Shown here: positions 1 through 64,000 of the stretch, one piece after another | How the letters are laid out: each line of letters begins with the position of its first letter | Numbering within the stretch: the first letter of the stretch is position 1 | Assembly (NCBI RefSeq): GCF_030532965.1 | Contig: NZ_JAUNKC010000010.1 | Location: 25,406 to 89,405, forward strand | Reading direction: 5' to 3' | DNA from: Corynebacterium sp. | GTDB taxonomy: Bacteria > Actinomycetota > Actinomycetes > Mycobacteriales > Mycobacteriaceae | DNA length: 64,000 bases | Notes under the pieces: model-generated | Told to the model about the DNA's origin: nothing | Databases searched by the model: none | What the model saw: the letters and a program-made list of their open reading frames with translations, nothing else | Position numbers and translations under genes: made by a program

Positions 1-2431
1 TCTGATCCGAAACCCATGACTGGTCTGCCAAATCTGGGGATGTATCCGCCACAATAGCCACCACGTTTTGTGCTGCCTTGACCGCCTTATTCCTTCCCTT
101 CCGCTTCGCCAACTGGCGCACATGAGGCACAAGCCCCGCCGCCGCAGGCGCTCGACCATCACGAATAGCGGCTGCCACACTCGGGGCAAGAGTTTCCATC
201 ACCACCGCCACCTCAGCTGTTCCAGCCACCAAACTGGTGTCCTGAATACAGGCACCGATGAGATCGTCAAGAATGGGCCACACTACCGATAACATCCCGG
301 CGTGGGCGGCGTCGTCAAGCACTAACGCAAGGGACTTCAGATTCCCAAGCTTGCTACACCAATCCAGAAACGCAATGTCGGCCACACCCGGGCGGATCAA
401 GCCACGCTGCCACGCATTGCTCAGCGCCACGCTAAATTCTGCACTTGCGTTTTTGGTGGGGCGTTGCACAGCAAACAAATTCACGACCGCCGCTGGTGGC
501 AGGGGTTTTCCGTGGCGTGCGACTTGCATGATCCCCGCCGCATCCTCGGGGTCCTTCTTGGGTGACCACCGCAGATTCAGAAACGCGGCATTGCCGAAGT
601 GCGGAAACACACAGTAATAATCCGTCTTATCCCAATTATTCAACTGCAGGCGCATCGGCAACCCCGCAAGCGACTCAGGCAACGCAAACGCCTTAATCAC
701 CATCTCCCCAGCAACAAGCTTATGCCCAGGCTCACGCACCGGATCTGTAAGATACTCCCGCGCAATCTGGGTGGCGCTCCGCCCAAAAACCGTACCGTCC
801 TCCAGCACAACAGAAACATCCAACGCCGCCAGCTGCCCGGCCGTACTCGCCGTAATGCTTGTAGGATTGAGCCGCGCAAGCGCCAGCTGCAAATCCGCCT
901 CCAACACCGACGCACCCGCTTTGTGATACCAAGTTAAACGCTCAACCAGGTCATCCGCGGTGATCGACAAATCCACGAAAGACGGCTCCGACAACAAACA
1001 CGGCAGCTGCCCCAACCTAGGCAACAACTGCCTTAGCCGCGCCGGGAAAATTTCCTTCGAATAAGTGATGATCGTGTACCGCTTTCGTTGCGGTCGCACC
1101 GCCCATTCCGCAAATAAGCCGCCCGCGATCTGGGTTGCGCCTTTCAATGCGCGCTGAGCTGCCTTAACATCAGTGCGGGCAAGCTCGTTGGCGAGCGCGA
1201 GAAACCGCTCTATGTGGATGTCTGAAACGTCGAGGTACTTGTCGCGCTTTTGAGCAACAAGTTTCTGTGCAACCTCCGCGAGCTTTTCGACGCTGGCGAC
1301 GCCGCGTTCAAATCGGGGTAGCTCCCAGAGCCTAGGTGCGTCCTCCCACGCGTAGGTGATGAGGCTGGCATCTTCACGTTCGGTGGCATCAAGACCCCAG
1401 TGATGGATGAGGGCGGTGGCCTGTTTCGCGGTTGTCGTGTCACGGCCATGGGCAAGTTCGTCGAGGCGGGGGAGCAAAACTTCCTGTGTCTCGGGATGCG
1501 GCTGTGGCCGATCATGGAGTGCTTTTAGTACGGCCAGGGTTGCCTTTTTCGTTTTTGCGTAGAGCGCGGGGAGAGCTACGTCGGAAAGCTGGGCGTCCTC
1601 AACACAAGGGATGAGCCGCAGGGCAAACTGTTCCACCATGACGGCTTCACCTGTAGAGATAAAACCGCAAAGAAGATCAGTGTGGCACAAAAGCTCTGTT
1701 GTCGTGACCTTTATTTCCTCGAAAAGAACGAGGGTTTCGTCTTTTCGAATACCAGGTGAGCCAGCTTTATCGATGCTGCGAAGTGCAGTGCTGACAGCGG
1801 TTGCACGATCAATCCAACCTGCGTCAAGCAGCAGCGCAGCTAAGTAAGTGAAGTCATCAGGGCACAAATCCAGTGCCTCGGAGAAAATTGTGGTGAATGT
1901 GGATTCAAATAGTTCGACGGGGAGTGGATTGATACCGTTATCTAATGCTCGTCTCAGTTCCCGCGCCCAGGTGCCGTAAAAGATTTCGGTCTTGGGATGA
2001 TCGAGTCCCATCCGCAGAACAACTTCTAGGGCGGCTTCGTCCATAAACACGTTGTTGCCACGGTTTCGGGTGAATACTTCGGTCACAAAATCTCCGGCGA
2101 ATTTTTCGCCACGTTCTTGAATAATTGCGGCTTTAAGCTCGTGCAGTTCTGACGGAAGAACTTCGATTGCGCGTTTCACACCAACCCCAATTCGGGTGGC
2201 GAATAGCGCCAACAAAGCGGAATTGACATCAATGGCAGAAATCCAGCCCCATCTGCCTGAGTCAGTAGTGCCGTAACCATCCCAATCCCCAGTGCGCAGC
2301 CCCTTGAGCGCGATCTTTTGCTGCTCCGGGGTGCCCAGCGGAAGGGTCATTACCTCATCGAAGCTGGCCGTGTTCCAGCCGAGTTTTTTGAAGATGTCGA
2401 TAGCTTGCTCTAGATCTGGATTGACTTTCAT
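1..2431 (-). CDS. P1: large three-module paralogue, 3' end outside window (partial)
   Basis: The minus-strand frame is open from an ATG at 2431 to the left edge without a stop, so at least 810 codons are visible. The N-terminus (MKVNPDLEQAIDIFKKLGW) matches P2-P4. Module A is followed by the junction motif LWELPRFERG and by module B with LPCLLSEPSFVDLSI near residue 480. The frame continues past the usual end of module B (KGRNKAVKAAQNVVAIV), as in P2, so a module C probably lies beyond the edge. P1 starts 21 bp after the P2 stop and is probably the last visible gene of the P4-P3-P2-P1 operon. From memory the modules resemble the actinobacterial DUF6493/DUF7824/DUF7825 proteins, whose function is unknown. 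Alpha-helical repeats are inferred from the helix-rich, leucine/alanine-rich sequence. Confidence 0.85.
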   Translation of the reverse strand, partial: MKVNPDLEQAIDIFKKLGWNTASFDEVMTLPLGTPEQQKIALKGLRTGDWDGYGTTDSGRWGWISAIDVNSALLALFATRIGVGVKRAIEVLPSELHELKAAIIQERGEKFAGDFVTEVFTRNRGNNVFMDEAALEVVLRMGLDHPKTEIFYGTWARELRRALDNGINPLPVELFESTFTTIFSEALDLCPDDFTYLAALLLDAGWIDRATAVSTALRSIDKAGSPGIRKDETLVLFEEIKVTTTELLCHTDLLCGFISTGEAVMVEQFALRLIPCVEDAQLSDVALPALYAKTKKATLAVLKALHDRPQPHPETQEVLLPRLDELAHGRDTTTAKQATALIHHWGLDATEREDASLITYAWEDAPRLWELPRFERGVASVEKLAEVAQKLVAQKRDKYLDVSDIHIERFLALANELARTDVKAAQRALKGATQIAGGLFAEWAVRPQRKRYTIITYSKEIFPARLRQLLPRLGQLPCLLSEPSFVDLSITADDLVERLTWYHKAGASVLEADLQLALARLNPTSITASTAGQLAALDVSVVLEDGTVFGRSATQIAREYLTDPVREPGHKLVAGEMVIKAFALPESLAGLPMRLQLNNWDKTDYYCVFPHFGNAAFLNLRWSPKKDPEDAAGIMQVARHGKPLPPAAVVNLFAVQRPTKNASAEFSVALSNAWQRGLIRPGVADIAFLDWCSKLGNLKSLALVLDDAAHAGMLSVVWPILDDLIGACIQDTSLVAGTAEVAVVMETLAPSVAAAIRDGRAPAAAGLVPHVRQLAKRKGRNKAVKAAQNVVAIVADTSPDLADQSWVSDQ

Positions 2432-2452
2432 AGCGTCTCAGCTTCTGTTCTT

Positions 2453-5400
2453 CTAGGGTGTGGGTGTGGTGGCGGGGAAGATGCGTGCGAGTTCTTCTGC
2501 TTTGGTTTTCGCGGCGCACTTCTTTTTCATGCTGCGAAGCTGCTGTAAACAAGCCCACTCCGTGGCAGGAATGCGATCACGGGTAGTAGCGGCAATCAGA
2601 ACGGGCGCGTGGAACTTCACCACATCAAGTACTTTGTTGAGCCAGCGTGGATAAACCTCCTGCTCAATAAGCTGTGCGGCGTGTTTCAGGCTTTCCGTCA
2701 AAGCTGGCCACAAGAATTGGACCATCTGAGGTTTCTTTTCCATTAGGTTGAGGGTTGGCACGGGGCTGAAATCCGCAAACGAAAGCACATCCTGCATGGA
2801 TTCAGCAACTACGTCAGGGCTTAACCGCATGGCTGAAACGAACTCTTTCAGGTTGTACTGTGCTGTCTGATGGTGTTTCCCGTCGCAGGTATAGGCCAGA
2901 AGAATGGAAAGCAGGAAACTAGGTATGGGGCCAGCAACCCTCCCTTCGCGGTCAGGAGCTAAAACAAGCTGGCTTTCGCGCCTATCCCACCGTAAGTATT
3001 TCTCTGAGCCATCCTCGGTGAATACTTCACATTGGCGCTCATGGGTGATGTCGTAAAACCACCCATATTCTTTATCCACACGCACAGTCTGCCCCAGCGC
3101 AGGGATGCGAATGGTGGCGGTCATACACTTGGGCTTTGCGCCTGCGTCGCGCCAGGCGAAAGAAATCTCAACATCATCACCGACAGGGGCGGCAGGGTTC
3201 GTTCCCGCATGCTTCCAGCGTTTTTCAAACTCAGCATCGGACAAAACAGGCACTTCCGCAGGTTCAGGCGCGGACACTTCCCCACCTTTAGTGCTGGGAA
3301 GCAGCGCCACAGCGTTCTTCGCCGCAGTGATCGCCTTGTTCTTACCTTTACGTGCCGCGAGTTGGCGCAGGTTGGGTACTAGGCCAGCATTTTCTGGGGC
3401 GCGGCCTTCCGCGATTGCAGCCGCAACAGCAGGGGCATGCGTTTCCATGACGAGCGCCACCTCGGCTGTTCCTGCCACCAAACTGGGGCCTTGCATGCAT
3501 GCCCCGATGAGATCGTCAAGGATGGGCCACACGACCGATAGCATGCCTGAGTGAGCAGCGTCGTCAAGCGCGGTGGCAAACGCCTTGATAAACATGAGTT
3601 CGTCGCGCCAGTCGAGGAACGCGATGTCGGCAACGCCTGGCCTGATCAGGCCGCGCTGCCATGCCTGTGCTAGCGCGGTGGCGAACTCGCCGCCAGCATT
3701 TTCGATGGGGCGCTGCAAACCAAAAAAGTTGATGGCTGCTGCTGGTGGGAGCGGTTTTCCGTGGCGAGCGGCCTGCAAGATTGCTGGCCGCAGCTCAGGA
3801 GCAATGAACTTCGACCATGCGAGGTCTTGGAAGCCAGAGTCGCCGAAGTGTGGGAACACACAAAAGTAGTGCGTGTAGTCAGAGTTATTAAGCCTGAGGC
3901 GCTTCGGTAACCTTGCTAAAGATTTGGGAATCGGGTGCCGTTTCAGCACAACCTTGCCTGCTAAGCGTTTTTGGGTTGGTTCCTTCACCGGGTCGCTGAG
4001 ATAGTCTTTCGCGATCCGTGTGGCGCTGCGGCTTAAGAGCTCCCTGTCTTCCATCTCAAGGGGCACATCGAGCACTTCAAGCTGGGCACTCGTATCGGGT
4101 GTGATGGTGTCGGGGTTGAGTCTCGCCAAGGCGAGTTGCAGGTCTGCCTCCAGCGCCGCAGCACCCGCATCTTCATATGCTTTCAGGCGTTCGACGAGGT
4201 CGTCAGCGGTGATCGACAAATCCACGAAGGAGGGCTCTGAGAGCAAACATGGGATTTTCCCGAGTTTCGGTATAAACTGCCGCAGCCGCGCGGGGAAAAT
4301 CTCGTTCGTGGATAGCGGCAGATAGCAGCGTTTCATGGTGGGGTTTTCCGCCCACTTGGCGAACGCACCATAGGCGATACCTTTCGTCCCCTTCAACGCC
4401 CGCTGCGCAGCCTCGATGTCGGTGCGTGCCAATTCGTTGGCGAGTGCGAAGAAGCGTTCCATGTCAACGTCCGAAACATCATGATGGTTTTCGCGTTTTT
4501 CGGCGGTCAGTTTGTGGGCTACCTGGCTGAGCGTGTCGACGCTGGCAGCGCCGCGTTCAAATCGGGGCAGCTCCCAGAGTTTCGGTGTGTCCTCCCATCT
4601 ACTGGTTGGGGCTGCGGTTGGTTGTGTGACGGTGGCACCCCACTCGGTGAGAATGTTTGAGACAAGCTTCGCGGTGGTGGCGTCGCGTGACGTGCTCAAT
4701 TCCTCAATGCGGGGTGCAAGGACTTCGCGGGTATCAGCGGTGATCTTCGGCCGCGCACGCAGGGCTTTCACAACAGCGAGGGTGGCTTTTTTGGTTTTCG
4801 CGTAGAGGGCGGGAAGTGCGATATCGGCAAGTTGTGTGTCTTCCACGAGGGGGATGAGTCGGAGGGCGAATTGTTCCACCATGGGGGCTTCGGCGGTAGC
4901 AACCACCCCGGTAATGAGGTCGAAGAAGGGGAGGATTTCTTCCGGTCTGGCGTTGAGGTCGTGGAAAAGTACCTCGGTTTCCTCTTTGCGGGTACCTGGC
5001 GAACTTGCCTTCCCGATGCTGGTGATAGTGGTTGTGATCGCGATTTCGCGGTCAATCCAGCCCACCTTCAGCGCTTCCCGCGCTATCTTGCCAAAGGCAG
5101 GGAAAGTACTGTCTTGTGCTTTGTGGAAAATCTCAGTAAATGTCGGCTGAAACAGTTCCAACGGCAACGCCCTATACCCATTTTCGAAGGAAACAAGGAG
5201 GATAGATGCCCACTCGTTGTAGAAATTCTCATGCTCGGGGTATTCAAGCCCCATGCTCAACACCACTTCGAGAGCGGGGCATCTCATGCGCTCGTTGGCG
5301 AGGCTATTCTTTGAAAACACTTCAGCGATGAACTCTTCGGCGAAGTCTTGGCCACATGCTTGGATTACCGCAGCGGTAGTCCTGTCATCATACATGGTGA

Positions 5401-5674
5401 GGACCTGAACTGCGCGTTTGACGCTCACCCCTAGGCGGGTGGTGAAATACCCCAACATAATAGTGTTAACGTCAACAGCAGGAGTCCAGCCCCAACTATT
5501 TTCATCTATCTGCCCGCTTTTTCCCCAATCCCCGGTGCGTAACCCTTTCAGTGCAATCTTCTGCTGTTCCGGGGTGCCCAACGGTAGGGTGGGGGCTTCG
5601 CCGATCTCGGCCTTATCCCAGCCGAGTTCTTTAAAAATCGCGACGGCTTCCTGCAAGTGGGGGTTGAGTTTCAT
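2453..5674 (-). CDS. P2: full-length A-B-C paralogue, 1073 aa
   Basis: This is the reference member of the family. Module A covers about residues 1-345 and begins MKLNPHLQEAVAIFKELGWD. The junction at 360-375 carries W-E-D-T-P and LWELPRFERG. Module B, about 375-790, carries PCLLSEPSFVDLSITADD at 475-492, a conserved VWPILDDLIGA around 715 and RKGKNKAITAAKNA near 775. Module C, about 810-1073, carries FLWPALTESLKHAAQ near 988-1002 and PRWLNKVLDVV near 1009. No catalytic motif, signal peptide or membrane segment is evident, so a cytoplasmic scaffold or regulatory protein is likely. Module B and C signatures resemble, from memory, DUF7824/DUF7825 of actinobacterial DUF6493-family proteins. It lies 47 bp downstream of P3 and 21 bp upstream of P1 on the same strand. 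An AAAGGA ribosome site precedes the ATG. Confidence 0.88.
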   Translation of the reverse strand: MKLNPHLQEAVAIFKELGWDKAEIGEAPTLPLGTPEQQKIALKGLRTGDWGKSGQIDENSWGWTPAVDVNTIMLGYFTTRLGVSVKRAVQVLTMYDDRTTAAVIQACGQDFAEEFIAEVFSKNSLANERMRCPALEVVLSMGLEYPEHENFYNEWASILLVSFENGYRALPLELFQPTFTEIFHKAQDSTFPAFGKIAREALKVGWIDREIAITTTITSIGKASSPGTRKEETEVLFHDLNARPEEILPFFDLITGVVATAEAPMVEQFALRLIPLVEDTQLADIALPALYAKTKKATLAVVKALRARPKITADTREVLAPRIEELSTSRDATTAKLVSNILTEWGATVTQPTAAPTSRWEDTPKLWELPRFERGAASVDTLSQVAHKLTAEKRENHHDVSDVDMERFFALANELARTDIEAAQRALKGTKGIAYGAFAKWAENPTMKRCYLPLSTNEIFPARLRQFIPKLGKIPCLLSEPSFVDLSITADDLVERLKAYEDAGAAALEADLQLALARLNPDTITPDTSAQLEVLDVPLEMEDRELLSRSATRIAKDYLSDPVKEPTQKRLAGKVVLKRHPIPKSLARLPKRLRLNNSDYTHYFCVFPHFGDSGFQDLAWSKFIAPELRPAILQAARHGKPLPPAAAINFFGLQRPIENAGGEFATALAQAWQRGLIRPGVADIAFLDWRDELMFIKAFATALDDAAHSGMLSVVWPILDDLIGACMQGPSLVAGTAEVALVMETHAPAVAAAIAEGRAPENAGLVPNLRQLAARKGKNKAITAAKNAVALLPSTKGGEVSAPEPAEVPVLSDAEFEKRWKHAGTNPAAPVGDDVEISFAWRDAGAKPKCMTATIRIPALGQTVRVDKEYGWFYDITHERQCEVFTEDGSEKYLRWDRRESQLVLAPDREGRVAGPIPSFLLSILLAYTCDGKHHQTAQYNLKEFVSAMRLSPDVVAESMQDVLSFADFSPVPTLNLMEKKPQMVQFLWPALTESLKHAAQLIEQEVYPRWLNKVLDVVKFHAPVLIAATTRDRIPATEWACLQQLRSMKKKCAAKTKAEELARIFPATTPTP

Positions 5675-5721
5675 GATGTTTTTTTGTCCTTTTTGAGTGT
5701 GCTTTTAGGGGGAGGAAATTT

Positions 5722-8151
5722 TTAAGTACTGGCGGGCAGAATCCCGATGGCGCTTTTCGCTGCGGTGACCGCCTTGTTCTTACCCTTACGTGCAGCCAGC
5801 GCCCGCAAGTGCGGCACACGAGCTGTTTCCTGGGGCGCACGACCAGCCACAATGGCAGCGGCAACACTGGGGGTAAGAGTTTCCATCACGAGTGCCACCT
5901 CTGCGGTTCCTGCCACCAAACTGGATTCCTGCAATGAGACGCCGATGAGATCATCAAGGATGGGCCACACGACCGATAACATGCCTGAGTGGGCGGCGTC
6001 GTCAAGCGCTAAAGCAAGAGCTTTCAGATGCCCAAGCTTTTCACCCCAATCGAGGAACGCAACGTCGGCAACGTCTGGCCTGATCAGGCCGCGCTGCCAC
6101 GCCTGTGCAAGCGCGGTGACGAACTCGCCGCCAGCGTTTTTGATGGGCCGCTGCGTGCCGAAAAAGTTGATGGCAGCGGCGGGCGGGAGCGGCGCACCGC
6201 GACGTGCCGCCTGCACAATACCCGGCAAATCCTCAGGGGAAACGAACGTCGACCATGCAAGATCCAGGAACGCGGCGTCGCCGAAGTGCGGAAACACACA
6301 AAAATAGTGGGTGGAATCCCACGCCTTCAACGAGTTTGTGGGATCCGGCCTGCCCAACCAAAAACGGCGCGGCAGCCCCGCCAAAGAATCTGGGGTGGGG
6401 TGGGGCTGCAATTCAACCGTGCCCGACACACATTTCAACAGCGGCTCCCTAAGCGGATCAGTCAGGTAATCCTTCGCGATCTGTGTCGCGCTGCGGCGGA
6501 ACAACGCACCACTTGCCAGCTCAAGGGGCACATCGAGCACGTCAAGCTGGGCGCCGGTATCGGGAGTGATGGTGTCAAGGTTGAGCCGCGCCAATGCGAG
6601 CTGCAGGTCCGCCTCCAGCGCCGCAACACCTGCATCTTCATATGCTTTCAGGCGTTTCACGAGGTCATCGGCGGTGATCGACAAATCCACGAAAGAAGGC
6701 TCAGAAAGCAGGCAGGGAATCTTACCCAGCCGCGAAACAAGCTGATCACACCGCGCGGGGATAACCGTCCGCCGCTGCGAATTAGTCAAATACCTCACTT
6801 CGCTAGGGTCATCCGCCCATTGCGCGAACACACCATCAATAATCCCGGTTGTCCCTTTCAAGGCGCGCCGAGCAGCATCAATGTCGGTGCGTGCGAGTTC
6901 GTTGGCGAGCGCGAAAAACCGCTCCACATCAACGTCTGCTAGGCGCTGATGTTCTTCGCGTTTGTGAGCAACAAGCTGCTGCGCAGCCTGGCTCAGCTTT
7001 TCGACGCTGGCAGCGCCACGCTCAAATCGGGGCAGCTCCCAGATCTCAGGTGTATCCTCCCACGTGCAGGTGGGGGTGCCTAGTGGGGGTTCGGTGGCCG
7101 CAACACCCCAATTACCGATGAGTGCGGTGGCCTGTTTTGCGGTTGTGGCGTCGCGGCTGTGGGCGAGTTCTTCTAGGCGTGGCAGGAGGATTTCTTGCGT
7201 CTCAGGGGAGGGTTGGGGCCGATCGTGGAGGGCTTTCAGTACTGATAGTTTGGTCTTTTTCGTTTTTGTGTAGAGCGCGGGTAGAGCTACATCGGCAAGC
7301 TGTGCGTCTTCCACGCAGGGGATGAGACGTAGAGCAAACTGCTCCACCATGGCGGTTTCACCTGTGGCGATGAAACCACAAAGATGCTCGACGTGGTTGA
7401 GAAGTTCCGCACTAGTTGTGCCAAGTTCGCTGAAGAGGATCAGGGTTTCAGCTTTTCTTTCGCTTGGTGTTTTCGCTTGTTCAAGGCCTCGTAGCGCCAT
7501 GGTGATGGCGGTTGCTCGATCGATCCACTCAACCTGACACAAGTTTGCGGCGAGTAATGGAAGGGAGACGAATTCGTTGGAGATATGCTCGAGTGCCTTC
7601 GGGAAAATGGTGGCGAATGTGGGCTCGAACATGTGAAGGGGAATGGATTTATCAAGGTTACTGAGTGCATTACTCAGCCCTCGTATCCATGCGGTGTAGA
7701 AAGATTTGGAAGTGGGGTGGTTAAGTCCCATATGCAGGATCACTTCGAGGGCAGAGTCGTGCATCAATATGTTGTTTCCACGATTTGATGCGAACACCTT
7801 TGCCACGAATTCTTCGGCGAACTTAAGGCCACGTTCTTGAATAATCGTGGCTTTGAGTCGTTGATTTTCCCACGGAAGGACCTCGACGGCGCGTTTTACA
7901 TTAACCCCAATACGAGTGGCGAAAATTCCCAGCATCTCCTCATCAACATCGATTGCGTAAACCCAACGTGACTTGCCAGAATCGGTTTCCTCGTACGCCG
8001 ACCAATCCCCAGTGCGCAATCCCTTGAGTGCGATCTTCTGTTGCTCCGGCGTGCCCAACGGCAGGGTGGGGGCTTCGCTGATCTCGGCTTTGTCCCAGCC
8101 GAGTTCTTTAAAAATCGCGACGGCTTCGTCTAGGTGAGGGTTGAGTTTCAT
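5722..8151 (-). CDS. P3: A-B paralogue lacking module C, 809 aa
   Basis: It has module A, the LWELPRFERG junction and module B with PCLLSEPSFVDLSITADD near residue 480, then stops just after RKGKNKAVTAAKSAIGIL, where P2 continues into module C. I chose the ATG at 8151 (MKLNPHL) because it aligns with P1, P2 and P4 and has AAAGAGAAA upstream; a frame-extending start at 8181 would overlap the end of P4. Several segments, including the first 40 codons and the stretch around the LSEPSF motif, are almost identical to P2 at DNA level, while intervening parts differ. That points to recent duplication or gene conversion. Function unknown. Confidence 0.85.
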   Translation of the reverse strand: MKLNPHLDEAVAIFKELGWDKAEISEAPTLPLGTPEQQKIALKGLRTGDWSAYEETDSGKSRWVYAIDVDEEMLGIFATRIGVNVKRAVEVLPWENQRLKATIIQERGLKFAEEFVAKVFASNRGNNILMHDSALEVILHMGLNHPTSKSFYTAWIRGLSNALSNLDKSIPLHMFEPTFATIFPKALEHISNEFVSLPLLAANLCQVEWIDRATAITMALRGLEQAKTPSERKAETLILFSELGTTSAELLNHVEHLCGFIATGETAMVEQFALRLIPCVEDAQLADVALPALYTKTKKTKLSVLKALHDRPQPSPETQEILLPRLEELAHSRDATTAKQATALIGNWGVAATEPPLGTPTCTWEDTPEIWELPRFERGAASVEKLSQAAQQLVAHKREEHQRLADVDVERFFALANELARTDIDAARRALKGTTGIIDGVFAQWADDPSEVRYLTNSQRRTVIPARCDQLVSRLGKIPCLLSEPSFVDLSITADDLVKRLKAYEDAGVAALEADLQLALARLNLDTITPDTGAQLDVLDVPLELASGALFRRSATQIAKDYLTDPLREPLLKCVSGTVELQPHPTPDSLAGLPRRFWLGRPDPTNSLKAWDSTHYFCVFPHFGDAAFLDLAWSTFVSPEDLPGIVQAARRGAPLPPAAAINFFGTQRPIKNAGGEFVTALAQAWQRGLIRPDVADVAFLDWGEKLGHLKALALALDDAAHSGMLSVVWPILDDLIGVSLQESSLVAGTAEVALVMETLTPSVAAAIVAGRAPQETARVPHLRALAARKGKNKAVTAAKSAIGILPAST

Positions 8152-8170
8152 TGCTGTAGAGGTTTCTCTT

Positions 8171-10573
8171 TCACAGGCCAAGGGTTTTCAGTGCGTTTCT
8201 GGCGGCGGTGATTGCTTTGTCTTTTTCCGGTCGTTTTGCAAGCGTATGGAGGTTTGGTAGGTCGAAGGAGTTGTGGGGTGCTGTTTTGTCGGCAACAGCT
8301 TTTTTCACTGTGGGTGCGAGGCGTTCGATGAGGTTGACGATCTGTGTGGTTCCTGGCAGGAGTTGGTCTTGGTTGAGGGAGAATCCGATGAGGGCGTCAA
8401 GCAGTGGCCACACTACCGATAACATGCCGTCGTGGGCGGCGTCGTCAAGCACAACAGCAAGCTCTTTTAAGCGTCCAAAACCGAACGTGAAATGAACGTT
8501 AGGGTCGGCAACACCGGGGTGAAGAAGCCCGCGCTGCCATATTGTGTTCAGTAGGGTGCGGGTTTCGGCAGAACCACCCATGCTTGGGCGCTGGCAGTCG
8601 AACACGAGCATGGCACCGTGTGGCGTGAGTGGTTTCCCGTGGTGAGCCATCTGATGTAGGTCAACAGTAAGATCAGTGACTGGGTGCTCACATATTAAAC
8701 GAAACTGCAATTGCCACAACTCTGGGTCTTGGTCTTCATCGGGTTCGCGGAAGTCTTTCGCAAGGTCTGCAATGTAAGACGTCCAGTAACTAAAATTTTC
8801 GCCCCAATTGGGGTCGGAAGAAATATCAACAGTCAGGTATTCCTTCACCACCTGCGCAACGGTGTATTCAGCGGGGATTCTTTCCACATGTCTGAGCGCA
8901 ACATCTAATTGCTCAATTTGCGTGATAGCGGCTTCGGTGAAAGTGTCGGGGTTCAACCTTGTGAGGGCGAAGAGCAGGTCGTTTTCCAGCACGGGAGTCC
9001 CAGTGTCGCGGTATTTTTGCAGGCGCGCGATAAAGTCGCAGGCGGTGATCGAAAGGTCCACAAAGGACGGCTCCGATAGAAGGCACGGCAGTTCGCCGAG
9101 TGCCGCAAACAGTTCAGAAACTCGCCGCTCAATGAGCTCTGCCAAGTAGTTGGTGGTGATCCGCAGGTGAGGGTTCGGGCCAAGCGCCCAGATCTGGCAG
9201 ATGCGGTTAAAAATGGGAGTTTTACTAAGCAGTGCTTTCGCGGCGTCAGGGTCGGTGCGGGCAAGGTCGTTGGCTAATGCAAGGAAGCGCTCTAATTCGA
9301 GGTCGAAAGCGCTCAGGCGGTTGCGTTCGCGTTTTTCCAACGTTTGCACCGCGTGTGTGAGCTTTTCGACGCTGGCAACACCGCGCTCAAATCGGGGTAG
9401 CTCCCAGAGTTCTGGTGGGTTAATCCAGGCGTAGCTGCGCTGACACTGTTGGACTTCTGGGACAGGTTGGTTCCAGTGTTTGAGCAGTTTGGTGGCCTTT
9501 TTGATCGTTGTGTGGTGCTCAGTGGAAAGAAGCTTTTCGATGTGGGGTATTAAGATGCTAATGATGTCCTGGTCAGGGGCGGGCAGCGTGATGAGTCGGT
9601 TGAGAACAGCAACGGTGGTTTTCGCTGTGCGGCAATTAAGTGCGGGCAGCACAATATCGACGAAGTTCTGGCCACTAACATGAGGCATAAGCGGTAATGC
9701 GAAACGGGAAACCATGGCGGGATCACCGGTGGCAATCAGCTCTTCTACCTTATTGATGTGGGGGAGGAGATCATCAACGCTCAAGCCAAGTTCTAAGAAC
9801 AACAGCCGTGCCAACCTTCCCCTTTCCCACAGTGTGTGTGCCCCCGCAATACAAGACAGGGCATAGGAAACAGTGTTGTGGCGATCCATCCAGCCGTGGT
9901 GGTACGCGCCAACAATGGCGAGACACAGAGCCATCGAGGGATAACGAGCCGCTTCCTGCACACATGCGATAAACGTTGGCTGTAAAAGCTGTGCGGGGGC
10001 GGCATGTTCCTCCACATCAAACCACGCATGCCACACGTGCTGTGGCTCCCATACTTTTAAAGCGCGGAAAGAACCGAGGACTATCTGAGCCCAAAAAATA
10101 TAAAATGCCTTGTTTCGCGGTATTTCTAAATCCATGTGCAGCGCAACCTGAACTGCAATCCAGTGAAACCCAAAGAAACCACCCCCAAGCGGGCCATCTG
10201 TGAGAGTGGCAGCGCAGACGAAATCTGCGGCGAAAGCTTCACCGCGCTGCGCAATAACCGCAATGGCTTCTTTGACCTCTTCTTCAGCGTCCCCAGGAAG
10301 AACCTCCAGCGCCCGACGGGCGTTAACACCCAGACGTGTGGCGAACAGCCCCAGCATCTTGGTATTCACGTCCACTGCCGAAATCCAGCGCCAACCCTCA
10401 CCCTCTACCAATACATCTTCGCCCCAATCCCCGGTAGCTAATCCTGTGCGTGCGATCTTCTGCTGCTCCGGGGTGCCCAACGGCAGGGTGGAGGCTTCGC
10501 TCAGTTCGGCTTTATCCCAGCCGAGTTTTTTAAAAATCGCGACGGCTTCGTGCAGGTGGGGATTGAGGTTCAT
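8171..10573 (-). CDS. P4: A-B paralogue lacking module C, 800 aa
   Basis: Same architecture as P3: module A, LWELPRFERG junction, module B with PCLLSEPSFVDLSI near residue 496, then a stop after KRPEKDKAITAARNALKTL. The ATG at 10573 (MNLNPHLHEAVAIFKKLGW) fits the family. The longer reading from a TTG at 10621 has no better ribosome site. Its start region is nearly identical to P2 and P3, but the rest is more divergent, with a longer module A (cysteine and tryptophan-rich stretch around residues 150-200). P3 begins 19 bp after its stop, so the two are probably co-transcribed. Function unknown. Confidence 0.84.
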   Translation of the reverse strand: MNLNPHLHEAVAIFKKLGWDKAELSEASTLPLGTPEQQKIARTGLATGDWGEDVLVEGEGWRWISAVDVNTKMLGLFATRLGVNARRALEVLPGDAEEEVKEAIAVIAQRGEAFAADFVCAATLTDGPLGGGFFGFHWIAVQVALHMDLEIPRNKAFYIFWAQIVLGSFRALKVWEPQHVWHAWFDVEEHAAPAQLLQPTFIACVQEAARYPSMALCLAIVGAYHHGWMDRHNTVSYALSCIAGAHTLWERGRLARLLFLELGLSVDDLLPHINKVEELIATGDPAMVSRFALPLMPHVSGQNFVDIVLPALNCRTAKTTVAVLNRLITLPAPDQDIISILIPHIEKLLSTEHHTTIKKATKLLKHWNQPVPEVQQCQRSYAWINPPELWELPRFERGVASVEKLTHAVQTLEKRERNRLSAFDLELERFLALANDLARTDPDAAKALLSKTPIFNRICQIWALGPNPHLRITTNYLAELIERRVSELFAALGELPCLLSEPSFVDLSITACDFIARLQKYRDTGTPVLENDLLFALTRLNPDTFTEAAITQIEQLDVALRHVERIPAEYTVAQVVKEYLTVDISSDPNWGENFSYWTSYIADLAKDFREPDEDQDPELWQLQFRLICEHPVTDLTVDLHQMAHHGKPLTPHGAMLVFDCQRPSMGGSAETRTLLNTIWQRGLLHPGVADPNVHFTFGFGRLKELAVVLDDAAHDGMLSVVWPLLDALIGFSLNQDQLLPGTTQIVNLIERLAPTVKKAVADKTAPHNSFDLPNLHTLAKRPEKDKAITAARNALKTLGL

Positions 10574-10712
10574 TGAAAAGAAGTTTGTTGCTTTTGTTGG
10601 CGGAGTGACTTGGTTAAGCAAGACTTTTGAGGAGGATGATTTCGTGTCTCAGCCCATTAAAGATGATGAGCGCTTGGCGGCGACGGTTTTTCAAACAATA
10701 TGCAAGAAATTT

Positions 10713-11633
10713 TTAGTTATTTCTCATGTACTTGGTTTGTGGGCCGCTACCTACTTTTTTCACGCTCCCCAGCTCTATGAGCTCATTGAGCGCACGTATC
10801 GTGATGGCACGACTCACTGCTGCCACAGTTGCAATCTCAGAACGGGATCGAGGTGTTGCATTGTCGAGGGCAGCCAATACCTTGACATGGTGTTGGTTAA
10901 GGGAGTGCTCGTCCGAAAGGATGGGGAGTGTGATTGTGATCGAGGAATCGTAAATGTCAAAGGCGGGTTGGACAACACTTGCTTGATAAAGATGCTTTAT
11001 CCTGGCGATTCCTGTTCCAAATTTCTCAATATATCCAAGTCGAAAAAAGACCATCCCCAGAATTGGATTTCGTAAGAGAGAAAAATGACCATTGACATAA
11101 TCGTGAGGGGAAACTCCGGGAGGCAACCCGCCAGGAGACGTCACAACTATTTTGTCAGGGTGCATACTCACCTTGATTGGCGCCCTCACATCCCACGCGC
11201 GGTGGACGAGAGCGTTTGTTATTGATTCGCGAAAAGCTTCCTTGGGAATTGTTTCTACAGTTTCCCTAGTAGCACCTTCAATTTTTTCGTAAACGTAGTT
11301 TTGGGTGAATATGCTGAGCGCTTCATGGAATTGTTTCAAAACAGAAACTCCAGTGAGATCGTACCGTCCGTGAATTTCGTTAATGGTTGATCCGAATCGT
11401 GCCATGTCGATACCAAGAAAATCGTTGGCATCAGCAAGCAATTCAGCTGCTTTGTTATATACACCGTCAGGTGACAGTAATTGCAGCGTTTTCAAAATGT
11501 CGGGGGAGAGTTCTTTGATTGAATGCTTTTCCACAAGTTCCTCTTCCAAGACTGAGAATTTGAGCTCCTGGTCTGAAGCAGGCAAAAGCTCATAATCTAT
11601 GACTGTTTCGGAAGCTTTTCCTCGTTGATACAT
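10713..11633 (-). CDS. RecG-like ATP-binding protein lacking its AlbA_2 domain, 306 aa
   Basis: The central part matches the HATPase_c_4 type found in 'putative DNA-binding / ATP-binding' proteins related to Schlafen-AlbA_2 regulators: EAFRESITNALVHRAW, then PDKIVVTSPGGLPPGV, then FRLGYIEKFGTGIARI. The C-terminus (SRSEIATVAAVSRAITIRAL) looks like a winged helix. Such proteins normally run 400-500 residues with an N-terminal AlbA_2 domain. Here the protein opens with MYQRGKASETV, which corresponds to the end of that domain, so the N-terminal domain is missing. I prefer the ATG at 11633 with GAGGA about 10 bases upstream over an in-frame TTG at 11645. The gene is visibly AT-richer than the P genes around it. 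It may be an accessory regulator or a decayed remnant. Confidence 0.75.
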   Translation of the reverse strand: MYQRGKASETVIDYELLPASDQELKFSVLEEELVEKHSIKELSPDILKTLQLLSPDGVYNKAAELLADANDFLGIDMARFGSTINEIHGRYDLTGVSVLKQFHEALSIFTQNYVYEKIEGATRETVETIPKEAFRESITNALVHRAWDVRAPIKVSMHPDKIVVTSPGGLPPGVSPHDYVNGHFSLLRNPILGMVFFRLGYIEKFGTGIARIKHLYQASVVQPAFDIYDSSITITLPILSDEHSLNQHHVKVLAALDNATPRSRSEIATVAAVSRAITIRALNELIELGSVKKVGSGPQTKYMRNN

Positions 11634-11683
11634 GATGCGGTTCAATCCTCGTTATTATTTCGATCTTTCTGCAACGAAAAGCC

Positions 11684-11712
11684 TTATCGTTTCAATCGTT
11701 TCGTAACGATAA
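11684..11712. promoter_or_regulatory. Nested inverted repeat, candidate operator
   Basis: TTATCGTT at 11684-11691 is the exact reverse complement of AACGATAA at 11705-11712. Inside it, ATCGTT (11695-11700) and AACGAT (11705-11710) form a tighter palindrome around TCGT. The element sits between the start of the ATP-binding gene (11633) and the stop of P5 (11762), in the 128-bp gap where a promoter for the former would lie. Binding protein unknown. Confidence 0.4.
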
Positions 11713-11761
11713 TGACGATGGCTTACATGGATTTCGCTGGGTTGTGTCAAAAATTGGCAGG

Positions 11762-14242
11762 TCACAGAAGTTCTGGGGGGATTAGGGCGAGAATTTTCTG
11801 TGCGGCCTTGGTGGTCTTATTGGATTTCGGTAGGTTCGCATAGTGGTGCACGCTGGGAAGCTTCAGCTGATCCGCGTCAGCGTCACCACTTTCAACAGCA
11901 TGAATAACAGAAGGTGCGAGTGCGAGAATCGCCTCCGCAATATCTGATGTGCCCGCAGGCGGTTTCGGTGCCTGAATTGTCCACTTGAGCAACGGGTCAA
12001 GAACCGGCCACACCAGTGATAACAAACCCTCATGGGCTAACTGCTCAAGAGTCTTTCCAAGGCCTACAAGCTTCGTCGGAGTAACCGCCCATTCCACCAA
12101 GGTCGCATCCGCAATCCCGGGGATTAGCAGGCCACGGTCCCAGGCGTCGAAAAGCGCGGCCGCTGTTTTCTCGTGCACAGGCAGCGGGCCGGGTTGTTGG
12201 AGTGCGAGGAGATTCATCACAAACCCCGCCCCAAGCGGTTTTCTAGACCTAGCAAGCTGAGTCACATCGCACGCAACCTCCTCAGCCGCATATTTGCTTT
12301 TCCCAATGTAGGAGCGGGTTATGTGGGGCGTGGGTGCGACAGTCCAGCGGGGAAACACCCCGACAGGAATGCCATTTTCTGAAGTGTATGTGCGGATAAG
12401 CCGGTTCGGTAGATACGCAATCGATTCCGGGTACACCGGCTGATCAGGTGCGAAAGTCTCGCAATTCACCGCCCAATGCCGAAAGTTAGTCGCAACCAGC
12501 GGTGGTTCGGGGAGAGGGTCGCGGATATAGGCAGCAACGATTTCGCCAGCCGTCTCGTCTAAAACATGGGTGCGCAGCATACGAACGGGAACATTACAGT
12601 CCAACGCAGCTTCGGGGTCGGCGGTATCAAGGTTGAGGCGAAACAGCGCCAACTGCAAATCCGGTTCCATCACCTCAACGCCAGCCGCCTGATAGTGGGA
12701 AAGACGGTGCATGAGGTCTGCAAAATCGATCGAAAGATCCTCATAGGTGGGTTCGGATAAAAGCACAGGAATACTGCCTAACCGATCCGCAATCGCCACG
12801 GCGCGCGCCTGCAGCAGCCCGAGCCGCCGCCCCTTACCCTGTAGTATTTCTTCCCCGCGTGCCCAACGCTGAAACTCAACGCACTTGCTTGTCGACGCCG
12901 CCCGCCGCGCCACCGCCACATCTTCGTTGGCGAGTGCCACCAGCAACGCATCACGTTTTTCGGAATGAATATCGACCCGCAACGGGGTGAGTTGGCGCTC
13001 CGCATCGACGAAAGCATCCAACGTAGCAGGGCCTTTATCAAACTTCGGGCAGTCCCACAGCGGCGGGGCTGGGTGCCACGGAAGAACCTCAGCGACATCC
13101 TGTGAAACTTGGGGGTCGAGATTCCAGTGTTCTAGGAGCTTCACAGCAAGCTTGGCCACCGCGGTATTCCGGGATTGGGCAAGCTCTCGGATTCGAGGCT
13201 CAAGCGTAGCGATCGTGTCCGCTGTAGGTACCGGTTTATCCAACAGGGCTTTAAGAGCCTCGCGCTGGCCGGTGGCGGTGGTCAGGTACAGGGGGCCGGT
13301 GGCGGCGTCGACAAGCTTAGGCTCAGGGGCAAGCGCTATGATTTTTGGGCCGAAAGCGGCGCAATAAACAGGGTCGCTGGTAGCCAAAGCCGCGCTGAAC
13401 ACGTCGAGGTGGGCGAGCATTTCCGTGTCCGTGACGGCGAGATCAGTGACAAGATACTCCACCATACGACGCCGCTGCGCTGGTCGCTGTGGGGATTCTA
13501 TCTGTTGCATAAACACTGTGAGCACCTCTTCGCGGGGAAGAAGTCTCATAATAGCCCCAGCAACCAAGACTTTACCGAAGCTGCCAAGAACGGAAAGGTT
13601 CGCGGCAATGCCCTTATCCACATGCTCACGGAAAGTAGGCGCAAACGTATGAAAACTAATGTCCTCATCCATGTGCCACGGCTTGGACATCCAAGCGGTT
13701 TCAGTAGGATCCACGTGTTCAGGAAGAAGCGAAACAATAAACGTGGACCAATCCTGAATATAGCCCGCGACTGACGGTACCGGCACAGAAAAACCGCCGT
13801 TACCAGCAACGAGCCGAATGCACGTGGAGTAGTGGTCGAAACTGACATAGAAGTCGTCCGGTCGGGGCACGCGGGTGCCATAGACCGCCTTAATGAACTG
13901 TGTGGCAAATTTTTCACCCCGCCCAGCAATAAGGGGGAATCGTATCGGGGCGGGATAACTGCGCACATACCGATTCAGCAACGATAACGCCCGCGGTGCT
14001 GGCACACCCATGCGGATCGCAAACAACGCCAATTTCTGCAAGTTCACCCCGGCGTGGTTGCAGGGGCGACGCAGCTTCGCATCAAAGGTTTCCCACGTGC
14101 CCGATTTCAAACCAGCAACCGCAATCGCACGCTGCTCACTCGTGCCAGTGGGCAGCGCCATCAAGTTCTGCCTCGATACGTCGTTCCAGCCCAACTCGCG
14201 GAAAACCTCGACGGCGGCCTGAAGCTTGGGATTAACAGCCAT
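11762..14242 (-). CDS. P5: A-B paralogue, second subfamily, 826 aa
   Basis: Begins MAVNPKLQAAVEVFRELGW and shares its variant motifs with P6 rather than with P1-P4: junction PPLWDCPKFDKGPAT and module B motif IPVLLSEPTYEDLSIDF near residue 492. It ends just after LPKSNKTTKAAQKILALIP, so module C is absent. The ATG at 14242 has AGAGGAGA upstream at good spacing. P6 ends 45 bp upstream, so P6-P5 probably form one transcript. The gene contains three copies of the dispersed 13-mer (12143, 12887, 13314). Function unknown; helical-repeat scaffold inferred. Confidence 0.85.
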   Translation of the reverse strand: MAVNPKLQAAVEVFRELGWNDVSRQNLMALPTGTSEQRAIAVAGLKSGTWETFDAKLRRPCNHAGVNLQKLALFAIRMGVPAPRALSLLNRYVRSYPAPIRFPLIAGRGEKFATQFIKAVYGTRVPRPDDFYVSFDHYSTCIRLVAGNGGFSVPVPSVAGYIQDWSTFIVSLLPEHVDPTETAWMSKPWHMDEDISFHTFAPTFREHVDKGIAANLSVLGSFGKVLVAGAIMRLLPREEVLTVFMQQIESPQRPAQRRRMVEYLVTDLAVTDTEMLAHLDVFSAALATSDPVYCAAFGPKIIALAPEPKLVDAATGPLYLTTATGQREALKALLDKPVPTADTIATLEPRIRELAQSRNTAVAKLAVKLLEHWNLDPQVSQDVAEVLPWHPAPPLWDCPKFDKGPATLDAFVDAERQLTPLRVDIHSEKRDALLVALANEDVAVARRAASTSKCVEFQRWARGEEILQGKGRRLGLLQARAVAIADRLGSIPVLLSEPTYEDLSIDFADLMHRLSHYQAAGVEVMEPDLQLALFRLNLDTADPEAALDCNVPVRMLRTHVLDETAGEIVAAYIRDPLPEPPLVATNFRHWAVNCETFAPDQPVYPESIAYLPNRLIRTYTSENGIPVGVFPRWTVAPTPHITRSYIGKSKYAAEEVACDVTQLARSRKPLGAGFVMNLLALQQPGPLPVHEKTAAALFDAWDRGLLIPGIADATLVEWAVTPTKLVGLGKTLEQLAHEGLLSLVWPVLDPLLKWTIQAPKPPAGTSDIAEAILALAPSVIHAVESGDADADQLKLPSVHHYANLPKSNKTTKAAQKILALIPPELL

Positions 14243-14287
14243 GAAAATGATCTCCTCTAACGGGGGAATGAAAAGAACGTGGAATAG

Positions 14288-16723
14288 CTACATGGAAATA
14301 TCGGGGATCAACGCCAGCGCCTTTTTCGCCGCCGCGGTGGTCTTATTTGCCTTGCTCATCCCAGCAAACCGGTGAAGCGCAGGAAGCGCCAACTGCTCCC
14401 TAGATGCCTGGTGTTGCTCCACCGCGTGGACTACCGAGGGAAGAAGCGCACAGATAGCCTCCGCGACCTCCGCAGTTGCTGCCGAAGGTTTCGGTGCGAG
14501 GCCAAGAAGCCCATCAAGAACCGGCCACACGATTGAAAGCAACCCATCTTGGGCAAGCTGCTCAAGGGTCGGGGCAAGACCGGAAAATTTCGCCGGACTA
14601 GTCGACCATTCCAACAAAGCAGGGTCGGCAACTCCTGGTTGGATAAGCCCGCGCTCCCACGCGTCAAAAAGCGCGGCCGCGATATCTTCGTGGACGGGAA
14701 GCGAACCAGGCTGCTGCAACGCAAGCAGATTCATCACAAAACCAGCCCCCAGCGGGCGCCTGCTGCGGGCAAGTTGCGCAACCGCACAGGCAATATCAGC
14801 AGCTACCTCCTTACTTCGCCCAATACCAGAACGCACAAGGTGGGTAGCAGGCGTGACCATCCACGCAGGAAACAACCCCACCGGCAACACACCAGTATCT
14901 TTCACCCACCTCGTAAGCCTAGGAGGAAGCAACCCCAACGTGGATGGATAAGTCGGTGCGGCAGGGACAAACGTCTTCTCAAGCTTTGCCACCAAGCTGG
15001 GTTCCGTGATGGGGTTTTCAATAAAGGAGGCAATGATCGTGCCCGCCGAATTATTGGCATGATCAGCGCCAAACACACGCATCGGAACATCCACCGCCCG
15101 CGCCTTCGCCGCATCAGCGGTGTCAAGATTCAACCGGAACAACGCCAACTGCAAGTCAGGTTCCATCACCTCCGCACCAGCCTCCCGATACAGCTCAAGG
15201 CGCCCCATCAGATCATCAAAATCAATGGAAAGATCCTCATACGTAGGTTCGGAAAGCAGCACAGGGATTTTACCCAAACTCTCCACCAAGGCAGCACTGC
15301 GCGCCACCACCGGATTTAAACCATTTCGCCCCTTCTTCGAGCTAGTAAACCACAACCAACTCTCGTAGTCCTCGCACATATCAACCGCACGACGGGCAAC
15401 ATCCATATCCTCATTGGCCAGTGCCACAAGCAACGCATTACGACGCTCAGCATGGACATCAAGCAGCCCAAACGTTGACCGGCGCACAGCAGAAATAAAA
15501 TTCTCCAACGTCACAGGGCCCTTATCAAAGCGCGGACACTCCCACAACGGTGGGGCTGAAACCCACGGAAGGAACTCACCCTCCTCCTCCGACTCCTCAA
15601 TATTCCACCGGGCGAGAAGACCCGCAGCAAGCTTCTGGACCGCAGCATTACGCGAGGTAGCAAGCTTAGTAATTCGAGGCTCAAGCTGGGCGATAATTTC
15701 CCTCGGAGGCGTGGGTTTTTCCACAAGAGCCTTCAGCGCGGCCTTCTGCCCCGTCGCGGTAGTCACGTGCAGGGGGCCAGCGGCGGCGTCGACAAGCTGA
15801 AGCTCCGAAGCTAGCGCAATAATGCGGCTGCCAAAAGCAGCGCAATAAGTAGGGTCGCTCGTAGCCAACGCAGTGGCGAAATGGGCGAAATGAGCCGAAA
15901 TCTCCGCATCGGTCACCTGAAAATCCTCAGTCAAAAGCGCAACCAAACGACGGCGCTCACCTTGGCGTTGCGCGAGGTCAAGACCCCGTGCGATCGCCGA
16001 AAGTGCCTCATCGCGGGAGAGTAGCCCCACGGTAGCGCCGATGAAAATCGCCCTGCCGAAGCTGCCGGAAAGCCCAACACCGGCACTAAGACCAGCCTCA
16101 ACATGTGCACGAAACGTGGGAATGAGAGCCGAAAACTTTAGCTCCGCTTCATTCCGGTACGGCTGCTCCATCCATTCCGCATCACTAGGATCTACGCCAC
16201 CAGACGGGAACAGGAAACAGACAAGACATGCCCAATCCTGAAGATACGTGGGATAGGAAGGAATACCGAGGTCAACACCATAATCGCCGAACACGAGACG
16301 CAGTACCGTTTCCGGCGCCGCACTCAAGAACTTAAACCCCGGTGCGGGCATCCGCGACCCACACGCAGCCTTGATAAAACTCTGCGCAAACTTCTCACCC
16401 CGCTCAGCCACAATGAACGGCAACGCATCAAGATCGGAGAAACGATTGTAATTATCAATCAAGGATATGCATCGTGGCGCGGGAGCGCCCATGCGGATAG
16501 CGAAAAGCGTGAGCATGGTCAGATCCACCCCAGCCTGATTAATAAAGGCGCGTTCTTCCTCGGAGTATTTCTGCCACTCACCCGACTTCAACCCAGCGAC
16601 TGCAATTGCACGCTGCTCCTTTGTGCCAGCGGGGAGCCCCATGATCATATCTTGGGTAGCATTCTCCCAGCCCAACTCGCGGAAAACTTCGACGGCGGCC
16701 TGCAGTTCTTGCTTGGTAGACAT
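14288..16723 (-). CDS. P6: A-B paralogue, second subfamily, 811 aa
   Basis: Closest to P5: PPLWECPRFDKGPVT junction and IPVLLSEPTYEDLSIDFDD near residue 487, ending after MSKANKTTAAAKKALALIP without module C. The frame is open to 16810, but the ATG at 16723 (MSTKQELQAAVEVFRELGW) aligns with P5 and has AAAGGA about 10 bases upstream. It is the first gene of the leftward array, and its upstream region holds a candidate operator at 16824-16845. Function unknown. Confidence 0.85.
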   Translation of the reverse strand: MSTKQELQAAVEVFRELGWENATQDMIMGLPAGTKEQRAIAVAGLKSGEWQKYSEEERAFINQAGVDLTMLTLFAIRMGAPAPRCISLIDNYNRFSDLDALPFIVAERGEKFAQSFIKAACGSRMPAPGFKFLSAAPETVLRLVFGDYGVDLGIPSYPTYLQDWACLVCFLFPSGGVDPSDAEWMEQPYRNEAELKFSALIPTFRAHVEAGLSAGVGLSGSFGRAIFIGATVGLLSRDEALSAIARGLDLAQRQGERRRLVALLTEDFQVTDAEISAHFAHFATALATSDPTYCAAFGSRIIALASELQLVDAAAGPLHVTTATGQKAALKALVEKPTPPREIIAQLEPRITKLATSRNAAVQKLAAGLLARWNIEESEEEGEFLPWVSAPPLWECPRFDKGPVTLENFISAVRRSTFGLLDVHAERRNALLVALANEDMDVARRAVDMCEDYESWLWFTSSKKGRNGLNPVVARSAALVESLGKIPVLLSEPTYEDLSIDFDDLMGRLELYREAGAEVMEPDLQLALFRLNLDTADAAKARAVDVPMRVFGADHANNSAGTIIASFIENPITEPSLVAKLEKTFVPAAPTYPSTLGLLPPRLTRWVKDTGVLPVGLFPAWMVTPATHLVRSGIGRSKEVAADIACAVAQLARSRRPLGAGFVMNLLALQQPGSLPVHEDIAAALFDAWERGLIQPGVADPALLEWSTSPAKFSGLAPTLEQLAQDGLLSIVWPVLDGLLGLAPKPSAATAEVAEAICALLPSVVHAVEQHQASREQLALPALHRFAGMSKANKTTAAAKKALALIPDISM

Positions 16724-17071
16724 GGTGGTGTTGTCCTTTGGTTGGCTAGTCCATTTGTTAAAGCTTTGACCTAATATTTTCGAGCTAATCCTAGCAACGC
16801 CATGCAACATAGTTATACAAAAATTTTAGAATATTTGTTCTAAAAATTAGTACGAGCTTATGTGATCGGCAATATTTTTTGTCGTCGATGTAAAGCTGAT
16901 CGTAGGAGCGCAAGGAGAAACCATTACCTAAGCAGACGTGTTGGTTTTTTCTGCTGTATCCCGTGGTTGATGACGGCAGGCGTGCTGCGTTTTTATAAAT
17001 TATTAGCTAATTGTTAGCCCTATCTTCGCAGTGAAGATGTTAAAGCGGCGGAAGTTTGCCAAGATGGAACC
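16724..17071. promoter_or_regulatory. Divergent intergenic region between P6 and ftsY
   Basis: This 348-bp AT-rich stretch must contain the leftward promoter of the P6-P5 unit and the rightward promoter of ftsY. It holds the inverted repeat TTTTAGAA (16824-16831) / TTCTAAAA (16838-16845) with a six-base spacer, a likely operator for the array. No RNA gene or open frame is convincing in it, and no clear consensus promoter was picked out. Confidence 0.45.
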
Positions 17072-18715
17072 ATGACCAATACGACAATCCTCATTATTGT
17101 TCTTGCCATCGTTGTGCTCATCGCCATTTTGGTGCTGGTGGGTCTCAACCGGAAAAAGGCTAAGACCATTAGCTTTGATAAGACAGAAGCGGATCAAGCG
17201 CAACCAAAAGAGCTGACGCAACAAGAGAAATCAGGTAATTACCAAGCTCAGGGTGGTTTTAATTTCGCTACTGCTAAAAAAGACGAGAAGCAAGCGCAAG
17301 TGTTGCCTGGTCAAGAGTTAGCGGGGGAACAGGCACCGGTTGTTCCGCAACTTGAACATGAGGCGCTATTGGTGGAAGAAGAGTTAGCACAGGTGCCGGA
17401 GGTTGACGTAACCACGCAACCGGAATCCGTTGCGACGGAGGGCGTCGACAAGCAAGCCGAAGAAGAAAATTCTGAGGCTTCCGCCAAGGAAACAAGTTCG
17501 ACCGAAGAGCCGGAAAAGCCAGCGGATTCGGAAGAGCCGGGTGAGGAAAACTTCGCGGCGCTCGATGAATTCCACGAAATTGAGGAAACTGAAGAATCAG
17601 ACGAACCGACGGGTGAGACGACGTCTGAGGACGACGCTGTTTCCCCAAGCGCGGAGGATACGGAGGCTGCGGCTGCTGCGGCCGCAGCTACTCAAGCGAT
17701 CGATGCTGCTGAGGAAGCCTTAGCGCAGGCTCCTAACGCCGAAGCACCAGCCGTCGAAACCCCAGCTGAGGAAGCGAAACCAACGGAGGATATCGATCCG
17801 GCTGCGGGCCGGATTGGCCGGTTGCGTGGTCGGTTGGCTCGTTCGCAAAACGTGTTTGGCAAGTCCGTATTGGGGATGTTGTCGGCGGGTGACCTGGACG
17901 AAGATGCGTGGGAGGATATCGAAGCGCAATTGATCCAAGCTGACCTGGGCGTCAAGATCACGATGAATGTGGTCGAGGAATTGCGCGACATGATCGCCAC
18001 CCGTGGTGTCTCAAGCGAGGCGGAAGCGCGCGCCATGCTGCGGGAATGCCTGATTACGGCGTGTAAACCAGAGATGGATCGTTCGATTAAGGCGATTCCG
18101 TATGAAGGCAAGCCCGCCGTGGTGCTTATGGTTGGGGTTAACGGAACCGGTAAAACTACTACTACCGGTAAACTTGCTCGGGTTTTGGTGTCGATGGGGC
18201 ATAAGGTGCTGTTAGGTGCGGCTGATACTTTCCGTGCGGCGGCAGCGGATCAGTTGGAGGCGTGGGGGCGTCGCGTGGGCGCAACCACCGTTCGTGGTGC
18301 AGAGGGCGCTGACCCAGCATCCGTGGCTTTCGATGCGGTATCGAAGGGCATTGAGACCAGCGCCGATGTTGTGGTGATTGATACGGCTGGCCGGCTGCAT
18401 AATTCGGCGAACTTGATGGATCAGCTTGGCAAGGTAAAGCGTGTGGTGGAAAAGCGGGCTGAGGTGGACGAAGTGCTGCTTGTTATCGACGCGACTACCG
18501 GCCAGAATGGTTTGAACCAAGCCCGGGTTTTCGGCGAGGTTGTGCAAATTACCGGTGTGGTGCTCACGAAGCTGGATGGCACGGCTAAAGGCGGCATCGT
18601 TTTCCAAGTTCAGGAAGACTTGGGTGTGCCGGTGAAACTGGTTGGTCTGGGCGAGGGCGCTGACGATCTGGCACCGTTTGAGGTGGAAGGATTCGTCGAC
18701 GCGCTCTTGGGTTAA
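17072..18715 (+). CDS. ftsY: Signal recognition particle receptor FtsY
   Basis: SRP receptor GTPase that docks ribosome-SRP complexes at the membrane. An N-terminal transmembrane helix (residues about 4-25, TILIIVLAIVVLIAILVLV) is followed by a long acidic, alanine/glutamate-rich A domain to about residue 245. The NG domain follows, with the P-loop GVNGTGKTTTTGKL near 355-368, DTAGRLHNSANLMDQL and TKLDGTAKGG. At 547 aa it is typical for corynebacteria, which carry long acidic linkers. The ribosome site before the ATG is weak. In relatives I know, ftsY lies near smc on one side and not far from ffh on the other; here the P array and the ESX-like genes take those places. Confidence 0.97.
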   Translation: MTNTTILIIVLAIVVLIAILVLVGLNRKKAKTISFDKTEADQAQPKELTQQEKSGNYQAQGGFNFATAKKDEKQAQVLPGQELAGEQAPVVPQLEHEALLVEEELAQVPEVDVTTQPESVATEGVDKQAEEENSEASAKETSSTEEPEKPADSEEPGEENFAALDEFHEIEETEESDEPTGETTSEDDAVSPSAEDTEAAAAAAAATQAIDAAEEALAQAPNAEAPAVETPAEEAKPTEDIDPAAGRIGRLRGRLARSQNVFGKSVLGMLSAGDLDEDAWEDIEAQLIQADLGVKITMNVVEELRDMIATRGVSSEAEARAMLRECLITACKPEMDRSIKAIPYEGKPAVVLMVGVNGTGKTTTTGKLARVLVSMGHKVLLGAADTFRAAAADQLEAWGRRVGATTVRGAEGADPASVAFDAVSKGIETSADVVVIDTAGRLHNSANLMDQLGKVKRVVEKRAEVDEVLLVIDATTGQNGLNQARVFGEVVQITGVVLTKLDGTAKGGIVFQVQEDLGVPVKLVGLGEGADDLAPFEVEGFVDALLG

Positions 18716-18754
18716 AAGGAAAGCTCATCGCCTCGGGGTGGGGTGTCGATGATT

Positions 18755-18767
18755 GCTTGTCGACGCC
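18755..18767 (+). repeat. Dispersed 13-mer GCTTGTCGACGCC, intergenic copy
   Basis: Exact copy of the GCTTNTCGACGCC motif between ftsY and the next gene, outside any coding frame. See the finding on the dispersed motif for all positions. Confidence 0.7.
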
Positions 18768-18831
18768 CGCCTGAGGTCGGTGTGATACCGGTGCGATTTC
18801 ATGGTTTAGATGCGACTGAGAGGATAAAGCT

Positions 18832-19602
18832 GTGGAGAATGAAGAATCCGAGCCAATCGAAATTCTCAAGCTGCCGGATGAAGACGTATCCAGGCTTCAT
18901 CTCATGGCAACGCATGGAATTTTCGATCCGGACGATTTCGAAGAACTGCTGGGTGCGTTTGACGAGATCGCTGTAGCGCAGGAAAGCAAGGGGAAAAGCT
19001 ACCTCACCCTCGACTTCCTATCGCAGATGCTTTATACCTCTGGGCATGCTGCTGATAAGCACGGATTCGAGGACGGCTTCGACTGGTCGGAGGAAGGCGA
19101 GGACGATCTAGATGCCCTAGATCTGCATCGGTATCATGCCGTCCAAAAGGCCTTTGCTGATCCGGCGCTGAAAGTAGAGTGGGACGGGCTCCAGGATGCT
19201 TTGCATGCTACGGACGAAAACGTCACAACGTTGGGTGAGATTTACGACAACCTCGATTCGCTGGTTGATCCCGAGCACTTCGTGTTGTGCATTTCCTCCG
19301 ATGATCCGCGTGACTTCTTAGCGTGTTTGCCAAACGGTTACTTCGCTGATGATTTAAACCCGTTTGAAGTCGCGGCGATCATCGAGCGGATGACCACCAG
19401 TTACGGGTTGACGTTACTGGGAATGGGGGCGTCCACGCTTGCTTTTCGACGCCCACCCGGCACCGAGCTCGATGTAGCCGGAATTGTTTCCGATATGCAG
19501 CATGTGTACGGCAATACCACCGGCGCTGATTGGCACAAGGTGGCCGCTGGGATTGCGGCAACCGGCTTGGTCCTGTTCAGCTACTCGGGTTTCTGGGAAT
19601 AA
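18832..19602 (+). CDS. Conserved acidic protein of unknown function, 256 aa
   Basis: Not recognised with certainty. It starts at a GTG (18832) with AGAGGA eight bases upstream. The protein is strongly acidic, with a run of DWSEEGEDDLDALD near residues 84-97. Its C-terminal part contains LPNGYFADDLNPFE followed by YGLTLLGMGASTLAFRRPP, which looks like a compact conserved alpha/beta domain. No signal peptide is present; a short hydrophobic stretch lies at the very end (GLVLFSYSGF). It sits between ftsY and the minus-strand ESX-like genes. It contains one copy of the 13-mer (19441). Its involvement in the ESX-like system is inferred only from position. Confidence 0.8.
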   Translation: MENEESEPIEILKLPDEDVSRLHLMATHGIFDPDDFEELLGAFDEIAVAQESKGKSYLTLDFLSQMLYTSGHAADKHGFEDGFDWSEEGEDDLDALDLHRYHAVQKAFADPALKVEWDGLQDALHATDENVTTLGEIYDNLDSLVDPEHFVLCISSDDPRDFLACLPNGYFADDLNPFEVAAIIERMTTSYGLTLLGMGASTLAFRRPPGTELDVAGIVSDMQHVYGNTTGADWHKVAAGIAATGLVLFSYSGFWE

Positions 19603-19624
19603 CCGTTACCCGGTTAACCGCAGA

Positions 19625-20554
19625 TTAAAGCAATTCGCTTAAGTAATCCGGAAGTGGCAATACAAGTTTGGTTTCGCCGTCTTCCACGATCGGCCCGCCG
19701 ATGGTTTCGAGGATTTCGTGGCCAACGCGTTGGAGATAAATGTAGGGGGAGACGGGGTGGCTGTTTTTCTCATAGAGGGAAACAGTCAGCCCCAGTATCG
19801 TTTGCAGCGAATTGAATAGATCGGTACTGCTGGTAACCGGCGCAACCAGAATAATGTCCCGGGTTGGGATGGAAACAATGTAGCCAGTTTCAGGATTGAG
19901 GGTAGGCACCCACGATTGGAGAATTTCGGGGAAAATCACCACTGAGCTTAAGAAATAACCAGCGTCTTCTATATAGGTAAAACCGGTGGGGTGCTCTTCG
20001 CCAGGCATGTGCTGAACTACGGGTTGCTGCCCTAGTAGTTCGGTGCGGGTGTTCTCTAAGGCGATGGGGTAGAGCTCTTCGCTGGTTCCTAGATTGGCGA
20101 GTGTTTGATCGGAGATGGAGGCGATGGAGACCGGTTGGTCGTCGACAAGCGCAGTCATCAAGCCGGTGGCGAGCGGCGAGGTCGTTTGATCAAAAGACAC
20201 GTCGGAGCTAAGCGACAGAAGTTCCTGCAGCATCTCTGCTGGCGATACCCGGATTTTCAGCCGTTGTTTGGTTGCCTCCGGGGAGGTGTCGACAGGGTCG
20301 GCGGGCTGGAACATTTTGAAGTATTCGCCAATAACATACAGTTCGGATGCTCTGTCACCTTCGGCCAGTGCGTAATCGCGGGATACGTTTTGCAGTCCCA
20401 TATTCGTGTGCTGGCCGTCGCTCGTCAGAAGCATTGCCTCGTCATTGGGGTCTAAAAACGTAATCGAAGCCCCAATCGCGCTGGCAGCAGCAATCAAGTC
20501 GGCGCGAAAGCGGGCTTCGGTTTCTTCCGTAAGATGTGGGTAGGTTTGGTCCAT
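19625..20554 (-). CDS. DUF1444 (YtpQ)-like protein, 309 aa
   Basis: The C-terminal half resembles, from memory, the DUF1444/YtpQ pattern: LANLGTSEELYPIALENTR, then YFLSSVVIFPEILQSW, then VSIPTRDIILVAP. The biochemical function of that family is unknown. No signal peptide or membrane segment is seen. It ends convergently with the preceding gene, 22 bp away, and lies upstream of other ESX-like-locus genes on the other strand direction. The start at the 20554 ATG is the first in frame. It could be a housekeeping neighbour rather than part of the secretion locus. Confidence 0.75.
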   Translation of the reverse strand: MDQTYPHLTEETEARFRADLIAAASAIGASITFLDPNDEAMLLTSDGQHTNMGLQNVSRDYALAEGDRASELYVIGEYFKMFQPADPVDTSPEATKQRLKIRVSPAEMLQELLSLSSDVSFDQTTSPLATGLMTALVDDQPVSIASISDQTLANLGTSEELYPIALENTRTELLGQQPVVQHMPGEEHPTGFTYIEDAGYFLSSVVIFPEILQSWVPTLNPETGYIVSIPTRDIILVAPVTSSTDLFNSLQTILGLTVSLYEKNSHPVSPYIYLQRVGHEILETIGGPIVEDGETKLVLPLPDYLSELL

Positions 20555-20620
20555 ACGGACAGGCTACCCGTGTTGGACAACTCCCGCAGGATATTTATCG
20601 ATATGAACGTGGGGAGTCGC

Positions 20621-21313
20621 TTAAGGCTTCAAAACACCTTCTTCGGACATGACCATTGCCACATCGTCTTCGGCTGCGGGTTCGGCGAAGATTCGTTCCC
20701 CGGCCGTGTCCGGATACACCTTGATTCCCTCAACAACACGCCGCACAATCGCGGCCACGGAATCGCTGGTTTCTTTGTTCGGCGCTGTCGCGGAAACAGC
20801 TAACGTCCACGAAGTACCAGAAACCGGGACGTAGGCCTGGTGGGTAATGACGGTTCGGCGGTCGGTTATGGGACCAGCCTGGTGGCTTGTCGAGACGAAC
20901 ACGTAAGGCACATCGCTACCGGTGCGTTCAACCTTAGGGTCTTTGCCGGTTAACTCCTTCTCAATCGCCAACACGCTGGCCGGGGAAGGCGTCGTGTCAA
21001 CCCACCGTAGGAGGAGGGTTACGGCGCTTACTTGTTCATCGACGATGCCCGGTTGAACGAGCGCAAGCAACACGCCCGCTTTTTGGGATTGGGCGACAAC
21101 TTCTTCCAGCTTCGCCATGACGGCCCGGCGATCGCTTGCCGATAGCCGCATCCCTGGAATGTAGTCCTGGACTAGTCGTTCTGCACAGACTTTCCAGCGG
21201 GCTGGGTGGGTTTCGATTATCCGCCACGTGCTAGGTAACGAAGCCGACCACATGAATTGCGGTCGGGGTGCATCGGGGTGGTATTCGATTAACAGATTAT
21301 TTTCGTCGCTCAA
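20621..21313 (-). CDS. Unknown protein of the ESX-like locus, 230 aa
   Basis: Not recognised. The frame opens at a TTG (21313, reading LSDENNLLIEYHP) without a clear ribosome site. It contains PSTWRIIETHPARWKVCAERLVQDYIPG near the N-terminus in part and a soluble alpha/beta-looking core ending in an acidic tail (EPAAEDDVAMVMSEEGVLKP). No transmembrane segment. The position among lipoprotein, membrane and ATPase genes on the same strand suggests a soluble accessory factor of the secretion locus, which is inference. Confidence 0.7.
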   Translation of the reverse strand: MSDENNLLIEYHPDAPRPQFMWSASLPSTWRIIETHPARWKVCAERLVQDYIPGMRLSASDRRAVMAKLEEVVAQSQKAGVLLALVQPGIVDEQVSAVTLLLRWVDTTPSPASVLAIEKELTGKDPKVERTGSDVPYVFVSTSHQAGPITDRRTVITHQAYVPVSGTSWTLAVSATAPNKETSDSVAAIVRRVVEGIKVYPDTAGERIFAEPAAEDDVAMVMSEEGVLKP

Positions 21314-21448
21314 CTTGAGTTAACTCCACATACACGCGGCTGCCTAGGTAAAAACCGTGGGCAACGTATTGATACAAGTGCATTCCATATCGTAAACCTA
21401 AGGCGGGGCGATTTCTAGGAAACCCGGAAAATAGCCGCAACCGTGATG

Positions 21449-21697
21449 TCATCGTGATTGGATCAATTGCAGAACCACTGAGATCACCATGGACGCCACA
21501 ATGCCGATGGCACCAAGGGCGGTCGACCCAAACAGGATTTTCAAACTGCGCGGTTTGATCGAAGGTTCGGTATTGCCGAATTGGATTGCTTTCACAATCA
21601 ATTCAGTGCGCAGTTTGTTCGCCTGAATCACAGACCGATGGTCTTTCCGCGGCGGGCGGTTGTCGTGGCCAACCGACTCTTCGGTGGGACTTGTCAT
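21449..21697 (-). CDS. Small C-terminally anchored membrane protein, 82 aa
   Basis: A basic, hydrophilic N-terminal half is followed by one transmembrane helix near residues 53-77 (LKILFGSTALGAIGIVASMV and onward). AAAGGAAC lies six bases before the ATG at 21697, so the gene is probably translated. It is 29 bp downstream of the proline-rich lipoprotein gene on the same strand. It has no WXG motif and is therefore not an Esx substrate. A role as a small membrane component of the ESX-like machine is inferred from the context only. Confidence 0.7.
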   Translation of the reverse strand: MTSPTEESVGHDNRPPRKDHRSVIQANKLRTELIVKAIQFGNTEPSIKPRSLKILFGSTALGAIGIVASMVISVVLQLIQSR

Positions 21698-21726
21698 TAT
21701 TGTTCCTTTATAAAAACTCTCGTCAC

Positions 21727-22065
21727 CTACAGACGCAAAATGTCGTCGATAATCGGGATGAAAATATCCGGTTCTGGTTCTGGCGGCGGTGGTGGTGGAG
21801 GTGGCGGCGGTGGCGGGGGCTCCGAGGTCACGGTTGTAGTGACGGTAACTTGCGGTTGGCTTGATGGTGGTGCCGGGGGCTCCGAACTTTCCTTTGGCGG
21901 TGGCGGGAAATAGCTTTCAGGTAGTTCCGGAAGCTGCCCAAGCGGCGGGATGTGCTGCTGTAATTTTTCCTGCTTGGCGAAACCCGGTTCGCCGCAGGAT
22001 ACCAAGGTGATGACGGCGGCCGTCGACAGTGTCGCTACCGACAACGCCATGCGCAGAGAACTCAT
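21727..22065 (-). CDS. Proline-rich lipoprotein, 112 aa
   Basis: The N-terminus is a lipoprotein signal peptide ending LVSCGEP, with the predicted lipidated cysteine at residue 24. The mature part is a proline-rich stalk containing 13 consecutive prolines near residues 83-95 and a short hydrophobic tail (IFIPIIDDILRL). The ATG overlaps the stop of the upstream transglycosylase-like gene in an ATGA arrangement and has AAGGAG eight bases upstream, so the two are translationally coupled. Probably an envelope-spanning spacer that cooperates with the neighbouring lipoprotein. Thirteen successive prolines would need EF-P for efficient translation. Confidence 0.78.
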   Translation of the reverse strand: MSSLRMALSVATLSTAAVITLVSCGEPGFAKQEKLQQHIPPLGQLPELPESYFPPPPKESSEPPAPPSSQPQVTVTTTVTSEPPPPPPPPPPPPPEPEPDIFIPIIDDILRL

Positions 22066-22709
22066 CGGGAATACTCCTTGGCGATTGCGTGAATGCGCTT
22101 GACCACGTCGGGGTTTGGCGCGATTAATGTGATACCGGCATCCCAGCCCTCCGGGGTGCTGGGGTTACCGGCCGAACATAGAATCCGTGCGGTGGTCAAA
22201 GCGGCATCGTCGATGTCGTTAGGATCGGGAATTTTCCCAGGTTCGGTCGACTCGGCGAATTGCTCCCATCGCGACGGCATGATCTGCATGGGGCCAACTG
22301 CAATGTCGTTGATTGGATCGCCGTCGGTGCTGCCACCGTCCGTGTCGGGAACGACGGGTTTACCAGGCCCCATGTTGTCGAGGCCGCGTTGCGGGACGGA
22401 AACTTTGCCCGCTTCGCTTATCGACGCCCCCAGGGCCCGCCCGTGGTCGGAATACACTTGCCCGATTGCGGCAAGGGTCGGCCACCCAATGACACACTTT
22501 GAGTCTTCTTTGACCAACCAGGCGGCATAGGCGTACGCCCGAAGTGAGCGTTCCGGAATGTTATAGGGTTTAGAACGATCCTCAGACCATTCCGCGACTT
22601 GATCCACTCGTTGCTCGGGAGTGGGCACGACAGGTTCCAGGCGCTCGACGCAGCCGGTTAAAAGAAACGAACTGGCGAGAGCAAATAGAAGTGGTCTCGT
22701 GGCGCTCAT
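22062..22709 (-). CDS. Lytic-transglycosylase-fold lipoprotein with altered active site, 215 aa
   Basis: Signal peptide with lipobox LLTGC (cysteine near residue 20), then a soluble-lytic-transglycosylase-like domain: GWPTLAAIGQVYSDHGRALG, DTDGGSTDGDPINDIAVGP, MQIMPSRWEQF and DPNDIDDAALTTARILCSAG. In the actinobacterial family I know, the first motif reads IG-R/Q-V/I-E-S-x-HG, with glutamate as the catalytic acid. Here a tyrosine (TAT codon) takes its place, and the usual late Y-N is also lost (LIAPNPDVV). The fold is clear, but enzymatic activity is doubtful. ATGA overlaps couple it to the genes on both sides. Likely binds or locally organises peptidoglycan for the ESX-like complex. Confidence 0.82.
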   Translation of the reverse strand: MSATRPLLFALASSFLLTGCVERLEPVVPTPEQRVDQVAEWSEDRSKPYNIPERSLRAYAYAAWLVKEDSKCVIGWPTLAAIGQVYSDHGRALGASISEAGKVSVPQRGLDNMGPGKPVVPDTDGGSTDGDPINDIAVGPMQIMPSRWEQFAESTEPGKIPDPNDIDDAALTTARILCSAGNPSTPEGWDAGITLIAPNPDVVKRIHAIAKEYSR

Positions 22710-24475
22710 TGCTGTGGTGGTTGCCTATCCCAAGCGTTGAAATCTTCCGCGATAATTGCGGCCAATTCCAAATATGCCTCGCGGGTTGATTTGCCAATCC
22801 GGTCGAGGTCGATGGTTGCGCCTTCGGCCAGGTGCGGATCGTACGGAATAACTTGGACTGCCCGGGTACGGGACCGGAAGTGCTTGACCAAATGTTCCAT
22901 GTCAATGCTTGAGCGTTGCAGCGGTGCTGCGGAAACCACCACAACAGAATTCGCGGCTAATTGCTCGTAACCATGAAGCTTCAGCCAATCCAAGGTTGCC
23001 GAAGCTGACTGGGCACCATCTAATGCTGGTGAGGTGACCAAGACCAACGCGTTGGCCAGATCCAACACACCGTTCATTGTGGAGTGCATCAAGCCGGTAC
23101 CGCAGTCGGTGAGAACGATATTGTAGTGATGCCGAAGAATGTCGATCACTTTTCGATATTCCGCCTCACTAAACGCCTCCGATACCGCGGGGTCGCGTTC
23201 TGAACCGACTACCTCCAGGCGGGATTTCGCCTGGGTGGTATAGGAACGAATCTCTGGGTACCGGGTGGTATCTTGCAAGGCCAAAAGGTCACGGATGGTT
23301 GCGGTGTTATTGGCCACCACTCGCTGCGCCAACGTTCCTAAATCGGGGTTGGCGTCGATGGCGATGACCCGGTCACCCCTAGTTTCTGCCAGTATTCCAC
23401 CCAGGGTTGCGGTGGTGGTGGTTTTGCCAACGCCGCCTTTCAAGGACATCACCGCGATGCGGTAGTCACCGCGTAGTGGCGTATTGATCCGCTCTAAAAG
23501 CTGATCGTGTTTGCGTTGTTTTGCGGAATCACCTGGGTTGAATCGGCCTGCTGTGATCTTGTGCAGGAATTTACGCCACCCACCTTTCGGCGGAGGTTTC
23601 ACCGGATTAACAAGGTTCGTCTGATCCAATGCTGGCGGCGGAACCAATTCGAATTGTTCCATCGGTGCTTTGGTAGCTGTCAGCGGCGGATGCGTTGGGG
23701 ACTGAGGTTGCTTAACCGCGCCAACAGTCGGCGTTGGTTGCGCCGATGTGGACTGAGCAGACTCGGTTGGTGGCGTAGCTGGTTGTGGCGCAGTAGCAGG
23801 TGGCGGTGCGGCTGCTGTGGGTTGCTGCGCAGCGGGTGCCGGGGGCTGCGAAACGGGGGCAGGCGCTGGTGGGACCTCGGCCGATGCCGATTCCGGAACC
23901 GCTTTTTGCGGGGTTGCTACAGGCGGCGCTGGTTGCGGCGCTGTGTGCTGTGTTTCGGTTGGCTGCGGCTCGCCATGGTGGGGCTCCGCGTGCAATGGCG
24001 CGGCGTGCTGTGGTGGTTGCTGATGAGATGCTGGTTGGGCTGGCTGCGGCGCTGGTGCTGCTGGAGCTACCGGCCCAGACGCACTAACTTCCGGTGCTGG
24101 TGGCTGCGGATCCGCCTGGTGTCTAGGCTGATATGGCTGTTGTTGCGGCGATACGGCAGGAGCAGGTGCAACAGTGCCATAATGCGCAGGTGGGGTGTTG
24201 GCAGGTGCAGTGTTGGCAGGTGGTGTAGTTGGTACCTGAGGGGTTGGTGCCAGAGGGGTGGGTGCAGCTGGCGCTGGTGGTGTGGGCGCTGGCGAAAATG
24301 ATTGCTGCGGATTCGAACTAGTTGGCGTTTCGGGAATGCTTTGAGGCGGAGAAGCAGTGTGGGGTGTGGAAGAAGGGGGTTGGGGTTGATCAGCGTGCTG
24401 TGGTTCAGGTGCCTCGTCGGCATCGATCCGAAGCCACGCCGGGTGGCCGCCATTGTTACCGGGGTGTTGATTCAT
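22706..24475 (-). CDS. Proline-rich MinD/ParA-type ATPase (EspI-like), 589 aa
   Basis: Residues 1 to about 290 are a low-complexity proline/alanine/glutamine region. The C-terminal part is a MinD/ParA ATPase with the deviant Walker A MSLKGGVGKTTTTATL near 342-357, AIDANPDLGTLAQRV (Walker A' region) and IVLTDCGTGLMHSTMNGVLD (Walker B region). This layout is that of EspI-type proteins encoded in mycobacterial ESX loci, which modulate secretion; that assignment is by architecture. It starts the leftward set of genes and overlaps the next gene by ATGA. It faces the degenerate MinD-like gene across a 101-bp divergent promoter region. Confidence 0.85.
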   Translation of the reverse strand: MNQHPGNNGGHPAWLRIDADEAPEPQHADQPQPPSSTPHTASPPQSIPETPTSSNPQQSFSPAPTPPAPAAPTPLAPTPQVPTTPPANTAPANTPPAHYGTVAPAPAVSPQQQPYQPRHQADPQPPAPEVSASGPVAPAAPAPQPAQPASHQQPPQHAAPLHAEPHHGEPQPTETQHTAPQPAPPVATPQKAVPESASAEVPPAPAPVSQPPAPAAQQPTAAAPPPATAPQPATPPTESAQSTSAQPTPTVGAVKQPQSPTHPPLTATKAPMEQFELVPPPALDQTNLVNPVKPPPKGGWRKFLHKITAGRFNPGDSAKQRKHDQLLERINTPLRGDYRIAVMSLKGGVGKTTTTATLGGILAETRGDRVIAIDANPDLGTLAQRVVANNTATIRDLLALQDTTRYPEIRSYTTQAKSRLEVVGSERDPAVSEAFSEAEYRKVIDILRHHYNIVLTDCGTGLMHSTMNGVLDLANALVLVTSPALDGAQSASATLDWLKLHGYEQLAANSVVVVSAAPLQRSSIDMEHLVKHFRSRTRAVQVIPYDPHLAEGATIDLDRIGKSTREAYLELAAIIAEDFNAWDRQPPQQ

Positions 24476-24500
24476 CAGTAAATCTCTACTTTTTCTTCCA

Positions 24501-24540
24501 TTGTCACTTAAAGAATGATTCTTATCCTATAATCATTTTG
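24501..24540. promoter_or_regulatory. Divergent promoter region with palindromic operator candidates
   Basis: A perfect 13-bp palindrome AAGAATGATTCTT (24511-24523) overlaps a larger inverted repeat AATGATT (24514-24520) / AATCATT (24531-24537). A TATAAT (24528-24533) suitable as a rightward -10 lies within it. The arrangement suggests a single regulator controlling both the EspI-like gene (left) and the MinD-like gene (right). The AT-rich palindrome is reminiscent of metal-regulator boxes, but I cannot assign it. Confidence 0.45.
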
Positions 24541-24576
24541 CATAATTTGAAGCAGCGATAAAAAAGAAGGCTGACA

Positions 24577-25344
24577 ATGACCGGGATGAAATCGCCCACT
24601 GTTGTGCGTCGGTTATTGGCATCGAATGTCTTAGCCCATGCACAGCGCACCCCGCCGCGCACCATTGATAAAACAATGACCATCGCGGTCGCTGCCTTAG
24701 ACGAGCGCATCCTTTCTACCCCTATTAGTGCCAGCATCGGGATTTTGCTCAATGCCGTTGCCCAGCAACCCGTGGTGCTTGTCGACGGCGATGGGATCAA
24801 TCAACCCCTACGCGGCCCGATCGGTGCGGGGACCGGCGGTGACCTGATTGGGCTCGTGGAGGCGAACGTCGAAAAGCTCAACCGAGCAACCATCGAAACC
24901 TTTGCCGATACAAGCGGAGCCGTTGCCCTTTTAAGCAATAACTTCCAAACCCGAATAAAAATTCAACCGGAAGTATTAGACACTGCCGTTAGCCGGGTGG
25001 CGCATCGGTGGCCAACCGTCGTGATTGATCTACCGTTTACGTGTTTGCATGACACCATATCCGCAGGTACCGCGTTGGCCAAGCACGTGATTTTAGTGAC
25101 GGACAAACACCACACCGACCACGGCTGGCTGTACCGCAAGGGGCACCAATTAACCCAAGCCGCGAACGAGGGGCGGGTGACAGTGGTACGGCTGGGCGGG
25201 GAGGTCTCCGATAACCAACTCAAAGACACGTTTTCCATGCCAAGTCTCGATTTGGGCTCCACATCGCGCGACCGCATGCATTTGCCGACAGACTCGGCGT
25301 CGCTGACCATGTATCACCGATTGTTAGCCAGGCTGTATCCCTAA
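24577..25344 (+). CDS. MinD-like protein with degenerate P-loop, 255 aa
   Basis: The overall pattern is that of a MinD/ParA fold: a first beta strand MTIAVAALD, then PVVLVDGDGINQPLRGP at the Walker A' position, TVVIDLPFTCLHDTISAGT at the Walker B position and AKHVILVTDKHHTDHGW. Where KGGVGKTT should be, the protein reads ERILSTPISASIG, with neither signature lysine, so it probably does not hydrolyse ATP. It faces the active MinD-like EspI homologue across a shared promoter region. A regulatory partner or heterodimer subunit is a reasonable inference. Its stop overlaps the stop of eccD by four bases (CTAA). Confidence 0.75.
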   Translation: MTGMKSPTVVRRLLASNVLAHAQRTPPRTIDKTMTIAVAALDERILSTPISASIGILLNAVAQQPVVLVDGDGINQPLRGPIGAGTGGDLIGLVEANVEKLNRATIETFADTSGAVALLSNNFQTRIKIQPEVLDTAVSRVAHRWPTVVIDLPFTCLHDTISAGTALAKHVILVTDKHHTDHGWLYRKGHQLTQAANEGRVTVVRLGGEVSDNQLKDTFSMPSLDLGSTSRDRMHLPTDSASLTMYHRLLARLYP

Positions 25345-26780
25345 AACGTTGCCCAATAGTAGACAAATACTCCTTGGGCTGCGAGGATAACCGGGATAAC
25401 CGCCAGGCATACTAGAACGTCGATGGTCGAGATGACCTTTGCCAGCTTGGCTTCGGCTAGGTCATCCGGCGCGCGGAACTGCGCGATAATCATGATAATT
25501 GCGGCGATAATGACGACGACAGCCGCGCAAAACCACGTTAACCAGGACGAATCGGAACCAGGCAGCCACCAGGGATGCAACCCCCGTTTGCCAACCCAGC
25601 CCGCCTGAGCCCACGAAACCACCGCGCCAGCGGTCAACGCTAAACCTAAAACGCCACTGGTTAATAGCGGCACAATAACCCGGGTATCAGCGAAACCATT
25701 GATTCTAAGCAATAGCACTACCGATAACAACGCCGCAATCGTGCCGTGCTGCCAAAAACCGCTGGTGGAAAGGATCATGAGAATGCCCACCGCAATGCCG
25801 ATAGCCGCCCACACGATTCCCCGGCTGATTGCCTCACTGCGTAGCGCTTTAGCCCGAATCTCGTCGCGGGACACTTGATCGCCTGCATCATTGCGCCGCA
25901 AGATGGTTGCAAGCCCGGTAGCTTTCAACGCGGCGGTTGGGGCAAGAAGCAACAGCAGCACAGGAACCCACGCTGACCATGCGGCTATGGCGATGAGATT
26001 GAGCTTGAAGTGCAAGCCGACGGCGACAGCCGTTAAAACGATAGTTCCAAGCAAAAGTGCGGTTACGCCAGCAACGGCCCCGACTGGTTGTTTTCGGCCA
26101 GCCGCAGCCGTCGCGGGAATTGCCGCAGCTAGGATCGCGGCACACCACCAGACCGGGGTGGTGAGAAGAAACGGTGCTGTTATAACAGCAACCGCGACCG
26201 GTAACCACATTCCGACCCACCTCAGCCACGGTTGGGGGCGCCATATAGCCAAACCAAATGCGAATACACTGACGAAACCGATAATCGCAGCGTTTATGCC
26301 AAATCTGCCGGTGACCAGGGTAGAAATCGACGCATTGGGGGTGGTAAGCAGGTTAAGGCTCGCAGCAATTGCTAAGAGGCTCAGCAGCACAAGCGTGCAG
26401 GCAATTAATCCGCCGGAACGCATTTTCTCAAACCAGCGCCACTGGGCGTCACCGATGGTTGAACGGACTTCGGCTAAGGCATCATCGACGAATGGGCTGT
26501 GGGCGGCCTCATGGCGCCTGGTCAGATACAGCCGTTCGCCATCCACGATTCCACGGTCGGCCAAGGTGAGGTATGGTTCGATGATTCCTCTGGTGGGGGA
26601 CGACATCACCCAAATATGGGTATTTTTCAATGTTCGATTCGGTTCGTTATCCTTCGGAGCCTCTGTCAGAAGCGTAATTACATCATCGATGTAGTCAATC
26701 ACCGGGCGGTTAACCGGCAGGCTGACGTCGAGTTGGTGGTCTTCATGCAGCACGCTGACTCGTACAAAGGTCGAACTCAT
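25341..26780 (-). CDS. eccD: Type VII secretion integral membrane protein EccD
   Basis: An N-terminal ubiquitin-like (YukD) domain of about 95 residues (RVSVLHEDHQLDVSLPVNRP, DRGIVDGERLYLTRR) is followed by about 11 hydrophobic helices from residue 130 to the end, the layout of EccD. EccD forms the central membrane pore-lining component of ESX complexes. It is divergent from eccC with 97 bp between the two starts, an arrangement different from the mycobacterial collinear order. Confidence in the family is high; which ESX type it belongs to is not decided. Confidence 0.9.
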   Translation of the reverse strand: MSSTFVRVSVLHEDHQLDVSLPVNRPVIDYIDDVITLLTEAPKDNEPNRTLKNTHIWVMSSPTRGIIEPYLTLADRGIVDGERLYLTRRHEAAHSPFVDDALAEVRSTIGDAQWRWFEKMRSGGLIACTLVLLSLLAIAASLNLLTTPNASISTLVTGRFGINAAIIGFVSVFAFGLAIWRPQPWLRWVGMWLPVAVAVITAPFLLTTPVWWCAAILAAAIPATAAAGRKQPVGAVAGVTALLLGTIVLTAVAVGLHFKLNLIAIAAWSAWVPVLLLLLAPTAALKATGLATILRRNDAGDQVSRDEIRAKALRSEAISRGIVWAAIGIAVGILMILSTSGFWQHGTIAALLSVVLLLRINGFADTRVIVPLLTSGVLGLALTAGAVVSWAQAGWVGKRGLHPWWLPGSDSSWLTWFCAAVVVIIAAIIMIIAQFRAPDDLAEAKLAKVISTIDVLVCLAVIPVILAAQGVFVYYWATF

Positions 26781-26877
26781 GTGTTCTATGTTCGCACACT
26801 TTTATATCTAAAGTGACGTAAGCTAAACAGTCGCTGTGACGTATTGTATTTTCAGTTATTGATATGAGGATCAATCC
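26781..26877. promoter_or_regulatory. eccD-eccC divergent promoter region with direct repeat
   Basis: The 97-bp gap between the two starts contains GTGACGTA twice (26814-26821 and 26837-26844), spaced 23 bp start to start, close to two helical turns, which suggests a tandem binding site. GAGGA precedes the eccC ATG. The regulator is unknown. Confidence 0.4.
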
Positions 26878-29800
26878 ATGAGCACGAAAATTGTGCACCG
26901 CCCGGCGCGGTTACATGCGACCATCGCCAAGGAGGAACCGGTTCCGCTCGCGCCGGTTCCGACTATCCGGTCGGCTTCTAGCAACGCCAATATTATGACG
27001 TTGATCATGCCGATTGTTGCTGGTACCGGCATGGTTATGATGATGGTGTCCTCAGGTAACCCCATCCGTATGGCTATCGGTGGGGTTATGTTTATTGCCG
27101 TGATTTTCACTGCGGTGACCATGTTTATTCGTAATAAAACAGGGTCGCGGAAAACTGCGGAGGATGAACGCACCAGGTTTTTGGAGCACCTGGAGGAGAC
27201 GGAAGATAAGATACGTGAGTTAGCTATCAAGCAGCGTACCGAGTCGTTGTCGCGTAATCCGCAGCCGCATGGGTTAACGGATGTGGTGCGTGACCCGTAT
27301 CGGTTGTGGGAGCGTCGGCGCGGTGATGAGGATTTTTTGGTTACCCGTATTGGTACCGGGGTGGGGGAGCTTGCCCAGGGGGTGAAGGTGCCGCCTGCTT
27401 CTAATCCGATGATGGTGGCGGAGCCGATTTCGCAGGCTCATTTGGATCGGATGATGCGGCGTACTTGTACCATTGAGCATTTGCCGATTGCGATTCCGGT
27501 GCGAGGGAATGTGTCGTTGGTGGGGCCGGGCGAGTTGTGTGCGGAGGCTATTCGGGCAATTGTGTCGCAGATCGTTGTGTTTCATGCGCCTGATGATGTT
27601 CGGTTGCACCTCGCGTTGCCGTTGGCTGATCCGGATGACGGCGGAACCTGGGCGTTGTGGTTGCCGCATTTGCTGAATGCGGAGAGTTTCGATGGGCCGA
27701 TTGGTAAGCGGGAGGTTTCGTTTGACGACGCGTCGGCGGAGGCGTTGTTGTCGGAGATTTCTCGGCGCGGCGAGATGGTGAAGGAGCGTTCGAAGCTCAA
27801 GTTGACGGCGATTGAGGCGCCGCAGTTGATTGTTGTGGTGTCGATGGATTCGGAGCTTGGTCGGCGGATTTCGGATCACCTTGATGGGGTGATGTCGTTG
27901 GATGCGGCGCGGATTACGTTGATTTCGTGTTCCACGGTGCAGTATTTGGAGCCGTCGCGGGTGGATGTGCGGGTGCTGATTAACGAGGATCGTTCGTTTT
28001 CGGTGCAGTTGTTGGATCGCGGTGAGATCCGTACCCCGAAGGAGGGCGCGGATGGCTACGTAGAGCGGGTGCTGTACGGCGGCAGTGACGGCAGGTTGGA
28101 TGAGGTGTCGCCGGTGCTTGCGGAGTCGGTGTCGCGGGCGGTGTCGTCGCTACGGTTGGTGGAAGATGCTAGTCCGGATGCACCGCTGGAACAGACGATC
28201 GCGTTGGATACCATGCTTGGAATCGGCAATTTCGCCACGTATAGCATTGAGGAGGCCTGGGCACCGCGTTCTGGTCGAGATTTTCTCAATGTTCCGTTTG
28301 GTATCGGTGCTGATAATGAACCGATATCGCTGGATATTAAGGAATCGGCGAAATCTGGTATGGGGCCACATGGGTTGTGCGTGGGAGCGACCGGTTCCGG
28401 TAAATCGGAGGTGCTGCGCACCCTGGTGTTAGGTCAAGTGGTGTGCCATCCACCAGACCAGTTGTCCCTGGTTTTGGTGGACTTTAAGGGTGGTGCAACC
28501 TTTGCGGGTTTGGAGCCATTGCCGCATACTGCAGCGATCGTCGACAACTTAGAGGACGCCGCTGGTTTGGTGGACCGGTTGCATGATTCGATTTTGGGTG
28601 AGATTCAACGGCGGCAAAAGGTGCTGCAGGAGGCAGGCAATCTCGCCAATGTGGGCGAATATAATAAACTGCGCAACGCTGGTGTGCTCAGTGAGCCGTT
28701 GCCGGTGTTGTTCGTGGTGATTGACGAGTTCGGTGAATTGCTTGCCGCGAAGCCGGAGTTTATTGATCTGTTTGTCCAGATCGGTCGTATCGGCCGGTCG
28801 ATTGGTGTGCATCTCTTGCTGGCGTCGCAGCGATTAGAGGAAGGCAAGCTGCGGGGTTTGGAATCCTACTTGTCGTACCGTATTGGTTTGCGTACTTTCT
28901 CCGCCCAGGAATCACGTGCCGCTATTGGTACCACCGACGCGCATGATTTGCCGCCTATTCCGGGGTCGGGTTTTCTCAAGGTGGACCCCGATATTTTTGA
29001 TAGATTCAAAGCCGCATATGTTTCTGGGCCATATGTTGCCACCGAATCGGCCGCGCAGCGGGAACTGCCGCCGGTTCCCATGCCGTTGGAGTTGATGAAC
29101 ACCACGGAGGCCTGGCTGCGGATGAAGCAGTTGGAGTTCCAGGCGAAAATACAACAGCAAACAGGCGGAAGCGCACAGTCGGAGGAAACCACTTTGGATT
29201 TGGTGGTTGGTAGGTTAGCGCCAGCAGCGCCGCGCACTCGACAGATCTGGTTACCGCCGCTGCCGGAGAACCTTGAATTAGGGGCGGTGATCGACAGCGT
29301 TGAATCGACCACGAAGCGGGGAATGGCTGCGGAGTCGGCCGGGCATTTGCGGATTCCAATGGGAATGAAAGACAAGCCGCTGACCCAGTGGCAGGGGCAA
29401 TTGGTTCTTGACCTGTCTGGTTCGGGCGGAAACGTGGCGATCATGGGTGCGCCGCAGTCAGGAAAAACCACCGCGTTGCGCACCTTGGTGACGGCCGCGG
29501 CATTAACCCATAAACCAACCGATGTGAATTTCTATCTCATTGACATGGCGGGTTCACAATTGAGTTATCTCAAGGACTTGCCGCATGTGGGTACCGTGGC
29601 GACCCGGTTTGACGAAAACCAATTGCGGCGCACGGTTGCGGAAATGAGCATGTTCTTAGTGCAGCGCGAGGCGGTTTTCAGCAATTACCACATTTCCAGC
29701 GTGGCGGAGATGCGGGAGATGCACGCCCAAAACCGCCTGCCGGAATTACCCGCCGCGGACATCGTCTTGGCCATCGACGGCTGGGCGACGCTGCGCAAAG

Positions 29801-30906
29801 ACTACGAAGATTTAGCAGATACCATCACCGAAATCGCCCAACGCGGCTTGGCCTTCGGGATTCACGTGATCCTCGTTACCGGCCGATGGGCGGATTTCCG
29901 GTTGCCGCTTCAAGCCGTGATCGGCAATAAGCTTGAGTTCGCCCTCAACGACCCCATGGATTCGTCCATTGGCCGCAAGCCCGCCGAGGGCTTGAAAGTT
30001 CAGACGGTCGGTCGGGCGTTGACATCCGACGGTTTGTATAGCCAAATCGCATTGCCGTACGTGGATAAACGTTCCCTCATTCCGGAACCAACCCCGCAGG
30101 CAACCGTTGCGGCGATGAACCGCGCATGGCGGGGACCGACCGCGCCGGAGGTACGGATGCTGCCGGACAGCGTCGATATGGCGAAGCTGCGTGCAGATTT
30201 CTCCGACATCGACACCGCAATCATCGGTTTAGCCGAGACCACCCTGCGGCCTGCGCAGTTCAATTTCGAAGAAGACCAACGCCATGTATTCATCGTCGGC
30301 GATTCTCAATCTGGTAAAACATCGACGTTGCGTACCCTCATCAGCGAAATTCTTAAGGGAAAGGAACCCGGCGATGTTATGTTCGGGGTGTGGGACCTAC
30401 GCCGACACTTGCTAGGCGTCATCCCCGATGAATTCCTCGGCGGTTTCGCGGGCACCCGACCCGGCTGCGACAAACTCGCCGAAGGCATCGTCGCGGAGCT
30501 TGAACGCCGACTACCAGGTACCGGAGTCACCGTCGAGGAATTGCGGAGCCGTTCGTGGTGGAGCGGGCCGGAAATCTTCGTCATCGTCGACAATATCGAC
30601 ATGATCGAAGGGTCGGCGAACCCGCTGAAAGCACTCACGAAATACTTGCCGCAAGCCGCCGATATCGGTTTGCACGTGATCGTGACCCGCAGGTCGTCGG
30701 GCATGTCGCGCGCCGGGTATGACCCAGTGATCCAGGGAATCCGGGAAGCCGGTGCCGCCGGCTTGTTGCTGTCTGGTGACCGTCAAGAAGGGCAGATTTA
30801 CCCCAAAGTGTTCTTAAAGCCACTGCCGCCGGGCCGCGCCCAGTGGGTGCAGCGATCCGGGCGGGTGGAAATGGTGCAGATTGGGTTCACACCGCAAGCC
30901 GATTAA
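26878..30906 (+). CDS. eccC: Type VII secretion FtsK/SpoIIIE ATPase EccC
   Basis: Fused EccCa-EccCb of 1342 aa, the motor of ESX secretion. Two transmembrane helices lie near residues 39-58 and 64-84. Three P-loop ATPase domains follow: VGATGSGKSEVL near 502 with LVLVDFKGG (Walker B), IMGAPQSGKTTAL near 855 with FYLIDMAG, and IVGDSQSGKTSTL near 1139 with FVIVDNIDM. All three Walker A lysines are kept, so all could bind nucleotide. The length agrees with single-chain EccC of ESX-4-like systems. No WXG100 substrate gene follows it, unlike most ESX operons. Confidence 0.95.
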   Translation: MSTKIVHRPARLHATIAKEEPVPLAPVPTIRSASSNANIMTLIMPIVAGTGMVMMMVSSGNPIRMAIGGVMFIAVIFTAVTMFIRNKTGSRKTAEDERTRFLEHLEETEDKIRELAIKQRTESLSRNPQPHGLTDVVRDPYRLWERRRGDEDFLVTRIGTGVGELAQGVKVPPASNPMMVAEPISQAHLDRMMRRTCTIEHLPIAIPVRGNVSLVGPGELCAEAIRAIVSQIVVFHAPDDVRLHLALPLADPDDGGTWALWLPHLLNAESFDGPIGKREVSFDDASAEALLSEISRRGEMVKERSKLKLTAIEAPQLIVVVSMDSELGRRISDHLDGVMSLDAARITLISCSTVQYLEPSRVDVRVLINEDRSFSVQLLDRGEIRTPKEGADGYVERVLYGGSDGRLDEVSPVLAESVSRAVSSLRLVEDASPDAPLEQTIALDTMLGIGNFATYSIEEAWAPRSGRDFLNVPFGIGADNEPISLDIKESAKSGMGPHGLCVGATGSGKSEVLRTLVLGQVVCHPPDQLSLVLVDFKGGATFAGLEPLPHTAAIVDNLEDAAGLVDRLHDSILGEIQRRQKVLQEAGNLANVGEYNKLRNAGVLSEPLPVLFVVIDEFGELLAAKPEFIDLFVQIGRIGRSIGVHLLLASQRLEEGKLRGLESYLSYRIGLRTFSAQESRAAIGTTDAHDLPPIPGSGFLKVDPDIFDRFKAAYVSGPYVATESAAQRELPPVPMPLELMNTTEAWLRMKQLEFQAKIQQQTGGSAQSEETTLDLVVGRLAPAAPRTRQIWLPPLPENLELGAVIDSVESTTKRGMAAESAGHLRIPMGMKDKPLTQWQGQLVLDLSGSGGNVAIMGAPQSGKTTALRTLVTAAALTHKPTDVNFYLIDMAGSQLSYLKDLPHVGTVATRFDENQLRRTVAEMSMFLVQREAVFSNYHISSVAEMREMHAQNRLPELPAADIVLAIDGWATLRKDYEDLADTITEIAQRGLAFGIHVILVTGRWADFRLPLQAVIGNKLEFALNDPMDSSIGRKPAEGLKVQTVGRALTSDGLYSQIALPYVDKRSLIPEPTPQATVAAMNRAWRGPTAPEVRMLPDSVDMAKLRADFSDIDTAIIGLAETTLRPAQFNFEEDQRHVFIVGDSQSGKTSTLRTLISEILKGKEPGDVMFGVWDLRRHLLGVIPDEFLGGFAGTRPGCDKLAEGIVAELERRLPGTGVTVEELRSRSWWSGPEIFVIVDNIDMIEGSANPLKALTKYLPQAADIGLHVIVTRRSSGMSRAGYDPVIQGIREAGAAGLLLSGDRQEGQIYPKVFLKPLPPGRAQWVQRSGRVEMVQIGFTPQAD

Positions 30907-30915
30907 CGTGTTTTT

Positions 30916-30928
30916 GCTTGTCGACGCC
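30916..30928 (+). repeat. Dispersed 13-mer GCTTGTCGACGCC, intergenic copy
   Basis: Exact copy just downstream of the eccC stop, outside coding sequence. A second intergenic copy in the opposite orientation lies at 31273-31285. Confidence 0.7.
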
Positions 30929-31272
30929 CATGTCACGGCCGCCCGGCACGATCTTGGCCTGTGTCACTTTATTTAGTTAAAACCGATAAAGCTCGACACA
31001 TTACCCGGGCGTATGGAATCGGCTCAGAACCACACTTTAACCCAGATTATTATCGCCTTTACGAAATTTCGCAGCCGAAGCCCACGCGCACCCTGCTCCA
31101 TGTTCAACGGGAATATCCACACAACAAAGAGTGGATAGAAGAATGGGTGTTCGTCTGTGTAACAAAAGCACGGCCAATGGCGTCTTGATTCCGCCCAAAG
31201 CCGCCTGGTTGGTGGGCTCAAATACAACCGGGAATATCTCGGCTAGCAGCGTTGGCGAGTGCGCGCCTGTGG

Positions 31273-31285
31273 GGCGTCGAAAAGC
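31273..31285 (-). repeat. Dispersed 13-mer GCTTTTCGACGCC, intergenic copy
   Basis: Plus strand reads GGCGTCGAAAAGC. Located about 100 bp upstream of the ffh start, in inverted orientation to the copy at 30916. Confidence 0.7.
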
Positions 31286-31384
31286 AAAACCTTGTCGGAG
31301 GTGACCAAACACCCGGCTTGCCGCTAGTATTGATGCGTTAACTACTCACGTTAAAAATGCGTCACCTCAAGGAGTGAATAGATC

Positions 31385-32980
31385 GTGTTTGAATCTCTAA
31401 CAGACCGGCTCGGCCAAGCCTTAAGCGGGCTTCGTTCCAAGGGCAAGGTCACGGAGGCTGACATCAATGCGGTCTCACGCGAAATCCGGCTCGCGCTGCT
31501 CGAAGCCGACGTATCACTGCCGGTGGTACGCGGTTTTATCGCACGGATCAAAGAACGCTCACTCGGGGTAGAAGTATCCAAAGCATTAAACCCGGCGCAG
31601 CAAGTAATCAAGATTGTCGATGAAGAACTCACCGGCATTCTCGGCGGCGAAACTCGGCATATCAACCTTGCGAAAAAACCACCAACAGTCGTCATGCTGG
31701 CAGGTTTGCAGGGTGCCGGTAAAACCACCCTCGCCGGAAAGCTGGCGCACTACCTCAAACAAAAAGGCCACACCCCGATGCTGGTGGCCTGTGACTTGCA
31801 GCGGCCCGGCGCGGTGCAGCAGCTTCAGATCGTCGGCGAACGCGCCGGGGTGCCTACGTTCGCCCCTGACCCGGGCACCTCGATCGATACCCTCGATCAC
31901 GAGATGGGCACCTCTCATGGCGACCCAGTAGCGGTGGCTCGGGCCGGCATCGCCGAGGCGGAGGCGAAGAAGCACGATTTTGTCATCGTCGATACCGCCG
32001 GTCGGCTGGGTATTGATGAAACCCTCATGACCCAGGCGCGTAATATCCGCGACGCGATCAATCCGGACGAAGTGTTGTTCGTTATCGATGCGATGATCGG
32101 TCAGGATGCCGTGCAAACGGCGGAGGCCTTCCGCGACGGTGTGGACTTCACCGGTGTCGTTTTGACCAAGCTTGATGGTGATGCCCGCGGTGGTGCGGCG
32201 CTGTCGATTCGTGAAGTCACGGGTAAGCCGATCATGTTCGCCTCTACCGGTGAGAAGATGGAAGACTTCGATGTTTTCCACCCGGATCGGATGTCCAGCC
32301 GGATTTTGGGCATGGGTGACATGCTCAGCTTGATTGAGCAAGCTGAGCAGACCTTGGATCAAGAGCAGGCGATGGAGACTGCGGAGAAGCTCGCTCGCGG
32401 TGAGCTTACTTTGGAAGACTTCCTGAATCAGATGCTGATGATCCGCAAGATGGGCCCTATCGGCAATCTACTGAAGATGCTTCCCGGCGGCTCACAGATG
32501 TCGCAGATGGCCGACATGGTGGATGAGAAGCAATTGGATCGGATTCAGGCGATCATTCGCGGCATGACCCCGCAGGAGCGGCAAGACCCGAAGATTCTCA
32601 ATGCGTCCCGGCGTAAACGCATCGCTAATGGTTCCGGTGTTTCGGTTTCTGAGGTGAACCAGCTGATTGAGCGGTTCTTCGAAGCCAAGAAGATGATGGG
32701 CAAGATGGCTGGCCAGATGGGTATGCCGGGTATGGGCGGAAGAAGCGCCACCAAGAAGAAGCCGAAGGGCCGTAAGGGCAAGAACGGAAAGCGCAAGCCA
32801 GCTAAGCGGCGCAGCGGTGGCGGAATGCCAGGCGGCATGCCGGGTATGCCGAACATGGCGGAGCTGCAAAAGATGCAGGAACAGATGGGCGGCATGGGTG
32901 GTTTCCCCGGTATGCCGAAACTGCCGAAGGGCATGGAAAACATCGACCTCAATAACTTGGACTTCGGAAAAGGCAAATAG
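31385..32980 (+). CDS. ffh: Signal recognition particle protein Ffh
   Basis: SRP54 GTPase that binds 4.5S RNA and nascent signal sequences. It starts at a GTG with AAGGAG upstream. The NG domain shows GLQGAGKTTLAGKL near 107-120, DTAGRLGIDETL and TKLDGDARGG. The methionine-rich M domain includes MIRKMGPIGNLLKMLPGG. The C-terminus is extended by a lysine/arginine-rich tract around residues 455-480 and by methionine/glycine/proline repeats (GMPGGMPGMPNM), giving 531 aa compared with about 450 in E. coli. A strong terminator follows at 33049. Confidence 0.97.
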   Translation: MFESLTDRLGQALSGLRSKGKVTEADINAVSREIRLALLEADVSLPVVRGFIARIKERSLGVEVSKALNPAQQVIKIVDEELTGILGGETRHINLAKKPPTVVMLAGLQGAGKTTLAGKLAHYLKQKGHTPMLVACDLQRPGAVQQLQIVGERAGVPTFAPDPGTSIDTLDHEMGTSHGDPVAVARAGIAEAEAKKHDFVIVDTAGRLGIDETLMTQARNIRDAINPDEVLFVIDAMIGQDAVQTAEAFRDGVDFTGVVLTKLDGDARGGAALSIREVTGKPIMFASTGEKMEDFDVFHPDRMSSRILGMGDMLSLIEQAEQTLDQEQAMETAEKLARGELTLEDFLNQMLMIRKMGPIGNLLKMLPGGSQMSQMADMVDEKQLDRIQAIIRGMTPQERQDPKILNASRRKRIANGSGVSVSEVNQLIERFFEAKKMMGKMAGQMGMPGMGGRSATKKKPKGRKGKNGKRKPAKRRSGGGMPGGMPGMPNMAELQKMQEQMGGMGGFPGMPKLPKGMENIDLNNLDFGKGK

Positions 32981-33048
32981 TTTAAGGTCGAATGCTTCTC
33001 TGCCTATCTGAAGCCCCAACCGGTCTCACCAAATAGGGCTAATGTTTC

Positions 33049-33095
33049 ACCCGTGATGTTAAGGCTTTTTCTTTAATATCACGGGTTCTTTTTAT
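33049..33095 (+). terminator. Rho-independent terminator after ffh
   Basis: ACCCGTGATGTTAA (33049-33062) pairs with TTAATATCACGGGT (33073-33086) with one mismatch and a ten-base loop, followed by TCTTTTTAT. Placement and U-tract fit termination of ffh. The rest of the 355-bp gap up to 33335 shows nothing else I can name. Confidence 0.85.
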
Positions 33096-33335
33096 GCATA
33101 GGTTCGGGGTCAATTATGGCTGGGTTTTGTACCGAAGCCCCATCAGCCTTTTAGTTTTTAGAAGGTTTGTTTTGTAGCGTGTGTTGTGTCTGCATACCGT
33201 GCCTTTTGAGTTTGTCCACGATCGTCGGTATTAATGACTCGATTACCGAAAACTAAGTTCAGCCTTATATACTCTCAGTGTTGCCTAAAAAATGGCTTCT
33301 GATATCTTTTTGTTTTCTCTAGATGGGGATTGGTT

Positions 33336-34151
33336 ATGTGGTTTCGTAAAGTCGTCGCTTCAAGTGCCTGTTTGGCCGCAGTGTTTGCTGCGACCCCGAC
33401 CGCTACCGCCTATGAGCGTCTTCTAGGCGTGACAGTGAATGTTGAATCCGACAAGCTCGGCTGTCGATACAGTTACGACAAGAGCCAGGCAAATGGTGCG
33501 CATCAGCGCCTGATCCAAGATTCTAAACGTGTGATTGACGGCATCATTGCGTCAAAAACCTTGACTGCGCAAGACCTTGAAGAAAACGCCCAGTTATCGG
33601 AGCAAGGCACCGCTACTGTAATCATCTGGGCGCAAACTAACATTCCGAATTTGAATTCAAGCAAAGTGGCTAGCTTGCTCCGTGCGCTTCATAAGTACAG
33701 CAAGGGAGACACTACCAATAAACTTCCTATCTATGACAATCTACCGCTAATTGATTTGCAGCCTGGCGGCTCCGTATTCAGCGGGGAAGAAGTGGCTGCG
33801 TTACGGAGTTCGCATGCAGAAATTCTGGCTCAATTACGTGATCGTCACAATCAAGTTTCCCAAACAAGCCCTGCTTATCAGTTGAGCGAGTTTGTACTGA
33901 CTTCGCAATCCGAAATCGTCAATTCCGTTATCAAGAGTTTTGACAAGTGCGCTTCTGCTATCAACCCACAGCAACCACAGCCACAACCACAACCGCAGCC
34001 ACAACCGCAGGCCCCAGAATCCCCTGATTCTCAAAGCAGCGGAAAAACGGGCATCATTGCAGGAATTGTTGCTGCCGTCGTTGCATTGATCGCGGCTGTT
34101 ATCGGGTTTTTACCAGGTCTTGGGCAGTTGCTTCGGTTACCTAAGTTCTGA
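33336..34151 (+). CDS. Secreted, C-terminally membrane-anchored protein, 271 aa
   Basis: Starts at the ATG at 33336 (MWFRKVVASSACLAAVFAAT), with GGGGA about seven bases upstream, and carries a Sec signal peptide cleaved near ATPTATAYE. The mature domain of about 180 residues has a cysteine pair (GCRYSYDK near the start, FDKCASA near the end). A proline/glutamine repeat linker (PQPQPQPQ) and a C-terminal transmembrane helix (IIAGIVAAVVALIAAVIGF) follow. This suggests a surface protein tethered through the membrane and cell wall. Family not recognised. A hairpin at 34169 follows it. Confidence 0.8.
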   Translation: MWFRKVVASSACLAAVFAATPTATAYERLLGVTVNVESDKLGCRYSYDKSQANGAHQRLIQDSKRVIDGIIASKTLTAQDLEENAQLSEQGTATVIIWAQTNIPNLNSSKVASLLRALHKYSKGDTTNKLPIYDNLPLIDLQPGGSVFSGEEVAALRSSHAEILAQLRDRHNQVSQTSPAYQLSEFVLTSQSEIVNSVIKSFDKCASAINPQQPQPQPQPQPQPQAPESPDSQSSGKTGIIAGIVAAVVALIAAVIGFLPGLGQLLRLPKF

Positions 34152-34168
34152 GTTCTTCGGACACTAGA

Positions 34169-34226
34169 CCGTAGCTTGTCTTGCAATCCAGGTTCACCAT
34201 CAGGCAAAGCTACGGCGCTTTCATTT
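34169..34226 (+). terminator. Terminator-like hairpin with long loop
   Basis: CCGTAGCTT (34169-34177) is the exact complement of AAGCTACGG (34207-34215), with a 29-base loop and CGCTTTCATTTT downstream. A terminator for the preceding gene is likely, although the loop is long. Confidence 0.45.
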
Positions 34227-34349
34227 TGTGAATGTCATTCTGCTATTTCATTGATTGTTGTCCCACTTGTTCGGGGTTCGGTCGTGCAAAATTGGATGCG
34301 GTATTTGGTATCCAGTGGGGACGTGGTCTCGTAATCGAAGGAGAAAGAG

Positions 34350-35186
34350 TTGGCGGATGATGCCGAAAATTCTGCTCAATTGCGTGCAGAAATCGCGGAG
34401 CTGCGGGAGCAATTGGCTTCTGCACACGCGAAGCTTGCGGATGAAGATGAGGTTGGCGTAGCGGTAGATGCGAACGAAGAATTTTGCCGCTTGGTCGAAG
34501 CGGAATTGGTAGAGTGTCGTGACAAGCTAGAAAAGCAACGCCAAGCAAAAACATCCAACCCGGCTTTATTGGAGCTGTTGTTGGAACGAGTACGAGACTT
34601 GGAAACCGCGCGCGCCCGGATTAAGGCTTTTATTGGCTGGAAGCGTAGTTTCCAGTTAAAAGTAACTCAGTCTGAAGAATCCTCCGAACCTACTTCGGTT
34701 TCGGAAGATGGAGAAGAGACGCCCCCAACATTCGAGTTTTTTCCGATCGGTCATGTCATCGTCGAGTCAGCACAATTGTTGATAGCGGACCCTTGGATTG
34801 TTCACGCTTTTTGGAAGCACGAGCCGGTGGAGGATTTGCAGCAATTCAAAGATACTTTTACTGGAGTTGTCTATCAGCATCGGGTTGATTTTCACGACTT
34901 CGACGAAATCGTGGCTGTGTTGGGGATGAGTGTGACCGATGCGATCGACTGTGGCCGATTGGTGCGGATTGTGGAACCGAAACCACCGTTTTACACTTTG
35001 TCATATAACCAAATTTCCAAGGCGAATGCTAGTGCTTCCGCAAGTGTTGGGCGAGGAGTCGAGCTTGCCTTCGATGACGGCGTACCCGGAGCGGGGGTCA
35101 GCGTGCCGTTAGCCGCCGATGGCACCTATCCGGTGTTTGCTGAGACTCGGGACGGGAAAATTGTGCGGATACAAATCGACATTTAG
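34350..35186 (+). CDS. Coiled-coil protein of unknown function, 278 aa
   Basis: Starts at TTG (34350) with AAGGAG eight bases upstream. Residues 1-100 are a predicted coiled coil rich in glutamate, leucine and arginine (AQLRAEIAELREQLASAHAK). A charged linker follows, then an alpha/beta C-terminal region (FFPIGHVIVESAQLL, FDEIVAVLGMSVTDAIDCGRL). No signal peptide or membrane helix. Family not recognised. Isolated gene between two hairpins. Confidence 0.75.
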   Translation: MADDAENSAQLRAEIAELREQLASAHAKLADEDEVGVAVDANEEFCRLVEAELVECRDKLEKQRQAKTSNPALLELLLERVRDLETARARIKAFIGWKRSFQLKVTQSEESSEPTSVSEDGEETPPTFEFFPIGHVIVESAQLLIADPWIVHAFWKHEPVEDLQQFKDTFTGVVYQHRVDFHDFDEIVAVLGMSVTDAIDCGRLVRIVEPKPPFYTLSYNQISKANASASASVGRGVELAFDDGVPGAGVSVPLAADGTYPVFAETRDGKIVRIQIDI

Positions 35187-35812
35187 CTTTTCCTGTTTAC
35201 CGTAGACTTTGAAAACGCTCAAAGTCCGCTTTTGCGTCGGTGAACAAGATTCGAAGTTCGCAAGTTTCACCATTTGTTTTTCCTGGAGTTTAGGTTTTGG
35301 GTTCCAACAATTAGACTGCGAGCACTGTAACTATTCGTAACTTTATGAAGTGAACGGTTGCTGGCAGCTCGACGTCACGGGTTACAGTCAACGTTGGGAG
35401 AACGGTATTGGTGCTCGAACAGCACCACCTATGTGCCACGTTGTATGCGTGTGATCGCAGCTTTTCGAGGATCGGGTACCCACCCGGGTATCGACCAGCG
35501 ACGGTAGTCTATAACCGACTTCATTTTGCAGAGACAAAACCTCTTAACTTTTACCCCAACCTCTGGGATCCTAATCTTCATAGCGGAATTCGGTTCCCGG
35601 CCGTGTGGTGCAGCTGCGTTCTGAATCTGGTGAATAACGTGGCGGGGTGTACCTCCAGATTGGGCTGTGTATCGCCAAATAACGTCTGGAATGTATCTGA
35701 AGATGTGGCTTGAATCCCGCCGCCTGAGTGGTAGGGGTTAGTGTATTCGACGAAAAGCGTGTCTAACGTCTAGATTTTCTACCGAAGGCATGCATGGCAT
35801 GGTGGTACCTAA
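35187..35812. other. 626-bp gap without a convincing gene
   Basis: A hairpin GACTTTG (35205-35211) / CAAAGTC (35220-35226) followed by CGCTTTTG probably ends transcription of the coiled-coil gene. A 101-codon frame at 35408-35713 has no recognisable domain, no ribosome site and an unusual cysteine/asparagine-rich composition, so I do not call it. Nothing else identified. Confidence 0.5.
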
Positions 35813-36865
35813 TTACGGCACCACCCAAACTCCAAACCAAGCGATAGTCACGACAGCGGCTGAGGCCGTCACTCCCAGCACCACCGGTCGCGCCCCAGCA
35901 CGCCGCACATTGGGCCAGGTGACCTGCAATCCCTGTGCGACCATCGCGAGACAGAAAATAATTGTGCGCGCTGTATCTGTCACTGATAGCACGCTTTCAG
36001 GAATGGGTAACAGTGAACGGCACAACACCAGAATGATAAAACACGCCAGAAAACCAGGAACTAAGTGTCTACCTGTTGTGTGGTGTCCGCGCTGGGTAAA
36101 ACCGATTAGAACCACAACTGGGGCTAATAAAAGTACACGTCCAAGCTTGGCTGCTACCGCAATTGGTAATACGGTGTCGCCGACAATGCTACCTGCGGCA
36201 ACTGTTTGGCTCACCTCGTGGGTGGTGGCACCAATGAGTAAACCGGCGGGAGTGGCTTCCCAACCGGACACAATCGCTGGCGCGAGTACGATCATGATTG
36301 TGCCAAATACTGTTATAACTGCGATGGCGGTGGCACATTCGTGTTGCCGTTTAGTACCAAGAACCGCATACGTTGCTGCGATGGCGGACGCGCCACAAAT
36401 GGAACAGCCAGCACCTATCAATAGGGACTGGCTATGTGACAACCTCAGTAATTTGCCACATACAAGCGCGGTGCTGAATCCGCCGATAACCACAGTGGCA
36501 ATAATCGTGAGAGATTGCCAGCCTAAACTGGTAATTGCGCTAAATGGGATGCTTAAACCGAGGAGCGCAACCCCTATTTTCAACAATTGTGAACCGCACA
36601 TCTGAACCCCGGGGAACATTCGCCTGGACGGTTGCCAAACATTTGCGGCAATACAGCCGACAACAATCGCAATCAGAAGTAACGAAGAGCCGCCTAGGAT
36701 CGAAAGCACAAGCGCATGTGTTCCCGCAGTGACGATAGCTAAACCAGCACACAACAACACACCGGGTAGCAGGAGAGAAACCTTCGTTATCCACTTTTTT
36801 GTACCAACAGACGACGTTCGTTGATTGTGTTTTTCGCGGGCGAACCACTCACTATTGCCATTCAC
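35813..36865 (-). CDS. YeiH-family putative inner-membrane transporter
   Basis: A 350-aa membrane protein with about ten hydrophobic helices and the UPF0324/YeiH signatures GSSLLLIAIVVGCIAANVWQ, LLKIGVALLGLSI, LLIGAGCSICGASAIAATYAV and IGATTHEVSQTVAAG. Family members are called putative sulfate exporters, but transport has rarely been shown. The usual divergently transcribed LysR regulator is not next to it here. Start at 36865 ATG, the first in frame. Confidence 0.88.
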   Translation of the reverse strand: MNGNSEWFAREKHNQRTSSVGTKKWITKVSLLLPGVLLCAGLAIVTAGTHALVLSILGGSSLLLIAIVVGCIAANVWQPSRRMFPGVQMCGSQLLKIGVALLGLSIPFSAITSLGWQSLTIIATVVIGGFSTALVCGKLLRLSHSQSLLIGAGCSICGASAIAATYAVLGTKRQHECATAIAVITVFGTIMIVLAPAIVSGWEATPAGLLIGATTHEVSQTVAAGSIVGDTVLPIAVAAKLGRVLLLAPVVVLIGFTQRGHHTTGRHLVPGFLACFIILVLCRSLLPIPESVLSVTDTARTIIFCLAMVAQGLQVTWPNVRRAGARPVVLGVTASAAVVTIAWFGVWVVP

Positions 36866-37112
36866 GGTTTATAAGTGTAAAACCACGGTGTGTTGTTGCG
36901 GGTCGAAACAGTACGAAATTGACCTCAGCGATCTTTCTGCACTAGAGTTTTTGGGGTTGTGTGCGCACAACAATAATGCTTTCCTGCGATTACACCGCCA
37001 CCGACTCAGGTCGACCGGTATGTCACATCGCAGGTAAAACCAAAAAGGGTTGAACCGGCCACATGAAAAGCATGTGGTGTCTGAACTGCCCAGTGACTAC
37101 AAGGAGCCAAAC

Positions 37113-37607
37113 ATGGCAGTAAAAATTAAGCTACAGCGCATGGGTAAGATCCGTACCCCACAGTACCGTGTGGTTATCGCCGATGCTCGTACCCGCCGCG
37201 ACGGCAAGGTCATTGAAAACATTGGCATCTACCAGCCAAAGGAAGAGCCTTCGCTGATCAAGATCGACTCCGAGCGCGTTCAGTACTGGTTGGGCGTTGG
37301 TGCACAGCCAACCGAGCCGGTTCTTGCTCTTTTGAAGGTCACCGGTGACTGGCAAAAGTTCAAGGGCCTGCCAGGTGCTGAAGGCACCCTGAAGGTTGCT
37401 GAGCCTAAGCCTTCCAAGTTGGAGCTGTTCAACCAGGCTCTCGCTGAGGCTAACGAAGGCCCAACCGCTGAGGCTATCACCGAGAAGAAGCGCAAGGCTA
37501 AGGAAGAGGCTGCTGCTAAGGCTGCCGCTGAAGCTGAGAAGGCTGCCAAGGCTGAAGCCGAGGCAGAAGGCGAAGCTGAAGCTGGCGAAGAAGCTGCTGC
37601 TGAGTAA
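37113..37607 (+). CDS. rpsP: 30S ribosomal protein S16
   Basis: The first 80 residues are standard S16 ([40 protein letters not shown]). The remainder is an alanine/glutamate/lysine-rich extension to residue 164, as is usual in high-GC Gram-positive bacteria. The true start is the ATG at 37113 with AAGGAG at 37101; the frame remains open upstream to 37050. First gene of the rpsP-rimM-trmD set. A strong terminator follows immediately, so rimM is probably transcribed separately. Confidence 0.96.
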
Positions 37608-37627
37608 TTCCTTCTTAAAAAGAAGAT

Positions 37628-37660
37628 ATCCGGTGGACGATGATCCACCGGATTTTTTAT
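37628..37660 (+). terminator. Rho-independent terminator after rpsP
   Basis: Perfect ten-base stem ATCCGGTGGA (37628-37637) / TCCACCGGAT (37644-37653), a six-base loop and a run of T. It lies between the convergent rpsP and cupin genes. Confidence 0.9.
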
Positions 37661-37684
37661 GCCCTTTTTACCGCGGTTTCGTTT

Positions 37685-38098
37685 CTAGTGCCGCTCACCA
37701 GTGAGCATGGTTAACAATAAAACATTCGTGGCGTCTGGGGCGTCGGCGGGGCAGTCGACGCGGTGGACCACGTGGTCGCTTAAGTGCAGGACCTTGCCGG
37801 GGCTAAGGGTGATGGTTTCGCCTTGGCAGCCAAAGGTCAAGGTTCCGGTGATGCATTGCACCGTGATGGGGTGGGCGGCTTTGTGCTCGGCGAGATACTG
37901 GCCGGGGGTGAACGTGAAGAGGATGATGTTCGCGCCGTCGCCTTGAAGTACCCGCTGAACGGCTGGCAGGTGGCCGGTTGGTTTGGCCTCGGGAGCCTCG
38001 GCGGTAACGTCAATGATGGTCATTGTGCCATCGTCGGTGGCTTCGGCATTGTAGGTTGCTGCGCCGAAAGTGTCGGGGGAATTGGTGGGGATGCTCAT
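37685..38098 (-). CDS. Small cupin-domain protein, 137 aa
   Basis: Single cupin barrel: FTPGQYLAEHKAAHPITVQC gives a cupin 1 motif with a histidine but not the full G-x5-HxH-x3-4-E-x6-G pattern, and LSPGKVLHLSDHVVHRVDC gives cupin 2 with histidines. Metal binding is plausible, substrate unknown. I start it at the ATG at 38098; a TTG nine bases upstream is in frame. It lies opposite to rpsP and rimM and divides that ribosomal set. Confidence 0.82.
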   Translation of the reverse strand: MSIPTNSPDTFGAATYNAEATDDGTMTIIDVTAEAPEAKPTGHLPAVQRVLQGDGANIILFTFTPGQYLAEHKAAHPITVQCITGTLTFGCQGETITLSPGKVLHLSDHVVHRVDCPADAPDATNVLLLTMLTGERH

Positions 38099-38166
38099 GG
38101 TTTTCAAGTGTAGCCACGGTTTGCGCGTGACGGCGGGGGTACAAAGGTTTGCTAGAGTTTAACCTC

Positions 38167-38670
38167 ATGGAATTGATGATCGGCCGGGTAATAAAGTCCC
38201 ACGGAATCAAGGGTGAAGTTGTGGTGGAAGTAACCACCGATGAGCCGGAGATTCGTTACGCGATTGGGGAAGTGCTGCACGGAAAGCAGGCTAAGAAACA
38301 ACACGTTCTTACCATTGCTGCAACTCGTCCGCACCAAGGGCGGTTGTTAGTGAAGTTTGCTGAGATTGATGACCGCACCACGGCTGATTCGCTGCGGGGT
38401 ACCCAGTTTTGGGCGGAAGCGCTGGAAATCGCCGATGATGAGGAAGCCTTCTACGACCATGAACTTGAGGGTTTGTCGGTGCTGGAAGACGGGGAAAAAA
38501 TCGGCGAAGTAACCGGGGTGATAAGCGGTCCGGCGGGCACGATTTTGGAGGTGACGCTGCTGAGCGGAAAAGAAGCCCTCGTTCCGTTCGTTTTCGATAT
38601 TGTGCCTGATGTTGATTTAGGCGCTGGCACCATAACCATCACCCCGCCTGAGGGACTTTTGGATCTATAG
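38167..38670 (+). CDS. rimM: Ribosome maturation factor RimM
   Basis: Assists 30S assembly by binding S19. The N-terminal beta barrel (MELMIGRVIKSHGIKGEVVV) is followed by a PRC-like domain (FYDHELEGLSVLEDGEKIGE, VPFVFDIVPDVDL). The ATG at 38167 matches the conserved family start; an in-frame TTG at 38149 would add six residues. It ends two bases before trmD, so the pair is translationally coupled. Confidence 0.95.
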   Translation: MELMIGRVIKSHGIKGEVVVEVTTDEPEIRYAIGEVLHGKQAKKQHVLTIAATRPHQGRLLVKFAEIDDRTTADSLRGTQFWAEALEIADDEEAFYDHELEGLSVLEDGEKIGEVTGVISGPAGTILEVTLLSGKEALVPFVFDIVPDVDLGAGTITITPPEGLLDL

Positions 38671-38672
38671 CG

Positions 38673-39545
38673 ATGATGCGGCTAGATGTAGTAACTATTT
38701 TCCCGGAGTATCTGGAACCATTGCGCCATGCGCTGTTGGGCAAGGCCATTGAACAAGGGATCATCAGCGTGGGGGTGCATGATCTGCGGCAATGGGCAAC
38801 GGATGTGCATAAGTCGGTGGACGATTCGCCGTATGGGGGTGGGCCGGGCATGGTGATGAAACCCACCGTGTGGGGGCCTGCGCTTGACGACGTCCGGTTG
38901 GGTACCGGGCCGGTGGCAATTGCCCAACCGCTTGCATCGGCGTCACCACATGTGGATAAGCCCCGCCACGACGATAAAGCAGGGGTGCAGCCAACTGGTT
39001 ATCCTGATGCGGCGGAGTTTGAGCACGACGAGGATGAGTCGTTGCCGTTGCTGATCGTCCCGACCCCGGCGGGTAAGCCGTTTCGGCAAAGCGATGCACA
39101 GGCGTGGAGTAATGAGCGCCACATCGTCTTTGCTTGTGGTCGGTACGAGGGGATTGACCAACGGGTGATTGATGATGCGCGTCGGCATTATCGGGTGCGT
39201 GAGGTGTCAATCGGCGATTACGTGTTGATCGGGGGCGAGGTCGCGGTTTTGGTGATCGCGGAAGCGGTGGTTCGGTTGATTTCCGGAGTCTTGGGCAATA
39301 AATGTAGCCATGAGGAGGACAGTTTCTCCGATGGCCTATTGGAAGGACCTAGTTACACCAAGCCACGGGTGTGGCGGGATCTTGAGGTGCCGGAGGTTTT
39401 ATTGTCCGGCAACCACGCGAAAATTGATCGGTGGCGCAGGGATCAATCGTTGCTGCGGACCCAGGCGATGCGGCCGGAGCTTTTGGAAGAGATTGAATTA
39501 TCGGAAACGGATCGAAAGGTTTTAGGGTGTAGTGATGATGGATAA
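38673..39545 (+). CDS. trmD: tRNA (guanine-N1)-methyltransferase TrmD
   Basis: Methylates G37 of tRNAs using S-adenosylmethionine. Signatures: MRLDVVTIFPEYL, DDSPYGGGPGMVMKP, FACGRYEGIDQRV, SIGDYVLIGGEVAVLVI (trefoil-knot SAM site) and LLEGPSYTKPRVW. At 290 aa it is longer than E. coli TrmD (about 255) because of an insertion around residues 85-130 rich in histidine and aspartate. The first two codons are both ATG. It overlaps the next frame. Confidence 0.96.
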   Translation: MMRLDVVTIFPEYLEPLRHALLGKAIEQGIISVGVHDLRQWATDVHKSVDDSPYGGGPGMVMKPTVWGPALDDVRLGTGPVAIAQPLASASPHVDKPRHDDKAGVQPTGYPDAAEFEHDEDESLPLLIVPTPAGKPFRQSDAQAWSNERHIVFACGRYEGIDQRVIDDARRHYRVREVSIGDYVLIGGEVAVLVIAEAVVRLISGVLGNKCSHEEDSFSDGLLEGPSYTKPRVWRDLEVPEVLLSGNHAKIDRWRRDQSLLRTQAMRPELLEEIELSETDRKVLGCSDDG

Positions 39546-39570
39546 CAACACTGAGATCGGAGGTGGGGCG

Positions 39571-39945
39571 ATGGAGCAAGAAGACGTGTCGGTGGACTTG
39601 CATGTTTTGCTTACCGCAGCCCAGCTGACGGAATTCGAAGAGCGGGTGCAAGCTTCAGCATCGCCGGGGTTTGAGGTGCTGGCGGTGTTTTCTGCGGAGG
39701 AGAACTTCAGCTGCGAGCCGGACAATATGCTGGTCGCGCAATATGAGCAGCGTACCGGCAAGGTTCCGGTCACCGAAGCCGTCTACCGGGTCGTGGTGCA
39801 TGGGCGCCGGAGTTCTTCGCTTGTCGACGCCACCGCCGCCGTTGCCGACCAGCTGCCCGCTGATGCGCTGTGGTACGGCACTACAGTTTCTGGTTGGATT
39901 GACCCGGACGCGGTGGTCGGATGCGCGTTGGGGGATAACCACTAA
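39571..39945 (+). CDS. Unknown small protein downstream of trmD, 124 aa
   Basis: Not recognised. I choose the ATG at 39571 (MEQEDVSVDLHVLLTAAQL) because GGAGG lies seven to ten bases upstream, though the frame extends back into trmD at 39532. The protein has a central VYRVVVHGRRSSSLVDATA and ends AVVGCALGDNH, with an alpha/beta look and no signal peptide. It contains a 13-mer copy (39829). Probably cotranscribed with trmD. Confidence 0.7.
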   Translation: MEQEDVSVDLHVLLTAAQLTEFEERVQASASPGFEVLAVFSAEENFSCEPDNMLVAQYEQRTGKVPVTEAVYRVVVHGRRSSSLVDATAAVADQLPADALWYGTTVSGWIDPDAVVGCALGDNH

Positions 39946-40015
39946 AGTGCTCGTCGTCGCATTCTAATCATCAACGATTAACGGGTGCCCACACACGAAG
40001 ACGAAAACCAATCTA

Positions 40016-40043
40016 AAAGGCCGCAGTGAGAACTGTGGCCTTT
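40016..40043. terminator. Hairpin after the trmD unit
   Basis: AAAGGCCGCAGT (40016-40027) pairs with ACTGTGGCCTTT (40032-40043) with one G-U pair and a GAGA loop. It can act as a terminator in both directions because of the A/T ends of the stem; no separate T-run follows. Confidence 0.65.
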
Positions 40044-40159
40044 AACGCTATTCGGGACTGTGTGGCCGCGGTCAGTTGCTAGTCGACGGCAGTGGGAAGC
40101 GCGGCCGGAACGTCGAAAAGCAGCTGTTCAAAGCGTTAAACGGAGTTCTTCTCCACCAG

Positions 40160-40198
40160 TTGTTGACGCATCAACAAAACCGTGTTAGCATGCAGTCA
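40160..40198 (+). promoter_or_regulatory. Promoter with overlapping palindromic operator, leaderless transcript likely
   Basis: TTGACG (40163-40168) and TAGCAT (40186-40191), spaced 17 bp, form a near-consensus promoter. The transcription start would then fall at or next to the ATG at 40198, so translation would be leaderless. A perfect inverted repeat TTGTTGA (40160-40166) / TCAACAA (40171-40177) around CGCA covers the -35 hexamer, the expected position of a repressor site. Confidence 0.65.
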
Positions 40199-41334
40199 TG
40201 CAATTCGGAATATTTACAATTGGCGATGTAACCAAAGACCCAACAACAGGAACTATCCCAACGGAACAGGAGCGCATCCGCGCCACCATTAATTACGCGA
40301 AAAAGGCTGAAGAGGTCGGCCTGGACGTATTCGGCACCGGGCAGCACCACAACCCGCCCTTTATCGCGCCAGCGAATCCGCCGATCCTCATGGCGTACTT
40401 AGCCGCACAAACGGAAAAGCTGCGTTTTACCACCGCTACTACGCTAATAACCACCACCGATCCGGTGCGGATCGCCGAAGATTATGCCTATGTCCAACAC
40501 CTCACCGGCGGTCGGATCGACGTAATGCTGGGGCGGGGAAATACCGGACCGGTGTATCCCTGGTTTGGAAAAGACATCCGCAGCGCAATCCCGCTGGCGG
40601 TGGAGAATTACCACCTGGTTCGCAGGTTATGGCGGGAAGATGTAGTGGATTGGAACGGAAAATTCCGCACCCCACTGCAGTCTTTTACCAGCGCACCGCG
40701 CCCGCTAGATAACGTTGCGCCATTCGTGTGGCACGGCTCGATCCGGTCCAAAGAAATCGCGGAGCAGGCGGCGTATTACGGCGATGGCTTCTTCCACAAC
40801 AATATTTTCTGGAATATCGAGCACACCGCCGAAATGGTGAACCTGTACCGGCAACGGTTCGAACACTATGGGCACGGCGCCGCCGATCAAGCAATCGTCG
40901 GCTTGGGTGGGCAATTCTTCGCCGCGGAATCGGAGGCCGAGGCGAAGCGGCTGTACCGGCCATACTTCGATAACGCACCGGTCTACGGGCATGGGCCGTC
41001 GTTGGAGGAATTCTCCACCCTGACTCCGCTCACGGTCGGCACCCCGGAGCAGATCATCGACCGGTACCTAGGCTATGCCGACCATGTTGGTGACTTCCAA
41101 CGGCTGATGTTCCTTGTCGATCACGGTGGATTGCCGGAGCAGGTCGTCTTGGAACAGATTGAGATCCTCGGCACCGAGATCGTTCCGGTCCTTCGGAAAG
41201 AATTTGAAGGCCGCCGCCCGGCACACGTTCCTTCCGATCCGCCAACCCACCAAAGCCTGGTGGCTGCCGGGCCGGATTCGCCGCACCGTTTGGTCGCCCC
41301 GGCCGAATCCACTGCTGACGCCTCGACCCAGTAA
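40198..41334 (+). CDS. FMN-dependent luciferase-like monooxygenase, CE1758 family
   Basis: Class LLM flavin monooxygenase of 378 aa: MQFGIFTIGDVTKDPTTGTI, GTGQHHNPPFIAPANPPILM, TTDPVRIAEDYAYVQHL, GRGNTGPVYPWFGKD and the late LTVGTPEQIIDRYLGYADHVG. It matches the CE1758 family, which is known to be paired with a CE1759-type FMN reductase; such a reductase gene follows 40 bp downstream. The substrate is not known. It begins at an ATG that appears to be the first transcribed codon. Confidence 0.9.
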   Translation: MQFGIFTIGDVTKDPTTGTIPTEQERIRATINYAKKAEEVGLDVFGTGQHHNPPFIAPANPPILMAYLAAQTEKLRFTTATTLITTTDPVRIAEDYAYVQHLTGGRIDVMLGRGNTGPVYPWFGKDIRSAIPLAVENYHLVRRLWREDVVDWNGKFRTPLQSFTSAPRPLDNVAPFVWHGSIRSKEIAEQAAYYGDGFFHNNIFWNIEHTAEMVNLYRQRFEHYGHGAADQAIVGLGGQFFAAESEAEAKRLYRPYFDNAPVYGHGPSLEEFSTLTPLTVGTPEQIIDRYLGYADHVGDFQRLMFLVDHGGLPEQVVLEQIEILGTEIVPVLRKEFEGRRPAHVPSDPPTHQSLVAAGPDSPHRLVAPAESTADASTQ

Positions 41335-41374
41335 GGCGTAGCCTTTTAAAAAGTAGAACTTTTAGGAGGGTTAC

Positions 41375-42058
41375 ATGAAACGGCTTGTCGTGCTGAACGC
41401 TGGGGTATCTACTCCTTCGACAACGAAAATGCTAAGCCAGCGTATCTCCGGGGCGGTGGAAGCAGAAATTACTAATCGTGGGGAAGGGCTGGAGGTGGTC
41501 GATGTAGACATCAACACCTTTGTTACGGATCTCGCCACCGTCATGGCAACTGGGGTGTATCCGGCGAAGCTACGTGAGGTGCTGGATCAGGTCGCCACGG
41601 CGGATGCCCTGATAGCGGTTACTCCGGTGTTTAGCGCAAGCTATTCGGGTGTGTTCAAGATGTTCATCGATGTTCTTGACCAGCAAGCCTTGGTCGATAC
41701 CCCGATGATTATCGCCGCTACCGCTGGGACCGCCCGGCATTCATTGGTGCTGGAATACGCGATGCGCCCGTTGTTTGCCTACCTCAAGGCGATCGTCATG
41801 CCGACCGCAGTGTTTGCCGCCACTGACGATTTCGGTGCCGAATCGGAGCTTGAAGCCCGGATAGCAAAAGCGGCTCGGCAACTGGCGACCTATCTCGTCG
41901 AAAAGCCAGACGGGGAAGCGGGGCTAAGCCCAAACCTTGGCGCAACAGCGACGCGCGCCGAAACTATACAAATTGTGGGCTCTGAAGATTCATCCATAGG
42001 CGAAACTGGTTTCGTTCCATTTTCGCAAATGTTGCAGGGGTTAAGTGGGCACGACTAG
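41375..42058 (+). CDS. LLM-partnered FMN reductase, CE1759 family
   Basis: NAD(P)H-dependent flavin reductase of the flavodoxin fold, 227 aa, supplying reduced FMN to the preceding monooxygenase. Visible features: VVLNAGVSTPSTTKML (phosphate-binding loop), ADALIAVTPVFSASYSGVFK and the active-site loop followed by TPMIIAATAGTARHSLVLEY. AGGAGG lies just before the ATG. It ends convergently with jetD. Confidence 0.9.
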   Translation: MKRLVVLNAGVSTPSTTKMLSQRISGAVEAEITNRGEGLEVVDVDINTFVTDLATVMATGVYPAKLREVLDQVATADALIAVTPVFSASYSGVFKMFIDVLDQQALVDTPMIIAATAGTARHSLVLEYAMRPLFAYLKAIVMPTAVFAATDDFGAESELEARIAKAARQLATYLVEKPDGEAGLSPNLGATATRAETIQIVGSEDSSIGETGFVPFSQMLQGLSGHD

Positions 42059-42099
42059 TAACTGCAAATACGCTCACTTTTAATTGTCGATGTAGTTTC

Positions 42100-42139
42100 C
42101 CGCTGTACTACGCTTCGTGATCGTGGCGTAGTACAGCGG
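42100..42139. terminator. 14-bp perfect inverted repeat spanning the jetD stop
   Basis: CCGCTGTACTACGC (42100-42113) is the exact complement of GCGTAGTACAGCGG (42126-42139), with a 12-base loop. The jetD stop codon (42108-42110) is inside the left arm, so the last ten codons of jetD encode most of the hairpin. No T-run flanks it on either side, so it may be a bidirectional terminator or an mRNA 3' stabiliser for the two convergent genes. Confidence 0.6.
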
Positions 42140-43244
42140 CGGAAAAAGCATCGATCACCTCAGAAAATATTATCCTCTCTTGTTCAATGCGCAACCCTTC
42201 TACGATTATTTGGTCTAATGCTTCCGTTTCTTCTGGTGTTAAATTTCTGAAATTCCGTGCGGAGTAAGGCCTGTCGTGTACCGCCATACATTTCCACTTT
42301 TGCACTGTTTCGGCATCCATTAAAACACTGTGAACCGCATCATGGTGCTCGCGTAGGGCCGACAAAATGGCGAAACCATCAGTATCTAAATCACCAAAAT
42401 ACCAAACAATTGCCTGTTGAATTTCTGGAACTTTCATCATGCTTATCGCTTGATAACCGTGACCCCATATCGCAATGACGCCACTTCCTTCTGGGAAATC
42501 AGGAAAAGCTTCGAAAGTTTCTTGGTTTTCTACCATTGCAATATGTTGTGGTGGGGAAGCGAAAGCAGCAGCGCATTGATCTGCTGGGCAGCTTAGGTCG
42601 CGTAGTCGTGGGTGAAGCCGTAACGTCGGATCGAGAATTTTAAAAGAGATCCGTTGGGGATGGGACAACTGCAAACCTAATTCTGGACTGCCATACAGGG
42701 CTGTGATTAATCCACGGTGTTTTTCAACCCATTTGCTATGCATCCCAGTCAACGGCACAGCCCGGGGTGCTAAACCAGAATCAGGATTCTCGGTTAACCA
42801 TCGCACTAATGTTATGGCTAATTCACACTCATCAAGGGAGAATTTCCGCCACGTTGTCAAATGTTGGTGAATTCTTTCAACCGGTAAGTGTGCCCTCAAC
42901 AATTGAAATTTAGCTAACAGCTCACTCCAGTCTTCCGCGCAGCCGACTACCTCCGCAATACACTGAGCACCTGCTATTGTCACTCGGGCGGGAACCAGTT
43001 GATGCCCCAACCCAACACTTGACCAGTCGCGGGTTTCGAACGCCACCGAGGCCCAATCTACCTCTTCCCATTCCCGTATCCAGTCACGGACCTTGACTTG
43101 ATTGGTTAAAGCGAACTTACCGGTTGGTGGATGAAGCGGAAAGGACTTCTCAAGTTCCGGGTTATCCAATAGCGCAGAAAGATTATTGCGGTAAAAAACA
43201 AAAAACTTCGCCTTAATGTCGTTCGTACCCAGAAGCTTAACCAT
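42108..43244 (-). CDS. jetD: Wadjet nuclease subunit JetD (MksG)
   Basis: Toprim-domain nuclease of the Wadjet anti-plasmid system (DUF3322/DUF2220 architecture), 378 aa. The Toprim glutamate is in IAMVENQETFEAF (residues about 236-247) and the acidic pair in YFGDLDTDGF (about 282-291), so the active site looks intact. It overlaps the end of jetC by eight bases. In C. glutamicum the equivalent protein is MksG. The DNA is AT-richer than the surrounding core genes, as in the whole operon. Confidence 0.92.
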   Translation of the reverse strand: MVKLLGTNDIKAKFFVFYRNNLSALLDNPELEKSFPLHPPTGKFALTNQVKVRDWIREWEEVDWASVAFETRDWSSVGLGHQLVPARVTIAGAQCIAEVVGCAEDWSELLAKFQLLRAHLPVERIHQHLTTWRKFSLDECELAITLVRWLTENPDSGLAPRAVPLTGMHSKWVEKHRGLITALYGSPELGLQLSHPQRISFKILDPTLRLHPRLRDLSCPADQCAAAFASPPQHIAMVENQETFEAFPDFPEGSGVIAIWGHGYQAISMMKVPEIQQAIVWYFGDLDTDGFAILSALREHHDAVHSVLMDAETVQKWKCMAVHDRPYSARNFRNLTPEETEALDQIIVEGLRIEQERIIFSEVIDAFSAAVLRHDHEA

Positions 43245-46200
43245 GATGTGGCCGAACTTTCGTTATATCGATATGCGACACCATGGAACACCCTTTGGTG
43301 ATTCCCTCTGGAGTTTGGGATTCTTCGTAGGAAACAACCACGGTATTTCCTACGTAGCGTGATAACGTCCGAATTAGCTTCAGCGGTGTAGCCAAAATCA
43401 TATGAAAACCAAAGGCTTCAAAGATATCCATTGCGCGTTTGGTGTAGGTTGGATCAGCTCGATCGAAGGCCTCGTCAAGAATAACAGTTGCGTATTCCGG
43501 AACTTTCGCATCTGTTGTTGCCAACTGGTAACGCAGGGCAGCAGCAAGGCAGAAGAACACCAGTTTTTGGGCTTGCCCGCCGGACAGAGAAGAAGAATCG
43601 ACGTAGGTATTAAGAACCTGACCATTGTTATCAATTTCGCAGCCGACAAAGCTAACGTGACGGCGGGTGTCAAGAACTGCACGTTTCCACCTGAGATCAC
43701 TTGATTCTTTGGAGCTTAGTTTTCGGATAATTTCTGCAATGTTTTGGTACCGCTGTTCCGCAGCGTGGTCCGATTCAGAGCTTCCTAACCCGCCGCTAAT
43801 TGCAGTTTCAAGATCCGCCTGGAATTTCGTAACTACTTCACCTCGGGTGTCACGAACGTCAATTCGCAAAAATCTATCTTCTGCAAATTCGGAAGTCGCC
43901 AATGACGCATTCACAGGCATGATTCTTTGTTTAATTTCTGATTGTGCTCGCCGCAGTCTATTGGCAATATCGGCCAAATTACGGGTGGACATGTCGTTGA
44001 TTAAGGTTCGAAACCGATCACTAAATTCTGCAAGACGTTCGCCCATTAATTGATGTAGTTTTGCTATGGCATCGGGGGCGTACTCAGGAGTTGCTTGTAA
44101 ATCTGCCCGTTCACTCGGCCAACCTTCAATATATTTGGATAAAATCCCAGAAATCGCGTTGTTGGCATTGTTGAGCCGATTTGTATGCGTTTTATATTGT
44201 GCGGTGAAGTCGGCGGAAATTTTCCTGGTTAGTCGTTCAATATTGTCTAACGTAACTCTCCGGGTGAGTGTTCCGTATGCGCTTAAGATTGTTGCTTTTA
44301 ATTCATCGCTAATCTCCTCAACTTCAGTTTCGTCTTCTGCAGTTACTTGAATTTGAAATTCAGCTACCTTATTTTTCGCAACACTAAGTTCCGCGAAAAT
44401 TTCTCGCTCTTTTTCTTTGGATTTGTTGAGTACCGTTTGGGTGCGCTCAACTTCAGCTGTTAGTGCCTGTACCTCAGGTGTGGAAGATAATCGCAGAATT
44501 TGCTTACGGATGTCTTCAATATGTGCGGCGACAGATGATACATCAATGCTCTCCCAATCCGTATCCACAATGCGATGGGCGATGGTGAGTCGTTGCTGTT
44601 CTGTGGTCAGCTGTGCCCGTAGTAATTGAGCCTTTTGCATATGAGCTTTATATTGTTTTGCAGCTAGTTGATGCTGTTTTTGTAAATGCTCAATTTTTTG
44701 CTGATTGGTGGAACCCAACCGGTATTGCCGTTGATCGCCCAAGACGTGGTAATCATTTTTTTCATATTTGGTAGTGCCTTTTTCACTTGCGGAAGCAAAG
44801 CGTACCAAGCCATCAATGGTCACACCTTTTTGTTTCGGGTCAAGTTGTGAAAGCTGCGCAAGGGTTTTGACGCATTGGAAATTGAAACGTTGTGCTAGTT
44901 CTGCCTGCAGCCAATTGCGAAATTCGTGTTCCACAACAGTGACTTTCCGAACGAGGCTTGTTGCTTCAGTTCGAACGACACGTGGCTCAAAGGTGGCATC
45001 AATGCTGTTAAATTTTAGTCTCATGTTGATGTGGCGACTGTTGATGTACTCCGCCACTTCATGGTGATACCGTGCTGGAACGAGTAATTCTGTGGCAAAA
45101 CCGCCTAATTGGCGTTGGATGACTGGTTCCCATTCGCTAGCGTTAGGGGAGACATCAATAAGCTCACCAACAAAAGGTAGATGTGAAATCGGAATGTTAA
45201 ATTCCGCGCAGATGGCACGTCTTAGGTTTTGAAAGCGTGCGTCGATATTGCTTTTCGACGATGCCAAAGCGGCCAATTCTAGACTCAACTCGTCGCAGTG
45301 TTGTTTAGCCTTGTCTGTCGCTACGGCCAGTTCTGTTTGCTCCTGTTCCAAACGCCTACTGGTCTTTTCGAAAGCATCTATGGTGATTCGTGCTGAATTA
45401 ACTAATTCTGTGAAAACCTCTTGGGAATCTGGTTCGACATCGGTGACTTTACCTAAATCTTTATGGAGGTTTTGTCTAGCTAGTTTTCGACGCTCAAGCT
45501 CTTCTTGGTGGTGGCTTAGTTTCATCTGGAGAACTTCATTTACACCACCATCCGAATCATGCAATGTGCGAACGGCACTGGCATAATTTTCTTCGGCGAA
45601 GGCTACCTGCTGTGCAGCATTCGCATGTTTCGATTTGAGATCATCACGATGGACTTCGGCTGCAGTCAACGACTCAAGTAGTTTCTCCTTCCGCAATCCA
45701 GATTCAACAGTTGGAAGCGCTTCCTCTAATTGCTGTATCCGCTGCAATTGTTCGGTGGAATCACAAGCCTGCCGATATAGTTTTTCTAAAGGGCTAAGAA
45801 GTTCAACCTGAGCTTTAACATCCTGTACCCGTTCATAGGCGGATTCTAATTCAGAAAATTGTTCGACAGCATTGTCGGCAAACTCAAAGGTATCTGGCTC
45901 GGTCAGCATGAACTCACGGAAAAGCTGATCGAGATTATCAAGTGATTTAGCTGATTGTGTACGCTGCAACAGCAACTGTGCCTCTACGCTCGAAATTCCT
46001 AAAAGTGGACGGAACTTCGCAGCAAAGGCTGAGTGATTTTCGCTAAAAGTCGCGGATTTAAACTCCGCCTTGATAGCTCGTTTATTAATGCCTCGGTTTA
46101 CGAATTGCTGGAATGAGGGTGCATCGATATCGGCATCTGGGAAGACCCCAAATAACTTTGAAACATCACTGCGTGCATTCGCCCCGGCGCGTAGATAAAA

Positions 46201-46602
46201 CAGAGCTACTAAACTACGGTGGTGCCCTGTGCCATTGGCAAACGTTAATACGATGATCGAATAGGTGGCTTTGGGGCGAAGATACTCTGAAATTACTGCT
46301 CCGGTGGCATCGTCTTCACGGGATCGCCACGCACCCCGAATGTAGGAAACTAAATCACGGCCCCGTCCTCGTTTGGCCTCATGCTGGGCTGCTGCGTTAA
46401 ATCGCACTCGATCGGAAGGGATTAAAACCGCAGAGATGGCGTCGATAAGCGTGGATTTTCCTGAGCCGGAACCACCGGTAATTAAAAATCCTTCACGGGA
46501 AACTGGAACGTCTAACACGCCATCAAAGGTGCCCCAGTTCACTAATTGGATTCGCGATAATCGCCATTGGCCTGGGTGAATTGCTGCTTCTTTATCGCTC
46601 AT
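43237..46602 (-). CDS. jetC: Wadjet SMC-like ATPase JetC (MksB)
   Basis: SMC-type ATPase of 1121 aa that extrudes DNA loops and recognises circular plasmids. Walker [17 protein letters not shown] lies at residues 41-56. Long coiled coils flank a hinge near 470-560 ([20 protein letters not shown]). The ABC signature [12 protein letters not shown] is near 1004 and Walker [15 protein letters not shown] near 1035. All catalytic motifs are present, suggesting a functional system. It overlaps jetB by 11 bases. A 13-mer copy (46438) covers codons for TLIDAI next to the P-loop. Confidence 0.94.
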
Positions 46603-47470
46603 GGGTATCTTCCTTTAGGAGTTGTTCAAACTCAGTCTTAATTCCCTCAACAGTTTGCGCATCAAACAGGTGTTTTAGCACCGGCGATACTTCGAACCTT
46701 CCTTCAGTTTCTGTCGTATTGAGAAGACTAAAGTCGGTGTGCATGCGTTTTAAAGATGCGTCGAAACGCCGTTTGAAACTTGCTTCGTCCAAATCTTCTA
46801 CTCGCCGAAACAAAGAGGCATTTTCGCGCAAATCCTCTTCGGCGACGATTACACGCTCCCCAGGAGCTGCAAGTCCTACCTGAGTTCGTAAGTCCAGCAA
46901 AATTACGGTATCGATAATAGTGAGGGTTTTCGACCGCAAGATTTTAGGCATCTCTATTTGGTTATTATTGCTGATGGCAATTGGTTGTCCATTGTGTGCT
47001 GAACGGGTAAAAGCGATGCCAGAATCAACATCAAGAACCAAGTCCAGAAAAACATCAGCTAACCGGGAACGAATCGCCGCCTCGTCGCTGGTAATTGCTT
47101 TCCATACCTGCGGGTGTTGATTCGCCCGTATAAGTGGACCTTGCAGTAATTGGGCAAAGGCTCGACGGGAATCGAAACTTAGGGTTCCACAGTCGCCTGG
47201 CCATAATCCACCATAGTGTTCTTCGGATTCGTCTGGGTTGTGTTCGCTAATAACTGCTGAATCAGGATTCTCGGTTGTCATCTTGTCGCTGGTTGAAGAT
47301 GATTGTGGAGTGTTTTTGTCTTTCATTGCTTGTTCTGTTGGAGTAAAGACGTCGTTGCCAGAAGACAAAGATTCTTGATCAAGCTCTGGATTTAGTAGCG
47401 ACTGTTTTTGCTGTGATGTCACGATTAATTGAACTTCCGATTCGGTGTCTTCTCTTGGTTTCGACTTCAC
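46592..47470 (-). CDS. jetB: Wadjet kleisin-associated subunit JetB (MksE)
   Basis: The DUF4194-type KITE subunit, 292 aa. The N-terminal 110 residues are a low-complexity serine/aspartate/glutamine-rich tail, longer than the globular part needs. The conserved winged-helix core includes [34 protein letters not shown] and [20 protein letters not shown]. Its ATG overlaps the jetA stop in an ATGA arrangement, and its end overlaps jetC. Identification comes mainly from operon position and length plus the core pattern. Confidence 0.88.
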
Positions 47471-48927
47471 TGAATTTCGGGTAGTTTATTAAAACGCCAC
47501 CCTGTAATGGTAGCGGACATTTCTATTTCACTATCGACCCAGGTGATATTTTCTAATGTATCTGTACTTTCCCCGGTCGTCATGGCAAGATAAAGCAACC
47601 CCACGACAGAAGCCAATCCTTGTTTCGCTGGATTATCTTTGAGCACCTCAGCAATGGTGGCGCTACCACGCCGTTTAACTGATGCAGCTACTGCGGTTTC
47701 TAACTCGGCAAAATCAATTTCAGATGCTCTTACAGATTCCAATAGCATTTCAGTGTTGATTTCCGCAGCGGCAATGGTTGTTGGTTCGTTTTCCACAAAC
47801 TCTTCACCCGGGTTCTTTAATTTCAGTGAATCGATAGAAGCAATGTTCATACCAATTTTTGTTAGTGGGGTGGATAGTTGATGCAGCGGGCCTAAGTTAG
47901 CCCGCTCGACCGCCCGGCTGGCTAATGCCCGGGTATGCCTGAGCAATGCGATCATGCGGCGGCTTTCGGCGAAATCTTGGGTGGTGACGTAATGGCGTAA
48001 TGAGCGCGCTAAACTTGTCATCACCGTATTGACCTCATATCCTGAGGTTTCCATGTCTCGAAATAATCGTCGGAGGCGTTCTTTAAATTCAAGTTCAATA
48101 GGCTTGGTATTTTCTCTTTCCAAAATGCTATCGAGGCAGGCGTCAATGTGTGCTGATTGTTCGCGGTCTAACAAAATATTGTAGAAACCATGAAAGCTTC
48201 GGCCAGCTTCGGAATCTGCTATTACATCGACTCCGGAGAAAATATCCTCAAGCACGTCACCACGATTTTCTTCCGGTTCTAATAACTGTCGACGTAGCCT
48301 TCGATTTAATTGCTCGAATTCTCCTCGCACTCGCGCAAAATCCGCAGGAACCGTCGCCGCCAAGTCTAGAATGTCAATGATCCGTTCCCGAATATCAGCG
48401 GTATTTAGCACATGAAAATCTCCTTTGTGAGTTGCTTCTATCAATTTATCTAAATGCGCTCGTTGTTTTTCCAACTGTTCCAACCGCGTGCTGGCATCTG
48501 GGTCGGAATCACGTGCGAGGTTTTCTAAAGCCTGGGCGATTGCTTGGATTCGGGATGCGGTTACCGCAGATCTGGGTTGATCCCACCGTTGAACTGCATC
48601 TAATGCGATTAGCGAGTTTTCGCTAGGTTCTACCGTTTCACCAGTGCGAGAGGTGCCCGGTTTGCGAACTAACCACTCAGCTTTTACCCAATCATTAACA
48701 TAGGCTTGTGCGTTTTTTGGGAGCTCGAAGTCTTCGCTTCTTAATAGGCGCAAGTCGGCGTCGAAAAGCTCGTAAATATCAGCGACAGGTCGCGCACCTG
48801 CACCATGTGGAAAATGTTCGGCGATGAAACCAAGCACAACCGGCATTAACGGGCTGCGTAGCAACGCAATGACTGGAGATTCTTTAGCTAAACGACGATT
48901 AGTTAAGGCTTGTGCCACAATACTCAT
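47467..48927 (-). CDS. jetA: Wadjet kleisin subunit JetA (MksF)
   Basis: DUF3375-type kleisin of about 486 aa that bridges the JetC heads. The N-terminal winged helix is followed by the conserved [20 protein letters not shown], then [36 protein letters not shown] and [16 protein letters not shown]. The frame opens at 49038, but the ATG at 48927 ([12 protein letters not shown]) fits the family start and avoids overlap with tex. First gene of the jetABCD operon; the promoter must lie in the 84-bp gap shared with the divergent tex. Confidence 0.9.
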
Positions 48928-49011
48928 ACCAACCATCTTTACATGAAGTAGTACTGAAGATGTTGAGCCTAAGTAGCCAACCCGATGGATTTTAGTACTA
49001 AACTCTACGCA

Positions 49012-51348
49012 ATGAGTTCTGACAGAATTGCACAGCACATTGCCCAGGAATTACAGGTAACCGCAACCCAGGTGGAAGCGGCCCTGAAACTCCTGGCCGA
49101 AGGTAATACCGTTCCCTTTATCGCCCGCTACCGAAAAGAAGCAACCGGCGGACTCGACGACACCCAGCTACGAACCATCGAAGAACGAGCCACCTACCTG
49201 TCGGAACTGGCCGAACGTAAACAAGCCATCCTTGCCGCCATCGAGGATCAAGGAAAACTCACGGATCACCTGCGGTCACTGATCGAAGAATGCGATACCA
49301 AAGCGCGACTCGAAGACCTGTATCTGCCTTATAAAAAGCGTCGGAAGACCAAAGCGGACACCGCCCGCGAAGCCGGACTGGAACCGCTGCTCGACGCCCT
49401 CATTGCCACCCCAGACGCTGATCCTAGGCACCTAGCATCGGAGTATTGCACCGCAGGATTTGAGGACGAGAAGAAAGTACTCGAAGGCGCACGCGCCATA
49501 CTCATCGACCGGTTTGCACTTGATGCCGACCTTGTTGGCGCGGTGCGGGAACGAATGTACACCACCGGCACCATGGGTTCCAGGGTGGTGGAAGGCAAAG
49601 AAACGGAAGGGGCGAAATTCAAAGACTACTTCGACTTCGCGGAACCGTTCGACACCCTGCCGTCCCACCGTATCCTCGCGCTTTTACGCGGCGAAAAAGA
49701 AGGCGTTTTGCAGCTTAACCTGGACGCCGGTGAGGACGAGGTGTATTGCGGCACCATCGCCGAGCACTTTAACCTCGATACCTCCAGCGCCTGGTTGGCC
49801 GATGCAATCCGGTGGGGTTGGAAAACAAAGCTATATGTTTCCTCCAGCCTGGATGTCCGCATGCGGCTGAAAGAAAAAGCCGAAGAAGGCGCGTTGGACG
49901 TGTTCGCTCGCAACCTCAAAGACGTGCTTTTAGCCGCGCCAGCCGGGCAACGCGCCACCCTTGGGCTTGACCCGGGCTATCGAAACGGCGTGAAATGCGC
50001 TGTGGTCGACGGCACCGGAAAAGTGCTCGACACGTTGATCGTGTACCCACACCAGCCGCAGAATCAATGGAACCAGGCGGTACAGACGTTAGCCACCACG
50101 TGCGCCGCCCACGGCGTTGATCTTATCGCCGTCGGCAACGGCACCGCGAGCCGGGAAACCGAGAAACTCAGCCACGAGGTGGCGAAACTCATCGGGCAAG
50201 CAGGTGGGACACAACCAACCCCGGTGGTGGTCAGCGAATCCGGCGCCTCGGTTTATTCGGCTTCCGAAATCGCCGCTAAAGAATTCCCCGACATGGATGT
50301 CTCCTTGCGGGGTGCGGTCTCCATTGCCCGCAGGCTCCAAGACCCACTGGCTGAGCTGGTGAAAATCGACCCTAAAGCCATCGGGGTAGGGCAGTATCAG
50401 CATGACGTCAACCAAACAGCGCTGGCCAAAACACTGGATGCGGTAGTCGAAGATGCCGTAAACGCAGTGGGCGTTGACCTCAATACCGCTTCGGTGCCTC
50501 TGCTTTCGCGGGTGGCGGGTATCAGCAGCACGATTGCCGAAAACATTGTCGCCTACCGCGACGAACACGGCTGTTTTGCCAGCCGAAGCGGTTTGAAAAA
50601 GGTTCCGCGCCTAGGGCCCAAGGCCTACGAACAATGTGCCGGGTTCTTGCGCATCCAAGGCGGCACCGATCCGCTTGACGCGTCGGCAGTTCATCCCGAA
50701 GCCTATCCCGTTGTGCGCCGCATCGCGTCGGCAACCGGATTAGGCGTCGCCGAACTGATCGGAAACACCCGCGTCCTACACACACTGAAGGCGAAAGATT
50801 TCGCCGACGACACATTCGGTGTACCTACCGTCACCGATATCTTGAAAGAGCTAGACAAGCCAGGGCGTGACCCCCGGCCGGAATTTACCACCGCCACCTT
50901 CAAAGAAGGCGTGGAGAAAATCACTGACCTTCACCCCGGCATGATTTTAGAAGGCACGGTCACCAACGTGGCTGCCTTCGGCGCCTTCGTCGACGTCGGA
51001 GTCCACCAAGACGGACTGATCCACGTCTCAGCGCTTGCCAATACCTTTGTCTCCGACCCTCACGACATTGTGCGATCCGGTCAGGTAGTCACAGTGAAAG
51101 TGCTGGATGTCGACGTTGCCCGCAACCGCATCAGCCTCAGCATGCGGCTTGACGACGAGCCCGGCCAGCCTAACGGGAACAAAGGTGGGGCCGCACAAGG
51201 CGGCACCGGATCAAAGCGCGACAGAACCGACAAGCGCGCCGCCAACGGCCGGAGCCAGCGGGGTAACGGTAGCAGAAACAGCGCTACCAAGAACCGGGAC
51301 ACCGGTGGCGGGTCGCTGGCCGATGCGTTAAAACGAGCCGGCTTTTAA
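49012..51348 (+). CDS. tex: Tex family transcription accessory / RNA-binding protein
   Basis: Domain order is that of Tex: N-terminal helical region ([20 protein letters not shown]), YqgF-like resolvase domain ([20 protein letters not shown]), helix-hairpin-helix ([21 protein letters not shown]) and C-terminal S1 RNA-binding domain ([20 protein letters not shown]) near residues 640-710. A basic, low-complexity tail follows. I start at the ATG at 49012 ([15 protein letters not shown]); an upstream ATG at 48985 is in frame. GC-rich compared with the divergent jet operon. The 12-mer GCGTCGACAAGC lies directly after the stop. Confidence 0.95.
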
Positions 51349-51360
51349 GCGTCGACAAGC
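51349..51360 (-). repeat. Dispersed motif copy after tex (12 of 13 bases)
   Basis: GCGTCGACAAGC, the reverse complement of GCTTGTCGACGC, begins directly at the tex stop codon in non-coding DNA. Confidence 0.6.
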
Positions 51361-51417
51361 ACAAACGCCGCAAACGTAGAACATATAACGACAACCGCAT
51401 AAGGAAACTTGACGTCA

Positions 51418-52239
51418 ATGACACAGGTTTTACACACCATCGAAGAGGTAAAAACCTTAAGCCGCAACACCACGGGCCCCATAGTAGTAGTGCCCACCAT
51501 GGGGGCACTCCACAACGGGCACTTAAGCCTGGTGGCGCACGCACAGAAAATCCCCAATGCGACGGTGATCGTGAGCATCTTCGTCAACCCGTTGCAATTC
51601 GCCGCCGGGGAAGACCTCGATGCCTATCCGCGCACCCTTGATAAGGACGTGGAAAAACTCGAAACAGCAGGCGTACCGTACGTATTCGCCCCCACCGCTA
51701 ACGAAATGTACGCCGCCGGACCGCGCACCGTCATCCACCCCGGACCGGCAGGAGCCATCCTAGAAGGTAAAACCCGCCCCACCCACTTCGCGGGCGTCCT
51801 CACCGTGGTGCACAAACTTTTCCAGATCACCGGCGCAACCCACGCCGTCTTTGGGGAAAAAGACTACCAACAACTGCTACTCATAAAGCAGATGGTGGCC
51901 GACCTCAACCTAGATATCACGATCATCGCCGCCCCCACAGTGCGGGAAACCACCGGCCTGGCACTAAGCTCACGCAACCAATACTTGTCGGAACACCAAG
52001 CGCAATTGGCAACCGCCTTGTATCAAGCACTATGTGCCGGCGCCCAACACGACACCGCAGCCGCAGTACAGCGCGCGGTGACCGACACCCTGACAGCGCA
52101 CCCCGAGATCGCGGTAGACTACGTGGCGGTGACAAGCCCGGAACTAGCGGAACCAGTTTCAGGGGAAAACCGCCTGCTTATCGCGGCCCGGGTCGGCGAA
52201 ACCCGATTGATCGATAATATAGAGATTGTATTGACATAA
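51418..52239 (+). CDS. panC: Pantoate--beta-alanine ligase
   Basis: Last step of pantothenate synthesis, joining pantoate and beta-alanine with ATP. Motifs: VVPTMGALHNGHLSLV (HIGH-type nucleotide site), SIFVNPLQFAAGEDLDAYPR, FGEKDYQQLLLIKQMV and RETTGLALSSRNQYLS (KMSKS-like loop). The ATG at 51418 has AAGGAA eleven bases upstream; the TTG at 51409 is too close to it. About 273 aa, normal for the family. panB is not adjacent. Confidence 0.95.
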   Translation: MTQVLHTIEEVKTLSRNTTGPIVVVPTMGALHNGHLSLVAHAQKIPNATVIVSIFVNPLQFAAGEDLDAYPRTLDKDVEKLETAGVPYVFAPTANEMYAAGPRTVIHPGPAGAILEGKTRPTHFAGVLTVVHKLFQITGATHAVFGEKDYQQLLLIKQMVADLNLDITIIAAPTVRETTGLALSSRNQYLSEHQAQLATALYQALCAGAQHDTAAAVQRAVTDTLTAHPEIAVDYVAVTSPELAEPVSGENRLLIAARVGETRLIDNIEIVLT

Positions 52240-52278
52240 AAGAAATCGCAATCAATCGGATTGGGTGATCGTCACACC

Positions 52279-52800
52279 ATGTATACCGCCGAATACCTGG
52301 CACCGCTAGGCACATACACCATCGCCTGCACCGACGACCACGTCTGTGGAGTGTGGGCGAAAGGCCAAAAATACGACCAAGCCACACTGGCACCGCGCAG
52401 CGTCGTCGATCCAACCGCGCCTATGATACGCCAAACCATAACGTGGCTGGACCGGTATTTCGCAGGCGAAGAGCCAGACATCACCGAACTGCCCTTAAAA
52501 CCAGAAGGCAGTGGGTTTCGCCAAGCCGTATGGGAAATACTGTGCCAGATTCCCTACGGCCAATACCGGACGTACGGCGACATCGCGGCCGAATTAGCTG
52601 CGAACTCCGATCGCCCCATGAGCGCACAAGCTGTCGGCGGCGCGGTGGGGCACAACCCCATTTCCATCATCATCCCATGCCACCGGGTGGTAGGCAGCGC
52701 CGGAAGCCTCACCGGATACGCGGCGGGAACTGAGGCGAAACTCTGGTTACTCAGGCACGAAAACGTCGACATGAGCGGGCTGAAGATCCCCAGCAATTAA
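52279..52800 (+). CDS. ogt: Methylated-DNA--protein-cysteine S-methyltransferase
   Basis: Repairs O6-methylguanine by suicidal transfer to an active-site cysteine. The C-terminal domain has GSGFRQAVWEILCQIPYGQY, VGGAVGHNPISIIIPCHRVV with the catalytic PCHR cysteine, and GSLTGYAAGTEAKLWLL. About 173 aa, the Ogt-type length with a short N-terminal domain and no Ada regulatory part. I favour the ATG at 52279 (MYTAEYLAPLGTY); an in-frame TTG at 52261 exists. Lies 39 bp after panC. Confidence 0.92.
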   Translation: MYTAEYLAPLGTYTIACTDDHVCGVWAKGQKYDQATLAPRSVVDPTAPMIRQTITWLDRYFAGEEPDITELPLKPEGSGFRQAVWEILCQIPYGQYRTYGDIAAELAANSDRPMSAQAVGGAVGHNPISIIIPCHRVVGSAGSLTGYAAGTEAKLWLLRHENVDMSGLKIPSN

Positions 52801-52883
52801 CCACAAAAACAGCACGCCACGGCACTATAGTGTGATGGGTACCCAAGGTCACGCGCACCAAGCCTTAGACACAAAAAGGACCC

Positions 52884-53948
52884 ATGAACCCAGCACACCT
52901 GACCGAACCTGAATACAGCTTACTTTCGCAACCAGAACGGGAAACTCTACTTGCCGAAATAGCCACAGAAACCAAGGCGGCATCATTCCAATATGCCACC
53001 TTCAACCGGTTCGGACGCGGTATTTCCACCGCAATCTTCGACATTGAAGGCTCGGAATTCGTATTCGTACCCGGCGCCACCATCACCTTAGGATGGGACG
53101 GATTTAACTCAGAACCACAACCAGACATGTGGCTTGATCTCGCCGAAGGCTTCGAAGACGGCACCGACGATGAAATACTAGACACCGCCTTTTCGCCTGA
53201 GTTTCGCAACCAACTAACTCAAACCTTTCGGGCAAACACGACACCCAAACAGGAATGCACTATTCCACCGATGCTCGTGGAACGCACGGCTCAAAATCCC
53301 TGCTGGCATGAAGTTGCACTCGACACCCTACTGCCGGACTCGCACGCCCACGAGCTCATTCGCGCCGGGGAGGCCGACAACGTGCTTGCCGTAACGGCGT
53401 ACCAAAACATGCGGGTTTCGCGAACCGACCTGCAGGTATCGTGGCGGGTAGAGCTTTTCGACGCCCCCACATTCGCGCAGCTCAACGCCACCCTGGAGGC
53501 GTCGGGTTTCTCACTGCCGACCATGCGGGAATGGGAATATCTCGCCGGTGGCGGCTGTGCCACCTTAGCGCCGTGGGGCGATAGCATTGACGTCGATTCG
53601 ATCATGGCAACCAGCGCAACCAACCCCAATGACCGGCCACGCGAAACCGACGCGGCGGTCAAAGGTGTGCTTTCCGAACCTAACTTCTTCGGCCTTACCA
53701 TCGCCTTCGATCCCTACCACCCTGAGCTCGTACACCAAGACGATAGCTTCACGCTCAAAGGCGGCGATGGCGGCAACGCACTGTGCGGTGGCGCGGGTAT
53801 TGCCTGGGGATTTTTCCCGGTGACACCGTACTTCATGGATTACCTCTCGGACACCCCGCCCGATCCTGACCAAGCGCTTGTTGGGGATGAGCACTACCGC
53901 CGGGTCAAACCGCTTGCTGTCGGGTGCATAAAATTTCGCGGACAGTAG
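52884..53948 (+). CDS. SUMF1 / FGE-sulfatase-fold protein without catalytic cysteines, 354 aa
   Basis: The C-terminal half has the pattern of the formylglycine-generating-enzyme fold: GFSLPTMREWEYLAGGG, APWGDSIDVDSI, NFFGLTIAFDPYHPEL, DDSFTLKGGDGGNALCGGAG and a final GCIKFRG in place of the usual GFR. The redox cysteine pair of true FGE is not seen in its normal spacing. This suggests a binding domain, not an enzyme. A TATAGT element inside the palindrome CACTATAGTG (52823-52832) is a possible -10. Partner unknown. Confidence 0.75.
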   Translation: MNPAHLTEPEYSLLSQPERETLLAEIATETKAASFQYATFNRFGRGISTAIFDIEGSEFVFVPGATITLGWDGFNSEPQPDMWLDLAEGFEDGTDDEILDTAFSPEFRNQLTQTFRANTTPKQECTIPPMLVERTAQNPCWHEVALDTLLPDSHAHELIRAGEADNVLAVTAYQNMRVSRTDLQVSWRVELFDAPTFAQLNATLEASGFSLPTMREWEYLAGGGCATLAPWGDSIDVDSIMATSATNPNDRPRETDAAVKGVLSEPNFFGLTIAFDPYHPELVHQDDSFTLKGGDGGNALCGGAGIAWGFFPVTPYFMDYLSDTPPDPDQALVGDEHYRRVKPLAVGCIKFRGQ

Positions 53949-54352
53949 CACTTACTTCTTGGGAAGAGAAGCCATCTGAACAACGAACCCCACATGTCCT
54001 CCAGCATGCCTAGCACGATGCGCCCATTGTTGAAAGAGAGCATTCCCGGCAGCAAAAGCGCTATAGCAGGTAATCACTGGGGTGTGCTGAAAAGTCGCAC
54101 TAACCAAAGATCGCCTTTTTAAGAATCTTGGCTACCCCTCTCCGGAAAACCATCCCGTTAACCGCGTAACTTTCGCCGTGGGCGAAAGACCCTTCAGCAT
54201 GCCGTAAGTAGGGCGAGTTACCGCCAACTCCGGCTGCGAATAAGGTCTTGTCCAGCCTTTAACGTCCGGGTCGATCCCTACTTTCTGAACAAGCAGCACG
54301 CACCATTTCGTCATTGCAATCGGTTTGACTGCAATATGTGAGAATGAATTTC
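53949..54352. other. About 400-bp gap without a convincing gene
   Basis: A 60-codon minus frame at 54132-54314 has no ribosome site or recognisable domain, and I do not call it. Nothing else identified. Confidence 0.5.
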
Positions 54353-54724
54353 ATGGAACAATTGCAATCCTTGGTGGGGAAGACTTTCGATAATGTCGCG
54401 ATCCCCGGCTACATGGAAAATAATTATTTCCACCCTGCTCCTTTTGCTTTGTGGATACTCACTTTCGACGGGCCTACGATTCGCCTTGATTGGGGACAAG
54501 CAGACATACAGTATTCGGAAGTGTCCACTATTTCGTATGAGTTTGATGTGGATGATGTCGGGTGCTCTTTTGCTGATGTTTTCGCCATTGAACTTGGCGA
54601 CATTGAGGATGTTGAGATTGCCGAAAATAACGCGGAACTTAAAATCCGCACAAATAAGGGAGTATTCGCTGTTGATGCCTGGAACCTAGAAGGGTTTCAT
54701 TACTATTTCGTTCCCTGCGAATAA
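54353..54724 (+). CDS. Small acidic protein, tandem paralogue 1, 123 aa
   Basis: Not recognised as a named family. Begins MEQLQSLVGKTFDNVAIPGY and ends VFAVDAWNLEGFHYYFVPCE. Both ends align with the gene at 54831, so the two are tandem duplicates with about 40-50 percent identity by eye. I start it at the ATG at 54353 to match the paralogue; GTG 54338 is in frame. Acidic, soluble, single domain with mostly beta-strand character; the size and duplication recall immunity proteins, but no toxin gene is adjacent, so this is only a suggestion. Confidence 0.72.
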   Translation: MEQLQSLVGKTFDNVAIPGYMENNYFHPAPFALWILTFDGPTIRLDWGQADIQYSEVSTISYEFDVDDVGCSFADVFAIELGDIEDVEIAENNAELKIRTNKGVFAVDAWNLEGFHYYFVPCE

Positions 54725-54830
54725 GGGCACCTAAAATGGGCGACCGGATAGTCACAAGATCTCATGACCTCAAACCCTAGTTTCGGTCTAAGCGGAGGTG
54801 CATGTTCCGATGCTTTGACATAATTGTCCT

Positions 54831-55229
54831 ATGACGTTGCTTGACGGTTTAGTGGGGAAGACCTTAGATGGTGTCACCACCGAGGGGTATCTCATCGAGG
54901 ACTCCATCATTTTTACCTGCGTTACCTTGTGGCTTCGTTGCTCTGATAAGGCGATTTACAAGTTGGATTGGGGGTATGGGGATATTGGATGTTCGCTCGT
55001 TGATGAGATTGATCTGGAATGGGATGGCGAATCGGATCGGCCATACCCCGCAGAACTGTATGACATTGATTTAGGGGTGGTGGAAAAAGTCGAGGTCAAC
55101 GACCGAAACTCGATGGTGGAAATCCACACCAACTTTGGGGTTCTCACCATTGATGCCTGGTGTGTCGATGGGTTTCACCACTACTTTGTCCCCAACGGCC
55201 CGCTCATGCATTTACCACCAGAAAAGTAG
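54831..55229 (+). CDS. Small acidic protein, tandem paralogue 2, 132 aa
   Basis: Paralogue of the previous gene: MTLLDGLVGKTLDGVTTEGY at the start, LDWGYGDIGCSL in the middle, VLTIDAWCVDGFHHYFVPNG near the end. CATAAT (54815-54820) about ten bases before the ATG could be a -10 for a leaderless or very short-leader mRNA. Function unknown. Confidence 0.72.
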   Translation: MTLLDGLVGKTLDGVTTEGYLIEDSIIFTCVTLWLRCSDKAIYKLDWGYGDIGCSLVDEIDLEWDGESDRPYPAELYDIDLGVVEKVEVNDRNSMVEIHTNFGVLTIDAWCVDGFHHYFVPNGPLMHLPPEK

Positions 55230-55234
55230 CGGGG

Positions 55235-55328
55235 TGGGAAGGCGCTCGGATTTGAACCGAGAACCAGTCGGCTTTGCAACCGCTCTACCTAAAGGCTACA
55301 AGCCTTCTTTGAGCTACACCTTCCCACC
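55235..55328 (-). tRNA. tRNA-like element, abnormal or pseudo-tRNA
   Basis: Read on the minus strand, it has an acceptor GAAGGTG (55323-55317) paired with CGCCTTC (55244-55238), with pairing extended outwards to 12 bp. A D stem GCTC/GAGC follows TA, and a normal T arm CTCGG-TTCAAAT-CCGAG (55261-55245) is present, with CCA next to the 3' end. Two parts are abnormal. The D loop holds an additional hairpin (AAGGCT-TGT-AGCCTT). The anticodon region is about three bases short and reads CGGTT-GCAA-AGCCG, which folds to a GNRA-capped hairpin without a seven-base anticodon loop. If read as a tRNA, the GCA trinucleotide would suggest Cys. A decayed tRNA or a tRNA-like ncRNA are both possible. Confidence 0.45.
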
Positions 55329-55357
55329 TTGGACACATTCTAGCCCACGAAGCACCC

Positions 55358-56242
55358 CTACTGCGTACACAATGTTGCGCAGGCCGGATTGATCCCACTC
55401 AACAAAGAAACAATGGCTTCGTGGTTGCGCGACACAGCGGCATACCCCGAAAGGTCGGGAACCCACAACGACTGTGCGGGATCAACATCATTGCCCGCGC
55501 ACACCGATCGGATAAGCGCAGGCGAACACGGTTTTTCACCTTGCAGAACCTCCCACGGCTTCGGCACGTGAGCAAACACCGGGCACTCGGTGGAAATCCC
55601 CCGCGGTGGAACCATGCCCAGAAAACGGTGTGAGCGCTCAAGGTCAAAACCAGCCCCGGCAAGAAGACGTAGGAAATGAAACCGCAGCACATTCCACGCA
55701 TTCGCCGTCACATTCCGCGCCGCACGGTTCGAGTCATCGGTGTGCAACGATTCAAGGCGTGAAGCCAAGAAAGAAAGCTCCGCAAAATACACCGCGATCA
55801 TCTGCGCCAACTGCCCATCACTTAACTGAGCTACAACATCAAGGCCACAATGCACGTGTGCCAGCACATCAGGACGAGAATCATCAGATGCGAGAGCATG
55901 GGCTAAAAACTCTTGCTCAAGTGGGGAAAGCTCCAGCCTAGTATTTAAAGAATAGTACTGGTAGTGGGCGATTTGCTTCCGCCTATTCACAAACAGTGCC
56001 ACAAAAAGCGCCGCCTTGTCGCAGGCGAGGAAATCCTCCTCACCCACCCTGTAGGCGAGCCCAGCAAATCCCATCAACGCGCATCGCTGCGCTTCCCACG
56101 TTCGTTGCGCCCGCTGAATCTTCCGGTCGAGTTGAATCAAACACCGAAGAATGCGCCGATACTGACGCGGACTCAGTTCAGGAAACCTTTGCCCAAGATC
56201 GGTGCGAGAAAAACGGGAAGAAAAACCCACACGAGGTTCCAC
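55358..56242 (-). CDS. Unknown helical protein, 294 aa
   Basis: Not recognised. Basic N-terminus (SRTDLGQRFPELSPRQYRRI), then mainly alpha-helical sequence (ALFVALFVNRRKQIAHYQYY, LSPLEQEFLAHALASDD, NAWNVLRFHFLRLLAGAGFD). The listed start is a GTG at 56242, inside the upstream gene, giving a 70-base overlap in a different frame; the next ATG is at 56071. A frameshift joining the two genes is an alternative. It lies between the tRNA-like element and the second P cluster. Confidence 0.65.
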   Translation of the reverse strand: MEPRVGFSSRFSRTDLGQRFPELSPRQYRRILRCLIQLDRKIQRAQRTWEAQRCALMGFAGLAYRVGEEDFLACDKAALFVALFVNRRKQIAHYQYYSLNTRLELSPLEQEFLAHALASDDSRPDVLAHVHCGLDVVAQLSDGQLAQMIAVYFAELSFLASRLESLHTDDSNRAARNVTANAWNVLRFHFLRLLAGAGFDLERSHRFLGMVPPRGISTECPVFAHVPKPWEVLQGEKPCSPALIRSVCAGNDVDPAQSLWVPDLSGYAAVSRNHEAIVSLLSGINPACATLCTQ

Positions 56243-56952
56243 CCGAGAAATCTCAAGGTATCCGCAACATTGCGGCTAAGCTGCGCGTAAGACTCGAACG
56301 TAAGGGAAGGGGCACCTGGAATGGTGCGTAGATGCTGGTTGGCGGCGTCGATAAGCGAAGAAAGCTCAGGGAGCGTGGGGAAATCGAAAAACGAAAAAGA
56401 CTCAGCATACAAAGGCGCACGCAGGTGGGCAGGGACACCGCTTTCCACCAAAAGTTTGGTCACATCCTCGGTATTTCGCCGATCCGACAACCCCGCATGA
56501 AGCCGACAAAGCGCATCATAGTCGCAGGTAACGGAATCATCGAACGAATCAATAACTCGCACCGTCGAACATACAACAGGCGTGGAATCCTTCATCCGCG
56601 CGGGAAACCCCAGCTCCTGGAAAGCGGGCTGTGTCCACCACCGTTCATCACAGGACCCCAACGAACCTGCCCCCACAAAGAGTGAATCACACGAACCCAG
56701 CTTGGATATCGCCACATCCTCAACCTCAACCGCGCACGCTGGCGAGCCGTCGGCGAAAAAGAACACAAACCGACGATCTTTCGGGGGCAATTCCCGAAAC
56801 TCCCGCACCTGCATGAGTGGAAGCGTGCGCGATCGTGGCGCCGCAATGACCAGCGACTGATTCCCGCGAATCTCGTTCAGCAGCCCATCGTGCTCCTTGG
56901 CCGTGCGAACCTGCGGATTGTGATGGATCAAGCCAAGTTGTTCAAATTCCAT
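56173..56952 (-). CDS. Unknown protein, 259 aa
   Basis: Not recognised. I start it at the ATG at 56952 (MEFEQLGLIHHNPQVRTAKE); an in-frame start at 57057 would extend into the divergent promoter area. Soluble-looking body (FREELPP-type segment REFRELPPKDRRFVFFFADG, DYDALCRLHAGLSDRRNTED). The last 25 residues (LGWNLVWVFLPVFLAPILG) become suddenly hydrophobic exactly where the next gene overlaps in another frame. That suggests the natural reading may shift frame there. Divergent from P7a. Confidence 0.65.
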   Translation of the reverse strand: MEFEQLGLIHHNPQVRTAKEHDGLLNEIRGNQSLVIAAPRSRTLPLMQVREFRELPPKDRRFVFFFADGSPACAVEVEDVAISKLGSCDSLFVGAGSLGSCDERWWTQPAFQELGFPARMKDSTPVVCSTVRVIDSFDDSVTCDYDALCRLHAGLSDRRNTEDVTKLLVESGVPAHLRAPLYAESFSFFDFPTLPELSSLIDAANQHLRTIPGAPSLTFESYAQLSRNVADTLRFLGWNLVWVFLPVFLAPILGKGFLN

Positions 56953-57242
56953 GCATCTTAAGATACATAAGGCTTTACCTGCATGAATGTGATTTCTGTG
57001 AAAGAAAATGGTTGGATTCTGGTAACTCACGGCTAATGACAGCTCAATAGGATTCATTCCTTAATCGCACAGAGGAGCGTACGCAAGAAAACTGAGCACT
57101 AGTTGGAATGAACAACTCCTGGTGGCGGTTACCCAGTTGCGAAGAAAACAGGATGTAGGCGTGAAACCTTTGGGATACACTTGCAGCGATTGTGTGCAAA
57201 GTGGTAGAGATTTGCGTAAGAGCCGGAGGGATGAACGAGCCG

Positions 57243-59210
57243 ATGCTTGAGCCGACTGTGAAGGAAGCGGTCAAGGTTTTCCGGGAATTGGGGTGGGTTG
57301 ACCAGCCCTTATCCGCCGCCCCCATCCTCGACTGCGGTGACGAGAACCAACGCGAACTCGTAGTAAAAGCACTGGAAGCGACCCCCATTGAGCGTCATCC
57401 CGGCGGGGTGCAGGCGGGGAAGTCGGTGTACCCGATCGATGTGGCAATGTTTTCCCTCTTCGCAATACGAATGGGTGTTTCTGCGCGATGTGCGGTGGCG
57501 TTGCCCTTGTCCAGCAACTGGGCAATCGTGGCGGGGTGCATAGCAGAACGTGGCCCAAAATTTGCGGAAGATTTTTTAGAGCACCTGCCGCAATTCGACC
57601 CAACTGACAGTAGTTGGTTCCATACGGGGCATCTAAGCCACAGCGTGCCGGTGTGGCTGCATGTGGTACACACTGAGTTGGGGCTTCCAATTCCGCGGGA
57701 CCACGTTTTCCTGCAACACTGGGCCATTGCTGCCGCGCGAATATTTGTGGGAAAACTCCCGGAGGGCATTGAGACTTTCTATGGTGAGGTGGATGAGTTG
57801 CCCACCCAAAAAGATTTTCTCGCCAGCGCCACTCACTTCGTCGGCCCAGCCGTTGAAGCGGGTGTGCCCGTTAATGGGGCGTTGGGGCTTTTGTTTCCCG
57901 TGTTAGTGGCGGAAGGAAAGCTTTCCCGCCCGGTGGCGATCGGGTGGGTTGTGGCTGCCGCAGTGTCGGCGGTGCGTCCGAAAGAACGAAAATTCTGCAT
58001 TGATCTGCTGCTGAACCAGCTCGGTGCAACGGATGAAGAGTTAGCTGCTCATTGTGTGGCGCTATCGATGCTGGTCACGGCCGATTCTCACGCGGTGAGT
58101 ACGGTCGGTATTCGCCTGTTGCGTGCGGTTGATGCGTCTTCGCTTGTCGACGTCGCCATCGGTGCGTTGTCCGCCACGACGAAAACAGCCCAACGGGCAG
58201 TCCTAGAAGTGCTTGGATCCCGCACGGATCTGCCGGATTCTTGCGTGGCGGCGCTTCTTCCACAGGTGAGTGAGCTTGCTCGCTCGCAGGACTTACGGGT
58301 GAAGTCACGAGCGAACAAGGTTCTTCGGCTTTGGGGCTGTGATCTGTCAATTGATAACACGCCAGCTAAAACTCCTTCCACACGGAAAACGATAGAAATC
58401 GATACCGATACGTATGAAGAACCGATGAGCGATGAAGAGTTTGCTCAGGTGTGGCAACCACCCAAGTTGAAAATGAAGCAGCTTAAACCTGTTCTGGATG
58501 GTATGAGGATTGAGCTGCGGCTCGAGGATACCTTCGGTGTTGAAGATATTGCCGTGGTGATGACGTTGCCCGACCAGTCTGCAACTTTGCTGAAACCAGC
58601 TTCTGGGTATCCGGCACCACATACGCCACTGGCCTGGCAATGCCAGGTGCTTGATGCGCCACTGACCGCAGGGGGAACGAGAGTTCAGATGTATCCCAAG
58701 TGGCGGGCTGGCGAGTGGGTGTTGGAGAAAAGCACTGTCCCGATGGACGAATCTGTGCTGCCGGTGACAATCCTGTCGCTCGCATTTGCACAACTGTGCA
58801 CGAAGGAAAGCTTCGAATTTGTCAGTCGCCCGTTGCAAACCTACCTGGACATGACCCTCGTCAGCCCGAAAGCCGTGGTGGCAAGTATGAAACAACTACT
58901 TGCATGCGAGTTTTTCAACCCTGGAAGGGCGGCTCGGTTCATTGCGGAGAACCCAACTTGTATCGCCACGTTGTGGCCAGTTGTGACGGAATCGCTGGCG
59001 TGGGCAGCACAGCAACCCACCCTGCCGCGTTGGGTCAATGATGTGCTCAAAGTTGCGCTCGCCCAGGTGAAAGTTTTATCGGCAGCGACACGACGCGGGG
59101 AAATTCCACCTCAGCAGTGGGAACCACTCGGGGTTCTTGCAGCCCATAGTGGCAAAAGCGTTGCGTTGAGTCACGCCCGTGAGCTTCACTCGAAGCTTTC
59201 GATTAAGTAG
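57243..59210 (+). CDS. P7a: A-C paralogue without module B, 655 aa
   Basis: Module A (MLEPTVKEAVKVFRELGW, ending near residue 380 with LRVKSRANKVLRLWGC) is joined directly to a module C. Module C begins near 394 (MSDEEFAQVWQPPKLKMKQL) and shows TLWPVVTESLAWAAQQ and PRWVNDVLKVALAQV near the end. Module B is missing but is encoded as a separate gene 15 bp downstream (P7b). The ATG at 57243 agrees with the family N-terminus; in-frame starts at 57231 and 57192 exist, and the GGAGGG at 57225-57230 lies too close to 57231. Function unknown. Confidence 0.83.
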   Translation: MLEPTVKEAVKVFRELGWVDQPLSAAPILDCGDENQRELVVKALEATPIERHPGGVQAGKSVYPIDVAMFSLFAIRMGVSARCAVALPLSSNWAIVAGCIAERGPKFAEDFLEHLPQFDPTDSSWFHTGHLSHSVPVWLHVVHTELGLPIPRDHVFLQHWAIAAARIFVGKLPEGIETFYGEVDELPTQKDFLASATHFVGPAVEAGVPVNGALGLLFPVLVAEGKLSRPVAIGWVVAAAVSAVRPKERKFCIDLLLNQLGATDEELAAHCVALSMLVTADSHAVSTVGIRLLRAVDASSLVDVAIGALSATTKTAQRAVLEVLGSRTDLPDSCVAALLPQVSELARSQDLRVKSRANKVLRLWGCDLSIDNTPAKTPSTRKTIEIDTDTYEEPMSDEEFAQVWQPPKLKMKQLKPVLDGMRIELRLEDTFGVEDIAVVMTLPDQSATLLKPASGYPAPHTPLAWQCQVLDAPLTAGGTRVQMYPKWRAGEWVLEKSTVPMDESVLPVTILSLAFAQLCTKESFEFVSRPLQTYLDMTLVSPKAVVASMKQLLACEFFNPGRAARFIAENPTCIATLWPVVTESLAWAAQQPTLPRWVNDVLKVALAQVKVLSAATRRGEIPPQQWEPLGVLAAHSGKSVALSHARELHSKLSIK

Positions 59211-59225
59211 GGAGGGTAGATCATT

Positions 59226-60326
59226 GTGACACTGAATACGCGCCCTTTTCCCAGTTCACCGCCTGATTCGGCGGCGACATTCATTGCTTGGGCGGCAGAA
59301 AATCTTCATACGGCTTACGGCTCAAACTGTGGGTTTGAGCAGTTTCTTGCCCACACCGTAGCCCTGTACCATCGCGATCCGGGAGGGCTATTAAATGCTG
59401 TACGGAAAACGGCACCTTCCCAGCTACCGTGGCAGTGGGCGGACTGGGCTGATGATTCTTTGACGTGGACGCGGGTGATACGCGACCACGATTTGGTTGA
59501 AGCACGCACCAGGGCGGTGTTGTGCCATCTTGACACAGTGCCTGTTTTGCTGTCTGAACCCTCCTTCACTGATTTAAGTGTGAGCCTTCAAGACCTGCTC
59601 CGCAGAATGAAAGTTTATGAGGATAGAAAACTTCCTGTCCTGGAGCCTGACTTCGTTATTGCGCTGACGCGGCTGCGTGAAGCAGCATCCCGCATTGAAG
59701 CACGCGAACACCTGGTGGAACAATGCCACCGGATTGCGGTGCCGATCCTGCTTGATACTGGGCGTGAGTGCGAACGCTCGGCGGGTGCGGTGCTTGCGGA
59801 ATATTTGTGCGACCCGCATCAAGAACAACGTGATGTGGACAACCCTTACCTTGGGCTTCAACACCCCCATTCGCTGCGGGGGTTACCTGACAGGGTGGGG
59901 AAGTACGCACCCTACTTTTACGCCTTCGAGCCCACCATATTTCCCCTGTGGGCGGAAGCAATTCACGTATCAGTACCGGTGCGGAGCTCGGATTTCGGTG
60001 CGGATATTTCTGGTAGCGAAAAGGACGTGTTAGCGCTTTTCACCCAGATTGCCGAATCCTCCCAACCGTTGTCTCCACGTGCCCAGGCGAAAATTTTGGT
60101 GTGCAGTGCAGGGATGGCAAATTCCATGAACACGATCCCAGCGCTGGAGATCATGTGGCAGCGCGGGCTTTTCCAACCCATTGGCCGGGATTTCCCGTGG
60201 CCGTTAAGTGACCCCGATTTCCTCACCACTTCGCAGTTGCGCAGTTTTCTAGAACAGTTGTGTGCCACGCAGTTGCGGTCTGTTGCCGAATCGGCGCTAG
60301 AGTCCGCAGCGCACTTTTTGCCCTAA
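59226..60326 (+). CDS. P7b: stand-alone module B paralogue, 366 aa
   Basis: Equivalent to module B of P2: VPVLLSEPSFTDLSVSLQD near residue 105-123, LEPDFVIALTRLREAASRIE, SLRGLPDRVGKYAPYFYAFE, LEIMWQRGLFQPIG. The N-terminal 100 residues correspond to the segment after the LWELPRFERG junction. It starts at a GTG with GGGAGG upstream, 15 bp after P7a, so both are probably made together and reconstitute an A-B-C complex in trans. Its stop overlaps the stop of P8 (CTAA). Confidence 0.83.
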   Translation: MTLNTRPFPSSPPDSAATFIAWAAENLHTAYGSNCGFEQFLAHTVALYHRDPGGLLNAVRKTAPSQLPWQWADWADDSLTWTRVIRDHDLVEARTRAVLCHLDTVPVLLSEPSFTDLSVSLQDLLRRMKVYEDRKLPVLEPDFVIALTRLREAASRIEAREHLVEQCHRIAVPILLDTGRECERSAGAVLAEYLCDPHQEQRDVDNPYLGLQHPHSLRGLPDRVGKYAPYFYAFEPTIFPLWAEAIHVSVPVRSSDFGADISGSEKDVLALFTQIAESSQPLSPRAQAKILVCSAGMANSMNTIPALEIMWQRGLFQPIGRDFPWPLSDPDFLTTSQLRSFLEQLCATQLRSVAESALESAAHFLP

Positions 60327-63300
60327 TCAAGTTGGGGTTGACGGTGCTTGACAATTTTCTTCGCCAAAATGGTGATCGCGTCTGAGGCTTGGGAGGTGGC
60401 GACCAATGCCACAGACTCCCAAAAACTATCGTCGACCAGCCCCTCATCAGTGGCTTTGCTTAGTTCCTTCACATACTTCATGGCTGAGCCGAGGGCTTTC
60501 TTTAGCCACGAGGGGGCAGCGGAACCGGCTTGTATGAGCTGTGCCGCGTGAGCGATGGACTCTGTCACGATCGGCCACAGATAGGGCAGAAACTCGGCAT
60601 TGACCGACACAAGCGTAAATAACCGATGCGGGTTGAACTCCTTCCGGGGAAGTAGCCGTCGCATGACCTGGGATATATCCCCACTTGAAACTTCGTTTCT
60701 GGAAAGTTCGTGCAGGAGAAACTCGGTCACATCGTCGGCGTCGTCGTGTGTGGCGAACACAAGTATTGCCGTGAGCACCACGTCGGTGATGGGGAACTGG
60801 CCACCACCAGGAGCTTGTCGACGCCTCGAAACCGCCCACGTACCATCACTGTGAAACAGTTGCCACGGTTCCTCCTGGAGGTAGCTGGGCTTTGGGTTCT
60901 CAGCGGTAGATACAAAAATTGTGTCGTTGAACCGAAAATCCGAAAAATCAGTGAGGCTGCGAATATACAGTTTTTCACCTTCGGGTGTTTCCACGGGGCT
61001 GACCAGCCACAGGTCTGCGGACCTCAGGTTCTTCCCATAACCGGAAGAAGCTACCGAGCGTGCCGCCACCGTGTGAAGCTTCGCGTGTGTATCTACCAGT
61101 CGGGAACAGGCCGTCGCCTGCTTCCACTTCCTTGTAGTCACAGTTTCGGCAGGAGCTGGTTTGAACTCGTCCGCTTGGTGTGGGGAATCATCATGAGCTG
61201 GGGATTCGGGCAACGCCGCCACAATGGCTTTTGCGGCCCGAACCGTCTTCGACCCGCCTTTCTTTGCGGCAAAGGCACGCGCCCCAGGAACTAGGGCTGC
61301 CCATTCGGGTGCTTTCTTTTCTTTCAGGGCTGCAGCCACGTATGGTGCTAGTTCGGCCATGGCTTCTGCAATGTCGGATGCGCCGGGAACGGGTTTCTCG
61401 ATGGGTGAAGCGCGGTAGAGTAGGGCGTCGAAAAGCGGCCAGATAATCGAGAGTAAACCGTCATAAGCGAGTTCGAGCAGGGGCTGCGCCAACCCCTTAA
61501 AGTGCGTGTCGCCGATCACCCAATCCAGGCGGTCGACATCAACCACACCAGGGTGCAGAAGACCTCGATCCCAGGCCTGACGGATCGACTCACCCACGGT
61601 GGAGAGAGTTTTGCGTGCCGTGGGTCGAACACAGCCCAGCAGGTTCACTGCAATCGCAGGGGTGAGCGGGTACTTACGGTGGGCAGCGTGCGCGGCGAGC
61701 ACATTTAGCCGCTGCTGGTCCGCCTGCCTAGTCCACGACATTTCCGTGTACGCAGCATCGTCCCACCGAGGATGAATGATCGCCATTTCACTCCACCGAT
61801 GCGGGGTGAGCTGCTGTTTATGTATCCCAAGGGTGAGGAAAGTCGGCGGCGTGGGGTGCTGCTTTGTCACCCACTGCGCACGCTTTTCCCCATTAGCCCA
61901 GCCCTGCCCAGTCTGAAGTGGAGGCTCAACCACCGGTGAGGCGAGGTATTCCACGATGACCACGCCCACGGACTTCTTCGACGTTTGATCGGCGGAGATC
62001 AGAATTGGGATGTCGCTGTACCTGCGGGCACTATCGGCTAACGTGTCCGTATTGCAACCGTCGAGGTCGAGGCGGTAAAGCGCCAACGCAAGATCGGGTG
62101 CGGCAACTGCCTGCCCCGTTTCTTGAAACAGATCGAGGCGGGCGAAAAAATCCTCGCGGGAAATGCTGCAATCCACAAAGGACGGTGTGGAAAGAACACA
62201 TGGGTACGAGCCCAAATTTTTAACGATCAGGTTGCCTCTTACCTCGGTGATGGCCGACCACGGATCTGTGGTTTCCCGCACCCCCTGCGGCGCAGGCGCA
62301 TCCTTTGCCCACTTAAGCAAAGAATCCAGCCAACCCCACGCCCAACTGCTGCTGCGGCAGGCGCGTTTCGCGGCACCCTCATCGCGAATCGCCAACTCAA
62401 CAACCTGGGCAAGTAACCGTTCAAGGGCATGCACGTCGTACATATCGCGTTCGACCAACGCCAAGTTGTGCGTGATCTGCTCCACAGTAGCTTCGGGAAC
62501 CTCAAATCTTTCCAGCTTCCACAACGGTGGGGTAGGCTGCCACAAGCTGGCTGTGGGTAGATCATCTGCCTCAGTTGGGGCGTCTGTGATTCCTGGATCT
62601 TGGGCAAGACCCCACACAGTCAGAACACCATTCGCCGCGCGAGCAACCTGCCGATCCTTGGCTCCAGCAAGCTCCACAATCCGTGGCTGAAGAACTTCGC
62701 AAACATCCAAGGTGGGTGTTGGGCGTTCCGCGAGCGCTTTGAGCACCATACGTTGCGCTTTCAGCACAGTCGAATACAACCCTGGTAAGGCGACATCGCA
62801 GAGGTTTTCGTCAGGAACTATCCCGATAAGTCGCACCCCAAAGTACTGGAGATAAGAGCCGTCACCGGCGGAAACTGCGCCCGCGAGACTGTTAGCATGC
62901 GCAAGAAGTTCCTCATCGGTGACTTCCAGCTCCTTACACATTTCCACCATGCGGCGTCGCGCACCTGTTCGGGTAGTCGATTCCACAGCATCCGCGACCC
63001 ACTTCACCGCAGTTGCACGAGTGATCATTTCGCGTCGAAGAGCTTCAGCCACCACGTGGCCGAGTGGCCCAGACATGGGGACCTGATTATTCACTGCCGC
63101 TTCGAGGTGCTCCAAGAAACGTGGTTCCAGGTCTTCCCAGGTCAAACGATTTTTAAGCTCGTCAAAGGACGAAACTGGATTCGTATAGGGCTTTTCAAAG
63201 AGCTTGACCACGTCAAGATTCATTACCGCCGAGGCGGCCATCGCCCACACGCGTAGATAGTTCACGTGCTCAGGCAGGGGAACGTCAAAGCCCCAGTCGC

Positions 63301-63748
63301 CGGAGACAAGGAGAAGGGACGTGAAGTTGTGTTCCTCATCAACAAAGATGGTGGTGTCCGCATCGTTAACAGTTCCGCGGGCAGCCTCCGCCATGAAGCT
63401 CTGCACAAATGCGGCACCTCGTTGGGCAATACACTCCGCTTGTACCTTTTGCGTAACCCGGTTCAGAATAAAGCGGTTGATTTGAACATACCGCCGTGCC
63501 GTGATCCCGCACCGTAAACCAAACAGCGCTAACCTACTCTGATCGGCATCCCCAAGGAGGGAGACGTATCTGCCGTGGCTGCCAGTGGCCTCAAAGGTGT
63601 CCCAGTCGCCAGATTTTAATCCTTGGACTGCAAGTTTTTGTTGCGCGGCGTCGCCGATGGGAAGGTTGGGGAGGTCTTCCTGCTTGGCATCCTTCCAGCC
63701 GAACTGATGGTACAGGTCCAATGCTTGCGGTAAGGAGCGGTTGGCCAC
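60323..63748 (-). CDS. P8: full-length A-B-C paralogue, 1141 aa
   Basis: Starts at GTG (63748) with AAAGGA about eight bases upstream. Module A, about 1-400; junction PPLWKLERFEVPEATVEQI; module B with YPCVLSTPSFVDCSISRED near 516, a form closer to the DUF7824-type LSTPT pattern I recall from streptomycetes than to the LSEPSF of P1-P4; end of B at RAFAAKKGGSKTVRAAKAIV; module C to the end with LPYLWPIVTESIAHAAQLI and PSWLKKALGSAMKYVKEL. The most divergent full-length member. It is convergent with P7b and contains two 13-mer copies. Function unknown. Confidence 0.86.
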   Translation of the reverse strand: MANRSLPQALDLYHQFGWKDAKQEDLPNLPIGDAAQQKLAVQGLKSGDWDTFEATGSHGRYVSLLGDADQSRLALFGLRCGITARRYVQINRFILNRVTQKVQAECIAQRGAAFVQSFMAEAARGTVNDADTTIFVDEEHNFTSLLLVSGDWGFDVPLPEHVNYLRVWAMAASAVMNLDVVKLFEKPYTNPVSSFDELKNRLTWEDLEPRFLEHLEAAVNNQVPMSGPLGHVVAEALRREMITRATAVKWVADAVESTTRTGARRRMVEMCKELEVTDEELLAHANSLAGAVSAGDGSYLQYFGVRLIGIVPDENLCDVALPGLYSTVLKAQRMVLKALAERPTPTLDVCEVLQPRIVELAGAKDRQVARAANGVLTVWGLAQDPGITDAPTEADDLPTASLWQPTPPLWKLERFEVPEATVEQITHNLALVERDMYDVHALERLLAQVVELAIRDEGAAKRACRSSSWAWGWLDSLLKWAKDAPAPQGVRETTDPWSAITEVRGNLIVKNLGSYPCVLSTPSFVDCSISREDFFARLDLFQETGQAVAAPDLALALYRLDLDGCNTDTLADSARRYSDIPILISADQTSKKSVGVVIVEYLASPVVEPPLQTGQGWANGEKRAQWVTKQHPTPPTFLTLGIHKQQLTPHRWSEMAIIHPRWDDAAYTEMSWTRQADQQRLNVLAAHAAHRKYPLTPAIAVNLLGCVRPTARKTLSTVGESIRQAWDRGLLHPGVVDVDRLDWVIGDTHFKGLAQPLLELAYDGLLSIIWPLFDALLYRASPIEKPVPGASDIAEAMAELAPYVAAALKEKKAPEWAALVPGARAFAAKKGGSKTVRAAKAIVAALPESPAHDDSPHQADEFKPAPAETVTTRKWKQATACSRLVDTHAKLHTVAARSVASSGYGKNLRSADLWLVSPVETPEGEKLYIRSLTDFSDFRFNDTIFVSTAENPKPSYLQEEPWQLFHSDGTWAVSRRRQAPGGGQFPITDVVLTAILVFATHDDADDVTEFLLHELSRNEVSSGDISQVMRRLLPRKEFNPHRLFTLVSVNAEFLPYLWPIVTESIAHAAQLIQAGSAAPSWLKKALGSAMKYVKELSKATDEGLVDDSFWESVALVATSQASDAITILAKKIVKHRQPQLD

Positions 63749-64000
63749 GAGAGTTCCTTTAGTGTGCGAGAAGGAATAGGGGAATTTTTTGTTTCGTATT
63801 GCGCCTCATAATATCGCACACAGTTTCGCTTCGTAGGAATATGGTTTTGAAATATTTCTCACACTTTCCACATTTGTGGCTATTCGTGGCCTCGGCCGCA
63901 GAAAGTGAAGGGTTGCTGGTGCTGATCGTTTTTCTTTTTCACATTCGCTTATTGTCAATCACTTGTGAAAAGTGGGGGTAGTTGGGGGTAGTTTGTTGGT
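63749..64000. promoter_or_regulatory. Upstream region of P8
   Basis: AT-rich, with no gene seen. Near the edge TGGGGGTAGTT occurs twice in tandem (63973-63983 and 63983-63993). The leftward promoter of P8 should lie here; no consensus was picked out. Confidence 0.35.

Follow-up and report, generated by a model that had tools for sequence, protein, structure and literature searches.

The question raised by this locus, a 64-kb window (the whole stretch of Corynebacterium DNA that was analyzed), is why a single 13-base word should recur along it on both strands, inside genes and between them. A sequence-only reading had counted 17 exact copies and offered three explanations, namely, a DNA-uptake-like word, a nucleoid-protein site, and a methylation target, and had proposed that the word be counted in the whole genome and in related corynebacteria and followed at orthologous positions. 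On the basis of patterns in genome sequences, we consider the word, with a probability of roughly three in four, to be a putative DNA uptake sequence of naturally transforming Corynebacterium, similar to the DUS of Neisseria.

Copies of the word in the window and along the chromosome

Our recount recovered 17 exact copies of GCTTNTCGACGCC in the window, 8 on the plus strand and 9 on the minus strand, against a mean of 0.01 in dinucleotide shuffles; the variable base is G in 8 copies, T in 6, A in 3, and C in none. Thirteen of the 17 starts reported earlier are correct, and the other four (13314, 17451, 22426, and 39829) are 10 too high, the correct positions being 13304, 17441, 22416, and 39819. 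Three exact words are inside the gene at 11762-14242, namely, GCTTTTCGACGCC at 12143..12155 (minus) and GCTTGTCGACGCC at 12887..12899 (plus) and 13304..13316 (minus). The latter form occurs again at 15785..15797 (minus) inside the gene at 14288-16810, at 17441..17453 (minus) inside an SRP54-type GTPase gene (17072-18715) that is ftsY-like by domain content, and at 18755..18767 (plus) between genes. Further along are GCTTTTCGACGCC at 19441..19453 (plus; inside the gene at 18832-19602), GCTTATCGACGCC at 22416..22428 (plus; inside the gene at 22062-22709), and two intergenic words ahead of an ffh-like gene, GCTTGTCGACGCC at 30916..30928 (plus) and GCTTTTCGACGCC at 31273..31285 (minus). The gene at 39532-39945, which follows a trmD-like gene, contains GCTTGTCGACGCC at 39819..39831 (plus). 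A Wadjet-like locus has GCTTATCGACGCC at 46438..46450 (minus) inside its SbcC-like gene (43237-46602), GCTTTTCGACGCC at 48757..48769 (minus) inside its DUF3375 gene (47467-49038), and the 11-base core GCTTNTCGACG at 45250..45260 (plus). The remaining exact words are GCTTTTCGACGCC at 53453..53465 (plus; inside the gene at 52884-53948), GCTTATCGACGCC at 56344..56356 (minus), which is intergenic according to the gene caller yet inside an ORF at 56173-57057 (minus), and, within the gene at 60323-63748, GCTTGTCGACGCC at 60813..60825 (plus) and GCTTTTCGACGCC at 61424..61436 (minus).

The 11 near matches listed earlier are real as well, and since each has the exact core GCTTNTCGACG, the window holds 28 cores, i.e., the 17 exact words and these 11 core-only sites. 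Besides the one in the Wadjet-like locus, they are found on the plus strand at 1282..1292, 6996..7006, 9361..9371, and 58142..58152 and on the minus strand at 20140..20150, 40111..40121 (intergenic), 41896..41906, and 51350..51360 (directly past the gene at 48985-51348), while those at 24777..24787 (plus) and 24867..24877 (minus) form an inverted pair. Four more one-mismatch sites, missing from the earlier list, are at 308, 5995, 8438, and 49386.

Over the whole genome (G000), the word occurs 501 times, 245 on the forward and 256 on the reverse strand, against 3 for the reversed control; the count is therefore neither near expectation nor limited to the window. The most frequent 9- and 11-mers in 450 kb of this genome, found without prior knowledge of the word, are parts of it. 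For an origin as a scattered mobile element or repeat family, high copy number is the sole argument. Beyond the 13 bases, the flanks are nearly free of information (no column in G000 exceeding about 0.4 bit) and copies stand in frame inside genes, both of which speak against such an origin, and we regard it as having next to no chance of being correct.

In a second genome, G013, each of 20 sampled stretches (20/20) holds 2 to 9 cores, with no regional concentration, and in G000 the spacing is slightly more even than random (coefficient of variation, 0.815 versus 0.972; P = 0.0125). Both the coverage of the whole G013 chromosome and this spacing favor a binding site for an intracellular chromosome protein, such as a nucleoid, segregation, replication, or recombination factor, with a specificity that varies between clades. 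Chi and KOPS show strong orientation along the replichores. The orientation of the word in G013, the one chromosome tested, is 62 leading to 52 lagging, which argues against a Chi- or KOPS-like use, as had been suggested from the near-equal use of both strands in the window; the lack of concentration in any one region likewise counts against a chromosome protein.

Placement also provides objections to a DNA uptake sequence. Inverted pairs, which might have served as terminators and are a common though not strictly defining trait of DUS and USS, show no excess in G000 (5 versus 3.0 random, P = 0.18; 4 under a slightly stricter distance), so that this role is not borne out, nor is there an excess in G013 (0 versus 1.3), where they are absent, G004 (0 versus 0.65), or G061 (2 versus 1.0), unlike in Neisseria; they are in excess in G012 (5 versus 0.9) and G001 (4 versus 1.0, P = 0.012). 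By informal inspection, no bias toward gene ends was visible in G000 and G013, which again sits poorly with uptake. On rough gene calls, more intergenic sites than expected were counted in G000 (55 versus 29.5) and G012 (22 versus 15.0) but, against the uptake reading, fewer in G013 (13 versus 24.1), G001 (6 versus 13.3), and G004 (2 versus 4.8).

An excess of the word at the DNA level

More prosaically, the excess might simply result from the encoded protein sequence (L-x-D-A), from codon usage, or from mutation bias. This explanation draws on the observation that most copies are coding, on the L-V/F/I-D-A reading given previously for them, and on the dominance of one reading frame: the word does occur in several frames, as had been claimed, yet a single frame accounts for 68 of the 127 coding sites in 450 kb of G000. 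In the same 450 kb, however, 55 of 182 sites are intergenic by rough gene calls, and synonymous-codon shuffling erases the excess, the coding copies in the two orientations falling from 74 + 53 to 1.9 + 2.1 in G000 and from 69 + 31 to 1.6 + 6.5 in G013. The excess is lost in the same direction in four genomes besides G000 (five in total). The earlier argument that the leucine codon is always CTT was circular, as the word itself fixes CTT; a noncircular version agrees with it, in that CTT accounts for 74 of the 87 leucine codons preceding NTC-GAC-G in G000, against 18.8% overall, and for 67 of 93 in G013, where it makes up 8.2% of leucine codons. The overrepresentation thus acts at the level of the DNA, and the contention that the DNA word rather than the peptide is kept is supported by the synonymous shuffling. 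We consider a protein or codon by-product very improbable.

Conservation at orthologous positions was assessed in one pair of close species (97.9% identical): all 66 sites (66/66) of one genome are within shared DNA, and 65 of the 66 are intact at the same position, against 0.85 to 0.87 for controls. Such retention is equally a point in favor of a chromosome protein. The 22 kb of DNA found only in G061 has no word sites, and 10 kb of G061-only DNA does not look like a prophage, as judged from the ORF list alone. The internal gaps of G062, about 1.9 kb missing from G061, contain two cores, which opposes an association of the word with shared DNA and hence the uptake reading; a 19-kb end of G062 has 8 sites, but this end may fall outside the compared range.

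Dialects across the genus

The word or a dialect form of it is found in most of the 242 Corynebacterium genomes, which extends the count to related corynebacteria. The C10 form, GCTTNNCGACGCC, reaches at least 60 copies in 162 of the 242, and the T10 form, GCTTNNCGATGCC, reaches at least 100 in 17, with no genome (0 of 242) above both thresholds; G028, with 40 copies of T10, was left out of the dialect genomes. One further genome has an unrelated word instead, and 62 have no clear word at these thresholds, which weighs against the uptake reading. Outside the genus, 185 genomes from 30 other genera hold at most 25 copies each. The dialects are clade specific and cluster on a tree of one gene, Ffh (30 genomes plus 8 named rows, in place of a core-genome tree): all dialect labels together need 10 changes where shuffled labels average 20.6, none of the 200 shuffles being as low, and the T10 label needs 3 where they average 9.8 (0 of 500).

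A de novo word scan of stretches of 18 to 100 kb from word-poor genomes gave nothing clear in 14 (G007, G011, G018, G019, G021, G029, G043, G081, G121, G132, G206, G216, G230, and G232) and weak TTNCCGACG-like words in G088 and G202. The scan is insensitive, as 40 kb missed the T10 word of G032 (146 genome copies) and it returned that of G027 (228 genome copies) weakly, and the lack of a clear word is therefore no proof of absence. As a separate observation, CTTGACGACG occurs five times in 20 kb at locus L002 of C. sp. HS2168-gen11.

The dialects bear on two of the rival readings. An essential chromosome factor would presumably tolerate a wholesale change of its word within a genus poorly, and many genomes have no clear word; a chromosome-protein site is accordingly unlikely in our estimate, albeit the strongest of the alternatives. 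The word could instead be a methylation target or the product of methylation-linked repair, as has been proposed for cyanobacterial HIP1, which is similarly abundant, iterated genome-wide, and in some species has alternates in its place (PMC4390886). However, HIP words are described as palindromes of about 8 to 10 bases, with HIP1 tied to methyltransferases (PMC4390886), whereas the word studied here spans 11 to 13 bases and neither it nor its core GCTTNTCGACG is palindromic. Among the matches listed from the open-access literature, none was a Corynebacterium methylome paper by title. We judge methylation to be improbable, more so than a chromosome protein.

Among the three options of the sequence-only reading, the dialects, their clustering on the tree, and the orthologous conservation in one species pair thus favor the DNA uptake word, which resembles a mark by which the organism would recognize, and take up, DNA of its own kind. 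The DUS of Neisseriaceae is likewise a short, nonpalindromic, high-copy word with clade dialects, which track the core phylogeny, and some members are without an obvious word (PMC3630211). The Corynebacterium word differs in being unrelated in sequence, in its actinobacterial host, which has Tad/Flp pilus genes, in having about 500 copies here rather than thousands, and in the lack of an excess of inverted terminator pairs in this genome. The USS of Pasteurellaceae is abundant, has clade variants, and is commoner in one orientation within genes (PMC2346458), a feature shared by the present word (74:53 in G000 and 69:31 in G013), which is unrelated to it and has no visible gene-end bias.

Candidate machinery and the putative self-mark

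This genome has comEA-comEC and a seven-gene Tad operon. In Micrococcus luteus, an actinobacterium with comEA and comEC, Flp pili are required for transformation (PMC6370729), so that machinery of the same class is documented within the phylum; the available text of that report mentions no uptake word. In Liberibacter, too, DNA uptake has been connected with a Tad pilus (PMC8513845). Across Corynebacterium, ComEC was found in 241 of 242 genomes, the Flp pilin (DUF4244) in 238 of 242, and a TadA-type ATPase and DprA in all 43 of the 43 checked; the single weak DprA among these (60 bits, against at least 189 for the others) is that of the word-less genome G029. Since these are near universal, we reject the idea that genomes are word-rich or word-poor according to whether they have ComEC, TadA, Flp pilin, or DprA. 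The Com and Tad genes are equally present in word-less species and therefore do not predict the word, which is a further point against the uptake reading. A two-residue loop insertion in TadE initially separated the dialects, as all 5 T10 genomes first compared had it and none of the 8 C10 genomes did. Further genomes brought it to 7 of 7 for T10 and added 3 of 4 C10 genomes (G106, G222, and G182, but not G150), so the insertion follows the clade, including three C10 genomes of the G106 group, and was rejected as the dialect determinant. No dialect-linked change in the Flp, TadE, and TadG-like proteins stands after comparison by eye, which yielded no receptor, a point against the uptake reading.

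We infer that uptake maintains the word and that the Tad pilus carries its reader, by steps that can be conceived as follows. A surface receptor on or near the Flp/Tad pilus would bind word-bearing double-stranded DNA and draw it inward, ComEA and ComEC would transfer one strand across the membrane, and DprA and RecA, the latter acting in the recombination of incoming DNA, would recombine it. Since word-bearing fragments would enter more often, recombination would preserve intact copies and spread new ones, and the word would accumulate and be held at orthologous positions, an uptake-driven molecular drive. A change in receptor specificity might then let the whole genome drift to a new dialect, raising a partial mating barrier between clades. 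With somewhat less confidence than for the uptake sequence itself, we think it probable that this is a third, independently evolved DNA-uptake-sequence system and the first in Gram-positives, in which the Tad/Flp pilus, known here from its genes, and not a type IV pilus with ComP (the receptor in Neisseriaceae), would read the genomic self-mark and dialect changes would act as mating barriers across more than 240 species.

If this is true, most Corynebacterium species are, or until recently were, capable of natural transformation and use a mark written in the sequence to sort DNA; adding the word to donor DNA would then be a convenient way to genetic tools for harmless species, and gene flow between species might be predicted from the dialects. 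Alongside Neisseria and Haemophilus, and independently of them, the genus would also provide a second system in which to ask the open question of whether drive or selection for self-DNA gives rise to uptake words. Uptake words as a kind are already known from the relatives of Neisseria and Haemophilus, and among the papers listed in our search of the open-access literature, none dealt with uptake sequences in Corynebacterium or another actinobacterium. Veillonella has been examined for uptake words, with none of at least 10 bases reported in the available part of the study (PMC5397411), and for three Corynebacterium species the corresponding text of another names solely CRISPR-related patterns (PMC5217627). 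A repeat family of C. diphtheriae, Cod-2, with 43 copies of 32 bases and marked G (PMC2267715), may overlap the word.

The word and its maintenance as DNA

The exact 13-mer GCTTNTCGACGCC occurs 17 times in the 64-kb window, eight times on the plus strand and nine times on the minus strand, against 0.01 copies expected from dinucleotide shuffles of the window. This recount bears out the number of copies given by the sequence-only reading and 13 of its 17 coordinates; the other four were too high by 10. Each of the 11 further sites that it listed carries the exact 11-base core GCTTNTCGACG, so that the window holds 28 cores. Three of these lie in a Wadjet-like defense locus (42108-49038, minus strand; JetD_C, an SbcC-like ATPase, DUF4194, and DUF3375), placing the word also in an accessory locus. 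Across the whole genome (G000; 3.21 Mb, 59 contigs), the 13-mer is found 245 times in the forward and 256 times in the reverse orientation, and its reversed pattern, counted for the chance level, occurs three times. When 450 kb of this genome (the window and 20 stretches) were scanned for k-mers against a third-order Markov model, the strongest overrepresented 9- and 11-mers were parts of the word.

Base preferences were taken from 170 sites that depart from the word by no more than one base, a selection that makes the following figures partly circular: positions 1 to 4 and 7 to 11 are 98 to 100% fixed, position 5 is unconstrained apart from a preference for T and G, position 6 is T in 89%, and C is found in 79% of sites at position 12 and in 84% at position 13. 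The flanks, which were not selected, are low in information, no column exceeding 0.42 bit. The same genome contains 136 further copies in which position 6 is not T, compared with 8 for the control, which gives the wider word GCTTNNCGACGCC. In the window, the position-6 variant GCTTGACGACGCC is seen in three copies at 308, 5995, and 8438 (minus), the last two within DUF7824-type genes. Six large genes (2453-16810 and 60323-63748) match DUF7824, four over the family cutoff and two under it (8171-10621 and 60323-63748), and one of the six adjoins a RecG-C/HATPase-like gene (10713-11645). The region 22706-30906, flanked by ftsY- and ffh-like genes, codes for an EccC-like FtsK/SpoIIIE ATPase, an EccD-like protein, and ParA-like proteins, genes that we name as of the type VII secretion type.

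The word is kept as DNA. Five genomes were subjected to 100 synonymous-codon shuffles, with coding counts resting on gene calls from a simple codon model made for this analysis. In G000, the predicted genes hold 74 cores in coding-strand orientation and 53 in the opposite one (shuffled means, 1.9 and 2.1). The corresponding counts are 69 and 31 in G013 (shuffled, 1.6 and 6.5), 10 and 6 in G001 (0.13 and 0.70), and 8 and 3 in G004 (0.11 and 0.04), the latter two for the T10 form described below, and 13 and 10 for the distinct word of G012 (0.18 and 1.07). CTT accounts for 74 of the 87 leucine codons preceding NTC-GAC-G in G000 and for 67 of 93 in G013, versus 18.8 and 8.2% overall.

Distribution and conservation of sites

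Twenty stretches of 20 kb across the G013 chromosome contain 114 cores, 2 to 9 per stretch. When strands are assigned from whether the local GC skew, itself weak, is positive or negative, the leading strand has 62 cores and the lagging strand 52; three assumed termini give 61:53, 62:52, and 56:58. In the contiguous stretches of G000, spacing is a little more even than random (coefficient of variation [CV], 0.815; simulated, 0.972; p 0.0125), with a largest core-to-core gap of 9.9 kb. By the same gene calls, intergenic cores exceed expectation in G000 (55 of 182 versus 29.5) and G012 (22 versus 15.0) and fall below it in G013 (13 versus 24.1), G001 (6 versus 13.3), and G004 (2 versus 4.8). Inverted pairs less than 80 bases apart outnumber the random expectation in G012 and G001 and show no excess in G000, G013, G004, or G061.

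The genomes G061 and G062 share 97.9% identity over 89% of 200 kb. The shared part contains all 66 cores of G061, of which G062 has 65 intact; the intact fraction is 0.848 among control windows and 0.866 among letter-shuffled words. The 22 kb of G061-only DNA has no core; G062 has two cores within internal gaps that total about 1.9 kb and eight in the 19 kb at its end, a region that may fall outside the compared range. An association of the word with the shared genome is thus suggestive only.

Dialects across the genus

Counts of the original 13-mer across 242 Corynebacterium genomes fall into two modes, with 40 or more copies in 155 genomes (100 or more in 124 of the 242) and 10 or fewer in 68. 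In word-poor genomes, k-mer scans made without a preset word uncovered other words, which were afterwards counted across the genus. The T10 form, GCTTNNCGATGCC, is found 136 to 578 times in each of 17 genomes, in which the C10 form reaches at most 41; conversely, T10 reaches at most 66 copies in C10-rich genomes, with higher values around G106, and 3 in the window's genome. A third word, ATGACGYCGCGG, has 312 copies in G012 (loci L096-L100) and at most 23 in any other of the 242 genomes. The pattern GCTTNVCGACGCC brings in species in which position 6 is rarely T. In total, GCTTNNCGACGCC has at least 60 copies in 162 of the 242 genomes. By these thresholds, 62 genomes lack a clear word, some of them having 20 to 58 copies. 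Around trmD, 8 of the 20 named loci L001-L020 bear the word, including those of C. silvaticum, C. pollutisoli, and C. aurimucosum, and none of the named loci L021-L080 does. Outside the genus, 185 genomes (1.9 to 8.8 Mb) from 30 genera of the same family have at most 25 copies (reversed control, at most 11). Two of these genera, g5 and g23, show 20 to 25 copies in 4 to 7 Mb versus 2 to 4 for the reversed control. This mild excess may stem from composition, or the word may have a weak relative there.

The dialects were placed on an Ffh protein tree of 30 genomes and eight named rows, a single-gene tree with some forks open. T10 requires 3 changes (shuffled mean, 9.8; as low in 0 of 500) and all labels together 10 (shuffled, 20.6; as low in 0 of 200, with named rows treated as a separate label), figures in which near-copies among the sampled genomes favor clustering. 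All 11 sampled T10 genomes fall in one group (100/95), together with the C10 members C. aurimucosum and G106. Of the five sampled word-less genomes, four make up a clade close to the root of the genus (100/99), and the fifth, G029, joins G012, G025, and G041 (92/91). C. glyciniphilum is basal, and the word is absent from its 17.6-kb locus; C. silvaticum adjoins the window's genome (100/99). The G106 group (e.g., loci L181, L182, and L271-L273) consists of C10 genomes, with G106 nested beside T10 genomes. A recent dialect switch is likely in this group, which would be the best place to seek a receptor.

Competence genes and the uptake sequence reading

Among the known kinds of abundant words, the word is best read as a putative uptake sequence, given its length, its nonpalindromic form, its presence in both orientations with one preferred in genes, dialects that track phylogeny, the existence of word-less relatives, and the co-occurrence of com genes and Flp/Tad pili. 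A preferred orientation in genes is likewise described for uptake sequences in PMC2346458, and dialects along the phylogeny with relatives lacking the word are described in PMC3630211. The latter also presents the transformation of Neisseria and Pasteurellaceae as unique in needing such words. In Micrococcus luteus, which likewise has com genes, transformation makes use of Flp/Tad pili (PMC6370729). We found nothing on uptake sequences in Corynebacterium in the open-access library searched.

ComEC (PF03772) is present in 241 and the Flp pilin DUF4244 (PF14029) in 238 of the 242 genomes, and a TadA-type ATPase (PF00437) and DprA (PF02481) are each found in all 43 genomes tested. In the window's genome, comEA adjoins comEC, and the Tad operon codes for TadZ, TadA, TadB, TadC, Flp, TadE, and a TadG-like protein (some names were assigned here). 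All seven Tad proteins were matched in 19 of 20 Tad loci, with weaker matches in word-less basal species; the word-less G007 has no TadE match at the threshold used. Since word-less species also have com and Tad genes, the machinery permits the uptake reading without proving it. The sole weak DprA match (60 bits, at G029:C1:1842183-1842692; at least 189 in other genomes) belongs to G029, which is word-less yet lies outside the word-less basal clade. This single case would fit a lineage that lost competence first and the word afterwards.

A TadE loop is conserved in word-bearing species and differs in the word-less basal species. A two-residue insertion in this loop, present in five of five T10 and none of eight C10 genomes in a first comparison, was considered as a dialect determinant; G106, G222, and G182, which are C10 genomes closely related to T10 ones, also have it, and it is a mark of clade, not of dialect.
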